Positions 1-64,000 of a stretch of 64,000 bases of DNA are shown here, one piece after another. Both the position numbers and the translations under genes were made by a program. Position 1 is the first letter of the stretch. Every line of letters begins with the position of its first letter. Origin of the DNA: Chondrosia reniformis (Eukaryota; Porifera; Demospongiae; Chondrillida; Chondrillidae); assembly GCA_947172415.1 (NCBI GenBank), contig OX359200.1, positions 5,086,501 through 5,150,500 on the forward strand. The letters are read 5' to 3'. The notes under the pieces are model-generated. The model saw nothing but the letters and a program-made list of their open reading frames with translations. It was not told where the DNA came from and did not search any database.

Positions 1-1284
1 CTCTTAACTCTAGTTGATGAGGATTTCCAAGTACGTAATGAGCCACAAAAATGGCAGAATTGAAGAGCAACATGTTCTGGTGGAGCTACACAGAGAAAGG
101 AGAGACACACACTATACACTGTATACATGAGTGACAACTGGAATATGAAACTATGCTATTTGATTTATTCAATATGAACATCTACAGAGGCATTTTGTGA
201 ATCAAACTTGTAACACTTACCAACTTTTATTTCTTTGAATTGCCTCAGCAAATTTAGCCTAAGATAAATAGAATATATATATAGATGTACATAAAACTGA
301 ATAAACAAACAAATTATATACAATTGACACTTTTGAAGAAGCTACATACATAGCTACCTAAACTATAAAGTCCCTAGACAAGATAGTGATAATACTCTGT
401 TAAAGTACATATGTCATGTGTAACAGAATTTTGGATACAATTACATTTCAGACATTTGTTCTCATTAATCAGTTATATCTACTTATCATAATACAAATAC
501 AGTGGAAACTGGTTAACACGAATATAATTTACACGAATTATCACTTTACATGAAGTACACTAGAAAAACACAGTCCCTATAATACAAAAAGTATAAGGAA
601 TAAATAATATGCTTTCTTATTAATATATTTACTTATTTAGGTCTGTATTAATCAGGACACCCAGGTAGACCAACAACTTCAGCTGATGGGTCCTCCTGTT
701 GAAATATCATTATTATCTATCTTCTAAAACTTGCAACTGTTAGTCACAACAACTTTACTAGAAGAGTGGCCAACACTGTATATGAAGGGATGGCCCAAGT
801 AGAAGTTACAGTATTAAGACATTTTACGAATTTTCTACCATTGATTCAAACTCAAGGCGCTTGCGCTTTCTAATAATGAAAATTCTTAGACAATAATTTA
901 AAGGCTTTATAACTCGAAGAAAAATTTCTGTACACATGTAATGCTACCCTTTAAATGGAAGTTGCGGGTGAATAGTCAGTGCAATAATCTTATTCTGTAA
1001 GGAGTTTTAATTTCTCATTGTAGTAGCTCTCTCGGGATTACAAAATAATTGAAAGAAACTGCGAAGAAATATAAAACCAAATTTAGATAGAAACTCCGAA
1101 TATAAGGGTTCTGATTTTAGGCCGAACATTATCCACCAAATTATATTTGTTTACTTTTTAATGATTAATTCAGCCCCAAAACTTACACGAGTAACCTTGT
1201 TATGCCGCGCGGTCCTATTCGAGCAGCTGACATCAAGAGATCTGTAAGTCTAGCTTCCTCACTTTCACACTCAGCCTCAGCCAT
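1..1284 (-). CDS. 5' end of an unrecognised gene, three exons, runs off the left edge
   Basis: Three minus-strand exons join with matching phases. Exon 1 is 1187-1284 (ATG at 1284, begins MAEAECESEEA, donor GTAAGT, phase 2). Exon 2 is 221-258 (38 nt, acceptor CTTAG, donor GTAAGT). Exon 3 is 1-85 (acceptor GTGTAG), cut by the window edge. The joined frame stays open: an acidic N-terminus, a helical stretch with LLRQFKEIKV, then a C-x-x-C pair (FCHFCG) that may be half of a zinc-binding site. I do not recognise the family and claim no function. The three-way phase agreement is the main support. Intron 1 (259-1186) is large for this locus and contains repeat debris near 500-680. Confidence 0.5.
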
Positions 1285-1346
1285 TTTTATGAATTACATA
1301 AGTAAATTGCGCAATTAGAACGCATAGGGGAGATCCCATTTATGTA

Positions 1347-1784
1347 TAGTCTCGTGCCCTTGGTATCACGCTAGAAGCGTCCATCATCGAGCAGGTAATT
1401 TGCAGGTGATATGCAGCTAGTGTATTTCAGTCCAGAATCACTCTTAACCGTTCCATATTGGAGAGAAATGATCAAAAGCTTATGTTACAAGGAGCACATT
1501 CTTGAAAATTACCTGCTCAATGATGGACGCTTCTAGCGTGATACCAAGGCGAGGAACTGAAACACAGCTGTCCATTTCGCGCCGACGCGGTGTCGAAACT
1601 CATACAATTATTTCCTACTGTATTTATTATACTATTATAATATAATATTTTCGAGCAATCTGATTGGCCCGCCAGAATCCTGGTATGCTGAGTCAGCAAG
1701 ACCAAGAAATGCGGCGGAATGTGCCAGACCCATTTTACGCAGGCGGCAGCCATTATTGCGGAAGTGGGGCTGGGCACGAGACTA
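1347..1784. mobile_element. MITE with 9-bp target duplication (Mutator-like)
   Basis: The 13-bp perfect terminal inverted repeat TAGTCTCGTGCCC (1347-1359) pairs with 1772-1784. Both ends are flanked by the 9-bp direct repeat ATTTATGTA (1338-1346 and 1785-1793). A 9-bp duplication is typical of the MULE superfamily. A second inverted repeat of about 43 bp lies inside (1358-1400 against 1507-1549), so the left half folds back on itself. No transposase is present. It sits 54 bp upstream of the minus-strand start codon at 1284. The remaining 290 bp up to the array show nothing I can name. Confidence 0.8.
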
Positions 1785-4700
1785 ATTTATGTAAGGCGAG
1801 TCAAGCAAAATAAGAGGCGTTACCTTCAAGAAACGATTCCAATAAAATAGGCTGACGATCGTTACCTTCAATATGGTAGGAGTGACACTGTCGGCATTGT
1901 AGATGTAGTTCAGTTCTGACACTTAAATCTTATATGAAAATGTCAAATATTTTAAAAGTGCCGTCTTTGATTGTAATAATTTCCTTCTCTTTCTATTAAA
2001 TTATTCATATATTTATGAATATCTAGTTCAAATTCTTGAAGTTTATGACCAATTAAAATTCATATACGATACTTACTTTATTGATTGAGTTGTTTTCTTG
2101 TATCTTTCACTATCTCCTCAACTTATTCTACAAATGAATATTATGGATTAACAGGATGTGAGTATCTGCTTAATGTAGTAGTGTGCATCCATTTTGTTCC
2201 TGTGTGTGTTCCAAGTGAAGTCTATAATGATAATGACATGCAGACCATTAAATTGTATACAGAAATGTAACACTTTATTGTCATGAACATTGTTTGTATT
2301 GAGTGAGTTGTTTTCTTGTATCTTTCACTATCTCCTCAACTAATTCAACAAATGAATATTATGGATTAACAGCAAGTGAGTATCTGCTTAATGTAGTAGT
2401 GTGCATCCATTTTGTTCCTGTGTGTGTTCCAAGTGAAGTATAGAATGATAATAACATGTAGACGTTAAATTGTATACAGAAATGTAACACTTTATTGTCA
2501 TGAACATTGTTTGTATTGAGTGAGTTGTTTTCTTGTATCTTTCACTATCTCCTCAACTAATTCAACAAACGAATATTATGGATTAACAGTTTGTGAGTAT
2601 CTGCTTAATGTAGTAGTGTGCATCCATTTTGTTCCTGTGTGTGTTCCAAGTGAAGTGTAGAATGATAATGACATGTAGACCTTTAAATTGTATACAGAAA
2701 TGTAACACTTTATTGTCATGAACATTGTTTGTATTGACTGAGTTGTTTTCTTGTATCTTTCACTATCTCCTCAACTAATTTAACAAACGAATATTATGGA
2801 TTAACAGCTAGTGAGTATCTGCTTAATGTAGTAGTGTGCATCCATTTTGTTCCTGTGTGTGTTCCAAGTGAAGTGTATAATGATAATGACATGTAGACCA
2901 TTAAATTGTATACAGAAATGTAACACTTTAGTATTGACTGAGTTGTTTTCTTGTATCTTTCACTATCTCCTCAACTAATTCATCAAACGAATATTATGGA
3001 TTAACAGAAAGTGAGTATCTGCTTAATGTAGTAGTGTGCATCCATTTTGTTCCTGTGTGTGTTCCAAGTGAAGTGTATAATGATAATGACATGTAGACCA
3101 TTAAATTGTATACTGAAATGTAACACTTTTTTGTCATGAACATTGTTTGTATTGACTGAGTTGTTTTCTTGTATCTTTCACTATCTCCTCAACTAATTCA
3201 ACAAACGAATATTATGGATTAACAGGAAGTGAGTATCTGCTTAATGTAATAGTGTGCATCCATTTTGTTCCTGTGTGTGTTCCAAGTGAAGTGTATAATG
3301 ATAATGACATGTAGACCATTAAATTGTATACAGAAATGTAACACTTTATTGTCATGAACATTGTTTGTATTGACTGAGTTGTTTTCTTGTATCTTTCACT
3401 ATATCTCCTCAACTAATTTAACAAACGAATATTATGGATTAACAGCTAGTGAGTATCTGCTTAATGTAGTAGTGTGCATCCATTTTGTTCCTGTGTATGT
3501 TCCAAGTGAAGTGTAGAATGATAATGACATGTAGACCATTAAATTGTATACAGAAATGTAACACTTTAGTATTGACTGAGTTGTTTTCTTGTATCTTTCA
3601 CTATCTCCTCAACTAATTCAACAAATGAATATTATGGATTAACAGAATGTGAGTATCTGCTTAATGTAGTAGTGTGCATCCATTTTGTTCCTGTGTGTGT
3701 TCCAAGTGAAGTGTATAATGATAATGACATGTAGACCATTAAAATGTATACAGAAATGTAACACTTTATTGTCATGAACATTGTTTGTATTGACTGAGTT
3801 GTTTTCTTGTATCTTTCACTATATCTCCTCAACTAATTCAACAAACGAATATTATGGATTAACAGAGAGTGAGAATCTGCTTAATGTAGTAGTGTGCATC
3901 CATTTTGTTCCTGTGTGTGTTCCAAGTGAAGTATAGAATGATATGACATATAGACCATTAAATTGTATACAGAAATGTAATACTTTATTGTCATAAACAT
4001 TTTTTGTATTGACTGAGTTGTTTTCTTGTATCTTTCACTATCTCCTCAACTAATTCAACAAACGAATATTATGGATTAACAGGAAGTGAGTATCTGCTTA
4101 ATGTAGTGGTGTGCATCCATTTTATTCCTGTGTGTGTTCCAAGTGAAGTGTAGAATGATAATGACATGTAAACCATTAAATTGTATACAGAAATGTAACA
4201 CTTTATTGTCATGAACATTGTTTGTATTGACTGAGTTGTTTTCTTGTATCTTTCACTATCTCCTCAACTAATTCAACAAACGAATATTATGGATTAACAG
4301 GAAGTGAGTATCTGCTTAATGTAGTAGTGTGCATCCATTTTTTTCCTGTGTGTGTTCCAAGTGAAGTGTATAATGATAATGACATGTAGACCATTAAATT
4401 GTATACAGAAATGTAACACTTTCTTGTCATGAACATTGTTTGTATTGACTGAGTTGTTTTCTTGCATCTTTCACTATCTCCTCAACTAATTCAACAAACG
4501 AATATTATGGATTAACAGAGAGTGAGTATCTCCTTAATGTAGTAGTGTGCATCCATTTTGTTCCTGTGTGTGTTCCAAGTGAAGTATAGAATGATATGAC
4601 ATATAGACCATTAAATTGTATACAGAAATGTAATACTTTATTGTCATGAACATTTTTTGTATTGACTGAGTTGTTTTCTTGTATCTTTCACTATCTCCTC

Positions 4701-7700
4701 AACTAATTCAACAAATGAATATTATGGATTAACAGGAAGTGAGTATCTGCTTAATGTAGTAGTGTGCATCCATTTTGTTCCTGTGTGTGTTCCAAGTGAA
4801 GTGTTGAATAATAATGACATGTAGACCATTAAATTGTATACAGAAGTGTAACACTTTATTGTCATGAACATTGTTTGTATTGACTGAGTTGTTTTCTTGT
4901 ATCTTTCACTATCTCCTCAACTAATTCAACAAATGAATATTATGGATTAACAGAAAGTGAGTATCTGCTTAATGTAGTAGTGTGCATCCATTTTGTTCCT
5001 GTGTATGTTCCAAGTGAAGTGTAGAATGATAATGACATGCAGACCATTAAATTGTATACAGAAGTGTAACACTTTATTGTCATGAACATTGTTTGTATTG
5101 ACTGATTTGTTTTCTTGTATCTTTCACTATCTCCTCAACTAATTCAACAAATGAATATTATGGATTAACAGAAAGTGAGTATCTGCTTAATGTAGTAGTG
5201 TGCATCCATTTTGTTCCTGTGTGTGTTCCAAGTGAAGTGTATAATGATAATGACATGCAGACCATTAAATTGTATACAGAAGTGTAACACTTTATTGTCA
5301 TGAACATTTTTTGTATTGACTGAGTTGTTTTCTTGTATCTTTCACTATATCTCCTCAACTAATTTAACAAACGAATATTATGGATTAACAGGAAGTGAGT
5401 ATCTGCTTAATGTAGTAGTGTGCATCCATTTTGTTCCTGTGTGTGTTCCAAGTGAAGTATAGAATGATAATGACATGTAGACCATTAAATTGTATACAGA
5501 AGTGTAACACTTTATTGTCATGAACATTTTTTGTATTGACTGAGTTGTTTTCTTGTATCTTTCACTATCTCCTCAACTAATTCAACAAATGAATATTATG
5601 GATTAACAGAAAGTGAGTATCTGCTTAATGTAGTAGTGTGCATCCATTTTGTTCCTGTGTGTGGTCCAAGTGAAGTGTAGAATGATAATGACATGTAGAC
5701 CATTAAATTGTATACAGAAATGTAACACTTTATGGTCATGAACAGTGTTTGTATTGACTGAGTTGTTTTCTTTTTTCTTTCACTATATCCTCAACTAATT
5801 CAACAAATGAATATTATGGATTAACAGTTTGTGAGTATCTGCTTAATGTAGTAGAATGCATCCATTTTGTTCCTGTGTGTGTTCCAAGTGAAGTGTAGAA
5901 TGATAATGACATGTAGACCATTAAATTGTATACAGAAATGTAACATGAACATTGTTTGTATTGACTGAGTTGTTTTCTTGTATCTTTCACTATCTCCTCA
6001 ACTAATTCATCAAATGAATATTATGGATTAACAGCAAGTGAGTATCTGCTTAATGTAGTAGTGTGCATCCATTTTGTTCCTGTGTGTGTTCCAAGTGAAG
6101 TATAGAATGATAATGACATGCAGACTATCAAATTGTATACAGATATGTAACACTTTATTGTCATGAACATTCTTTGTATTGACTGAGTTGTTTTCTTTTA
6201 TCTTTCGCTATATCCTCAACTAATTCAACAAATGAATATTATGGATTAACAGCAAGTGAGTATCTGTTTAATGTAGTAGTGTGCATCCATTTTGTTCCTG
6301 TGTGTGTTCCAAGTGAAGTATAGAATGATAATGACATGTAGACCATTAAATTGTATACAGATATGTAACACTTTATAGTCATGAACATTTTTTGTATTGA
6401 CTGAGTTGTTTTCTTGTATCTTTCACTATCTCCTCAACTAATTCAACAAACGAATATTATGGATTAACAGAAAGTGAGTATCTGCTTAATGTAGTAGTGT
6501 GCATCCATTTTGTTCCTGTGTTTGTTTAAAGTGAAGTATAGAATGATAATGACATGTAGACCATTAAATTGTATACAGAAGTGTAACACTTTATTGGCAT
6601 GAACATTTTTTGTATTGACTGAGTTGTTTTCTTGTATCTTTCACTATCTCCTCAACTAATTCAACAAATGAATTTTATGGATTAACAGGCTGTGAGTATC
6701 TGCTTAATGTAGTAGTGTGCATCCATTTTGTTCCTGTGTGTATTCCAAGTGAAGTGTATGATGATAATGACATGTAGACCATTAAATTGTATACAGAAAT
6801 TTAACACTTTATTGTCATGAACATTGTTAGTATTGACTGAGTTGTTTTCTTGTATCTTTCACTATCTCCTCAACTAATTCAACAAATGAAAATTATGGAT
6901 TAACAGAAAGTGAGTGTCTGCTTAATGTAGTAGTGTGCATCCATTTTGTTCCTGTGTGTGTTCCAAGTGAAGTGTATAATGATAATGTCATGTAGACCAT
7001 TAAATTGTATACAGAAATGTAACACTTTATTGTCATGAACATTGTTTGTATTGACTGAGTTGTTTTCTTTTACGTATCTTTCACTATCTCCTCAACTAAT
7101 TCAACAAACGAATATTATGGATTAACAGGAAGTGAGTATCTGCTTAATGTAGTAGTGTGCATCCATTTTGTTCCTGTGTGTGTTCCAAGTGAAGTATCGA
7201 ATGATAATGACTTGTAGACCATTAAATTGTATACAGAAATGAAACACTTTATTGTCTTGAACATTTTTTGTATTGACTGAGTTGTTTTCTTGTATCTTTC
7301 ACTATCTCCTCAACTAATTCAACAAACGAATATTATGGATTAACAGAAAGTGAGTATCTTCTTAATGTAGTAGTGTGCATCCATTTTGTTCCTGTGTGTG
7401 TTCCAAGTGAAGTATAGAATGATAATGACATGTAGACCATTAAATTTTATACAGAAGTGTAACACTTTATTGTCATGAACATTTTTTGTATTGACTGAGT
7501 TGTTTTCTTGTATCTTTCACTATCTCCTCAACTAATTCAACAAATGAATATTATGGATTAACAGGAAGTGAGTATCTGCTTAATGTGATGTGTGCAACAA
7601 TTTTATTCCTGTGTGTGTTCCAAGTGAAGTGTATAATGATAATGACATGTAGACCTTTAAATTGTATACAGAAGTGTAACACTTTATTGTCATGAACATT

Positions 7701-10700
7701 GTTTGTATTGACTGAGTTGTTTTCTTGTATCTTTCACTATCTCCTCAACTAATTCAACAAACGAATATTATGGATTAACAGAGAGTGAGTATCTGCTTAA
7801 TGTAGTAGTGTGCATCCATTTTGTTCCTGTGTGTGTTCCAAGTGAAGTATAGAATGATAATGACATGTAGACCTTTAAATTGTATACCGAAATGTAACAC
7901 TTTATTGTCATGAACATTTTTTGTAATGACTGAGTTGTTTTCTTGTATCTTTCACTATCTCCTCAACTAATTCAACAAATGAATATTATGGATTAACAGC
8001 AAGTGAGTATCTGCTTAATGTAGTAGTGTGCATCCATTTTGTTCCTGTGTGTGTTCCAAGTGAAGTATAAAATGATAATAACATGTAGACGTTAAATTGT
8101 ATACAGAAATGTAACACTTTGTTGTCATGAACATTGTTTGTATTGGCTGAGTTGTTTTCTTGTATCTTTCACTATCTCCTCAACTAATTCAACAAACGAA
8201 TATTATGGATTAACAGAAAGTGAGTATCTGCTTAATGTAGTAGTGTGCATCCATTTTGTTCCTGTGTGTGTTCCAAGTGAAGTGTATAATGATAATGACA
8301 TGTAGACCATTAAATTGTATACTGAAATGTAACACTTTATTGTCGTGAACATTGTTTGTATTGACTGAGTTATTTTCTTGTATCTTTCACTATCTCCTCA
8401 ACTTATTCTACAAATGAATATTATGGATTAACAGGACCTGAGTATCTCCTTAATGTAGTTGTGTGCATCCATTTTGTTCCTCTGTGTGTTCCAAGTGAAG
8501 TGTAGAATGATAATGACATGTAGACCTTTAAATTGTATACAGAAATGTAACACTTTATTGTCATGAATATTTTTTGTATTGACTGAGTTGTTTTCTTGTA
8601 TCTTTCACTATCTCCTCAAATAATTCGACAAATGAATATTATGGATTAACAGGCAGTGAGTATCTGCTTAATGTACCTAGTAGTGTGCATCCATTTTGTT
8701 CCTGTGTGTGTTCCAAGTGAAGTGTAGAATGATAATGACAAGTAGACCATTAAATTGTATACAGAAGTGTATAACACTTTATTGTCATGAACATTTTTTG
8801 TATTGACTGAGTTGTTTTCTTGTATCTTTCACTATCTCCTCAACTAATTCAACAAATGAATATTATGGATTAACAGCCAGTGAGTATCTGCTTAATGTAA
8901 TAATGTTCATCCATTTTGTTCCTGTGTGTGTTCCAAGTGAAGTATAGAATGATAATGACATGTAGACCTTTAAATTGTATACAGAGATGAACGTAACACT
9001 TTATTGTCATGAACATTGTTTGTATTGACTGAGTTGTTTTCTTGTATCTTTCACTATCTCCTCAACTAATTCAACAAATGAATATTATGGATTAACAGGC
9101 TGTGAGTATCTGCTTAATGTAGTTGTGTGCATCCATTTTGTTCCTGTGTGTGTTCCAAGTGAAGTGTAGAATGATAATGACATGTAGACCATTAAATTGT
9201 ATACAGAGATGTAACACTTTATTGTCATGAACATTGTTTGTATTGACTGAGTTGTTTTCTTTTTTCTTTCACTATCTCCTCAACTAATTCAACAAACGAA
9301 TATTATGGATTAACAGAATGTGAGTATCTGCTTAATGTAGTAGTGTGCATCCATTTTGTTCCTGTGTGTGTTCCAAGTGAAGTGTAGAATGATAATGACA
9401 TGTAGACCATTAAATTGTATACAGAAATGTAACACTTTATTGTCATGAACATTTTTGTATTGACTGAGTTGTTTTCTTGTATCTTTCACTATCTCCTCAA
9501 CTAATACAACAAATGAATATTATGGATTAACAGTGGGTGAGTATCTGCTTAATGTAGTAGTGTGCATCCATTTTATTCCTGTGTGTGTTCCAAGTGAAGT
9601 GTATAATGATAATGACATGTAGACCATTAAATTGTATACAGAAATGTAACACTTTTTTGTCATGAACATTGTTTGTATTGACTAAGTTGTTTTCTTGTAT
9701 CTTTCACTATCTCCTCAACTAATTCAACAAACGAATCTTATGGATTAACAGCTAGTGAGTATCTGCTTAATGTAATAGTGTGCATCCATTTTGTTCCTGT
9801 GTATGTTCCAAGTGAAGTGTAGAATGATAATGACATGTAGACCATTAAATTCTATACAGAAATGTAACACTTAATTGTCATGAACATTTTTTGTATTGAC
9901 TGAGTTGTTTTCTTGTATCTTTCACTATCTCCTCAACTAATTCACCAAACGAATATTATGGATTAACAGGAAGTGAGTATCTGCTTAATGTAATAGTGTG
10001 CATCCATTTTGTTCCTGTGTATGTTCCAAGTGAAGTGTAGAATGATAATGACATGTAGACCATTAAATTGTATGCAGAAATGTAACACTTTATTGTCATG
10101 AACATTTTTTGTATTGACTGATTTGTTTTCTTGTATCTTTCACTATCTCCTCAACTAATTCAACAAACGAATATTATGGCTTAACAGAAAGTGAGTATCT
10201 GCTTAATGTAGTAGTGTGCATCCATTTTGTTCCTGTGTGTGTTCCAAGTGAAGTATAGAATGATGATAACTTGTAGGCCCTTAAATTGTATACAGAAATG
10301 TAACACTTTATTGTCATGAACATTTTTTGTATTGACTGAGTTGTTTTCTTGTATCTTTCACTATCTCCTCAACTAATTCAACAAACGAATATTATGGAAT
10401 AACAGAAAGTGAGTATCTGCTTAATGTAGTAGTGTGCCTCCATTTTGTTCCTGTGTGTGTTCCAAGTGAAGTGTAGATTGATAATGACATGTAGACCTTT
10501 AAATTGTATACAGAAATGTAACACTTTATTGTCATGAACATTGTTTGTATTGACTGATTTGTTTTCTTGTATCTTTCACTATCTCCTCAACTAATTCAAC
10601 AAATGAATATTATGGATTAACAGAAAGTGAGTATCTGATTAATGTAGTAGTGTGCATCCATTTTGTTCCTGTGTGTGTTCCAAGTGAAGTGTAGAATGAT

Positions 10701-12953
10701 AATGACATGTAGACCATTAAATTGTATACAGAAATGTAACACTTTATTGTCATGAACATTTTTTGTATTGACTGATTTGTTTTCTTGTATCTTTCACTAT
10801 CTCCTCAACTAAATCAACAAACGAATATTATGGATTAACAGGAAGTGAGTATCTGCTTAATGTAATAGTGTGCATCCATTTTGTTCCTGTGTATGTTCCA
10901 AGTGAAGTGTAGAATGATAATGACATGTAGACCATTAAATTGTATACAGAAATGTAACACTTTATTGTCATGAACATTTTTTGTATTGACTGATTTGTTT
11001 TCTTGTATCTTTCACTATCTCCTCAACTAATTCAACAAACGAATATTATGGCTTAACAGGAAGTGAGTATCTGCTTAATGTAATAGTGTGCATCCATTTT
11101 GTTCCTGTGTGTGTTCCAAGTGAAGTATAGAATGATAATGACATGTAGACCTTTGAATTGTATACAGAAATGTAACACTTTATTGTCATGAACATTTTTG
11201 TATTGACTGAGTTGTTTTCTTGTATCTTTCACTATCTCCTCAACTAAATCAACAAACGAATATTATGGATTAACAGGAAGTGAGTATCTGCTTAATGTAA
11301 TAGTGTGCATCCATTTTGTTCCTGTGTATGTTCCAAGTGAAGTGTAGAATGATAATGACATGTAGACCATTAAATTGTATACAGAAATGTAACACTTTAT
11401 TGTCATGAACATTTTTTGTATTGACTGATTTGTTTTCTTGTATCTTTCACTATCTCCTCAACTAATTCAACAAACGAATATTATGGCTTAACAGGAAGTG
11501 AGTATCTGCTTAATGTAGTAGTGTGCATCCATTTTGTTCCTGTGTGTGTTCCAAGTGAAGTATAGAATGATAATAACTTGTAGGCCCTTAAATTGTATAC
11601 AGAAATGTAACACTTTATTGTCATGAACATTTTTTGTATTGACTGAGTTGTTTTCTTGTATCTTTCACTATCTCCTCAACTAATTCAACAAACGAATATT
11701 ATGGAATAACAGAAAGTGAGTATCTGCTTAATGTAGTAGTGTGCATCCATTTTGTTCCTGTGTGTGTTCCAAGTGAAGTGTAGATTGATAATGACATGTA
11801 GACCTTTAAATTGTATACAGAAATGTAACACTTTATTGTCATGAACATTGTTTGTATTGACTGAGTTGTTTTCTTGTATCTTTCACTATCTCCTCAACTA
11901 ATTCAACAAATGAATATTATGGATTAACAGAAAGTGAGTATCTGATTAATGTAGTAGTGTGCATCCATTTTGTTCCTGTGTGTGTTCCAAGTGAAGTGTA
12001 GAATGATAATGACATGTAGACCATTAAATTGTATACAGAAATGTAACACTTTTTTGTCATAAACATTTTTTGTATTGACTGAGTTGTTTTCTTGTATCTT
12101 TCACTATCTCCTCAACTAATTCAACAAACGAATATTATGGATTAACAGAAAGTGAGTATATGCTTAATGTAGTAGTGTGCATCCATTTTGTTCCTGTGTG
12201 TGTACCAAGTGAAGTGTAGAATGATAATGACATGTAGACCATTAAATTGTATACAGAAATGTACCACTTTATTGTCGTGAACATTGTTTGTATTGACTGA
12301 GTTATTTTCTTGTATCTTTCACTATCTCCTCAACTAATTCAACAAACGAATATTATGGATTAACAGGAAGTGAGTATCTTCTTAATATAGTAGTGTGCAT
12401 CCACTTTGTTCCTTTGTGTGTTCCAAGTGAAGCGTAGAATGATAATGACATGTAGACCATTAAATTTTATACAGAAATGTAACACTTTATTGTCATGAAC
12501 ATTGTTTGTATTGACTGAGTTGTTTACTTGTATCTTTCACTATCTCCGCAACTAATTCAACAAACGAATATTATGGATTAACAGAGAGTGAGTATCTCCT
12601 TAATGTAGTAGTGTGCATCCATTTTGTTCCTGTGTGTGTTCCAAGTGAAGTGTACGGTACAACTCGTAAAAAAGTAAACTTTTTACGGGCGTAGGCCGCC
12701 CGTGCCGTCTACCGTCATAATTCCGTAGGACGCTTCCGCTACGCCCGTAGGTAAACCGTAGCAAGACCCGCACGTTTCACAATCTACGCCCGTACTTAAA
12801 ACTACGGGTATGTCAAACGCCTAGTTTGTTAATAAAAAAATATTTAACACCTACTTGTTGCACTTACGTTTTCGATCGAATCAAGGTGTTTTATAGTTGT
12901 TATTAATGTTTTCGTTCTATGTAACTTTTGTATTCACTACGCGCAAGTCAAAG

Positions 12954-13952
12954 ATGGTGTATTCAGAGTATTTGAAACAGAGGATTCTCTGTCATCGTCG
13001 TTTAGGGAAGAGCTATAGAGAAATCGTCAAATGCTTAGCAGCAGAAGGATACGTAACTACAAAAGGTGGCGTGTACAAGTTTGTAAAGCGATTCGAAGAA
13101 ACGGGAACTACCCTGCGAGCTCCAGGAAGCGGTAAAACCTCCAAGATTACGGCGGAAGCCAGGAAAATCGTTGAGGAACAGATGATACGTGACGATGAAA
13201 CTACCGGAAAGGAAATGCAGAAGGTACTAAGTGATAAAGGGATCGATATTGCCTCAAGTACTGCGATTAGGTGGAGAACAGAGTTAGGCTGGACTTCTAA
13301 AGGGACCAGTTATTGCCAAATGATAAGAGACCAAAACAAGGTAAAAAGACTTGAGTGGGCAAAGAACAATTTTGACATGACATTTGATGACGTCATCTAC
13401 ACTGATGAGACAACTGTGCAAATTGAAACTCATCGCCGAACGTGCTGCTACAAGAGAGGACAAAAGCCACGTTACAAGCCGAAGCCTAAACATCCCATCA
13501 AAGTTCATGTTTGGGCTGGGATAAGTCATCGTGGGAGAACAAATCTGTGTATATTTGAAGGAAAGATGAACGCTGAGCTATTTGTTTCCATTTTGGATAA
13601 GACTCTTCTTCCTTTCATCAGAGATGTATATCCTGATAGGCATAGATTTGTTCAGGATAATGACCCTAAACATTGCTCCAAATATGCAAGAAAATTTTAT
13701 GAAGACAATAACATCAATTGGTGGCCAACACCCCCAGAGTCACCGGATCTTAATCCAATTGAGTTGGTCTGGCATGAATTGAAGGAATTCATTCGACGAG
13801 AGACAAAGCCTAGGACCAAGCAGGAACTCATTGATGGTATTAGGGACTTTTGGGAAACAGTCACACCTATAAAGTGTCAGCGTTATATAAGACACCTGAA
13901 AAAGGTCATCCCAAAAGTGATTGAATGCAGTGGAAATGCAACTGGTTACTAA
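12954..13952 (+). CDS. DD34E transposase of element A (IS630/Tc1-mariner superfamily)
   Basis: 332 aa from the ATG at 12954; the frame is open upstream to another ATG at 12906. The N-terminal half has tandem helix-turn-helix character (KSYREIVKCL; then a region ending in the GRPR-like hinge APGSGKTSK). The DDE core shows the family landmarks: first Asp in YTDETT, HVWAGIS, second Asp in VQDNDPKH, and the Glu in SPDLNPIE. Exactly 34 residues separate the second Asp and the Glu. Length matches Tc1-like transposases (about 340 aa). It would bind the terminal repeats and cut and paste at TA. No frameshift or stop is seen. The 3' ends of this gene and the BEN gene face each other about 210 bp apart. 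Confidence 0.92.
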   Translation: MVYSEYLKQRILCHRRLGKSYREIVKCLAAEGYVTTKGGVYKFVKRFEETGTTLRAPGSGKTSKITAEARKIVEEQMIRDDETTGKEMQKVLSDKGIDIASSTAIRWRTELGWTSKGTSYCQMIRDQNKVKRLEWAKNNFDMTFDDVIYTDETTVQIETHRRTCCYKRGQKPRYKPKPKHPIKVHVWAGISHRGRTNLCIFEGKMNAELFVSILDKTLLPFIRDVYPDRHRFVQDNDPKHCSKYARKFYEDNNINWWPTPPESPDLNPIELVWHELKEFIRRETKPRTKQELIDGIRDFWETVTPIKCQRYIRHLKKVIPKVIECSGNATGY

Positions 13953-14164
13953 CATGAAGATCTTGGTAGATATAGCTTACTTTTAAAACATCTTTTTCAT
14001 TTAACCATTTTTAACTGAACGATGAATAATTATTAATGACCTAATGAATAATGTTGTATATATGTACGTACGTAAAATGTTATTAAAGTATATACTCAAT
14101 AAAAGAGAGCAAAATATATAATCAAGAAGAGAGTTGATGGTTTTTAAAGAATAAAAAGATAGCT

Positions 14165-15563
14165 CTAGGGTTTATTTGTTCTGAGCCGTTTGCAGGCCTG
14201 GGCTAGTGACTCTTGCGCTATTATCCATTTTTTTTCAAATTCTTCTGGGCAACTCCAAAATCGTGGGAACTGGCTAAAGAGTGTTTGTTTCAGGAAGTTT
14301 AATTCACTTTGCGGCAATGCTGGAAGATCATTCCAACCTCTTGGGGTGCATCTTCTCAATATTTCATCTCCGAAAACAGACTCCCTTGCTAATTTTACCC
14401 CTAACATGCCAATCTTGCATTCGGTCCTTAATTTGGAGTACTTACGTAGAACATTGTTAATTGAATCCAGCTTATCCCTAGGTATTTCGGTTGATGGCAA
14501 CTCCGAAAACTTAGCACTCATTGGTGCAATTGGATATGGCTGAACATTAGGTTCTATGGACTCATTGAATGAGGTCTGCTCCTGGAGTGGGGTCTGTTGC
14601 TGGAGTGGGGTCTGTTGCTGGAGTGGGGTCTGTTGCTGGAGTGGGGTCTGTTGCTGGAGTGGAGGTTGCCACAAGGTGTTATGCAGTGAATCACTGTATG
14701 AAAACATCTCCTCACTCAACGTATTGAAGGAATCAGTAGAGCTACTAAAAGATGTCAATTCAATATGCCGGTCAATCTTCTCATTTGTTTCTTTTAACAT
14801 AGCCATTATGGTTTCCAATCCTTGGGTAAGTTTTGTAACTGTTCCCTTAAGCTCCCTGATATCTGCTCCCATTGCATTAGCTTCGGATATCTTCTGGTTT
14901 TCATCAAATTCTACGATATCCAGAATTGTACCAGTTGCTTCTTTCTTCTCCTTTCCCCTTCTCTTCTGTTTGGGTGGATTTGCTTCCTTTGCTCCCAATT
15001 TCTGTTGAGTATTTAAATCAGACAGAGGTATACGATTCCTTGCAGTCTTTGGAGTAGACTTAGAGGCTTCAGCCACTGTTTCTATCACAGTAGCTTCGGA
15101 TGTCTTCTGGTTTTCCACTGTATCTAGAATTGTTGCTTCCTTTTTCTCCTTCCTCCTCCTCTTCTGTTTGGGTGGATCTACTTCATTTGCTTCCGGTAAT
15201 CTTGATGGGAAGGAAACTTCCAAAGAACCGTTTAAATAATCTTCCTCCAATTTTGTTAGAGCCTTTTTAGCGCCTAAAATTAAAATCATTTTCCGAGTAT
15301 TAAAGCGTTATATAGTATAATTTAATATTGAGCGTATTAAACTTAATCACAAACGTACCGATCTTTATTATCATTCCGTTATAATTCTTCTTTCCTACGT
15401 GAACTTGGCAGTATTCGTTCTCGAGAGGTGTTCCTATTATGTCAGAAAGGGCTACAATACTTACACAGCCTTCGTCAGGCCAGTGCAGGAGCGCGTAGTC
15501 GTTTGCTTCTTCTTGCGTTGAGATTAATGCTCGTCGAAGGGTCATTTCTTCCGTGACAGTCAA
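14165..15563 (-). CDS. BEN-domain accessory protein of element A
   Basis: Two exons: 15359-15563 (ATG at 15563, donor GTACGT) and 14165-15273 (acceptor TTTTAG), phases agreeing, 437 aa. The N-terminal 70 residues (YALLHWPDEG, then VHVGKKNYNG) resemble the small beta-rich module that precedes BEN domains in invertebrate proteins. The middle is Lys-rich and low complexity, with two PPKQKRR(R/G)KEKKE blocks and a predicted helix near LKGTVTKLTQGLE. A run of five 6-residue QQQTPL repeats follows (18-bp DNA repeat, about 14578-14665). The last about 85 residues fit a BEN domain: LARESVFGDEIL, CTPRGW, LNFLKQTLF, and a C-terminal AQACKRLR helix. BEN domains bind DNA or protein; a role in transposition or silencing is inference. 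Confidence 0.8.
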
Positions 15564-16227
15564 GTATAAGTGAGCTTGTCGACAATATCTTGATTCGCAA
15601 ATGTCACACCTTACAAGGCACCGAATTAAATAAGTTTGCGCCCGAAGTGTTAATCGTAAGGAACGTAGGTTCGTTTGCCTTTAGCTACCGTATTATTTTT
15701 TAAAAACGCCCGTAGCTGTATCCGTAGATGATCCGTAGCTAAATAGAGATACGCCCGTGCTACGCCCCACCCGTACGCCGTCCGTGTTAAGTTCTACGCC
15801 CGTCGAAAGTTTACTTTTTTACGAGATGTACCATAGAATGATAATGACATGTAGACCATTAAATTGTATACAGAAATGTAACACTTTATTGTCATGATCG
15901 AACATTTTTTGTATTGTATTGACCTAGTTGTTTTCTTGTATCTTTCACTATCTCCTCAACTAATTCAACAAATGAATATTATGGATTAACAGGCTGTGAG
16001 TATCTGCTTAATGTAGTAGTGTGCATCCATTTTGTTCCTGTGTGTGTTCCAAGTGAAGTGTATAATGAGATAGACATGTAGACCATTAAATTGTATACAG
16101 AAGTGTAACACTTTATTGTCATGAACATTTTTTGTATTGACTGAGTTGTTTTCTTGTATCTCACTATCTCCTCAACTAATTCAACAAACGAATATTATGG
16201 ATTAACAGAAAGTGAGTATCTGCTTAA

Positions 16228-16847
16228 CCCTTTATGCGCGAGTGACGCATATTTGCATCAATTAATTAGGTATCTTCAATAGCGAGAGACGCATATTTGC
16301 GTCAAAGATACCATGGACGTTTTGTAGTAAGATTTACAGAGCTACATAACACTGCTGCAGCCGAAATGTTGGCGATACAAAGACTAAAGACGGTGGTTTA
16401 TTTGTGCGCCTTATTCTGCTTGCCACGCTTCACTTGACGGTTTGGTAAACAATTTGTTTGAGGCTACGACGCTTCTCCAATGTTCTAGGGCTTTGAAAAG
16501 ACTACATAAAGATATATCGTTACAAAAGGATAACCAGGGCTCTTCCTGACCGAATTTGCTTCCGTAGATAGTCAGAGAAAGCTTCTTACCCGAAGGAACT
16601 TAGAAAACATAGCCGTGCTTACCTTCTTCACTAAAAGAGGTAATATCTCGAAAATTAGAGCATCTTAGAAGCCAATAGAGCAACAAAATATGGCTAAAAA
16701 TCGGCATCAAAGTTTTACCGTCATAAAGAGTTGCCACATTCCTATCGAGGTGACGAATTTTAATTCCTGCCTCATGGTGTCCTCGTGACAATTAAATATC
16801 GCTTCTGGTGATTATTACGCCCACGTAATTATCTCGCGCATAAAGGG
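16228..16847. mobile_element. piggyBac-type MITE, copy 1 (620 bp)
   Basis: The element begins CCCTTTATGCGCGAG and ends with its inverse. It is flanked on both sides by TTAA (16224-16227, 16848-16851). Neighbouring array units show the empty site CTGC-TTAA-TGTAG, so the TTAA duplication is proven by comparison. TTAA target plus CC(C/T)-initiated ends is the piggyBac signature. Copies 2 and 3 (28855-29474 and 36490-37109) are also exactly 620 bp and nearly identical but in the opposite orientation. A 63-codon open frame starting MSRGHHEAG is conserved in all three; I do not recognise it as transposase. Confidence 0.9.
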
Positions 16848-17138
16848 TTAATGTAGTAGTGTGAATCCAATTTGTTCCTGTGTGTGTTCCAAGTGAAGTA
16901 TAGAATGATAATGACATGTAGACCTTTAAATTGTATATAGAAATGTAACACTTTATTGTCATGAACATTTTTTGTATTGACTGAGTTGTTTTCTTGTATC
17001 TTTCACTATCTCCTCAACTAATTCAACAAATGAATATTATGGATTAACAGGAAGTGAGTATCTTCTTAATGTGGTAGTGTGCATCAATTTTATTCCTGTG
17101 TGTGTTCCAAGTGTAGTGTAGAATGATAATGACATGTA

Positions 17139-17629
17139 CGGTACCTTTCAATAAAAATTGGCCGTTCTACGCCCGTATCCGTACCCGTTTTTTATTCACA
17201 GACACACTTACGAACCCGTACGAAACCCGTCCATAACCCGTATATCAAAATGGACGAAACCCGTTCGCCAACCCGTACCCGTAGGTATCTTTCCAGTTTG
17301 TTATTATAAAAGATACCACAGGGCTGTGATAGTTTTTATAGTTTATGTGGGGAATTTTAATGTTCGAAGCAAAGCACACACAGCCGCGAATCATATTAGC
17401 TAGTAAATTACCGCCTTTTCGGAATGTTATGTTAGCAATAATAACAGTCAAATATTTTCGCCTCCTACCACGTAAACTTACGGGTTTGATCCGTCCGTAC
17501 TAAACCCGTTGTCTTAAGGCCATAAGGCGTTCGAAATCCGTTTGTTTCCCGTATTAGCTCCCCGTATTAAACCCGTCCGTACACCCGTATGTAACCCGTA
17601 AAACGGCTAGTTTTTAGTGACAGGTACCG
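17139..17629. mobile_element. TA-inserting MITE related to elements A/B (491 bp)
   Basis: It starts CGGTACCTTTCAATAAAAAT and ends ...GACAGGTACCG, flanked by TA (17137-17138 and 17630-17631). The empty site GACATG-TA-GACC is present in other array units. The ends share the CGGTAC terminus with element A. The interior is filled with ACCCGT/ACGGGT repeats like A's subterminal DNA. It has no coding capacity, so it is probably mobilised in trans by an A-like transposase. Confidence 0.85.
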
Positions 17630-18589
17630 TAGACCTTTAAATTGTATACAGATATGTAACACTTTATTGTCCTGAACATGGTTTATATTGACTGAGTTGT
17701 TTTCTTGTATCTTTCACTATCTCCTCAACTAATTCAACAAACGAATATTATGGATTAACAGGAAGTGAGTATCTGCTTAATGTAGTAGTGTGCATCCATT
17801 TTGTTCCTGTGTGTGTTCCAAGTGAAGTGTAGAATGATAATGACATGTAAACCTTTAAATTGTATACAGAAATGTAACACTTTATTGTCATGAACATTTT
17901 TTGTATTGACTGAGTTGTTTTCTTGTATCTTTCACTATCTCCTCAACTAATTCAACAAATGAATATTATGGATTAACAGAATGTGAGTATCTGCTTAATG
18001 TAGTAGTGTGCATCCATTTTATTCCTGTGTGTGTTCCAAGTGAAGTGTAGAATGATAATGACATGTATAGACCATTAAATTGTATACAGAAATGTACAGT
18101 ACATGTCAGAAGTTCCTTACGGAATTCCGCAGATTGCCCGATACGGAATTCCGTACTTTTCCGAGGTACAAGGTTTGAGAGTCTGCGGATTGACTGAGGG
18201 TAGCCGCGGAACGTTCCGCAACGTTCCCCGACATTCCGCAGGAGGTTCGAAAAGGATTCGGCTGAGTATCGGTAATCACCGCATACGTTCGTGGATAGTA
18301 TACTTACGATTACGGGCCTTTACGGTGGTCACAGGAAAGGTCAAGTATTGTTTGTTTTGATAATGTTTTGTTAAACAAACAGTGTTTATTTAATGGTACA
18401 AAATGCCCACGTAACTGAATAAATTACGAAGTGATAAATTATAAGGCATCAGCCGCGGAACGTTCCGTAGGAGGCTTGAAAAGGATTCAAACACAATCCG
18501 TATACATGTATTACATTTTTTTTATATACGTAAAGTGTACACGAAAGAATAAAATCCTAAAATACGTACGTATAAGGAAAAGATAAAAG

Positions 18590-20838
18590 TTATTGAAGAA
18601 TGTTCTCACGATCGACAATCTTCGTCTTCCTGCACACCTCGTCTATAGCTTGCCGCATCTCCCTCTCCGTTGTATGATCAGTTTCTAGCCGCTGCAATGG
18701 ATAATATTTCATTGCTGTTGCATAGATAGCCTTTACTTTGGACCGATTTAATTGCTTTTTCCCAAGCACCCCTCGGCAATTGCTGCTAGCTCTCTCTTGA
18801 GGGTTGAATAGTCGAGATACTAACCTTGCTGCAAAATTCCTTCTGGATTTGCACCCTTCCAGAGCGAATGTTAAGTTATCCTGGGGAATGACAAAGCTAG
18901 ACTCATCCTCAGACTGAACGTACGTATTTAAGCAGTTTTCCACAGGAGAAAGAACTGAATTTTCACTGACAGCTACACTTTGCGGCCAGAAATTTAAAGG
19001 CATCTGAAAGGATCCTGGTGTAGGCATCGGCGAAGAAGTTGGCGTAGGCATTTACATCTGGTGTTCAGGTTGCGCATTTAGGAATGCTTCAGGTGGTAGA
19101 GTGCCCTTCTTTAGGTCCTCCTGCATAACCTCAAGTTTCTCTTCAACTGCGTCCAAGCGGCACAACATTTGGGCTTCGATACGTGATATTGTATCAGACA
19201 GCTTCTCCATTTTCTCACTAAGCGCTGATAGCATTTCTCCTAGCTGCTGGTCAGGTGGCTGGCTAACTTGAGAAGGCTGAGTATTCTGGGCATGTTCTGG
19301 GCTATTCATTACCATCGCTGCTGAAGCCAATTCAAACTGAAAGTCGGCATCGTCAGCGCTTGTGCCTCTACCTTGATGGGGGACTTCAGGTGATATGGTC
19401 TCGTTGACGTCCACAACTTTGGCTTTGTGCGTTTTCTTCGCTTTACCCCAAGAAACTAGTACCTCTCTACCGGCAGCAATCGTTCCTTGCTTCACTGCCG
19501 TCTTCTTCGCATGTGGAACATGTCCACGAATTTCTGATTTTTGTAATCGTCTTATTATCGCCTACAGAAGTGTCACATTCCAGGCGGAAGTGTCTTTAGC
19601 ATGTGACCTGCGCGTGAAGCGGAGCACCCAGCACTGAAACGTCACCATTCATCACTAGTCGTTATAGATGTTAAATTATAGTATAGCGTAGGAAGGCCAA
19701 CGACGGAGGAAGGCCCATAAAGGCCTACGTGACCGAAACGTTTTATTTTCCTTTTGATTATACTATGTTAATATTAAAAAAGAAGAATAGAACGTTTCGG
19801 TCACGTAGGCCTTAATTCGTCATTATACTACGTTAATATTCAAAAGAAGAATAGAACGTTTCGGTTATGGCGGCCTTAATTCCTCAGCAATTATTATTAG
19901 CTGAGGAATTAAGGCCTACGTGACCAAAACGTTCTATTCTTTTTCTTTTGATTATGCTTCGTTAATTGCTCATACATTTTCGCCATTGATATTTACATAG
20001 ATTTTAGTAGACATGTAATATGCTTACTGTTTCCACTTACCTCCTACGACAACAAAAACTTTGATCAAGGAAACTGTATCGCTACCGAGAAGCCTTACTT
20101 CTAATGGTTGTATAACGCGTTACCAAATATTTGGGTGCATATGCAACGTCATAAAACGTCATTGTATGATGGCTAAGCTATACTACTAATTGTGGCTGAT
20201 AATCACGTGACAATACCATTATTCGAAGGAGAAGAGACAAATGGAAAATAAACGGATTATTAGACAGTGGAGGATTGTAAATCTAACTATTTTTTGACAT
20301 CAATCTCTTCAGTAAGTAACAGCCGAAAAGTTGTATGTATACTCCTGGAATATTCCCTTGTTTAACCGAGATATGAAGTACTAGAGGTACCCGAAAAAGC
20401 TACGAAAATATGTTTTCGATTATAATTCATGAACTAAAGGGAATTTAAAAGGAGTATACATACAATTGTTAGATATCATTGTCCTTCATAGATTGGTGTC
20501 ACCATTTATTCTGTATTCGTATTTTCCACTGTCTAATAAAACATTTTTGGTGATATCGCACCTCTCACTTACGGCCGCTTAACTTCTCCTTTAAGCCTGT
20601 AAGCCTGTAATTGTGACGCTCTTGTAGCCAAAATATTAAGAAAGAATAGCGCTTCAATTCTATATAAATTGTTTAACAATACGATGTTTCTACCGTCAAA
20701 TAGAATAAACTAAAAAAGAGTGTTAGTTAGCGACTTTTACTGAAATTCCTGGAAGTGTGGACATGTTCCACTAGCGTTTACTAAGGAAGTTGTTCCCTTA
20801 GATCTTCCTTCACTCCACATGACAAGAATCTTATCCAT
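18590..20838 (-). pseudogene. BEN-domain gene of element B, split by an insertion and a stop codon
   Basis: The ATG at 20838 starts MDKILVMWSEG and runs to the border of the nested 1.27-kb element near 20777. The same frame resumes at about 19507 (KKTAVKQ) on its other side, so removing the insert restores one reading frame. The N-terminal module (VLVSWGKAKKTHKAKV) matches the one in the element A protein. A coiled-coil stretch follows (LSEKMEKLSDTISRIEAQM). A single in-frame TAA lies at 19052-19054, and the last 153 codons continue in the same frame with a BEN domain (FAARLVSRLF, GVLGKKQLN, ending AIDEVCRKTK). The architecture equals that of the element A partner although the DNA is unrelated at sight. 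The ancestral protein was about 320 aa. Confidence 0.78.
19508..20776. mobile_element. Non-autonomous 1.27-kb element nested in the BEN gene, copy 1
   Basis: The ends are inverted repeats CGC(AT/TA)GTGGAACATGTCCAC. A near-full second copy lies at 60802-62091. The interior holds repeated inverted blocks of GACCGAAACGTTCTATTC and AAGGCCTACGTGACC, and no transposase. Insertion into the BEN reading frame is shown by the frame continuing on both sides. The target duplication is 2 bp at most and ambiguous, so the superfamily is not assigned. Confidence 0.75.
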
Positions 20839-20985
20839 CTTTGAGTTGATATATTATTATACAAGTTGAAATACGATGATGATTCGTTTAATTTTAGCAA
20901 TTTATATTATACGCTCGTATGTGCTATAGGTGACGGATAATTCTACTAATATTTAAGCCAATCAGAAGCGCATATAGAATTAACT

Positions 20986-21080
20986 TTCTACACTATGGTC
21001 CGTCAGAAGGTGCGAGATAATTTCGCTAATAAATTCACCAATCAGATATACGGACAGATCCGACGGACCACAGTGTAGAA
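20986..21080. mobile_element. 95-bp mini inverted-repeat element
   Basis: TTCTACACTATGGTCCGTC at the left is matched by GACGGACCACAGTGTAGAA at the right (one mismatch) around a 57-bp core. It lies in the gap between the divergent BEN and transposase genes of element B. It could be a MITE or a structural promoter feature of the element; a second copy would decide. Confidence 0.55.
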
Positions 21081-21184
21081 TAATATTGCCTTGATTGGTT
21101 GAAATCTACACATAAATTTATCCTTTATATTGCTATATAAACATCAACATATAGCTTATAATTCATCTACTTGGATTTTTTAAA

Positions 21185-22209
21185 ATGCCTTTCAATGATT
21201 ACCAGCGTATGCGAATTGTTGCTTTATGGACTGAATGTGATGGAAAATTGTCATGGTCAAAAATGGAGAGGACCCTTTCTCAGGAAGGAATAATCACTAC
21301 TCGCCAGACTATTAAAAACACCATCAACAGATGGCTGAAAACTGGCTCAGTTATAGACATGCCCAGAACTGGAGCCCCAAAGAAAGTACCACTAACCCAT
21401 TATCGATGTATTGATGAAGCTATGTCAACAAATGATGAATTGACTGCCACAGATTTAAAGGATATCCTCACAAAAAAATTTGGGGAAGAGAAGGCCAAGT
21501 ACAGTACAAGAACCATTGCTAGGATTCGCAATGACCTTGGATGGACATTTTCAACAGCAAGGTATTGCCAAGCAATTCGGGATGCAAATAAAGAAAAAAA
21601 ATGGTCTGGTGTAAGAAGTGCATGGATGACGAGGAAACCTTTGATGATGTCATCTTCACAGATGAATCTACTTTTCAGTTGGAGTGTCACCGAAGAAAAT
21701 GCTTCAGGAAGAAAAAGACACCAAGGAAGCTTAAATACAGACACAAGCACCCTCCAAAAGTTCATGTCTGGGCTGGAATTTCCAAAAAAGGTGCAACCCA
21801 GATCGTCATGTTTAGTGGCATCATGAATGCAACAAGATATGGTGACATTCTCTCAGCCTCTCTTGTACCATTTATCCGAGAGAAATACCCGCGTAGACAC
21901 AGACTCTTCCAGGATAATGATCCCAAGCATACCAGCAGATACATTCGAAGTTTTTTTGAGTTAAACAATATTAATTGGTGGAAGAGTCCAGCTGAGAGCC
22001 CAGATCTCAATCCTATTGAATTGATATGGGGTTCTATGAAGACGTTTTTGAGAGACAAGCACAAACCAAGAACCTTGCCAGAATTAAAGGAAGGGATTAA
22101 ATTTTATTGGAGTAAGCTCACCCCTGAAATTTGTGAAAGATACATTGAGCATCTCCAAAAGGTTATGCCTATTGTCATAGAAGAGGAAGGCCGGCCATCA
22201 GGGCATTGA
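21185..22209 (+). pseudogene. DD34E transposase of element B, one-base frameshift
   Basis: ATG at 21185. Helix-turn-helix half: WSKMERTLSQEG, TRQTIKNTINRW, hinge PRTGAPKK. The frame breaks in an A8 run near 21597; one more A would restore WCKKCMDDEETFDDV. Downstream the core is intact: IFTDEST (first Asp), HVWAGIS, FQDNDPKH (second Asp), SPDLNPIE (Glu), with 34 residues between the last two acidic residues. Ancestral length is about 340 aa. A homopolymer sequencing error cannot be excluded. Related to but clearly distinct from the element A transposase. Confidence 0.88.
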
Positions 22210-25200
22210 AAATAGTTAGTTGTGTTGTATTTCTTAAACTTGTAAACATGATGATGCCTTATAATTTATCACTTTGTAATTTATTCAGTTACGTGGGCAT
22301 TTTTGTACCATTTATATTATATATTAAACATTATCAAAACAAATAATACTTGACCTTTCCTGCGACCACTGTAAAGGCCCGTAATCGTAAGTATACTATA
22401 CTCGAACGTATGCGGTGATTACCGATACTCAGCCGTACCTATACGCACTAATAAAACGTATTAAACCATGGATAAAGTCATAATGATATCGTCTTGAGAA
22501 TTATGGCAAGATCAGGAGAATTCGAAGTCCCGCAGGTTCCTCGGGTTCCTCGGATTCGTCTCAGAGTTCCGCACGTTCCGCATGATCCTCGGATTCGTCT
22601 GATTAAGTTCCGAAAGCCTGCCTCAGATTTCCAAAATCGTACCTCGGTTTTCCGAAATCGTGCCTCGGTTTTCCGCAATCTTGCCTCGGTTTTCCGAGCG
22701 GACACTCAAGGAATTCCGCAACGGATTTCCGTGGATTTCTGCGGAATTCCGTAAGGAACTTGTGACATGTACCGTAACACTTAATTGTCATGAACATTGT
22801 TTGTATTGACTGAGTTGTTTTCTTTTATCTTTCACTATCTCCTCAACTAATTCAATAAATGAATATTATGGATTAACAGGCCGTGAGTATCTGCTTAATG
22901 TAATAGTGTGCATCCATTTTGTTCCTGTGTATGTTCCAAGTGAAGTGTAGAATGATAATAACTTGTAGGCCATTAAATTATATACAGAAATTTAACACTT
23001 TATTGTCCTGAACATTTTTTGTATTGACTGAGTTGTTTTCTTGTATCTTTCACTATCTCCTCAACTAATTCAACAAACAAATATTATGGATTAACAGAAA
23101 GTGAGTATCTGCTTAATGTAGTAGTGTGCATCCATTTTGTTCCATTGTGTGTTCCAAGTGAAGTATAGAATGATAATAACTTGTAGGCCCTTAAATTGTA
23201 TACAAAAATGTAACACTTTATTGTCATGAACATTTTTTGTATTGACTGAGTTGTTTTCTTGTATCTTTCACTATCTCCTCAACTAATTCAACAAATGAAT
23301 ATTATGGATTAACAGAGAGTGAGTATCTGCTTAATGTAGTAGTGTGCATCCATTTTGTTCCTATGTGTGTTCCAAGTGAAGTGTATAATGATAATGACAT
23401 GTAGACCATTAAATTGTATACAGAAATGTAACACTTTATTGTCATGAACATTGTTTGTATTGACTGAGTTGTTTTCTTGTATCTTTCACTATCTCCTCAA
23501 CTAATTCAACAAATGAATATTATGGATTAACAGGAAGTGAGTATCTTCTTAATGTAGTAGTGTGCATCAATTTTATTCCTGTGTGTGTTCCAAGTGTAGT
23601 GTAGAATGATAATGACATGTAGACCTTTAAATTGTATACAGATATGTAACACTTTATTGTCATGAACATTGTTTGTATTGACGGAGTTGTTTTCTTGTAT
23701 CTTTCACTATCTCCTCAACTAATTCAATAAATGAATATTATGGATTAACAGGCTGTGAGTATCTGCTTAATGTAATAGTGTGCATCCATTTTGTTCCTGT
23801 GTATGTTCCAAGTGAAGTGTAGAATGATAATGACATGTAGACCATTAAATTGTATACAGAAATGTAACACTTTATTGTCATGAACATTTATTGTATTGAC
23901 TGAGTTGTTTTCTTGTATCTTTCACTATCTCCTCAACTAATTCAATAAACGAATATTATGGATTAACAGAAAGTGAGTATCTGCTTAATGTAGTAGTGTA
24001 CATCCATTTTGTTCCTGTGTGTGTTCCAAGTGAAGTGTAGAATGATAATGACATGTAGACCATTAAATTGTATACAGAAATGTAACACTTTATTGTCATG
24101 AACATTTTTGTATTGACTGAGTTGTTTTCTTGTATCTTTTACTATCTCCTCAACTAATTCAACAAATGAATATTATGGATTAACAGGCTGTGAGTATCTG
24201 CTTAATGTAGTAGTGTGCATCCATTTTGTTCCTGTGTGTGTTCCAAGTGAAGTATAGAATGATTATAACTTGTAGGCCCTTAAATTGTATACAGAAATGT
24301 TACACTTTATTTTCATGAACATTTTTTGTATTGACTGAGTTGTTTTCTTGTATCTTTCACTATCTCCTCAACTAATTCAACAAACGAATATTATTGTATA
24401 ACAGAAAGTGAGTATCTGCTTAATGTAGTAGTGTGCATCCATTTTGTTTCTGTGTGTGTTCCAAGTGAAGTGTAGAATGATAATGACATGTAGACCATTA
24501 AATTGTATACAGAAATGTAACACTTTATTGTCATGAACATTGTTTGTATTGACTGAGTTGTTTTCTTGTATCTTTCACTATCTCCTCAACTAATTCAACA
24601 AATGAATATTATGGATTAACAGGAAGTGAGTATCTGATTAATGTAGTAGTGTGCATCCATTTTGTTCCTGTGTGTGTTCCAAGTGAAGTATAGAATGATA
24701 ATGACATGTAGACCATTAAATTGTATACAGAAATGTAACACTTTATTGTAATAAACATTTTTTGTATTGACTGAGTTGTTTTCTTGTATCTTTCACTATC
24801 TCCTCAACTAATTCAACAAACGAATATTATGGATTAACAGGAAGTGAGTATCTGCTTAATGTAGTAATGTGCATCCATTTTGTTCCTATGTGTGTTCCAA
24901 GTGAAGTATAGAATGATAATGACATGTAGACCTTTAAATTGTATACAGAAATGTAACACTTTATTGTCATGCACATTGTTTGTATTGACTGAGTTGTTTT
25001 CTTGTATCTTTCACTATCTCCTCAACTAATTCAACAAATGAATATTATGGATTAACAGGCTGTGAGTATCTGCTTAATGTAGTAGTGTGCATCCATTTTG
25101 TTCCTGTGTGTGTTCCAAGTGAAGTGTAGAATGATAATGACATGTAGACCATTAAATTGTATACAGAAATGTAACACTTTATTGTCATGAACATTGTTTG

Positions 25201-27411
25201 TATTGACTGAGTTGTTTTCTTGTATCTTTCACTATCTCCTCAACTAATTCAATAAACGAATATTATGGATTAACAGAAAGTGAGTATCTGCTTAATGTAG
25301 TAGTGTACATCCATTTTGTTCCTGTGTGTGTTCCAAGTGAAGTGTAGAATGATAATGACATGTAGACCATTAAATTGTATACAGAAATGTAACACTTTAT
25401 TGTCATGAACATTTTTGTATTGACTGAGTTGTTTTCTTGTATCTTTCACTATCTCCTCAACTAATTCAACAAATGAATATTATGGATTAACAGGCTGTGA
25501 GTATCTGCTTAATGTAGTAGTGTGCATCCATTTTGTTCCTGTGTGTGTTCCAAGTGAAGTATAGAATGATTATAACTTGTAGGCCCTTAAATTGTATACA
25601 GAAATGTTACACTTTATTTTCATGAACATTTTTTGTATTGACTGAGTTGTTTTCTTGTATCTTTCACTATCTCCTCAACTAATTCAACAAACGAATATTA
25701 TTGTAAAACAGAAAGTGAGTATCTGCCTAATGTAGTAGTGTGCATCCATTTTGTTTCTGTGTGTGTTCCAAGTGAAGTGTAGAATGATAATGACATGTAG
25801 ACCATTAAATTGTATACAGAAATGTAACACTTTATTGTCATGAACATTGTTTGTATTGACTGAGTTGTTTTCTTGTATCTTTCACTATCTCCTCAACTAA
25901 TTCAACAAATGAATATTATGGATTAACAGGAAGTGAGTATCTGATTAATGTAGTAGTGTGCATCCATTTTGTTCCTGTGTGTGTTCCAAGTGAAGTATAG
26001 AATGATAATGACATGTAGACCATTAAATTGTATACAGAAATGTAACACTTTATTGTCATGAACATTTTTTGTATTGACTGAGTTGTTTTCTTGTATCTTT
26101 CACTATCTCCTCAACTAATTCAACAAACGAATATTATGGATTAACAGGAAGTGAGTATCTGCTTAATGTAGTAATGTGCATCCATTTTGTTCCTATGTGT
26201 GTTCCAAGTGAAGTATAGAATGATAATGACATGTAGACCTTTAAATTGTATACAGAAATGTAACACTTTATTGTCATGAACATTGTTTGTATTGACTGAG
26301 TTGTTTTCTTGTATCTTTCACTATCTCCTCAACTAATTCAACAAATGAATATTATGGATTAACAGGCTGTGAGTATCTGCTTAATGTAGTAGTGTGCATC
26401 CATTTTGTTCCTGTGTGTGTTCCAAGTGAAGTGTAGAATGATAATGACATGTAGACCATTAAATTGTATACAGAAATGTAACACTTTATTGTCATGAACA
26501 TTGTTTGTATTGACTGAGTTGTTTTCTTGTATCTTTCACTATCTCCTCAACTAATTCAACAAACGAATATTATGGATTAACAGAGAGTGAGTATCTGCTT
26601 AATGTAGTAGTGTGCATCAATTTTGGTCCTGTGTGTGTTCCAAGTGAAGTATAGAATGATAATGACATGTAGACCTTTAAATTGTATACAGAAATGTAAC
26701 ACTTTATTGTCATGAACATTTTTTGTATTGACTGAGTTGTTTTCTTGTATCTTTCACTATCTCCTCAACTAATTCAACAAATGAATATTATGGATTAACA
26801 GGAAGTGAGTATCTGATTAATGTAGTAGTGTGCATCCATTTTGTGCCTGTGTGTGTTCCAAGTGAAGTATAGAATGATAATGACATGTAGACCATTAAAT
26901 TGTATACAGTTATGTAACACTTTATTGTAATGAACATTTTTTGTATTGACTGAGTTGTTTTCTTGTATCTTTCACTATCTCCTCAACTAATTCAACAAAT
27001 GAATATTATGGATTAACAGGAAGTGAGTATCTTCTTAATCTAGTAGTGTGCATCAATTTTATTCCTCTGTGTGTTCCAAGTGTAGTGTAGAATGATAATG
27101 ACATGTAGACCATTAAATTGTATACAGAAATGTAACACTTTATTGTCATGAACATTTTTTGTATTGACTGAGTTGTTTTCTTGTATCTTTCACTATCTCC
27201 TCAACTAATTCAACAAACGAATATTATGGATTACCAGATTGTGAGTATCTTCTTATTGTAGTAGCGTGCATGTTATATGTATGGACTAAAATATAGGAAA
27301 GAGATTTATCACTTAAAAAAAGCAAAGACTGTCATTCCATACCTCCACTTAAAGAACCTTTGTATTCTCATCCCATGCATGTTATGTATATATATATGGA
27401 CTTACATATAG

Positions 27412-28817
27412 AGAAGAGATGTATCACCTGAAAAAAGCAATGGCAGTCTTTCCCGCAATGTGTCACAATTGTCTACAGAATTAAAAGCAGTTAAGGTGAG
27501 TACAGCTTTCTAATACAGGAATAATAGTTAATGTAATTATACTAATCGTATTAAATGTTTATTAAGGCATATGTAATAAGTATATATCAATCAAACCATA
27601 TATATTTAGTTATGTACAGGTAGAAATGAATTATAGGGTAATAATGCATGTGCTATATTTGTAGGACGAGAGGGATAAACACATGTAATAATTAAGTTGC
27701 TGCTACTATATGGTTTGTTTGTATTTTTCAAATGTTTTCGTTTATGATTTTCATATATATGTATGTATTGACTGTTATAAGGAAACACTTCAATCACTTG
27801 AAGAAAGCAATCCAAGTCTTTCTGACAATGTGTCAGAATTGTCTAAAGTATTGAAAGCAGTTAAGGTGAGTATAGCTTTCTAATGCAAGAATAGTTGTTT
27901 ATGCAATTACTGTATTAAATGTTTATTAAGGCATATGTAATAAGTATATATCAATCAAACCATATATATTTAGTTATGTACAGGTAGAAATGAATTATAG
28001 GGTAATAATGCATGTGCTATATTTGTAGGACGAGAGGTATAAACACATGTAATAATTAAATTGCTGCTACTATATGGTTTGTTTGTATTTTTCAAATGTT
28101 TTCGTTTATGATTTTCATATATACGTATGTATGTATTGACTGTTATAAGGAAACACTTCAATCACTTGAAGAAAGCAATACAAGTCTTTCCGACAATGTG
28201 TCAGAATTGTCTAAAGTATTGAAAACAGTTAAGGTGAGTATAGCTTTCTAATGCAAGAATAGTTGTTTATGAATTACTGTATTAAATGTTTATTAAGGCA
28301 TATGTAATAAGTATATATCAATCAAACCATATATATTTAGTTATGTACAGGTAGAAATGAATTATAGGGTAATAATGCATGTGCTATATTTGTAGGACGA
28401 GAGGGATAAACACATGTAATAATTAAATTGCTGCTACTATATGGTTTGTTTGTATTTTTCAAATGTTTTCGTTTATGATTTTCATATATATGTATGTATT
28501 GACTGTTATAAGGAAACACTTCAATCACTTGAAGAAAGCAATACAAGTCTTTCCAACAATGTGTCAGAATTGTCTAAAGTATTGAAAGCAGTTAAGGTGA
28601 GTATAGCTTTCTAATGCAAGAATAGTTGTTTATGCAATTACTGTATTAAATGTTTATTAAAGCATACGTATGTAATAAGTATATATCAATCAAACCATAT
28701 ATATTTAGTTATGTACAGGTAGAAATGAATTATAGGGTAATAATGCATGTACTATATTTGTAGGACGGGATGAGAAATGTTTCTGAAAATGCAACCAAAA
28801 AGAAAAAGGATGAACAG
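27412..28817 (+). CDS. Exons of a coiled-coil protein downstream of the micro-exon array
   Basis: Five phase-0 exons with good splice sites: 27412-27495, 27782-27865, 28150-28233, 28513-28596 (each 84 nt, 28 codons, four heptads, donor GTTAAG|GTGAGT) and 28764-28817 (54 nt, donor CAG|GTAATT). The repeat exons encode variants of SLEESN-x-SLS-x-NVSELSKVLKAVK, amphipathic and heptad-spaced. The unit repeats with its intron every 363-368 bp. A decayed copy without a donor starts at about 27299. The 54-nt exon ends KKKKDEQ. Same strand, same phase and similar Glu/Lys bias as the array triplets suggest one gene. Start and end are not defined. A possible terminal exon is 30258-30275 (EKLKK-stop), which is a captured TMBIM6 exon. 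Function unknown. Confidence 0.6.
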
Positions 28818-28854
28818 GTAATTTTTGTCTGTGATACAGCTGAGCATACCTTAA

Positions 28855-29474
28855 CCCTTTATGCGCGAGATAATTACGTGGGCGTAATAATCACCAGAAG
28901 CGATATTTAATTGTCACGAGGACACCATGAGGCAGGAATTAAAATTCGTCACCTCAATAGGAATGTGGCAACTCTTTATGACGGTAAAACTTTGATGCCG
29001 ATTTTTAGCCATATTTTGTTGCTCTATTGGCTTCTTAGATGCTCTAATTTTCGAGATATTACCTCTTTTAGTGAAGAAAGTAAGCACGGCTATGTTTTCT
29101 AAGTTCCTTCGGGTAAGAAGCTTTCTCTGACTATCTACGGAAGCAAATTCGATCAGGAAGAGCCCTGGTTATCCTTTTGTAACGGTATATCTTTATGTAG
29201 TCTTTTCAAAGCCCTAGAATATTGGAGAAGCGTCGTAGCCTCAAACAAATTGTTTACCAAACCATCAAGTGAAGCGTGGCAAGCAGAATAAGGCGCACAA
29301 ATAAACCACTGTCTTTAATCTTTGTATCGCCAACATTTCGGCTGCAGCAGTGTTATGTAGCTCTGTAAATCTTACTACAAAACGTCCATGGTATCTTTGA
29401 CGCAAATATGCGGCACTCGCTATTGAAGATACCTAATTAATTGACGCAAATATGCGTCACTCGCGCATAAAGGG
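28855..29474. mobile_element. piggyBac-type MITE, copy 2 (620 bp)
   Basis: Flanked by TTAA at 28851-28854 and 29475-29478, with the same CCCTTTATGCGCGAG ends. It is inserted just after the 54-nt coiled-coil exon, in the presumed following intron. It has the small conserved open frame on the plus strand (28911-29102). Confidence 0.9.
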
Positions 29475-30257
29475 TTAAAGGTACAATTGTATGCATGTGA
29501 AAATTTATGCGAATTTGACCTCTGAACGAATTTATGTGCTTTTTATTTATGCGTTTTTGTCTATCAAGATTAAGCAACATCTTTTATTACTGACTGACTG
29601 CCGCTACATTTCCATTCTCGGAAGCGTATCTCCCTATGGCAGCTCTCTGTTCAGCGGTAAACACCGTGTAAGCCTTACGCTTTCTCGGCTGGTTTGTTGT
29701 CTGTGTTGTACCTCGCGTAGAACGGCTGCATTTGCTGACTGTGTCACAACATCTCCGAGTTGTGTTTCTTTGGCTGTTGGCAAAGAATTAGCAGGTTGGA
29801 AGTAATGAAACAAAGCCATCATTCACTGCACTAACATACGTACATGTCTTCAGTACAGTGGTACAGTCTTATTCAACATATATACACGTACGTATGTACA
29901 TATGAACTGCTAATAATCACTAGAAGATATTAAGCCAACCAACCCAGTGACAGAGGTCAAACATTGGTTCAGAGACTGTAGCCCTGTTAAATGGCATCCA
30001 GTGGTTGCCTCCCATGCAGTCATCCCAGATGTGAAAATCATCAAATGAGCGAGCTGAAGGGCTCATCAGTGTGGTGATCATTTTTAGACATTTCCCTTTT
30101 TTCTTTCTCTGCGCACGATGTTTGTGTATAACTTCCTTTCAACTAGGTAAATAGTAATTATGTACATACATTTGTATAAGGAAGTACGTAGTTGCTCCTT
30201 TTAAACCGTATATTACCATTGTGCGTCTCCATTAATCGTTTTATTTTCCTTTTGCAG

Positions 30258-30275
30258 GAAAAGTTAAAGAAATAA
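30258..30275 (+). pseudogene. Copy of TMBIM6 terminal exon
   Basis: TTTTGCAG is followed by GAA AAG TTA AAG AAA TAA, matching exon 9 at 51231-51248 (EKSKK). No other TMBIM6 exon is nearby. The acceptor is intact and phase 0, so it could serve as a terminal exon for the upstream coiled-coil gene, whose last visible exon also ends in phase 0. Confidence 0.7.
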
Positions 30276-31313
30276 GTAATCTAAGTTTTCAAGTGAAAAG
30301 CTGAACTGTAGAAACTTTATAAGTGCTTATACGTAGGACCATGAGTTACTTTAAATTCCAATTTAGATTGGGTTGTTTAATTGCTATTGCTTAACTTTGT
30401 AGTATATATGCATGATTTGCAAGCTGTCTTAGATGTAATTAGTTAGATCTTGTGCATGTGATGTATTCTTATCTTTGAGATGGTTCATCTTTAGTCCTTT
30501 TAAGCGTTCATGGATGCAGTTTGGATTTTGTGAATTCGAAATGTGTGATCAACGTTTCAACCCTGAGTAGGGCAGGAGATAGAAATATATATTATACGTA
30601 TTAGACTATACGTATATGAAAGCCAAAGCAGTACGTCCACATTTACTGTATTATGGACATACATATACATATATATATGCATGTATTAGCTGGTTTCTGA
30701 CCCAAATTGGCACATCTGTACATGTACATGTATATAATAGTACTTTTCCCAACCTCCACTTTACATGCTAATTCCAATATCAGAATACTGTCGACATATG
30801 CATACTGTACATGTATACATAGCTGAAGGCAGCTATAGTGAAACACCTCATGCAATATACATGGACAATCATCTATAATATAATGGAGCTAAGATATAAT
30901 ATTTGTGCATACATTTTATTGATAATTATATAAAAGTGGGTCATGTGATCAAACTGTGCACGTGGGCGGTATTCTCAATCTCACCAAGGTTGCACATGTA
31001 TATACACTAGCCTCCATTGGCACATTAGGATGTTGATAAGCTATATATATAATGTATACGTATACGTATACGTAAATGATCATGTATAGGACACCTGTAT
31101 GGAAATGACAATATTAATATTATTACTGTGTATGTCGAATATGTGATCATATGTGTAACATAATTATTCATCACTGAACTATGCAAATGGCTTCTTTAAT
31201 GAATGGGCTTATGACAAGCCATCAAAGGTTAATAAAGATCAAGTGTATAAAAGTCGCAGATTTGAGGTATACCATATAATACACAGTTGAAGTACTTGGT
31301 AGAGTGATAGACC

Positions 31314-31708
31314 ATGGGAAGGGTGACCTTTCTTCTAGCTGGTGTTATAGCTTTGGTAGCAGTTAGCTCATGTGCGCCAGGTGAGTTGCTAATCGGTGAC
31401 TACATTACCACCACTTGAATATTATGTGCATATAATTAACTACGTATAATGTAACACACTGCAGTAAAAACTCAATGGTGGACTGGATATCATCCAAACT
31501 CGGGTACAGAGCAACAGTCAACCAACACTGATACACAGGACACATCCACTATAAGGATACATCCACCAATACGGAGAATACAGCCAATGTAGAAGTAGCA
31601 GGAACAGCAAAGGGTAAGATTCACTGGTGGACAGGCTACAGGTCTGGGAGGGCCTCCTCTCAATCTGCCCCATCCAACACTAAGTCACAGAACACTGCCG
31701 GTTCTAAT
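31314..31708 (+). pseudogene. Truncated, frameshifted copy of the WWTGY secreted-protein gene
   Basis: Exon 1 (31314-31380) is intact and encodes the same signal peptide. Exon 2 starts at 31465 and keeps one WWTGY motif in frame. It then loses one base relative to the source (CCACTATAAGG against CCACTAATAAGG, about 31550), shifting the frame to an early stop. The copy is cut at 31708 by the flanking element. Exons 3-4 are absent. Confidence 0.85.
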
Positions 31709-32053
31709 GCGTATCTCCCTATGGCAGCTCTCTGTTCAGCGGTAAACACCGCGTGTAAGCCTTACGCTTTTTCGGCTGCTTTGCTGTGTTGTACCTTGCG
31801 TAGAACGGCTGCATTTGCTGACTGTGTCACGACATCTCCGAGCTGTGTTTCTTTGGCTGTTGGCAAAGAATTCGCAGGTTGGAAGTAACGAAACAAAGCC
31901 ATCATTCACTGCACTAACATACGTACTTGTGAAAATCACCCGCAAATTTGATCATGTACTTTTATGCCGTACTAATATAGTGCGAATAGAAATTTATACG
32001 CCTAGAAATTGCCTCACATAATTCGCATAAATAAAACTCACGCATACAATTGT

Positions 32054-32465
32054 CGCTTTATGGTATTCACAAGTAGAGTAAGTGATTGAAATTCGGACAC
32101 CAGGTCAAATCGGACACTTGTACAACTGCCTCTAAAGCCTAAACGAGGTTTCTTGTGCATGATCTCATACCCCGTGGTCCTGCTAATTTGCCGACCAACT
32201 TTGGTACGCTGAGCTTTAGCAACACGGGAGCAAAGCACCATTAACGACGATGTCCGGATGTAGGGAACATCGGACATATTAACTAAGCGTCGGACAAAAG
32301 CGATTTTCTTCTACCTAAGACTCATAAATTGCTCTCCTTACACTTAAAACTTATTCGAGAGCTTTACTAAGGTTTTGGAAACCAATTTAACGCCATGTGG
32401 GCGGTTAAGGCTGACTGGATGACGTCATTAAAATGGAGGGCGAAAATTATCGATAATTTTCGCCC
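32054..32465 (-). mobile_element. Truncated relative of the 46.6-kb element, ending in a palindrome
   Basis: The minus strand matches 46603-46980, including an identical-looking 68-codon frame beginning MSDVPYIRTSS (start 32277). The right end carries the CGCCCTCCATTTTAATGACGTCAT terminal repeat. It is immediately followed by its mirror image, giving a palindrome at about 32427-32480. The conserved frame is not a family I recognise. Confidence 0.65.
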
Positions 32466-32476
32466 TCCATTTTAAT

Positions 32477-32541
32477 GATGTCGGCTCTTCCTACCACTGC
32501 GAAGCAGAATTCGCCAAATGTCGGATTGTTCACCCGCCAAT

Positions 32542-32593
<52 letters not shown>

Positions 32594-32594
32594 G
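32477..32594 (+). pseudogene. Fragment of 28S ribosomal RNA gene
   Basis: About 118 bp matches the universally conserved 3' region of large-subunit rRNA: GATGTCGGCTCTTCC, GAAGCAGAATTC, GGATTGTTCACCC, GTGAGCTGGGTTTAGACC and AGGTTAGTTTTACCCTA in the expected order and spacing. It begins exactly at the palindrome arm and stops before the CTGATGA that normally follows. Far too short to be functional, so it is an rDNA scrap pasted into the transposon nest. Confidence 0.85.
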
Positions 32595-32936
32595 CAGTTT
32601 TAGGTTTCGCAACAGTCATATATATATACATAAGCTATTTTGCTAGAGAAGAACAAACTGCAGTTGATATATATACACTGCATTTCTATCCAGTTTGGAC
32701 CATGAATAATTTAATTCATGCTTATTTTGCAGGAATATAGCTAAACATTTTCAATCTTTGCAAACACACAATTGTGAACGCCGCCAGTAAAAATCGCAGT
32801 GCCGGCGGCACTCACAATTACTAAAAAGCAATTTTGGCCACTGTCAAAGTCAAAATAAAGTAAGAAAGTATAAGTTTACATAATAGTTTCTGTTTGTTAT
32901 AGCTAAGCAAAAACAGTCTACTATTGAAAAGTTAAG

Positions 32937-34119
32937 TCATAAAAATTCAGCAGGCTTGCATTTTGAGCACTTCCACATCTCAGGGACTGGATACTTCACA
33001 CCCACACATGAAAAGTGATACCAGCGTTTACAACATCCACTGCATTGTACCATTTCAGTATCGTAGTCTGCAGGCATTCTGCATACACAGTAGAGTTTGA
33101 AACTCTGTATTTTGCTAACAGTTCGCTGAACAGTTCTGGGTCTTCTAGGAAATGCATTCATTTTGCCATCTTGAAAACACTGGAACAAATGTTTACGTGC
33201 TCTCTTTTGATCAAAAGCAACACTTGTGACATCATTTCCAAGGCAGGTTTTGGTTGCATATACAATGCAGTACACCCCACAGTCCACTGCACCTTGTTGT
33301 TGCTGAACTGAGAGCTTTTTGACCTTCAGAGAACTTGATGGAGCAACAGAATAGGCTTTGCAAATTTGCAAAACTCTTTCTGTTCAGGGGCAGAGAAGTT
33401 CCTAGACTGTCCATAACATGGATCATTCCTCTACTACCAACTGTTGAGATGCAAATCCAGTGATTTTATACTTCCTATATAAAATATATATATATAACAC
33501 AAAATGCAGGACTGCATGCATGAGTATATAATTTACACAATGTCACATATATACAGTCAATCATATACCTGTATGAAATATCTGAACACTGTCTAACTTT
33601 ACTGATATTGGCTCAAATTTCAGCCGATATCCTAAAAGAGTGCTTTGGAACCTATGAATATGATTAAACTGATTTTTCAACAGCTTCTGTCCTGCATTAA
33701 TGATACGATCATTTAATTCTTACCCAGAAAGCAGTATTTCTCGCTCCTGTGATGTCAAATCTAAATCCTTTTGCCACCATGTTGCTGATGTATATTCAGA
33801 TTCATCAGTTTCACATGAAACCTCGATTGCTGTAGCCTTATATAGTTCACCCTCCTGGTCAACATCTATATTATTTATCAGAAACTGGTCATTTTATACA
33901 AAACTCACTAAACCTAAATTGTATATATATACATCCAAGAACTGATCACTTGATCACGATCCAATTATATAAACAAAAGCTTTGTATGCTTTATATATAT
34001 GCAAGCAGGTTTTTCTCCTTACCGGCAACACCATTCTTCTGTTTTAGGACACCTCTGGTGGAGACATTCCGCCCACCCCTAAGGGTGGTGGAAGGAGCCT
34101 TTTTCTTTGTCACACCCAT
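32937..34119 (-). pseudogene. Decayed Ulp1-type (C48) protease fused to a PHD finger
   Basis: Exon 1 is 34023-34119 (basic, MGVTKKKAPST). Exon 2 is 33569-33865 and reads WWQKDLDLTSQEREILLSG, then an in-frame TAA (33720-33722), then ELNDRIINAGQKLL. The remainder, 32937 to about 33480, carries the Ulp1 triad neighbourhoods: His in NHWI, Asp in HVMDSLG, and Cys in QQQQGAVDCGVY. Two frames must be joined near 33370. The C-terminus is a PHD finger (LYCVC...CSGCC..WYH.SC......WKCSKC). Such Ulp1-like proteases are common cargo of eukaryotic DNA transposons. A stop and at least one frameshift make this a relic. Confidence 0.78.
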
Positions 34120-34184
34120 CAGGCCAACATAGTAACTACAAAAAGGAGTTACAAAGACATACTATAGATATATATGTACATGCA

Positions 34185-35031
34185 CATGTATAGATTTGGG
34201 ATTGGAAGCAACTGAGACCTGAACTAACAATAGAAGTACCTGGAACCATATATGGTCTTTCAGGGAAAGGCTGGATGGACCAACACCTCTTTGAGAAGTG
34301 GTTCAAGAGGCATTTTTTGCGTTATGCACCACCTGTGAGGCCATTACTCATCTTACTTGATGGCCATACCTCTCATTATTCCCCTGAGGCCATTACAATG
34401 GCCGCTGAGGAGCAGCTAGGTGCTGTTATTTGTCCTGCCTCCAAATACTACCCACTTATATGCATGGGGGGCAAACATTGCCCTGCAGCGTTTACACATG
34501 TTACAATGGTAATTTGGGTCTTCGCTGAAGATGTCATGGTAAATGCGTTTTTGTTCCTTTTTCATGAATTGTCTCTAAAGGCTTAGGCGCAAGAGGCATA
34601 CCGCTTTCATCCATGCATGTTATAGATTTGGCAAGGACTGTCTTTCATATTATTTTCTACTAACGTTTCTTCTAAAAGATCAAAATAATGATCTAATACA
34701 GCCCTGTTTGAGGCCATTGCCCTTGGCTTTGATAAGGAAGCAGGGATCCTATAAGGGAGAGATTAGGGTGCCTCTTTTTGAAGGCTTCCCACCAACCATA
34801 AGAAATAGGACGATAAGTCCCTCGAGCTGCCAGAATCCGCTGAACTACCGCAAGAATCTCCTTTACCGTCTTTGCATACCCAATAGTGGCACAACCAATG
34901 ATAAAGGACACAAGTTCCTGTTCTTCATCATCAGTTAGGTACCTTGAATTTGTACCACCACCAAGTATCTTTCCACTAATTCGGTCATCAAGCACTGCAA
35001 AATATATCAAATATATGGGCCACTTAAACAT
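34185..35031 (-). pseudogene. Scrambled pogo/Tigger-type transposase (CENP-B HTH plus inverted DDE piece)
   Basis: On the minus strand 35031-34700 encodes DDRISGK and a CENP-B/Tc5-type helix-turn-helix (LTDDEEQELVSFIIGCA, GWWEAFKKRHPNL). After a one-base shift comes VLDHYFDLLEETL and CQIYNM. A second small insertion breaks DESGMPL, followed by AKTQITIVTCVNAAG up to about 34462. The next expected part of the DDE domain (VPGTIYGLSGKGWMD, RPLLILLDGHTSHY) is on the plus strand at about 34200-34446, so that block is inverted in place. Several lesions; not functional. Confidence 0.82.
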
Positions 35032-35585
35032 GACCTAAATATAACTTAAATTCAAATTTACTAAATTTAGGGTCCCATCTTAAATATCATATTTACTCTA
35101 CATTTAGGGTGCCTTTTAAATTTAGTAATGATTCACTTTAAGTATTTCTTTAAAGACAACTTAAATCAATCCTAAAATTTGAAAACCTGAAGTTAACTTA
35201 AATGTGTTCTAAAGTCAATAAACCTATCAACAATATAAACTGGACTTAATGATATCTTAAATTCCTTAAAGTTCCATGATTAAAGGTGTCTTAAAGTTAA
35301 ACTAATTATGACTTAAAATGCATGTATTAAAAATCTCATGTATATACATGCATGAATGCATGTGTATATGAATTTAGCATGCACACGTATATGAAACAAT
35401 ATCTGATCATGATCCAATAAAGACAAATAACATTCTTAAAATGTATATACACAGATATACATATATAGAGTTTTAAATCAACTACATGCATGCACTGCTA
35501 ATTAATGTTACACAGTACTTAGTCTAGTATTGTACTTTGTTTAGGAAAAGTTATACATGCAGAGAGGCTGCACATCCATGGAGTC

Positions 35586-38340
35586 CTAGGCTTTGCAAGC
35601 CCAGTCAATTCGTGTCTTTGGCACACTTCTGTTAGATGGACCTCCCCTCTCTCTTTTTTGAGTCATACCACGTGCCCTTTCACTGAGGGTGTCTTCATGG
35701 TGGCGGTCTAATTCTTCTTTAGTAATTTTTAATCTTGTTCTTTGCCAAGGTAACGTTTGAATGACGATTCTAGATCTTTTGATCCTTTTGGCTTTAGGTT
35801 GTTGCACCTCATCATCATCACTATCTTCATCATCACTTCCACTACTGGACTCAAGTTCAGAATGTTCTGAACTGTGGTACCCCTTTTCTGCAATACATTT
35901 CCTCGCCTTCTCCTTGGCATCTTCAGTCCATTCAATGGTTTCCAATGCCTTCAGTCTGTTATTCATTTTCTACATATATATATACACGTACATGGATATA
36001 AGCTGCATTGATTAAGTATATACTTGCATTATTGATTTACCTGAAGGATTCTGCCATTTCTCCTAGAGATACGCTTATGCACCTCTATTTCAGCATCCGA
36101 TTTCTTGAAAACTTCCAATCTTGTTTGGAAGTATCTTTGGGCAGCAGCTGCACATATTATATACAAGAAAATTGGTATAATATGCCTAATATATATAATA
36201 CATTAACATATACCTTTTATGATCCCTTCTCCCCATTTTTGATTTGCACTTGGGTATAATTGTACAATTTCCCGTATTAATCTTGCATTTACTTCTTCAT
36301 TGTCTTTAGAATCAAACCTGTATGAAAATTCATGATAATGATATGCTTCATGCATGACCACTACATGTGATAAGTCTATGCACCTTTGATCAAAGTTCCA
36401 TTCAGAAAAATCATTTTGCTGGGACTTCGAATTCTTCAACAAAGCTGTGTATACTTGTCTAACAGCACTCTATTATAAGAGGACATTAACCCTTTATGCG
36501 CGAGATAATTACGTGGGCGTAATAATCACCAGAAGCGATGTTTAATTGTCACGAGGACACCATGAGGCAGGAATTAAAATTCGTCACCTCGATAGGAATG
36601 TGGCAACTCTTTATGACGGTAAAACTTTGATGCCGATTTTTAGCCATATTTTGTTGCTCTATTGGCTTCTAAGATGCTCTAATTTTCGAGATATTACCTC
36701 TTTTAGTGAAGAAAGTAAGCACGGCTATGTTTTCTAAGTTCCTTCGGGTAAGAAGCTTTCTCTGACTATCTACGGAAGCAAATTCGGTCAGGAAGAGCCC
36801 TGGTTATCCTTTTGTAACGATATATCTTTATGTAGTCTTTTCAAAGCCCTAGAACATTGGAGAAGCGTCGTAGCCTCAAACAAATTGTTTACCAAACCGT
36901 CAAGTGAAGCGTGACAAGCAGAATAAGGCGCACAAATAAACCACCGTCTTTAGTCTTTGTATCGCCAACATTTCGGCTGCAGCAGTGTTATGTAGCTCTG
37001 TAAATCTTACTACAAAACGTCCATGGTATCTTTGACGCAAATATGCGTCTCTCGCTATTGAAGATACCTAATTAATTGACGCAAATATGCGTCACTCGCG
37101 CATAAAGGGTTAATTAATGTACATGATGGCCATGAACATACATAATCACTATAGAGTCTACCTGAAGTATTGATCAAAATTAAAGTACTATACTTTCATA
37201 ATATATATGCTTAATACATGTACAAATAACAATTAAGCTTATACTACAGTGCAGCACACATAATTCGAATTTGCTTAATTTGCAATACCTTTTAATTTGA
37301 ACAATTTTATATCTCTCCTCTATATGCAATTTATACATTATTTCGTGCGGCTTAAATTGAATCACTGACATGCACAAGTTACCATACAGGATGTATCAAA
37401 TTTTCAGTGTATAGGGAGTTAGCATGCATGATTTCCTAGAGTCATCTAGAGGTTTACATTCAAAGTTGCAAACTACAATTTTGCATTGCCAAGTTGAGGT
37501 TGCGTAAATTTATATTCTAGTGTACAAGATGTACAGTGTATATAAGAAAAATGGCATCCTAAAACGTTAACGATTTTCTAACCTAAAATCGACTATGGAA
37601 ACTACTAAAGACTGTATTATATTAATAAATCGCCTTAATACGAGTATTTAAACTCAAAAATGTCGACGTGTGAGCAGGAAAATAGCAATATCCACTAAAA
37701 GCGCTTAAAAGAATATCCTGCCTTGAAGCCGCCATTTAACAATATATTTCACAACAAGTTCGACGACGTTTTATATAATGAATGTTTGCAATCAATACTC
37801 TAGCGGCAACTAACTTGTGCTTACCGAGCATTCAATTGGTACTTTCGCCTTTCCTCGAGTGCGTCCGGTTAGGCTTGTAGCTGGTTCCGTATTACCCGGT
37901 TGCTTTAATTCTCTGATTGCTTTCTTTAGTTCTCGTTGTCCTTCCGCTTGAGACGCCGCCATTCGTTCCATAAAATGCGAACAGTTTTCCAGGAAACCTT
38001 CTAGCATTTGCTTTAGGTTTACAATGGAACCTACAAGTGCTGCTGTTTCTACTGTACCAGTTTCAGTAAGAAACGATTCCCCTTCTAGGATTAGTATTTC
38101 TTTTTGCAGCTCTGCTAGTTCCTCGGCGTCTTCACTGTCGGACACATCGCTACTTATGTCACAATTAGAATATCGGAATTCTTCATCAGAATCACTGTCA
38201 TAAGAATCGTCTGACAGATCATTAATTGTTGTGAAGGTAACTTCTTCACAAGGTAAATTTGTTTGGTCTTCCTCATGGCCCAGTGGGGATGACGCTTCTT
38301 CATTTTCGCAAGGCTCAATAGTTTCGCTTGGACTTGCCAT
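35586..38340 (-). CDS. Accessory protein of the EnSpm-type transposon, 420 aa
   Basis: Four exons with consistent phases: 37825-38340, 36214-36469, 36041-36147, 35586-35969. The N-terminus is very acidic (DDSYDSDSDEEF) and followed by a helical, coiled-coil-like stretch (LKQMLEGFLENC, GQRELKKAIRELK). The conserved-looking central module is VRQVYTALL, DFSEWNFDQR, NARLIREIVQLYP, KWGEGIIK and RYFQTRLEVFKK, with a basic tail RISRRNGRILQ. Exon 4 has a Ser/Asp/Glu tract, then PKAKRIKRSR (nuclear-localisation-like). I do not recognise the domain. Divergence from the transposase across 188 bp and lack of stops argue it is a real element gene, perhaps the DNA-binding partner analogous to plant TNPA (inference). 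Intron 1 hosts piggyBac MITE copy 3. Confidence 0.72.
36490..37109. mobile_element. piggyBac-type MITE, copy 3 (620 bp)
   Basis: Flanked by TTAA at 36486-36489 and 37110-37113, with the same ends as copies 1 and 2 and the same orientation as copy 2. Located in intron 1 of the EnSpm accessory gene, so it inserted after that transposon reached its present structure or travelled with it. Confidence 0.9.
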
Positions 38341-38528
38341 TGAAAAATTGTAGGTCGACCTTTTGAAATTATCCCGCTTGAACTAACCCGCGCAAATCAA
38401 TTATTCATTTATGTATTTATTCATTTATGCATATATGCATATATGCACGTGCAAGACTTTAACATGTGCTCCTAGCTATAGGTGCTCCTTCGTGTTTGTC
38501 ACAGTGTTAATCGTATATATAGTCTATT
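38341..38528. promoter_or_regulatory. Shared divergent promoter of the EnSpm genes
   Basis: 188 bp separate the two start codons (38340 minus, 38529 plus). The stretch contains ATTTATT(C)/ATGCATATATGC direct and palindromic repeats at about 38400-38445 and TATATATAG at 38515-38523 close to the transposase start. No other gene can fit; function inferred from the head-to-head layout. Confidence 0.5.
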
Positions 38529-41500
38529 ATGGCTGATGAACAAAGCAGAAAGATGTGTTTTTGTAACGAATGTCATGGACAACTAGTGGCCAGAGCTACG
38601 ATGTACAGGCATATGCGTAAAATTAAACAAAAGCAAGAACAAGGAGCTCGAGGTAGAGATGGTGAAATATTTCAACGCAATCCTTTTGAAGCAGAAATTT
38701 CCAGTTCTGATGAGGACGAAGCTCAGTGGCTTAAGGTCAGACACTCGTACTTTAATATAACTAGACCTCTTACCCCAAGTTTTTTCTGTATGCAAATATT
38801 CTCAAAGTTTACATCCCGAAATCTGGGCGTATGTACCATAGAGGCGAGTACTATCTCAGTAAGGGATGACCGAAAAAGTCCTATTCGATGTATTACGAGT
38901 TGACGGGTTAATATATAGCAATGAACTTCCTTTTCGTACGATTTCAATCGAGAGAAAGGTGTTTTCAGTAGCGCAAAGTAGCTCTAAGTTGCTAAAACAG
39001 TTTCAGGCGTTTACAACTAAGGGAAATCATCTTTACTGAACGATTTAATTGTGTAATAGAATAAGGATTCCCTCCTAACTCCGCTTATCTTTGGGATGGT
39101 ACATTCTTCGACTTTTTGAGTATTTAGAAACGCTCAAAAAGTCGAAGGATGTATCATCCTTAAATCTGTTCGTACGTACTATAGAGGCGAGTACTCTCTC
39201 AGTACGAAAAAGCCCTATTCGATGTATTACGAGTTGACGGGTTAATATATAGCAATGAACTTCGTTTTCGTACGATTTCAATCGAGAGAAAGGTGTTTTC
39301 AGTAGCGCAAAGTAGCTCTAAGTTGCTAAAACAGTTTCAGGCGTTTACAACTAAGGGGAAATCATCTTTACTGAACGATTTAATTGTGTAATAGAATAAG
39401 GATTCCCTCCTAACTCCGCTTATCTTTGGGATGGTACATCCTTCGACTTTTTGAGTACTTAGAAACGCTCAAAAAGTCGAAGGATGTATCATCCTTAAAT
39501 CTGTCCGTACGTACTAGAGGCGAGTACTCTCATAGTTGCCAACTTTTCAAAATTAACTTCAGGGACACCTCGGGTGTAGTACCTTCATTCTGTAATTTTA
39601 CCGTCGACTATCGACGAATCACTTTCGTCGACTTCCCGGAGGGAGCATTCGAGTAGTGACAAAATGGCGGAGTCTGAGCAAAATGGCGGTCGGGCTACGC
39701 AAGATTGGCGTTTGAGGGCCTGTTGTACTTCAGAAGCATTGCTTCTTTTGAAATTTTAAGTAAAGTGGTTATAAGTAAAGCTAAAACTAACATGCAATCC
39801 ATACAAATATTAAGAAAGACTAATATCTGTATTTTTAATTTTGTTAAAAACTTTAAATAACCGGGACAAGGCAGCCGGGACGCGGGACACAGCATATTTT
39901 TCCGAGACTGTCCCGGGCAATCCAGGACTGTTGGCAACTATGTACTCTCTCAGTACGAAAAAGCCCTATTCGATGTATTACGAGTTGACATGTTAATATA
40001 TAGCAATACACTTCCTTTTCGCACGATTTCAATCAAGAGAAAGGTGTTTTCAGTAGCGCAAAGTAGCTCTAAGTTGCTAAAACATTTTCAGGCGTTTACA
40101 ACTAAGGGGAAATCATCTTTACTGAACGATTTAATTGTGTAATAGAATAAGGATTCCCTCCTAACTCCGCTTATCTTTGGGATGGTACATCCTTCGACTT
40201 TTTGAATATTTAGAAACTCTCAAAATGTCGAAGGATGTATCATCTCAAAGATAATTTAATTGTGTCCCTGGAGCCATACATGCACACAGATGTAAAGAAA
40301 AAGGATAACCTCAATTTGATTGTATAAGTTAACTTTTATTGCATGATTAATACAAACAAATCGGGTGTAACATTCACACTAAACGTTTAACAGTTCCGGT
40401 TTTAGGAACTAGGGAATAGGCACATTCTGTTTCAAAATGATCTGTGCAAAGATGGTTACTTAGAGCACGTTAGAAAATACGAACTCTTCGCCACCATTTT
40501 TAATTAGGACTTAGCTTGTTCCACATGTTTTCGTATAATTACATATTAGTTTATTGTTTATCCCCAATGTCTTCATGCATGTTGTTCATTTTGTATGTAA
40601 TTTTCTATATACTTCAGAAGAGGCCTCTGACAGCAGAGTCAAACTTAAGTGATCAACCTTATCCACCTACTGGAATTGATCAATTAGTCCATTCAGATGG
40701 TGCAAATGTAGAGATCGAACCAGCCTATGATTCAGATTACAATTGCAAGCCACCAGTAAAGTGTGCAAGAACCATTCCAGCAGATGAAGAGGTATATATG
40801 CATGTATATAAAACTGGTAAAATGCAGTGCATGAGACGTTCTCACTGGAAGTTTAATTATAGTCACTGTAATCCCCTATATACTCACACCTCACAATTGG
40901 TGTGATCATTTCACTTCATTTTAACTGAGAGTTATAATGTATATATTTTTAATCGTATGCCATGGCCATGAGTAACATGAATGGAGCATGGTTCAATGGC
41001 AGAGCACTGGTGCATGGTCTTAACCAGCTGTACTGCATGCATGGGTTTTATTCCCAGCAATTACTTCTTTCGTGTTTTCCTCTTCATGATGTTCAAGAAT
41101 ATTTACTTGTGGTTTTATTATCAAGTTAATCAATTTAGTCATTTATAATGTCATGTAGGAAATGTCTCAAGCTGTATTGGAGGCAGAGGAACACTGTATA
41201 GATGTATCAAACTCTGATGAATTGGTTGTAGAATCTGCAGACAGTGATAGCTTCATTATGCAAGGACTACCTGAAGCTGACTTTGATGACATGAATAGCA
41301 CAGATGATTCAAGTGCTGACCACAGCGATTCAGATGAAGAATGTTTTCTGGACGTGATAAATACAGAAGAAAGAAACCTTCAAGGTCCCATAACATCACT
41401 GATTAGATGGTTACTCATTCTTCTTTTTCGATGGTATGTAAAGTGGCGCATTAGTGATCGAGCTATGGATTGGTTGCTGAAAATTCTGAGTACCTTTTTC

Positions 41501-43906
41501 AAATTACTTGGTAAGCAGCAGATGTTCATGAATGAAGCAGCTGTAGAATTTTCTAAAAACCTATCTGGACTGCTTAGGTCAATGAAATTCAGTAAGGAAA
41601 CTTTCAGCAAGTCTGTTGTGTGCCCAAATCCAGAGTGTGCAAGGTTGTATAGCCAATCGGATATCATTGCATATGATGGAAATGGTCAACCAGCAGCTGT
41701 TTCTTGTACTAACTGTGGTTCTCAATTGTCTAAAGAGGTTACTTTAAAAAATGGCACAAAACGATTTTCTCCCATAAAGGTATACTGTTATAATAGCATT
41801 AAGGAATCTTTAAATCTCCTACTCCTACGACCTCATTTTTTTCAGGTATGCCAAGATTGGAAAACAAGGGAAGTTCCAAGTAACACCTTGTGCGATATTT
41901 ATGATGGCCAAGTCTGGAAAACCATGTTTTCTTCCCAGTCACATGCACTTGATGAAGGGAGACTAGACCTAGGAATTATGATAAACTGTGATTGGTTTCA
42001 ACCATATAAACGCCGCTCTAATATTTCTATTGGAGTTTTATATGCAGTGATAGCCAATCTTCCATGGACAATGCGCTTTCTTCCTGAAAATGTCTTAATT
42101 TTGGGGATTTTACCTGCCTTGTCAAAGGAACCGTCTTCTCTTAATACATTTCTTCAACCACTAATTACCGAATTGCTGCTACTTCAAAATGGAATGGAGA
42201 TGACTACAAGTGAGACCAAAAAAGTTATAGTATCAGCCAAGATCATCTGCACAGCTAGTGATATACCAGCCACACGAAAACTTGGTGGATTTCTAAGTCA
42301 TGCAGCAACTGTGGGATGCTCCAAGTGCATGAAATCTTTTCCTACTATACTAGTCAACAATGCTAGGAAAAGAAACTACTCTGGATTTCAAAGAGATACA
42401 TGGCCAAAAAGGACAAATGACACTCATAGATCAAATGTTCAGAAAATTACCTCAGCTAGTACAAAAGCTAAAAGGCAACATTTAGAAAAACAATATGGCT
42501 GCAGGTACACAGCTTTACTGGACTTGCCATACTTTGATCCAATTGTAAACCATATTGTTGACCCAATGCACAATCTATTTTTGGGAACAGCGAAAAAGAT
42601 GTTTAAACTATGGATTGAACTTGATTTTCTGCGCTTTGCTGCTCTTCGTAAGGTTGATGATAGAATTTCCTCTTTGTCTATACCTTTTCAAGTAGGACGC
42701 ATTCCAACTAGTATATCATCAAATTTTGGGAATTTTACAGCCGCTGAGTGGAAAAACTGGACACTCATATACTCATTATACTGTTTACCTGGCTTGATAC
42801 CTATTGAGCACTTAGCTTGTTGGCAAACATTTATTTTAGCTTGTGAATTACTTTGTCAGCCATTCATTTCTCAGCAGAATTTACTAAAAGCAGATCACTT
42901 ATTGATGAAATTTTGCAAAACGATAGAAAGAGTGTATGGTATTGGTACAATTACACCAAATATGCACATGCATGGCCACCTTGCGGAGTGCATAAACCAA
43001 TATGGTCCAATTGCCTCCTTTTGGCTTTTCTCTTTTGAACGCTACAATGGTCTTCTAGGGTCCTTTACCAATAATAAGCGAAATATAGAAATGCAATTGA
43101 TGCGTAAATTTCTAGCTATCTCCCATTGTAGTAATATTAATATTTCTCCCATGGCCAATGATGAAGAGTCAGATTTTGTTGCAATATTTGAAAGTATGCA
43201 ATCAGGTAGGAAAGATACTAAAACTGGTTCAAAATCTTCCCAAATGATTTCACAGTCCACATACTATGCCTCTGAAAAACCAATAACAGAAGTGGTATGG
43301 TGTGAAGTTATTACACAAGATGTGCAACTTGCAAGAGCCCCAAATTCAGGCACTTTAGTATCACTTGATAAGGACGATTTGTCCTATCTAAAATCTGTAT
43401 ACGTTCTCCTATTCTCCAGATCTAACTATGCCATTTCTGATCAGTTGCCCTCTCTGTGTAAGAAGTATCCTTATATTTATATAGGATCACAGCGATATGG
43501 ATCTAAGTGTTTTGGAAAGAATTGTAATTCTCGCTACATACAAGCATCTTGGACAAAAGACGATGGCACTATAAACACAGAGTCATATATTTTATATCCT
43601 GGTGAGGTCCAGCATTATTTGAACCATTCTTTCATGGTCAAATGTAACAATCAAGAAAAATATATCAGTATCACACTTGCAGTTGTTAAATGGTATAAAG
43701 CAACATCTAGAAACAACAAATCTTTCCTCCCTCCTCTTATTGAATTTTCCTTGGGAAATTACATTACCGGTGGTCCAGCAAACTTTCTACCTGTTCAACG
43801 AATTGCTAACTTAGTTTCCGTTGGTGTTAACTATACTCTTGAACCCTTAAATTCATTGGAGAAGATAGCCATTCCTTTATCGAAGAAAAATTTTGTTACT
43901 TTTTGA
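38529..43906 (+). CDS. EnSpm/CACTA-type (tnp2-like) transposase, 1042 aa
   Basis: Three exons in phase 0: 38529-38735, 40618-40791, 41159-43906. The N-terminus has a Cys/His motif (CFCNECHGQLVARATMYRHM), then acidic linkers. The long exon shows the hallmarks of the animal tnp2/Transposase_21 family in order: C-P-x2-C and CTNCG zinc-ribbon pairs; VLILGILPALSKEPSSLN (the LIPGP block); LITELLLLQNG; a C-x2-C pair after LGGFLSHAATVGC; LPYFDPIVNHIVDPMHNLFL followed by GTAKKMFKLW; and late HMHGHLAECI and FSFERYNGLLG. No stop or frameshift. Intron 1 is expanded by tandem repeats and a MITE (38826-40255). It likely cuts the element at its subterminal repeats. Confidence 0.88.
38826..40255. repeat. Three tandem ~340-bp repeats in transposase intron 1
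   Basis: Units begin near 38857, 39198 and 39948 with CTCAGTA...CCCTATTCGATG. Each ends in a hairpin CCTTCGACTTTTTGAG / CTCAAAAAGTCGAAGG. The third unit is displaced by the 412-bp insertion at 39531-39942. A related hairpin element lies at about 63571-63746 in a COG4 intron, so the unit derives from a dispersed MITE family. Confidence 0.75.
39531..39942. mobile_element. 412-bp MITE with 13-bp perfect ends and 6-bp target duplication
   Basis: CATAGTTGCCAAC at 39531-39543 is inverted at 39930-39942. TACTCT is duplicated (39525-39530 and 39943-39948), and the empty site GAGTACTCTCTCAG is present in the sister repeat near 39187. The interior is GC-rich with repeated CCGGGAC motifs. No coding capacity; superfamily not assigned because a 6-bp duplication is uncommon. 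Confidence 0.8.
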
Positions 43907-44202
43907 ATTTGTTTGATCATGATATATGACTCATTCACATATGCATGTATATATTTCCCCAACTTGTGTCATGTTAAGTAGACTATATATATATACCTTT
44001 TTGTGCATGAATATTCTTACTTATATATTTATAAAATGTACAAATTTTTTAATTAGTAAATTTGACTGTTACATATATAAGTGTTAAGTGTTATGTGTAT
44101 TAATAACTATAAGTTATATAAATAATACTTATAGCATATATATACGGACATCTTTGCATCTGGAGTCTACTTTTGTTTAAGTATATAATATAATATAATA
44201 TA

Positions 44203-44387
44203 CAGTAAAACCTCTGAGGAAAGGACACATTAGGGAGTAAAAATTATAGTCCCTTTTAGAGAGGTTGTCCCTTCTTAGAGGTTATGGATATAAACGTAAA
44301 CTTTGTCCTATTTTGAAGCAAGTAGTGTGTCCACTGTATAGGGAGGTTAGCTGTTCTTTGGATGGTCCTTTATTAGAGGTTTTACTG
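44203..44387. mobile_element. 185-bp pogo/Tigger-type MITE
   Basis: CAGTAAAACCTCT at the left end is inverted as AGAGGTTTTACTG at the right end, flanked by TA on both sides. CAGT(A/G)(G/A)AACCTCT ends with TA duplication are typical of pogo-like MITEs. It lies just past the transposase 3' end, inside the EnSpm element. Confidence 0.8.
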
Positions 44388-44399
44388 TATATATATATA

Positions 44400-44850
44400 C
44401 TTAAATTTTGTATTAAAAGTAATAATATATTTTGAACTTTAAAGAATTCTTAAATTTCGTAAACTTGACCTTTAAGTTACATTTATGTGATACTTAAATT
44501 TTGTAAAAGTAATAATATATTTATGAACTTTAGAGAATTCTTAAATTTCGTAAACTTGACCTTTAAGTTACATTTATGTGATACTTAAATTTTATAAAAG
44601 TAATAATATATTTATGAACTTAGAGAATTCTTAAATTTCGTAAACTTGACCTTTAAGTTACATTTAGGTGATACTTAAATTTTGTAAAAGTAATGATATA
44701 TTTATGAACTTTAGAGAATTCTTAAATTTCGTAAACTTGACCTTTAAGTTACATTTATGTGATACTTAAATTTTGTAAAAGTAATGATATATTTATGAAC
44801 TTTAGAGAATTCTTAAATTTCGTAAACTTGACCTTTAAGTTTACTTTAAG
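44400..44850. repeat. Five ~90-bp tandem repeats (EnSpm subterminal region)
   Basis: The unit of about 90 bp contains GATACTTAAATTTTGTAAAAG and TTCGTAAACTTGACCTTTAAG, repeated five times with few differences. Subterminal repeats of this type are the usual transposase-binding arrays of EnSpm/CACTA elements; role inferred. Confidence 0.8.
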
Positions 44851-44961
44851 TAACTTATATGTCTTAAATATATCTTACATGTTTACAAAATTTAGTTGGA
44901 CTTAAAATTAGTAAACATTAACTTTAAGATAACTTTAAAATATTGTAAAGTCAGTAAAGAT

Positions 44962-45183
44962 TTATTCTTTTCCAGTGAAGCGTACTCTTCGGGATACCAT
45001 AAGCTTCGGCAGCTTGTCGTATATAGTGGCTCCATCGCAACGTACAGCCTTAACAGCTCTTTCTAGCTTTTTGGAATCCCATGCTTTATCACGTCCTTGC
45101 CTAGATGGCAACACATTTAGAGGCTTATGCTCTACTTCACATGCAGAATTGGAATACAGCACTCTTTGGCTAAGAGGTAACAT
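44962..45183 (-). pseudogene. Pogo-type N-terminal psq helix-turn-helix exon, frameshifted
   Basis: The frame from 45183 contains GRDKAWDSKKLERAVKAVR, the start of a psq/pogo helix-turn-helix. A 2-bp TA insertion within ACTATATACGACAAG throws the next helix out of frame: the other frame reads QAAEAYGIPKSTL, the family consensus. It likely belonged to the same pogo copy as 34693-35031, now separated by the EnSpm insertion. Confidence 0.72.
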
Positions 45184-46602
45184 CTAAAAAACAAATGTTT
45201 AAACAAACAAGTAGTTCGAGTTTAAAAAACTTGTGGGGCACCTTGCGCCCCCAGCAAACTCGAACCACTTGGCTTATATGTAGTTTTTAGATGTCCGGTT
45301 AACCGCATCTGGCCGTCGCTTGATTGCCTTAAATTTTTCAAGGCTATATCTTGTAGAAAACGTTTTTACGCAGGCTTTACATTACATAATATAAGTAAAG
45401 GTGGTTTCTAAATCCTTTTCGTTCGTTTAATGTTCGACGCTAAGGAAGAGAAAGCTATAGTTTTAAGCTAGAAAACGAAAGCCAGCCGAACGTCCACCAT
45501 TTTGGTGATAGATATATACAAGGTTACGAACAGGAAGCCATACGTTAACATAATTTATGAAAACAATATTGGGGCACCTGTGGCGCCTCAAAAATGAAAG
45601 TGCATGCAGTATAATGCTGAGTCCTTGGCAGAGTTTTAATTGTCAATGATTTGTATAATATAGTAATGACCAGATAGTGCATGGACTGCATGGAATATTG
45701 GTAAAATTAATAAGATAATCGCAGACTGGGAATTAACCTTAACACCTGCGTTTCTGTTGTCACAATTAACCATATGACATGCATGCTTTGTAGTCATAGT
45801 AATATCATATAGCTCCTTAATTTCAAGGGACTTAATTTTCACAGATTGCGTTCTATGCATATTTATTATTTCTTTCGGAATAAATTGTGTTTAGAAGCAT
45901 TATACTAAAAAGGTGATTTCATTGATATATATTTGTGGATGTTTCTTGACCCTGATCAACAATTAATTAGCAATATATATATATCAGGCAGCTAGTTTTC
46001 CCACAATGCAAATAATATGTAGAGACTGATTGTGAAGCTTAATTTGAGGTTGCATGTGCATGCCTAAAATAAAACTTCTTTTTATCCTGCAATCAAGAGC
46101 TGTGAATTAACCTATATAAAATCTTTTTATGCTTGAACGAAAGGGTTGTGAAGTTTAGTGATTAGAAGCAGTGTTAAGAACCAATTAGGACTAATTTTCT
46201 AACCTACCAAGTAAAGACACCTCTCCGACTTAACTTGTGACAAACAACAACAAACAGTCTTTATAGGATCTACATTTAGACAATTTAAACAAAATTATTA
46301 GAGGCAGTGTGAAGAACAAATTAGGATTATTTTGTTAACCTACCAAGTAAAGACACCTCTGACTTAACTTGTGACAAACAGCCTTTAGGATCTACAGTTA
46401 GATGGGAATCCGTTAGATGATTTAAACAAAACTATTAGAGGCAGTGTGAGAAAATTGGGACTAACCTACCAAGCAGAAAATTTTCATATGAAAAACGTTA
46501 AAAACCGCAAGGGAGGCATGCAAATCTTTTGCGCATGCGTAGTAAATGCTCGAAGAAACTTCGGTACAGGTCAAAGGTTAATTTTCAGCTTAGAAACCTA
46601 AT
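45184..46602. repeat. Non-genic stretch with a ~135-bp tandem repeat
   Basis: About 46145-46480 holds two and a half copies of a ~135-bp unit (GAGGCAGTGTGAAGAAC ... CCTACCAAGTAAAGACACCTCT). A short stem with GGGGCACCTTGCGCCCC lies at 45231-45255 between AACTCGAA-type inverted arms. No coding exon or RNA gene is supported in the rest. Confidence 0.6.
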
Positions 46603-47351
46603 CGACAACTTTCGCCCTCCATTTTAATGACATCATCCAGTCAACCTTAACCGCCCACGTGGCGTTAAATTGGTTTCCTATCGCGAAAATAAGTTTGAGT
46701 GTGTAAGGAGAGCAATTTTGTGAGTCTTAAGTAGAAGAAAATCGCTTTTGTCCGACGCTTAGTTAATATGTCCGATGTTCCCTATATCCGGACATCGTCG
46801 TTAATGGTGCTTTGCTCCCGTGTTGCTAAAGCTCAGCGTACCAAAGTTGGTCGGCAAATTAGCAGGACCACGGGGTATGAGATCATGCACAAGAAACCTC
46901 GTTTAGGCTTTAGAGGCAGTTGTACAAGTGTCCGATTTGACCTGGTGTCCGAATTTCAATCACTTACTCTAATTCCGTGCATTCGTGCACACTAGTATAG
47001 ATCCTAGAAATATTAAAAATTTTCTACAAAAATAGTGAAGATGTAGGGATGGCACAAAAAGTAGAGAAACAAGAAAGGGATGTTACACAGTGAAGTATTA
47101 GCTATACATGAATCCTACAAGCAAGGGTGTTGTACGATTCATGCATAGCTAATACTTCACTGTGTAACATCCCTTTCTTGTTTCTCTACTTTTTGTGCCA
47201 TCCCTACATCTTCACTATTTTTGTAGAAAATTTTTAATATTTCTAGTTTCTGTACTTTTTATGGAGTATGCGCTAGGAATTATAATTGTATACCATTTTG
47301 GTTTCGCAATCTTCGACTGAATATGACGTCATTAAAATGGCGAAATTATCG
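46603..47351. mobile_element. ~750-bp inverted-repeat element with a nested hairpin
   Basis: The left end CGACAACTTTCGCCCTCC..ATTTTAATGACATCAT is the approximate inverse of the right end ATGACGTCATTAAAATGG..CGAAATTATCG. The left half is shared, inverted, with 32054-32465, including the 68-codon frame beginning MSDVPYIRTSS (46768 on plus). A 243-bp hairpin occupies 47004-47246. No transposase motif recognised. Confidence 0.7.
47004..47246. repeat. Near-perfect long hairpin (111-bp arms, 21-bp loop)
   Basis: Left arm 47004-47114 and right arm 47136-47246 are reverse complements with a single mismatch by eye. The palindrome begins and ends in CTAG. If transcribed it would form one long RNA hairpin able to feed small-RNA pathways. 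It may equally be a fold-back MITE that inserted into the surrounding element. No open frame. Confidence 0.9.
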
Positions 47352-48185
47352 AGGCCTTGACTCTGGGGCCATGAAAACCGTCATACTCAATAATAGCGTT
47401 ATCGCTCTCGCTTCTACAAAAGAATACAGCTCGGAAAATTTGCAATAATTTCGTTTAACAATTAGTCCAAAACCTTGTATAGTTTTTTAGTTACAGCGGG
47501 CGAAGAAGATGAAGAAGAAGAAGAAGAAGATGAAGAAGAAGAAAACGAAAATAGGAGATTTCAAAGTTCGTTCGTTTGCCAACGATACACGGTCGCTTGC
47601 CTTCAAGGCCAATTTATAGCATGTTTGTTCTATATTCAACTCTACATAGTCTCGTTTTGGCGATTTTCAGCCTAATTCGGAATTTCGCTCCTATACCAAT
47701 GTATGGGGAAAACGAAACAACCCGTACCATCCCTACATAGAGAGTACTACCGTACTCTCTGATAACACACAACGGAAATATGTTTGAACTGATTATAAAC
47801 ATATACATACATGCATTAATAAAATGTTAAAATATTTATATAATATATACCACAAAATGAAGTTGTATGAAAGAAATTGATACCTATTGCAATCTAAATA
47901 TATTAGGAAGAACTTTATGAAGCAAGAAGGCAATTGAAAGAGATTCAGCAATCTGATGCACAGAGAGAGAAAATATGATTTAGAAAGCTGTTTCTTTCTT
48001 AGCTTGTAACTAAGACTTAGGTACATGTGGCAGTAGAAAATGCTTGACATTTAGTAAATAAATTTCAAACATTAGCTTCAACTCAACCAGTTATGTAGTC
48101 ATACAGATGATTCAAAGGTTATCCCTTAATAATGACGTAATAACAAGTAACCGACCAATCAAATCGCCAACCGTGTTGATTAAAA
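47352..48185. other. Intergenic stretch upstream of TMBIM6
   Basis: Contains a GAAGAAGAA microsatellite (about 47503-47545), a short ACCATCCCTACAT motif shared with the hairpin arms, and AT-rich DNA. No exon with consistent splice sites was found. The TMBIM6 core promoter should lie in its last few hundred bases; no TATA box is evident. Confidence 0.5.
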
Positions 48186-51100
48186 ATGGAGAGACTCTCG
48201 GGAAGAAGTAGGAACAATGCCTTTTCCGCTAAAGCCCTTCTGGACTTTACCAGTCTGTGAGTTAAAGAAATCATATACATGAAGCAATAATTGACTTCTT
48301 ATATATTCTGTAAGATAATATAGCGTAGGTTTTAATTTTACATTTTATGTGCATAATCATAGAGTACGATAGTACTCTATATTATGTCTGATGATCGTAT
48401 ACATGATATAATTATATACCTTTGTATTACCCTTGTTCTGTCATGGTGCTATTGTTAAAGTATATATATATACTCTATGTAGACTGAAAAAAGGTCTTAG
48501 AAAGGTAGAGTATATACTTACTTAGCGGACAATAATAATACTCACAACTAAGATACCAACTAGAATGAGAATACCACTCCTCATCAGTAGCACTGGGTAG
48601 CGTTCAAGTTAATACCAAGTGACCCAAGCTTTCGCTAGGGCTTGGTCATTATACAACCTAGCAACTCTACTTACATGTACATTATCTAACGGTATACGTA
48701 CATGGAAACACTTTTATTGTTAATATATTGTTAGGATATGGTAAATATTAGTCGTATACTATCTTCGTCTCACCATCACGGCGGAACACAGTATTAAAGC
48801 TCTGGTCCCGACTTGTGGGTTAAGATGCTGTAAGTACGTATGTTACGCGCATTGCTTATCCTTTCCTCAGTACGAAGGGAGCGGCTAACCATCTAAAAAC
48901 GGTGTACGCCGCTCTGTCGGCCACCATGATCAGTGCTGGAGTAGGAGCCGTTCTGTATTTCTTTGTGCCTTTTGGCGTAAGTTAAAGATCGATTGTGTCT
49001 CCCGTGACTGTTGAATGTATGTATGCAGAGGTGCTTAATTGTGTATTTAGTTTCTTGGCTTTATTGGCGCGATAGCCATGTTGTTTTGGCTCCTTTTTAC
49101 TCCACTGGATTACAACTTGAATCAGCAACAACAACTGGAACTGCAGAAGAAGAGATTTGGTTAGTATAGTGTTATAGTTCATTCTCCTATATGAAGTAAT
49201 AGATGGGTTCTTCAGCAATGAATGAGGTGAAAAAGGATACGTATATCCAGTTTCATTGGAACAAAGTGTCATGAATCATCTAGATTTATAGAACATCGAT
49301 TGTTATATCCTTAAGTACTTAATACAGACACCTCTCTCTGTATGCTATAGCTACCAACTGGATGGGACTTAGAGACCTTCCTTTACTGCTGTTTCAGTTT
49401 TAATGATCTCTACGCTAACTTTAATATATCTTTATTCATATGGTGAACTAAATACAGGGTGCAGTTAGGGTAGAGGATGTATTTATTTAATCTTGCCACT
49501 GAAGGTCTGCACTTGTTAGGATCTGCCAATAATATGTATCTTAAAATTATTGAGAAGACATCTTTGAAATACCACCTATATACGTATGTCTCTGGTAATA
49601 CATACAAAATGTACAAACATAACATCATTCAAATGCTAGAAAGATGATTTCTTGATGCTTCAATGTGTGTCTTGTAGGAATCTTATGTGGATTTGGACTG
49701 TTTAGTGGACTGTCAGTAGGGCCATTACTTGATATGGCAATTGAACTGAACCCCCAGTAAGTGTGTGGACTTTATACAATGTTAATTAGAACCACAAAGA
49801 CTACCTAAAGACATCAAGTTATACGTATACAATAATACTGTAATAGGGTACTAGATCCACATTCTGATATTGGATGGTTACCATACAGATGATATGTACT
49901 CTATCCTTATTACTAATGCAGGATTGTTCCAACTGCTTTTGTGACCACTTGTGTGCTGTTTGTGTCGCTGACCTTGACTGCCCTATGGACGGATAAGAGG
50001 CACTGGCTGTACCTTGGAGGTCAGTTGACACACATGCTTGTATGCATTGATTTATAACTTGAATCACATTTTACTCTTAACCACAAGTGTTTTGTACAGT
50101 AGAGCTTTGAGTGATCTCTGTTTTAGATTAAAATACTTATATACATATTTACAACTATGGCCTTCACCTTTGTATTATTTTTAGAACAAGTGTTACGTTT
50201 TATTTGTATTTAGCCATTGTAATTTATCTTCTAAATGATAAACTGATGAATCTAGTGTATATTTCCTGCATACCTCTGTATGTACGTATGCAGGTACGCT
50301 GTTTGGTGCACTTCACATGTTATTTTGGATGGGATTCTTGAACCTTTTCCTTGGATCCATTTTCATATTTGAGGTAATATTGCATCAGACACTTTGAGTT
50401 TCAGATTTGATATTGACAGTAGTGATCTCACTCTCTCTCCCTCTTCCTTCTCGCTCTCCCTCCCTCTCCCTCTTCCTTCTCACTCTCTCTCCCTCTTCCT
50501 TCTCACTCTCTCTCCCTCTCCCTCTTCCTTCTCACTCTCTCTCCCTTTCCCTCTTCCTTCTCACTCTTTTTCCCTTTTCCTTCTTGCTCTCATCAATAGA
50601 TTCAGTTGTGGCTCGGATTGCTGGTTTTCTGTGGTTTTGTACTGTTTGATACTCAGCTGATTATCTACAAGTATGAGCACGGTGATCAAGACTTTGTATG
50701 GTAAGTACATTCTGTGTTTAATGTGTTGAATGCTTACACCTCGTAACTCATCTATCCATTCCCTTGCAGGCATGCCTTGGATCTGTTTATTGATTTTATG
50801 GACCTCTTCCGTCGTATTTTGATCATTTTGATGAAGAAGGTAAGTTCACAGTCTTATTCAACATACATGTACTTACATATGTACATATGAACTGCTAATA
50901 AGCCAACCAGCCCAGTGACAGAGGTCAAACACTGATTGGGAGACTGTAGCCCTGTTAAATGGCATCCAGTGGTTGCCTCCCATGCAGTCATCCCAGATGT
51001 GAAAATCATCAAATGAGCGAGCTGAAGGGCTCATCAGTGTGGTGATCATTTTTAGGCATTTCCCTTTTTTCTTTCTCTGCGCACGATGTTTGTGTATAAC

Positions 51101-51248
51101 TTTCCTTTCAACTACGTACGTTAATAGTAATTATGTACATACATTTGTATAAGGAAGTACGTAGTTGCTCCTTTTAAACTTTATATTACCTTTGTGTGTC
51201 TCCATTAATCGATTTATTTTCCTTTTACAGGAAAAGTCAAAGAAATAA
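48186..51248 (+). CDS. TMBIM6: Bax inhibitor-1 (TMBIM6), complete
   Basis: Nine exons, all GT-AG with agreeing phases: 48186-48256, 48871-48976, 49051-49159, 49678-49756, 49922-50019, 50294-50373, 50600-50700, 50770-50839, 51231-51248. The product is 243 aa (human protein 237). An N-terminal SAKALLDFT and HLKTVYAAL lead into 6-7 hydrophobic segments. Conserved blocks include [40 protein letters not shown] and the [19 protein letters not shown] signature. The C-terminus is Lys-rich (MKKEKSKK), as in the calcium-leak-gating family. The protein resides in the ER membrane, limits stress-induced cell death and modulates ER calcium. Intron 6 has a CT-rich repeat. Exon 9 and its intron are duplicated at 29864-30275. 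Confidence 0.96.
50430..50590. repeat. CT-rich microsatellite in TMBIM6 intron 6
   Basis: Imperfect repeats of TCTCCCTCTTCCTTCTCACTC occupy most of the intron just upstream of the exon 7 acceptor, acting in effect as a very long polypyrimidine tract. Reading frames across it are Ser/Leu-rich artefacts. Confidence 0.85.
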
Positions 51249-52409
51249 GTAATCCAAGTTTTCAAGTGTAAAGCTGAACTGTACTGTAGAAACTTTATAA
51301 GTGCTTATACGTAGGACCATGAGTTACTTTAAATTCCAATTTAGATTGGGTTGTTTAATTGCTATTGCTTAACTTTGTAGTATGCATGATTTGCAAGCTG
51401 TCTTAGATGTGATTAGTTAAATCTTGTGCATGTGATGTATTATTATCTTTGAGATGGTTCATCTTTAGTCCTTTTAAGCGTTTATGGATGCAGTTTGGAT
51501 TTTGTGAATTAGAAATGTGCGATCAACATTTCAACCCTGAGTAGGGCAGGAGATAGAAATATATATTATACGTATTAGACTATACGTATATGAAAGCCAA
51601 AGCAGTACGTCCACATTTACTGTATTATATATGGACATACATATACGTATATATATGCATGTATTAGCTGGTTTCTGACCCAAATTGGCACATCTGTACA
51701 TGTATATAATAGTACTTTTCCCAACCTCCACTTTACAATGCTAATTCCAATGTCATACTGTACATGAGATACCATTTTCCTACATGCTATATGCCTATTC
51801 TGTAAAAGAGCCTATAGGGGAACTAAACCTGAAGAGAGCTTTTGGATGAAGATACAGGAGTCTTTTCTTCCTTCTTTTCCCTTCTTTCATCTTCTCCACT
51901 GGGTCAGACAGCCGTTTCTGGGAATTCCACCCTTCATCAGTGATCCTGGGAGTCTTTGTCTTTTTCTTTATCTTGATCTTCTGTGAATCCTTGGTGTGTA
52001 TACATAGCTGAAGGCAGCTATAGTGAAACACCTCATGCAGTACATGGACAATCATCTATATAATAATGGAGCTAAGATATAATGTTTGTGCATACATTTT
52101 ATTGATAATTATATAAAAGTGGGTCATGTGATCAAAGTGTACACGTGGGCGGTATTCTCAATCTCACCAAGGTTGCACATGTACGTATATACACTAGCCT
52201 CCATTGGCACATTAGGATGTTGATAAGCTATAATGTATACGTACGTATATGTAACATAATTATTCATCACTGAACTATGCAAATGGCTTCTTTAATGAAT
52301 GGGCTTATGACAAGCCACCAAAGGTTAATAAAGATCAAGTGTATAAAAGTCGCAGATTTGAGGTATATCATATAATACACAGTTGAAGTACTTGGTAGAG
52401 TGATAGACC
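51249..52409. other. TMBIM6-WWTGY intergenic region (source of the 30-31 kb copy)
   Basis: Collinear with 30276-31313. It contains one block not present in that copy, 51771-51985, whose CCTATAGGGGAACTAAACCT...GGATGAAGATACA motif recurs near 55810-55880 and inverted near 53840-53895, so it is a short dispersed repeat. The last ~150 bp form the WWTGY gene promoter. No coding exon. Confidence 0.7.
52342..52349 (+). promoter_or_regulatory. TATA box of the WWTGY gene
   Basis: TATAAAAG lies 61 bp upstream of the start codon, in a stretch (GATCAAGTGTATAAAAGTCG) conserved in the pseudogene copy at 31246-31253. A consensus TATA box at this distance implies a short 5' leader of about 30 nt. Confidence 0.7.
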
Positions 52410-54135
52410 ATGGGAAGGGTGACCTTTCTTCTAGCTGGTGTTATAGCACTGGTAGCAGTTAGCTCATGTGCGCCAGGTGAGTTGCTAATCGGTGACTACA
52501 TTACCACCACTTGAATATACTGACCACCACTTGACTATATTATGTGCATATAATTAACTATGTATAATGAAACACACTGCAGTAAAAACTCAATGGTGGA
52601 CTGGATATCATCCAAACTCGGGTACAGAGCAACAGTCAACCAACACTGACACACAGGACACATCCACTAATAAGGATACATCCACCAATACAGCCAATGT
52701 AGAAGACGCAGGTACAGCAAAGGGCAAGATTCACTGGTGGACGGGCTACAGGTCTGGGAGTGCCTCCTCTCAATCTGCCTCATCCAACACTATGTCACGG
52801 GGGACATTGAATAACAAGGAGACAGCCAGCAATAATGAAGCTAATGTAGAAGACACAGGTACAGCAAAGGGCAAGATTCACTGGTGGACAGGCTACAGGT
52901 CTGGGAGTGCCTCCTCTCAATCTGCCCCATCCAACACTAAGTCACAAAACACTGCCAGTTCTAATGGAGCCAATGTACAAGATACAAATACAAGTAAGAT
53001 TTAATTTAGAAGACATCTTATATTGGGTGTCTGCATGCATAATCTTATTGAGTCTGGGTAACTGATGAAGGGTAATATTCCCATTAACAACTACCTGCAT
53101 ACCCCAGTGGAGCAGAAAACAAAGTCGATATCTAAAGCTCTCTAAATTTAAATCCTAATTAATCTCATAGGCTAGCACATGCATGGACAAAGGTCATACG
53201 TAGGTGTATATAGCTATAGGAAAATGGTGTTCATATACACGTACATGTACAATGTTACTTCGTCCATACAGATCAAGGAAAGGCACATTGGTGGACAGGA
53301 TATAAGGCTGTAAAGAGCGTAGGTCTTTCATACAACCCTATATGTACATATGTCATTAACTGTATTATAGTGCCTTTCACTGTATAGCCTCCCATTGTGT
53401 GCTCATTTCCCCTGTTCAGACATTTTAGGGTATCCCCAATGCCTATATACATGGTAAAGGTTTCCCTAACATATTTACATGAATATATTAGTTTTAGTTA
53501 ATTGAGTTTTATGAATGTGCTTGAATGTGTTAATAACATGACAATCCTTGCATATCCATTGAGTCTAATATGACATAGACAAGAAGCCAAACAAGTCATC
53601 AGCTACCAGTTTCCTTCCCAACCAATTCACCCAATCACAATAGCATGTGATCACATGCTTGACTATGGAGCCTCAAAATGCATAATGGTTTCTATATAAT
53701 TGAACATTGGTGGCTCTACTATTAATCAGCTTCTCCATGTACATTCTCAAAGGAGAGCTCTACTATTAATCAGCTTCTCCATGTACATTCTCAAAGGAGA
53801 GCTCTACTATTAATCAGCTTCTCCATGTACATTCTCAAAGGAGAAGACTCTTGTATCTTCATCCAAAGCTCTCACTAGGTTTAGTTCCCTTGAGACTTTT
53901 AGTTGAAAATGGTGTATTAGATTATTCATGTATGTAAGAATGCTGGTATCATGTTAGGATCTGGTAAATGGTAAACTGGTAAATGTACAACTTGTTTGTA
54001 TATCATGGCTTATTTGTACAGGAAGGCATAACAACTCAAGAGAAGGACAAAGAGACTGAAGAAAAACTGTCACAGCTTGAACAAGATTTGGAGCAAGCTT
54101 TAACTCAGCTGCAGGCATTGAAGGCAGGGAAATGA
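52410..54135 (+). CDS. Secreted protein with four WWTGY motifs and a coiled-coil tail
   Basis: Four exons: 52410-52476, 52583-52993, 53272-53318, 54022-54135; 212 aa. Exon 1 encodes a signal peptide (MGRVTFLLAGVIALVAVSSC, then AP). Exon 2 has three K-x-x-WWTGY motifs. The second and third lie in two near-identical ~35-residue repeats (ANVED-x-GTAKGKIHWWTGY, RSGSASSQSA) set in Ser/Thr/Asn-rich linkers likely to be disordered or O-glycosylated. Exon 3 adds a fourth motif (KAHWWTGYKAVKS). Exon 4 is an amphipathic helix, LSQLEQDLEQALTQLQALK, ending at TGA 54133. I know no family with this motif; an extracellular or matrix role is only a guess. A broken 5' copy is at 31314. Confidence 0.82.
53713..53843. 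repeat. Three 44-bp direct repeats in WWTGY gene intron 3
   Basis: The unit CTCTACTATTAATCAGCTTC...CTCAAAGGAGAG is repeated three times head to tail with essentially no differences, implying recent slippage. It is followed by an inverted fragment of the ACTAAACCT/GGATGAAGATACAAGAG dispersed repeat. Confidence 0.85.
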
Positions 54136-54818
54136 GTCAAATTACAATAGAATCTGAATCAAAATAAGTAGAGTAATCAAATATAACTCAATATAATCAA
54201 AACTAAATTTGAAAAATACACCTCTCCACTTAACTAGTCATGTATATATACATTTCATATTGAAAGGCTATATCTACGTAATTGTACAGCTGCAATTGTA
54301 CAGTACATACGTACAGTACATCATATGATATTGGCAGTGTATGTACGTAGTATTGATTAAGTCATTGCACGTACGTATGTACAGTATTAGTGATGGTGTA
54401 TTCAGTGGAAAGGAATCACAGGTACAATGTGACAACCTCACACCTCATAACTCCACATGTACTAAGCTGTATAGGTCACACTACACACATTTTGGCTTAT
54501 ACGTACCAGAGCGGAAGGATGGACTACATATGAAAGGACCATCTTATAGAGCATGTTATGTGACTGCTACTCTGTAGTACTATTTCATTGGTGCATCTAG
54601 AACAAAGTATACTATTAAACTATCAGAGTACAAACATACGTATGTATGTATCTCTTAATAATGATTTAAAAGAAGTCAAATGGTTTCAGCTACGTACCAC
54701 AGTAATTTGGAAGAAAAGTTCCATAAAATTGATTGCAAGTAGTAAATAAGATGAAACTGAAATTCAAGACTTGTAATAGGATTGTAAGTTAGACTATGTA
54801 TGTCTCGGGAACAAACTG
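54136..54818. other. Convergent intergenic gap between WWTGY gene and COG4
   Basis: 683 bp between the two stop codons, with ACGT-rich simple sequence around 54290-54380. It should hold both 3' untranslated regions. No splice-consistent exon or RNA gene seen. Confidence 0.5.
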
Positions 54819-57800
54819 TTACAGTTTCAACCTGCTGACATCTTCACTTCTGAAATCAATTCTACAATTAAAAGTAAAAGAGTAAAAAATAACATACGTA
54901 CTTCTCTTCATCATAAGGTGAAAATAGTCAGATAGAGAGATGATTTCTAGCTTGTTGACATGATAATAGTTTTGTACAATACCCTATTCATGAGTACCTC
55001 AAAGAACATAAATATACATAAACATACTTCTCCACAACATAATCATAAGGTGAAAATAGTCAGATAGAGATATTGCTTCCAAGTTGTTGATAGGAGTTTT
55101 GCACAATACTTAACTCATGCTTACCTTAATGACATTATTTTTCGTATTTCTGAGGGCGTCAACCTCCAAGCAATGGGTCCAGAGGCAGTGGGACCCCAGT
55201 AATCATGAATCTCCTTAGGCTAAAAACAGCAGAGGATGCTCACATGATACGACACATAGAAAGCTACTATATTGAGAAAGATTGAGGAAATACTGCAGGG
55301 GAGAGGTTGGTAAGAAGAGTATTTGAGGAAGAGATGTGTGCAGGACAACCAAAGGTCGATCAAGGTAGAGGCCACTGGTGGAGAGAAGATATTTAATGAT
55401 GTTGTCTATTATCACAACATAATTATTATTCAGAAAGGTGCATACACCTATTTATTTCTATACTTACGTAGGATGCCTCATAAGTATACACTGAGTAAAG
55501 AGCAAATGATTGATTGATTGAAAGGCTACTATACAAAAATGCATATAATAACAATATGATAACATGGACTTACAATCGACAAGCTTAAAATGGTTGATAC
55601 TTGAAGGAGACGTGCAAACTTGTCTCTCACAGCCCAGTCCATCAAGGATGATGCAAAACTAAGTAAACTTCTCAATTCCCTCTCAAGTAAAACACCGCCA
55701 AGCTAACCACAGATGAAGTTGATAATTTACTGGTTCATTGATTATTGCCAGAATTAGTAGTAGTAACATATGAATAATCCAACACACCATGTTTCAATAT
55801 GCTATATCTAAAAGGCCTATAGGGAACTAAACCTAGTGAGAACTTTGGATGAGGATACAAGAGTTTTCTCCTTCTCCTTCTCCACTGGCCATATGTATGT
55901 ACATGAACATTTATAATAATTGAAGGGAATTGTGAAAGTCAAGGGAAGAGAGACATACCTGGTTAAAGGAACACTTGAATATCTCCTTTTCTATCAGATA
56001 AGCAATGGAACCAATTATGTCGTCTGCCACAATCTCAAACGGCCTAGGAAGCAGGACCACCTGAGAGGAGCCATTGTTTATATACAGTTCCACACCATAT
56101 ATCAGTAGCAATAGGATATATGCACATATATACGTATACTGCTTTTATATAATGAACAAACATTGGAAATACACACTACCCCAAACCAGAATACATTTGT
56201 AATTATTCATATTATGTCATACATAGCATTTACATATATAAGTGACTCTGCCCCCATTTATCAGTTACATTGATCCCACATGTGCACACATACATACCTT
56301 TAATTCTTTGATTAGTCCATCTACACAGGAAATCAGCTGGGGTACAAATGGTTCATTGATTTCAAATACTTGATACTCATCCTAAAGAACAGGTGTACGT
56401 ATGCTGTAGTCAGTGACATGAAAGATCCACAGAATTAGGAATAGTAATTCCAGTGACTATCTTATCTACGTACAATGATCAACTGGTCAATGATCTACAG
56501 CAGATGTTGTTAAAATGTTGATGTACAATGTACTGTACATGTATTTGATAAGCCTTACTGCATGCACGAGTGTCCACTCACTTGTGTAACTACCCACTTG
56601 ACAGTAGCAAACACTTCAATGCTCAGGGTCAGCTTGGCTAATAAGGAGTCATTACAGAACTGACTAACGGAATCCTGAGAATTGACAATTTATAAAAATG
56701 TAAGTATGGCTTCATATCATTAGACATTGTACTTTAACAGACACATCTCCTGATTATACGTCATATCACATTTTACCTGTAGTAAGGCTTTAAAGACAGC
56801 TATTCCGCTCCTCAAATTAGCAATGCAACTCTACAGACAACATACCAAATATGAAAACTTAAGAGAAACACATCTCTCATGAAATCATAAAAGCTAAAAG
56901 AAACTTTAATGAGATTATGTATATAATATATACCGTAGTTCGGGAAATTTTCGTTGTTAAAATATTTTCGTGGTTGGCTCAAACCACGAAAATATTTTAA
57001 CACGAAATATTTTTAACAACGAATAATAACACGTTGTACAATCTACGTATATATGTAAACGCAACACAGCTGAGCGCGGCCAAAATGGCTCTACTGCGAT
57101 ACCTGCAGCGCAAGGACGGTTTACCGGACCCAAAGGGCTCACTTTCGTGAAAGCCGCGAACACAGAGATCCCTTTCGTAATCCTATATTTCTCAACGTAA
57201 TTACCTAACGTGTGTAAATTTTCGTGGTAGCCCCCAGACCACGAAAATATTTTAACACGAAAATTTTTTCCACGAAAATTTCCCGAACTACGGTAAGCAT
57301 TAACAATTGCATATTACCTCCAAAGTTAACATACATATATATTCTACTGTACTTACGTAAGTCATTAAATTTGTGGGTTTTCAGTGGAATTTCTCACTTA
57401 CGTCTAATTTTTTCAGGTGGCTGGGTTGAGTGCCTTGCGGACTCATTTTGCTACACTCCATCTGTAAGGAATGAGAGACATGTAAAACAATTATGTACAT
57501 CACATCCAATGTGGTACTGCATTAGATTGATAGGAATATCTACTACTTTAGCTTTGTATGAGCAGAGAATGTACACGCATATAGGCGGTTGAGGATCAGA
57601 GGTGCATCAATGATAAACATTACTTGAAGCTGCGCACAGAGCTTCTGAATATTCTCTATTGTCAATTCAATATCATTCAGAGTCATCTAAATGGTCAAGA
57701 GAAGTAACTGTAAGTACGTAGAGCAGCTGTTAAACAGTATTGATGTCACTGTATACCATATATCTGGAATCAAATGCGAGGGTATAGATATAAGTAAAAA

Positions 57801-60800
57801 TTGTGGTTAATAGAATGTGAGATGAAGCTTAAGGTGTGTATGGACTAGTATATGGAATTACTGAGGTGTAAAATATTGTGCATTAACAGATTACGGATGA
57901 AGGGTAAAATTGCAATATCGCATTCTTTAGGTACACACATTCAATTCCAGATATACAGTATACTGTTCCTGTAAGGTAATATGCCTATTTGTGGGCATAA
58001 GTAGAAATTTGAGAATTATATTGGGTTCAGTAAAATAATTATGCATATCCAATATACAATATGTAGTAGGAGTGTGATCATTAAGGTAATCAGTGATTCT
58101 TTGAGCATCTGCAACACACATTTAACAAGTCAACAGCATGATGAGGACATTTGGGTCAAAAAGCCTGTTAAATATATGTAGCTGATGTTCAATAAATCAC
58201 CAACTACAATACATGTAAACAGTTAATCTGTCAATAAGAAGTGTGTTCAATCAAGTACTTACACACATACCTACCTGAGGTGATGGCTGATCTTCCAATG
58301 TAGGTTTAGCAGACTGAAACATTGACTGAATATCAGCAAAGTCATAACTACAAAAAGAAAGTAATGACCTTTATAAAACAGGAGAGCAGTACATATCAGA
58401 AAGAAATTAAGTGACAAACGCGCTCCCGCTACCTAACATAAAAAGGAAATGTGTAGTAGCTATATATCTTCATTTAAACTACACAAAGTACCCAGAAATA
58501 ATAGATGGTACTCTACAGGTATTATACACTAATTTCTCTTCCTGGAGGCACTCCAGGCTGTATGTATATAGTTTCCTGTCCCAGACTAGATTGAATAGAA
58601 CATTATGTCATAGAGAATGGTGTACTACGTACTACTCTATTACAGAAGTACACGGTGTATATAATGTATGTACAATATGTGACTTTTCTTACCCTCCTCC
58701 AACCAAGAACGATGACTTAAATCTTTGAAGAATCACTTCTTTGAAATCTGTCACTAGTAGAGTACTGAGGGACATACAAACACAGTTATATGTACATACT
58801 TACAACCAAACAGAGCCGCACGTGTTTAGTGAAGACCAACCTGACGTTGTTTATCATAGCACAGGTACAGTCCACCACAACACAAGACACTGAACGTCTA
58901 ACAGAGTGCAAAGAGCAAATGATAACAAGAGCCTAGGGGGCACTAACAGACATAACCAAGAGCCTAGGGGGCACTAACAGACATAACCAAGAGCCTAGGG
59001 GGCACTAACAGACATAACCAAGAGCCTAGGGGGCACTAACAGACATAACCAAGATCCTAGGGGGCACTAACAGACATAACCGAGAGCCTAGGGGGCACTA
59101 ACAGACAAAACCAAGAGCCTAGGGGGCACTAACAGACATAACCAAGAGCCTAGGGGGCACTAACAGACATAACCAAGAGCCTATGGGGCACTAACAGACA
59201 TAACCAAGAGCCTAGGGGGCACTAACAGACATAACCAAGAGCCTAGGGGCACTAACAAACATTAACTAAACTACTAATGTGGATAATTAGTAAATCTAAC
59301 CCACTGATTGTCTGTTATATTCAAACAACAAAACTTCAGCACATCACAATGCACAATGTACATAGGGTATATACGAACCTTAGACACTTTTGAAGTATAA
59401 AGAAAAGATCGTCAGTGACACTTGATGACAGCCCATCGGAGCTTGTGGTTGACATAGCTAAAGCCTGTAGGACATGAAAGAGCAAGAGCTCTACATAAAC
59501 AAACTCAAGTCTAGAGACACACATATTTAGACAGAAAGCATATGCATCTACGTACGTATGTACATACCTTGCTATAGCTCTCTTTCATAAAGAAATTCTC
59601 CAAAATTAAAAAATTGCTAACTAAATTCTGTGAGAAATAGAAGAGCCCTTTCACTAAAGTGGTGTGACACATATGATGTGTTGAAAAATGAAATAAAACA
59701 GAATGGGAATGGAATACACAAAGTATTTCTGCTATTGTACGTACGTGTTCTAAAGTGGTTGTTTGAGAATTTGTCAGCATTGATGTGGCTAGAGAAAGGA
59801 GATAGAGAAACATACTGTATGTCATTCCTTATATATCTGATCCAAATTTACCTAAAAATGCAGCTTTAAAATATAGCCAAAATCATAGGCAAAATTGTAA
59901 TACATACACGTCTGTAATCATTATTTTGGGAGATGGAAAGTGAAAACTGGTATTTCTATCCTACGTACATATGGACGTACATGTATTGTCTATCATTCTA
60001 GTTCTCTGAAGAATTAACCATGTTATGTACGTATACATGTACATAATACTCTTTTAGTATCATAAAGGTAGAGTCATTATGTCAGAAAGTCATCTTAGTT
60101 CACATGTTACATGTACGTACAATAAACACACGAGTTTACTGTACCTTCCTCTCCCAACTGGTCAACAGTTTGGGACTGTGACGCATCCAGTTCATCAGCC
60201 AACAACTAAGAATGATCAGACATAATAAGAGAGATCAGACAGTACTCAAGTAACTTTTTATATACGTTGTACGTATAATTAATATGTTATGTACCATTTT
60301 TCCACTCATTGTAATGTTAATGCTGTATTTTATTTTCAGAAATTAGTTTTCTTCCTCATTTACTATATCAACTATTAATAACTTTCTATAATATGATTAC
60401 ATACGTACATACGTACATACTACGTATGTACGCATGCACATAATGTGAATAGTGGCCCGGGCTTCTATTTGAGCCCTGCTTGCAAACAGACAAATATGGT
60501 ATCTATTACAAAGATGGCATCAGTGAATGACTATGTACCTTTTTCCTAAGATACTGAAAATACAGCTCCATGCTGGACAATACATGAGTGAGTTCTGTCA
60601 AGAGAGCATCTACTTCCTTTCCACTAGGTCTGCGAATGTTGCAAAGAATAATCTGATCTCAATACGGGTTGACTCACCAAAGTATACAAATGTCAAACCT
60701 ACTTCTCCTGAGCAGATGGACCTGACAACTGCACCATTTGAACCTGCAACGGGTTAGTAGAATGTCAATAAAAAGATTTACTGCACCTCGGAATAGAATT

Positions 60801-63800
60801 ACGCATGTGTGACATGTCCACAAATTTCCGATTTTTGTAAATCGTCTTATTAGCGCTTTCAGAGGTGTCACATTCCAGGCGGAAGTGTCTCTAGCATGTG
60901 ACCTGCGCGTGAAGCAGAGCACCAGCCACTGAAACGTCACGAGTCATCACTAGTCGTTATCGATGTTAAATTATCAATTGTGAAAACTTATGAGCAATTG
61001 CGGAGGAAGGCCAACGACGGAGGAAGGCCAATAAAGGCCTACGTGACCGAAACGTTCTATTTTTCTTTTGATTATACTACGTTAATAATCAAAAGAAGAA
61101 TAGAACGCTTTTCTTTTGATTATACTACGTTAATAATCAAAAAAAGAATAGAACGTTTCGGTCACGTAAGCCTTAATTCCTCAGCTATTATTAACGTATT
61201 ATAATAGCTAAGGAATTAAGGCTTACATGACCGAAACGTTCTATTTTCTTTTGATTATACTTCGTTACTTGCTCATACATTTTCGCCATTGATAATTACG
61301 TAGATATTGGTAGACATGCAATATGCTTACTGTTTCCACTTACCTCTTACAACAACAAAAAACTTCGATCAAGGAAACTGTATCGCTACCGAGAAGCCTT
61401 ACTTGACATATCAACTTCGGAAGTCTAATGTTTGTATAACGTGTTACCAAATATTTGGGTGCATTGCAACGTCATAAAACGTCATTGTATGATGGCTAAG
61501 CTATACCATTAATTTCGGCTGATAATCACGTGACAATACCATTACTCGAAGGAGAAGAGACAAATGGAAAACGAAGCGATTATTAGACAGTGGAGAATTG
61601 TATATCTAACCATTTTTTGACATCAATCTTTTCAGTAAGTAACAGCCTAAAAGTTGTATGTATACTCCTGGAATATTCCCTTGTTTAACTGAGATATGAA
61701 GTACTAGAGGCGCCTGATAAAGGTACGAAAATACGTTTTCGATTATAATTTAAAAACTAAAGGGAATTTTAAAGGAGTATGCATACCATCGTTAGATATC
61801 ATTATCCTTCATAGATTGGTGTCACCATTTATTCTATATTCGTATTTTCCACTGTCTAATAAAACATTTTTGGCGATTTGGCACCTATCACTTACGGCCG
61901 CTTACGTTCTCCTTTAAGCCTGCAATCGTGACGCTCTTGTAGCCAAACTATTAAGAAAGAATAGCGCTTCAATTCTATAAAATTTGTTTAGTGATACGAT
62001 GTTTCTAAAGTAAAATAGAATAAATTAAAAAGAGCGTTAGTTAGCGACTTTTATCGAAAATTTCCGGAAGTATGGACATGTTCCACTAGCGTAACTCATT
62101 ATCTTCCATAATATTTGGCCATTAATTAACTCCTTATCTTCTATGATATTTGGCCATTAATTAACTCCTTATCTTCTGTGATATTTGGCCACTAATTAAC
62201 TCCTTATCTTCCATGATATTTGGCCATTAATTAACTCCTTATCTTCCATGATATTTGGCCATTAATTAACTCCTTATCTTCCATGATATTTGGCCATTAT
62301 TAACTCCTTATCTTCCATGATATTTGGCCATTATTAACTCCTTATCTTCCATGATATTCGGCCATTAATTAACTCCTTATCTTCCATGATATTCGGCCAT
62401 TAATTAACTCCATGATATTATGTGTAATGGATAACCACACACACATTCACACATAAATAGACAAGTGTCTCAACTCACAGTTCTCTTGAGATGTCTGTGA
62501 GAGTCTAGCAATTCACACAGTTTAGCAACGTGTTTGTCACATTCAGCCTGTGAAGGGTACAAACAAGATTTATAGCTCAAGCATCTGACAAGGCACCCAA
62601 CAACTACTAAGGCATTAAACTTACTTGCAAAGGTTGCAGCAACAGAAACAACCACCCTGGTCCTGGAAGTACATGTTATAGTACAGATCATGATGGTTAA
62701 TCAACCGATTGACACACAAGTGACTTTATGTACTGTACAAATTATCATCAAACAGGTATAGCATAATACATATAAGACTAAAGTATATAAATAATACATA
62801 CAGTATACATATAATATAAACAAATAATATGGAAGTATACAGAAGTAATACCGTAATGTGTCTCTATAATTGGACTGTATTGCTCAATCAAAACAGCCAC
62901 ATTCTCAAAGTAGGTATTGAAGGACTGTCCAAAGGCACCATCCTTTAAATTGTCTACATTCCAGAAGAAAATTACATAATACAGTGATGCAGTACACGAG
63001 GAGAATTAAACTCCTTCAAGCTAGCTCAAAATCAGATTGTTCTTTCCCTTGTACAACTATATTACGTACATACGTATATATATGTACTTTTAACTGCATG
63101 TGTACGTTGTATATGGCATGTCCACCATTGGAATTTACGATAACTATCAGTTAGATACTACAGCTGTGGTCTTAGGGATGCTCAGTTAGGTAGTAGATTG
63201 TGATGATTATAAAATGTAGTCACTTATCAGTAGATACCATTTGTCAGTAGATACCATTTGTCAGACTAAATCTCTTCGCCAATCAAGGTACATAAGCATA
63301 ACAAGTCTCACCACTATCCACAGCTGCCTCTATCTTTGCAGAAGCTGAAGTGCCAAATGAAGCAACCTGTGTTAACGCACGTATACGTATATGCAATGCC
63401 ATATTAGGTACAGCATTGTGAACACACTATGTAGTAGTACAAAAGAATTACCTTTCTGCAAACATAGGAGGCAAATCTCTTCAATCCTTCTGAATGGAGG
63501 TTTAGCAGAGGATAAAGCTTTAAGTATCTGAAATGTAAAGTAGAGGACATGTGTCTTAACACTATCTCTGTTATCTTTAAGATGGTACATCTTTCGACTC
63601 TTTGAGCGTCTAAAAACGCAGATAGTCTTGGTAAATCTTCTGGTTGGACGTTTCTACCTTGAGGGTCTTCTTCAGCCAAAGAGTCAAAAGATGTACCATC
63701 TTAAAGATAAGTTCAACGCAGTTAGAAGAAATCCTTATTCTATTATACTATCTCTGTTGTCCTTCCTATTCAATCTCACACTACCTCTCAATGTTATGCT

Positions 63801-63989
63801 GATCATGGTTCTGGACCGCCTCCTTAAACTTCTCTTCAATAACCTGCTTGAGCTCAGTGCTAGCCGACTGCAGAATGCCCATGGAAGACATAAAGCTGTC
63901 CACTACATAGGAGAATAACAAGCTGGGATGTCATATAATATTGTGATTTCATAAGAGTATACAGATATTGCTTAACACTTCCTCTAGGC
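54819..63989 (-). CDS. COG4: Conserved oligomeric Golgi complex subunit 4 (COG4), 5' end off the window
   Basis: 24 minus-strand exons were located, among them 63785-63902, 63452-63527, 63312-63366, 62852-62953, 62625-62662, 62479-62547, 60722-60743, 60539-60657, 60145-60205, 59568-59627, 59379-59464, 58841-58897, 58693-58764, 58275-58347, 57624-57686, 57402-57461, 56777-56830, 56582-56674, 56298-56381, 55959-56060, 55574-55702, 55125-55213 and 54819-54861. The 27-nt piece 63963-63989 is probable. Landmarks follow human COG4 from about residue 210 to the end: [88 protein letters not shown], and terminal [16 protein letters not shown]4 is a lobe-A tether for retrograde Golgi vesicles. Phases agree except around 60145-60205, where one small exon is probably missing. 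Confidence 0.93.
56933..57293. mobile_element. 361-bp TA-flanked MITE in a COG4 intron
   Basis: CCGTAGTTCGGGAAATTTTCGT at the left is inverted at the right end, flanked by TA (56931-56932 and 57294-57295). Internal inverted copies of CACGAAAATATTTTAACACG flank a GC-richer core. Tc1/mariner-type target; no coding capacity. Confidence 0.85.
58928..59262. repeat. 31-bp minisatellite, about 11 copies, in a COG4 intron
   Basis: The unit AGAGCCTAGGGGGCACTAAC followed by AGACATAACCA is repeated head to tail with single-base variants (GAT for GAG, TATGGGG, CGAG). G-rich on the plus strand. Confidence 0.92.
60802..62091. mobile_element. Non-autonomous 1.27-kb element, copy 2, in a COG4 intron
   Basis: The same element as 19508-20776 in the same orientation, with CGC(AT/TA)GTG(T/G)(G/A)ACATGTCCA ends. 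Two diverged copies define its borders. It sits between the 62479-62547 and 60722-60743 exons, with a 35-bp minisatellite immediately beyond its right end. Confidence 0.8.
62111..62410. repeat. 35-bp minisatellite, about 8-9 copies, in a COG4 intron
   Basis: The unit TTCCATGATATTTGGCCATT followed by AATTAACTCCTTATC is repeated head to tail. Two units lack one AATT step and two carry TTCGG. Adjacent to the 1.27-kb element. Confidence 0.9.
63571..63746. mobile_element. Hairpin MITE in the intron 5' of a COG4 exon
   Basis: TTATCTTTAAGATGGTACAT (63571) is inverted as ATGTACCATCTTAAAGATAA (ending 63710), with CGACTCTTTGAGCG continuing the stem imperfectly. The right-hand tail ATCCTTATTCTATTATAC matches the 39-kb intron repeats. 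ACTATCTCTGTT occurs on both sides (63561 and 63748) and may be the target duplication. Confidence 0.65.
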
Positions 63990-64000
63990 CTAGGGGAAGA

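Follow-up and report, generated by a model that had tools for sequence, protein, structure and literature searches.

The window, i.e., the whole 64,000-nucleotide stretch of sponge DNA analyzed here, carries one of about nine tandem paralogues that lie on the same strand of chromosome 12. In the predicted gene, a start exon and a set of coiled-coil exons are separated by a tandem array of repeat units, each bearing a triplet between an acceptor motif and a donor motif. The features of the locus are as follows, with a slash marking predicted exon borders:

1873..1875, + strand: start codon, the last codon of exon 1, conserved in paralogues; donor GTAGGAGT from 1876
2086..27271, + strand: array of 75 site-bearing units of ~218 bp, each with a predicted 3-nt exon between AACAG and GTGAGT, from profile search and extraction
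2155..27240, + strand: 75 predicted single-codon exons, the first GAT at 2155 and the last ATT at 27238
8435..8437, + strand: donor-less unit (GAC/CTGAG), the sole window unit without GT, predicted to be skipped
12656..15827, no strand assigned: insertion with a putative Tc1-like transposase-type ORF (12897-13952, +) and other ORFs, recognized from the broken repeat unit and the ORFs
16228..16845, no strand assigned: short insertion in an array intron, recognized from unit breaks and sequence
17140..17613, no strand assigned: short insertion in an array intron, recognized from unit breaks and sequence
18098..22768, no strand assigned: insertion with a second transposase-type frame split into two ORFs (21155-21826 and 21592-22209, +)
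27412..27495, + strand: 84-nt coiled-coil exon 1, RRDVSPEKSNGSLSRNVSQLSTELKAVK, phase 0, AG/GT borders; homologous exons after arrays B and D
27782..27865, + strand: 84-nt coiled-coil exon 2, ETLQSLEESNPSLSDNVSELSKVLKAVK, phase 0, AG/GT borders
28150..28233, + strand: 84-nt coiled-coil exon 3, phase 0, AG/GT borders
28513..28596, + strand: 84-nt coiled-coil exon 4, phase 0, AG/GT borders
28764..28817, + strand: exon DGMRNVSENATKKKKDEQ, AG/GT borders; relative after array G
30258..30275, + strand: possible terminal exon EKLKK-stop, with AG acceptor and stop
47907..47978, + strand: alternative terminal exon EELYEARRQLKEIQQSDAQREKI-stop, with relatives 3' of arrays A, F, and G

An earlier note on this DNA had claimed that AACAG and GTGAGT flank exactly three bases in 75 consecutive units, and that the triplets take 15 forms, none of them a stop. 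The three-base spacing is borne out in all 75 units, as are the 15 triplets and the absence of stops. For the flanking motifs, CAG stands immediately 5' of the triplet in 75/75 units, the full border being AACAG with one ACCAG-type variant, but GT follows in only 74/75, the exception being the unit whose triplet starts at 8435. Read in genomic order, the predicted peptide is DQFLKELNREEREKKEKFQQKAKEKERQKDAPANWLEKKKEEEEKKKERAKEENAKREAKAKEEAKAKEEAREEI (E 22, K 20, A 10, R 6, Q 4), so that the counts given previously hold for K, A, and Q, but E is 22 rather than 28. Likewise, the period is mostly 218 bp rather than ~217 bp, with indels elsewhere in the unit and a spacing between neighbors of mostly 200-224. 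The predicted introns are ~70-fold longer than the exons and almost identical to one another. When the columns of the window profile were ranked by entropy, those of the triplet came 1, 2, and 7 of 218.

The run of site-bearing units (49 contiguous at 2086-12700, 5 between insertions at 15926-18097, and 21 at 22810-27271) is broken by four insertions, every one inside an intron. Judging from its translated protein, the 12897-13952 ORF may be Tc1-like. The only hit from Rfam and tRNA scanning of the window was an LSU rRNA fragment, and a known non-coding RNA repeat was rejected as the identity of the array, with no Rfam family reaching the gathering threshold.

The exon upstream of the array ends in ...CTTCAATATG. 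Its end (...TTACCTTCAATATG/GTAGGAGT), with ATG immediately before the donor, is conserved in 7 aligned paralogues; an exon ending in ATG/GTAGGAGT stands upstream of all seven arrays with an aligned start, and the nine relatives of exon 1 in the genome are all on chromosome 12. Phase-0 84-nt coiled-coil exons lie 3' of arrays B, D, G (partial), and W, the array of the window. With an ATG/GT exon on the 5' side and phase-0 exons on the 3' side, the predicted 3-nt exons are placed in frame. No copy of the EKLKK-stop exon was found at the other arrays; the EELYEARRQLKEIQQSDAQREKI-stop exon and its relatives after arrays A, F, and G share a 3'UTR. A search for a Death-domain (PF00531) exon found none in the window.

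Variability and constraint across the paralogous arrays

Across the paralogous arrays, 322 units were read. As aligned, 321/322 show the exact 3-nt spacing and 321/322 a sense codon; a unit of array F reads TAA, a stop, and a unit of array H carries four inserted bases at the site, which can be read as CTG with the donor duplicated. The earlier note had held that stops and length changes at neutral frequency in a population survey would speak against coding; among the 322 paralogous units, one stop and one insertion fall short of such a frequency. A genome search for the splice-site pattern gave 321 matches, all of them on one strand, and none in a reversed control, and the places sharing intron sequence or site pattern were all on chromosome 12, at 4.86-5.11 Mb, among the matches listed. 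Ranked by diversity over the 322 units, the triplet columns came 1, 2, and 4, in keeping with the description of the triplet as hypervariable; however, columns 141, 163, and 208 are also multi-state, and therefore the claim that the triplets are the only such positions was slightly overstated.

To compare columns on a common scale, changes were counted on a parsimony tree of 274 near-complete units built from the flanks, which serves as a yardstick only because exchange between repeats breaks the assumptions of a tree, as it does for the Prdm9 repeats (PMC3890296). On this tree, the triplet columns changed 103, 90, and 68 times (ranks 1, 2, and 3); the other 215 columns averaged 3.7 changes and none exceeded 23, which puts the triplet columns 18- to 28-fold above the flank average. 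Moreover, the codon differs in 14 of 26 unit pairs whose 215-nt flanks are identical. The changes are nonetheless restricted in kind, with 1 stop codon observed versus 13.0 expected (10.3 with per-array base frequencies), 1 AG-ending codon versus 14.9, and 2 new AGs before the acceptor versus 21.7 (62 columns, columns 7-68), although exact probabilities are weaker than they appear because the units are related by duplication. The acceptor region accumulates 0.018 substitutions per site versus 0.037 in the intron body, and this halved rate, together with the depletion of AG, is the acceptor and branch-region constraint looked for in a 3-nt micro-exon. Partial units at the ends of arrays enter into the per-column gap count (mean 12), which was therefore not relied on.

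Residue class varies between arrays and intron divergence does not, and the 322 units draw on a narrow codon set, unlike an ordinary exon. The A K A K E E units repeated at 23752-26366 reveal a multi-unit duplication that carried codons together with intron markers. No heptad period was detected in 6 of 7 array peptide strings (p 0.02 for C+D). The four chromosome 12 Death-domain exons compared are all open; a dN/dS comparison of Death-domain and 84-nt exons, with the 'e3 C13' rows left out, gave few changes and no clear signal, with dN > dS in several pairs.

An intronless relative on chromosome 13

A copy on chromosome 13 joins the conserved ATG directly to 57 codons, followed by the coiled-coil exons and a Death domain, all without introns. 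It departs from the chromosome 12 exon 1 sequence immediately 3' of the ATG. By eye, introns are precisely absent at seven post-array positions relative to the exons of paralogues B and D, as expected of a retrocopy; inspection by eye for a poly(A) tail or target-site duplication recognized neither, and the similarity to the parental 3'UTR runs out near position 2009 of L051, the sequence of this locus. The 57 codons, which would be derived from micro-exons, include none ending in C (0/57 versus 44/300) and neither GAG nor GAC, nearly as in the arrays. They do include CAG (7) and TAT (7), neither of which occurs in any of the 322 array units, implying either that the parent array differed or that the N-terminus has another origin.

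The chromosome 13 protein matches the Pfam Death domain (PF00531) at 24.6 bits (cut-off 22.6, E 2.8e-5). Its matches to FADD/Death domains among PDB sequences are weak (best E 0.026), NCBIfam gave one weak SMC match, and the sole match in a protein database search was the protein itself. A single-sequence AlphaFold model is mostly helix, with a pLDDT of about 41-67 in the Death-domain part.

Proposed one-codon exons and the alternatives

The reading that best accounts for these data, to which we assign a probability of roughly 0.85, is that the triplets are phase-0, 3-nt spliceosomal exons spliced in order, each contributing one residue. The chain of in-frame one-residue exons proposed in the earlier note is thus supported at the level of genomic sequence, given its placement between the start exon and the coiled-coil exons, the signatures of selection, and the 57-codon intronless copy. 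Exon 1 would end exactly at ATG, the 75 single-codon exons would follow in genomic order, and the product would be M, then one residue per exon, in frame with the coiled-coil exons and, in some paralogues, continuing into a Death domain. The introns would be removed singly by intron definition, since with only 3 nt between acceptor and donor the factors for both cannot be bound together, and each step would consequently use the donor located 3 nt beyond the previous junction, in a manner similar to recursive splicing. A ladder of recursive-splice sites, which the earlier note offered as an alternative, is a possible mechanism for making the same product. Unequal exchange and conversion would homogenize the introns, with selection maintaining differences among the codons, as for the contact codons of Prdm9 zinc fingers. 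The product may be a rapidly evolving N-terminal domain in a family of coiled-coil/Death-domain proteins and might act in immunity or self-recognition.

It is possible, although we consider it doubtful, that the exons are real but only partially included, with one micro-exon or several successive ones skipped, whether randomly or under regulation, to yield many N-termini per gene or, in the extreme form, one or few codons chosen per mRNA. The frame would survive omission of any whole codon, pairings across the array look equivalent because acceptors and donors are almost identical, and single units tolerate a lost donor or a stop; however, the intronless copy has 57 consecutive codons, and codon loss by acceptor shift appears to be selected against, given the deficit of AG-ending codons. 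An origin in which repeated insertion of introner-like mobile introns split an ordinary N-terminal exon into codons, which would leave present splicing unchanged, could explain why almost identical introns separate different codons and why the chromosome 13 copy carries the whole stretch as a single block. We regard this origin as unlikely, since it requires insertion precisely after every codon and always in phase 0, while the intron and pattern matches listed all fall in one chromosome 12 cluster, multi-unit duplications such as that at 23752-26366 move codons with their intron markers, and the narrow codon set does not resemble an ordinary exon.

The stop in array F, the missing donor in W, multi-kilobase insertions, and the failure to find a Death-domain exon in the window might instead indicate that the chromosome 12 array genes, that of the window included, were once functional and are now decaying, the chromosome 13 copy or another exon having taken over. 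The near-complete set of sense codons, the halved rate of change in the acceptor region, and the four open Death-domain exons make such decay quite improbable. Satellites typically consist of tandem repeats with indels, inserted transposons, and duplications of higher order, but a neutral tandem repeat in intron 1 with incidental resemblance to splice sites would not be expected to confine hypervariability to three columns, to show a deficit of stop triplets, of triplets ending in AG, and of new AGs upstream, to keep a strand-specific pattern across nine genes, or to have its codon string present in an intronless copy, and we reject this explanation as highly improbable.

If the triplets are indeed one-codon exons, it is conceivable, albeit tentatively, that the N-terminus is stored as interchangeable single-codon cassettes, a codon-per-exon diversity system. 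Were this the case, the frame would survive duplication or deletion of units, their exchange between genes, and their skipping in splicing, and a recognition sequence could therefore be edited residue by residue in evolution, perhaps even within one animal.

Relation to known systems

An isolated 3-nt exon is already a known building block, as in Drosophila homothorax exon 8, Drosophila troponin T, and rodent NCAM (PMC7392893, PMC8042270), and the homothorax exon obeys the same border rule as the array (CAG-exon-GTGAGT/GTAAGT). These share the in-frame 3-nt exon with the sponge array, but each gene has a single isolated micro-exon, in contrast with tens in tandem, near-identical introns, and hypervariable codons. 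Several micro-exons do occur consecutively in RPS24 (PMC12686416, PMC11162997), where there are three, apparently with no tandem repeat, compared to dozens in a tandem repeat here. In the micro-exon genes of Schistosoma, very short exons of 3-81 bp make most of the coding sequence (PMC10526429). The window gene likewise has many short in-frame exons, 75 of 3 nt and four of 84 nt with short ends, but exons in the Schistosoma genes are mixed in size, whereas those of the array are one codon each, and the sponge family carries a Death domain and a coiled coil. The Schistosoma genes are taken to vary through splicing.

Ratchet points of recursive splicing (AG/GT) leave nothing in the mRNA (PMC8605326). 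These and the sponge sites share an acceptor with a donor after it, an arrangement that regenerates a donor at every step, but the sponge sites would keep three bases as a codon; zero-nucleotide ratchet sites were accordingly rejected, three bases lying between AG and GT in 75/75 window units. The Prdm9 zinc-finger minisatellite is a homogenized tandem repeat from which selected codons escape (PMC3890296), and the sponge arrays behave similarly in both the identical-flank pairs and the excess of triplet changes; however, the Prdm9 repeats form one exon, whereas here the intron is homogenized and the selected codon would be the entire exon. Introners also provide many near-identical introns (PMC9860276), as do the arrays, although the sponge introns, among the matches listed, occupy a single gene cluster and their units duplicate along with the codon.

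In the literature searched, no precedent was found for a protein segment made up entirely of tens of 3-nt exons, and if confirmed by RNA, such a gene would represent a new way to build protein. The arrays would probe the lower limit of exon recognition as well as order and fidelity among equivalent splice sites, would illustrate codon-by-codon protein evolution with the frame always safe, and would separate, in a single repeat, the effect of homogenization on introns from that of selection on codons. Exons of 3 nt are likely missed by standard gene prediction and read aligners, and further cases may therefore be hidden. A public RNA-seq run, ERR10177766 (PMC12181767), comes from the same specimen.

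The window array and its paralogues

A profile search, based on a profile of the 49 repeats that come first, recovered 75 units with a variable site in W, the window's array of ~218-bp tandem repeats on chromosome 12 (C12). CAG directly precedes the site in all 75 units and GT directly follows it in 74, with exactly three bases between acceptor and donor in every unit; 15 different triplets and no stops are represented. Search and extraction thus confirmed the unit number, spacing, triplet diversity and lack of stops described in the earlier note, and its residue counts also agreed, except that Glu is encoded 22 rather than 28 times. The array is broken by four insertions, each within an intron. 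The window gene may not be intact, since it has lost a donor and has no clear terminal exon.

The analyzed genome comprises 117,379,552 bases in 15 contigs (C12, 7,521,688 bases; chromosome 13, C13, 6,903,244 bases), and GCA_947172415.1 is described as 14 chromosomes plus MT, 117.37 Mb, with chromosomes 12 and 13 of 7.52 and 6.9 Mb (PMC12181767). The pattern TTAACAGNNNGTRAGTATCTG gave 321 forward-strand matches in the whole genome, none on the reverse strand and none in the control; among the matches listed, all are on C12. The stretches read comprise 4840001-5040000 of C12 (200 kb), 5.2 kb from part of a further array, and the window (C12, 5086501-5150500). They include 257 of these 321 places, the other 64 falling outside, and contain 322 units with a codon.

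Units per array in the stretches read (all arrays on the + strand)
A: 29
B: 8
a single unit: 1
C: 15
D: 14
E: 49
F: 32
G: 54
H: 18
I: 3
J: 24 (fragment; array start outside the stretch read)
W: 75

Since D, F, and I have no preceding copy of exon 1, the conserved exon ending at ATG, C/D, E/F, and H/I are probably single arrays split by insertions, which would give a cluster of about nine genes. If joined, E and F would hold 81 codons, one TAA included.

Some 280-420 nt before the first codon read, a conserved stretch ending TTACCTTCAATATG|GTAGGAGT precedes each of the arrays A, B, C, E, G, H, and W. Exon-1 relatives number nine in the genome, all on C12; the motif TTCAATATGGTAGGAGT is present without change in eight of them, seven in the 200 kb and one in the window. 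Downstream of B, D, G, and W are phase-0, 84-nt coiled-coil exons (the G copy shortened to 20 of 28 residues), bordered by AG and GT where checked. A Death-domain exon follows farther downstream in B, C/D, and H/I; in its place, A, F, G, and W have a terminal exon starting EEL and a common 3'UTR. Close to the cluster are two more Death-domain exons (5015276 and 5046703), which were not linked to any array. The 84-nt coiled-coil exons of the window lie on a 368-bp tandem repeat (3.7 copies, window 27423-28767), so that this second exon type has likewise been multiplied in tandem.

The predicted array peptides are unlike one another, W being E/K/A-rich, E, F, and J Q-rich, and C and D acidic with F, P, and S. 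Among arrays A, E, F, G, J, and W, residue class was array-specific beyond any of 5000 shuffles, and mean intron divergence was similar within (0.033-0.051) and between (0.036-0.049) arrays, indicating that introns are common to different genes while codons remain gene-specific. The nearest intron relatives lay solely in another array for 83 of 274 near-complete units.

Selection on codons and splice sites

Changes in the codon columns, counted on a tree built from the flanks of 274 units, numbered 103, 90, and 68 versus a mean of 3.7. The codon differs in 14 of 26 unit pairs with identical 215 flanking columns, and 11 different codons occur among 55 units sharing 40 identical bases on each side. 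For stops, column frequencies predict 13.0 and per-array frequencies 10.3, and the 322 units contain one; AG-ending codons number one versus 14.9 expected. An AG-ending codon would provide a second acceptor, leading to deletion of the codon, and codon preference could also contribute to this deficit. Among 263 distinct haplotypes there was one stop versus 11.0 expected and one AG-ending codon versus 11.4, and 0 of 10000 shuffles reached either value. In columns 7-68, from pyrimidine tract to acceptor, new AGs numbered 2 versus 21.7 expected from the region's own spectrum. No deletion touched columns 60-78 in the 322 units; one array H unit (5022337, tabulated as CAA) carries four extra bases at the site, which can be read as CTG plus a duplicated donor. 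Together, these observations form the pattern expected of used acceptors and translated codons, although exact probabilities are made weaker by the kinship of the units.

An intronless relative on chromosome 13

C13:6440971-6442044 (771-1844 of L051, the stretch carrying it): intronless copy, open frame of 358 codons

This copy consists, in order, of exon-1 sequence to ATG, 57 codons, an 84-nt exon homologue, coiled-coil exons, and a Death domain (Pfam Death, 24.6 bits; cut-off 22.6). By-eye comparison with paralogues B and D indicated that seven post-array introns are precisely absent. Since a spliced mRNA, once reverse transcribed, leaves such a structure, we read the copy as a probable fossil cDNA; neither a poly(A) tail nor a duplicated target site was recognised. 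A protein-database entry identical to its product is recorded on a 7,076,433-base contig, versus 6,903,244 bases for C13, perhaps from another assembly version.

In the C12 stretches read, the sole sequence at the position equivalent to residues 2-58 is the array, and these residues gave a weak low-complexity minus-strand match near 4921400 (E 0.12 or worse) and no other match there. C-ending codons are absent from the 57-codon string versus 44/300 in the remainder (p 6e-4), as are GAG (0/14 versus 13/39) and GAC (0/16 versus 8/25), figures inflated by a repeated 8-codon block; the arrays show much the same scarcity. Counting against a simple reading, CAG and TAT each occur seven times in the copy and in none of the 322 units read. 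The sequence itself shows the architecture, phase, and constraint, together with an intronless relative bearing a codon string at the array's place, and we infer that this string derived from micro-exons.

Splicing, comparisons and neighbouring features

With a 3-nt exon, the acceptor and donor are too close to be occupied simultaneously, and the ~215-nt introns would therefore be removed one by one. Ratchet-point splicing involves a similar stepwise removal (PMC8605326), the proposed sponge version differing in leaving a codon behind, and the CAG-exon-GTGAGT rule of the sponge units also applies to the 3-nt exon of hth (PMC7392893). The nearest evolutionary analogue is Prdm9, in which contact-position codons escape homogenisation (PMC3890296). 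Literature searches on 3-nt exons, on single-codon exons, on tandem, consecutive or arrayed micro-exons, and on sponge or Chondrosia with Death domain listed no such array, most subscription papers being outside their scope. Tested for heptad periodicity, the array peptides gave no general sign of coiled coil. The Death domain in some members and the fast change suggest, by inference only, a role in immunity or self-recognition.

Other features in the window
starting at 1284, minus strand: divergent neighbour open frame (MAEAECESEEARLTDLLMSAARIG...), our own reading
31314-31900 and 52558-53004: a small gene of secreted type, present twice (MGRVTFLLAGVIALVAVSS..., WWTGY repeats), both copies possibly inside the array gene's last intron
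32477-32581: eukaryotic LSU rRNA fragment, out of place (Rfam RF02543, 138.5 bits)
41159-43906: open frame of 915 aa containing CxxC pairs; may encode the protein of a mobile element
44397-44841, 58922-59262, and 62092-62411: short tandem repeats of 91, 31, and 35 bp, with no splice-site pattern noticed

Because the divergent frame starts at 1284, a bidirectional promoter may lie between there and 1873; similar sequence also precedes several paralogues. Genome-wide, 113 Death-domain-like matches were found at E <= 0.001, mainly on C2 (1.88-3.10 Mb), where a cluster is 39-48% identical.
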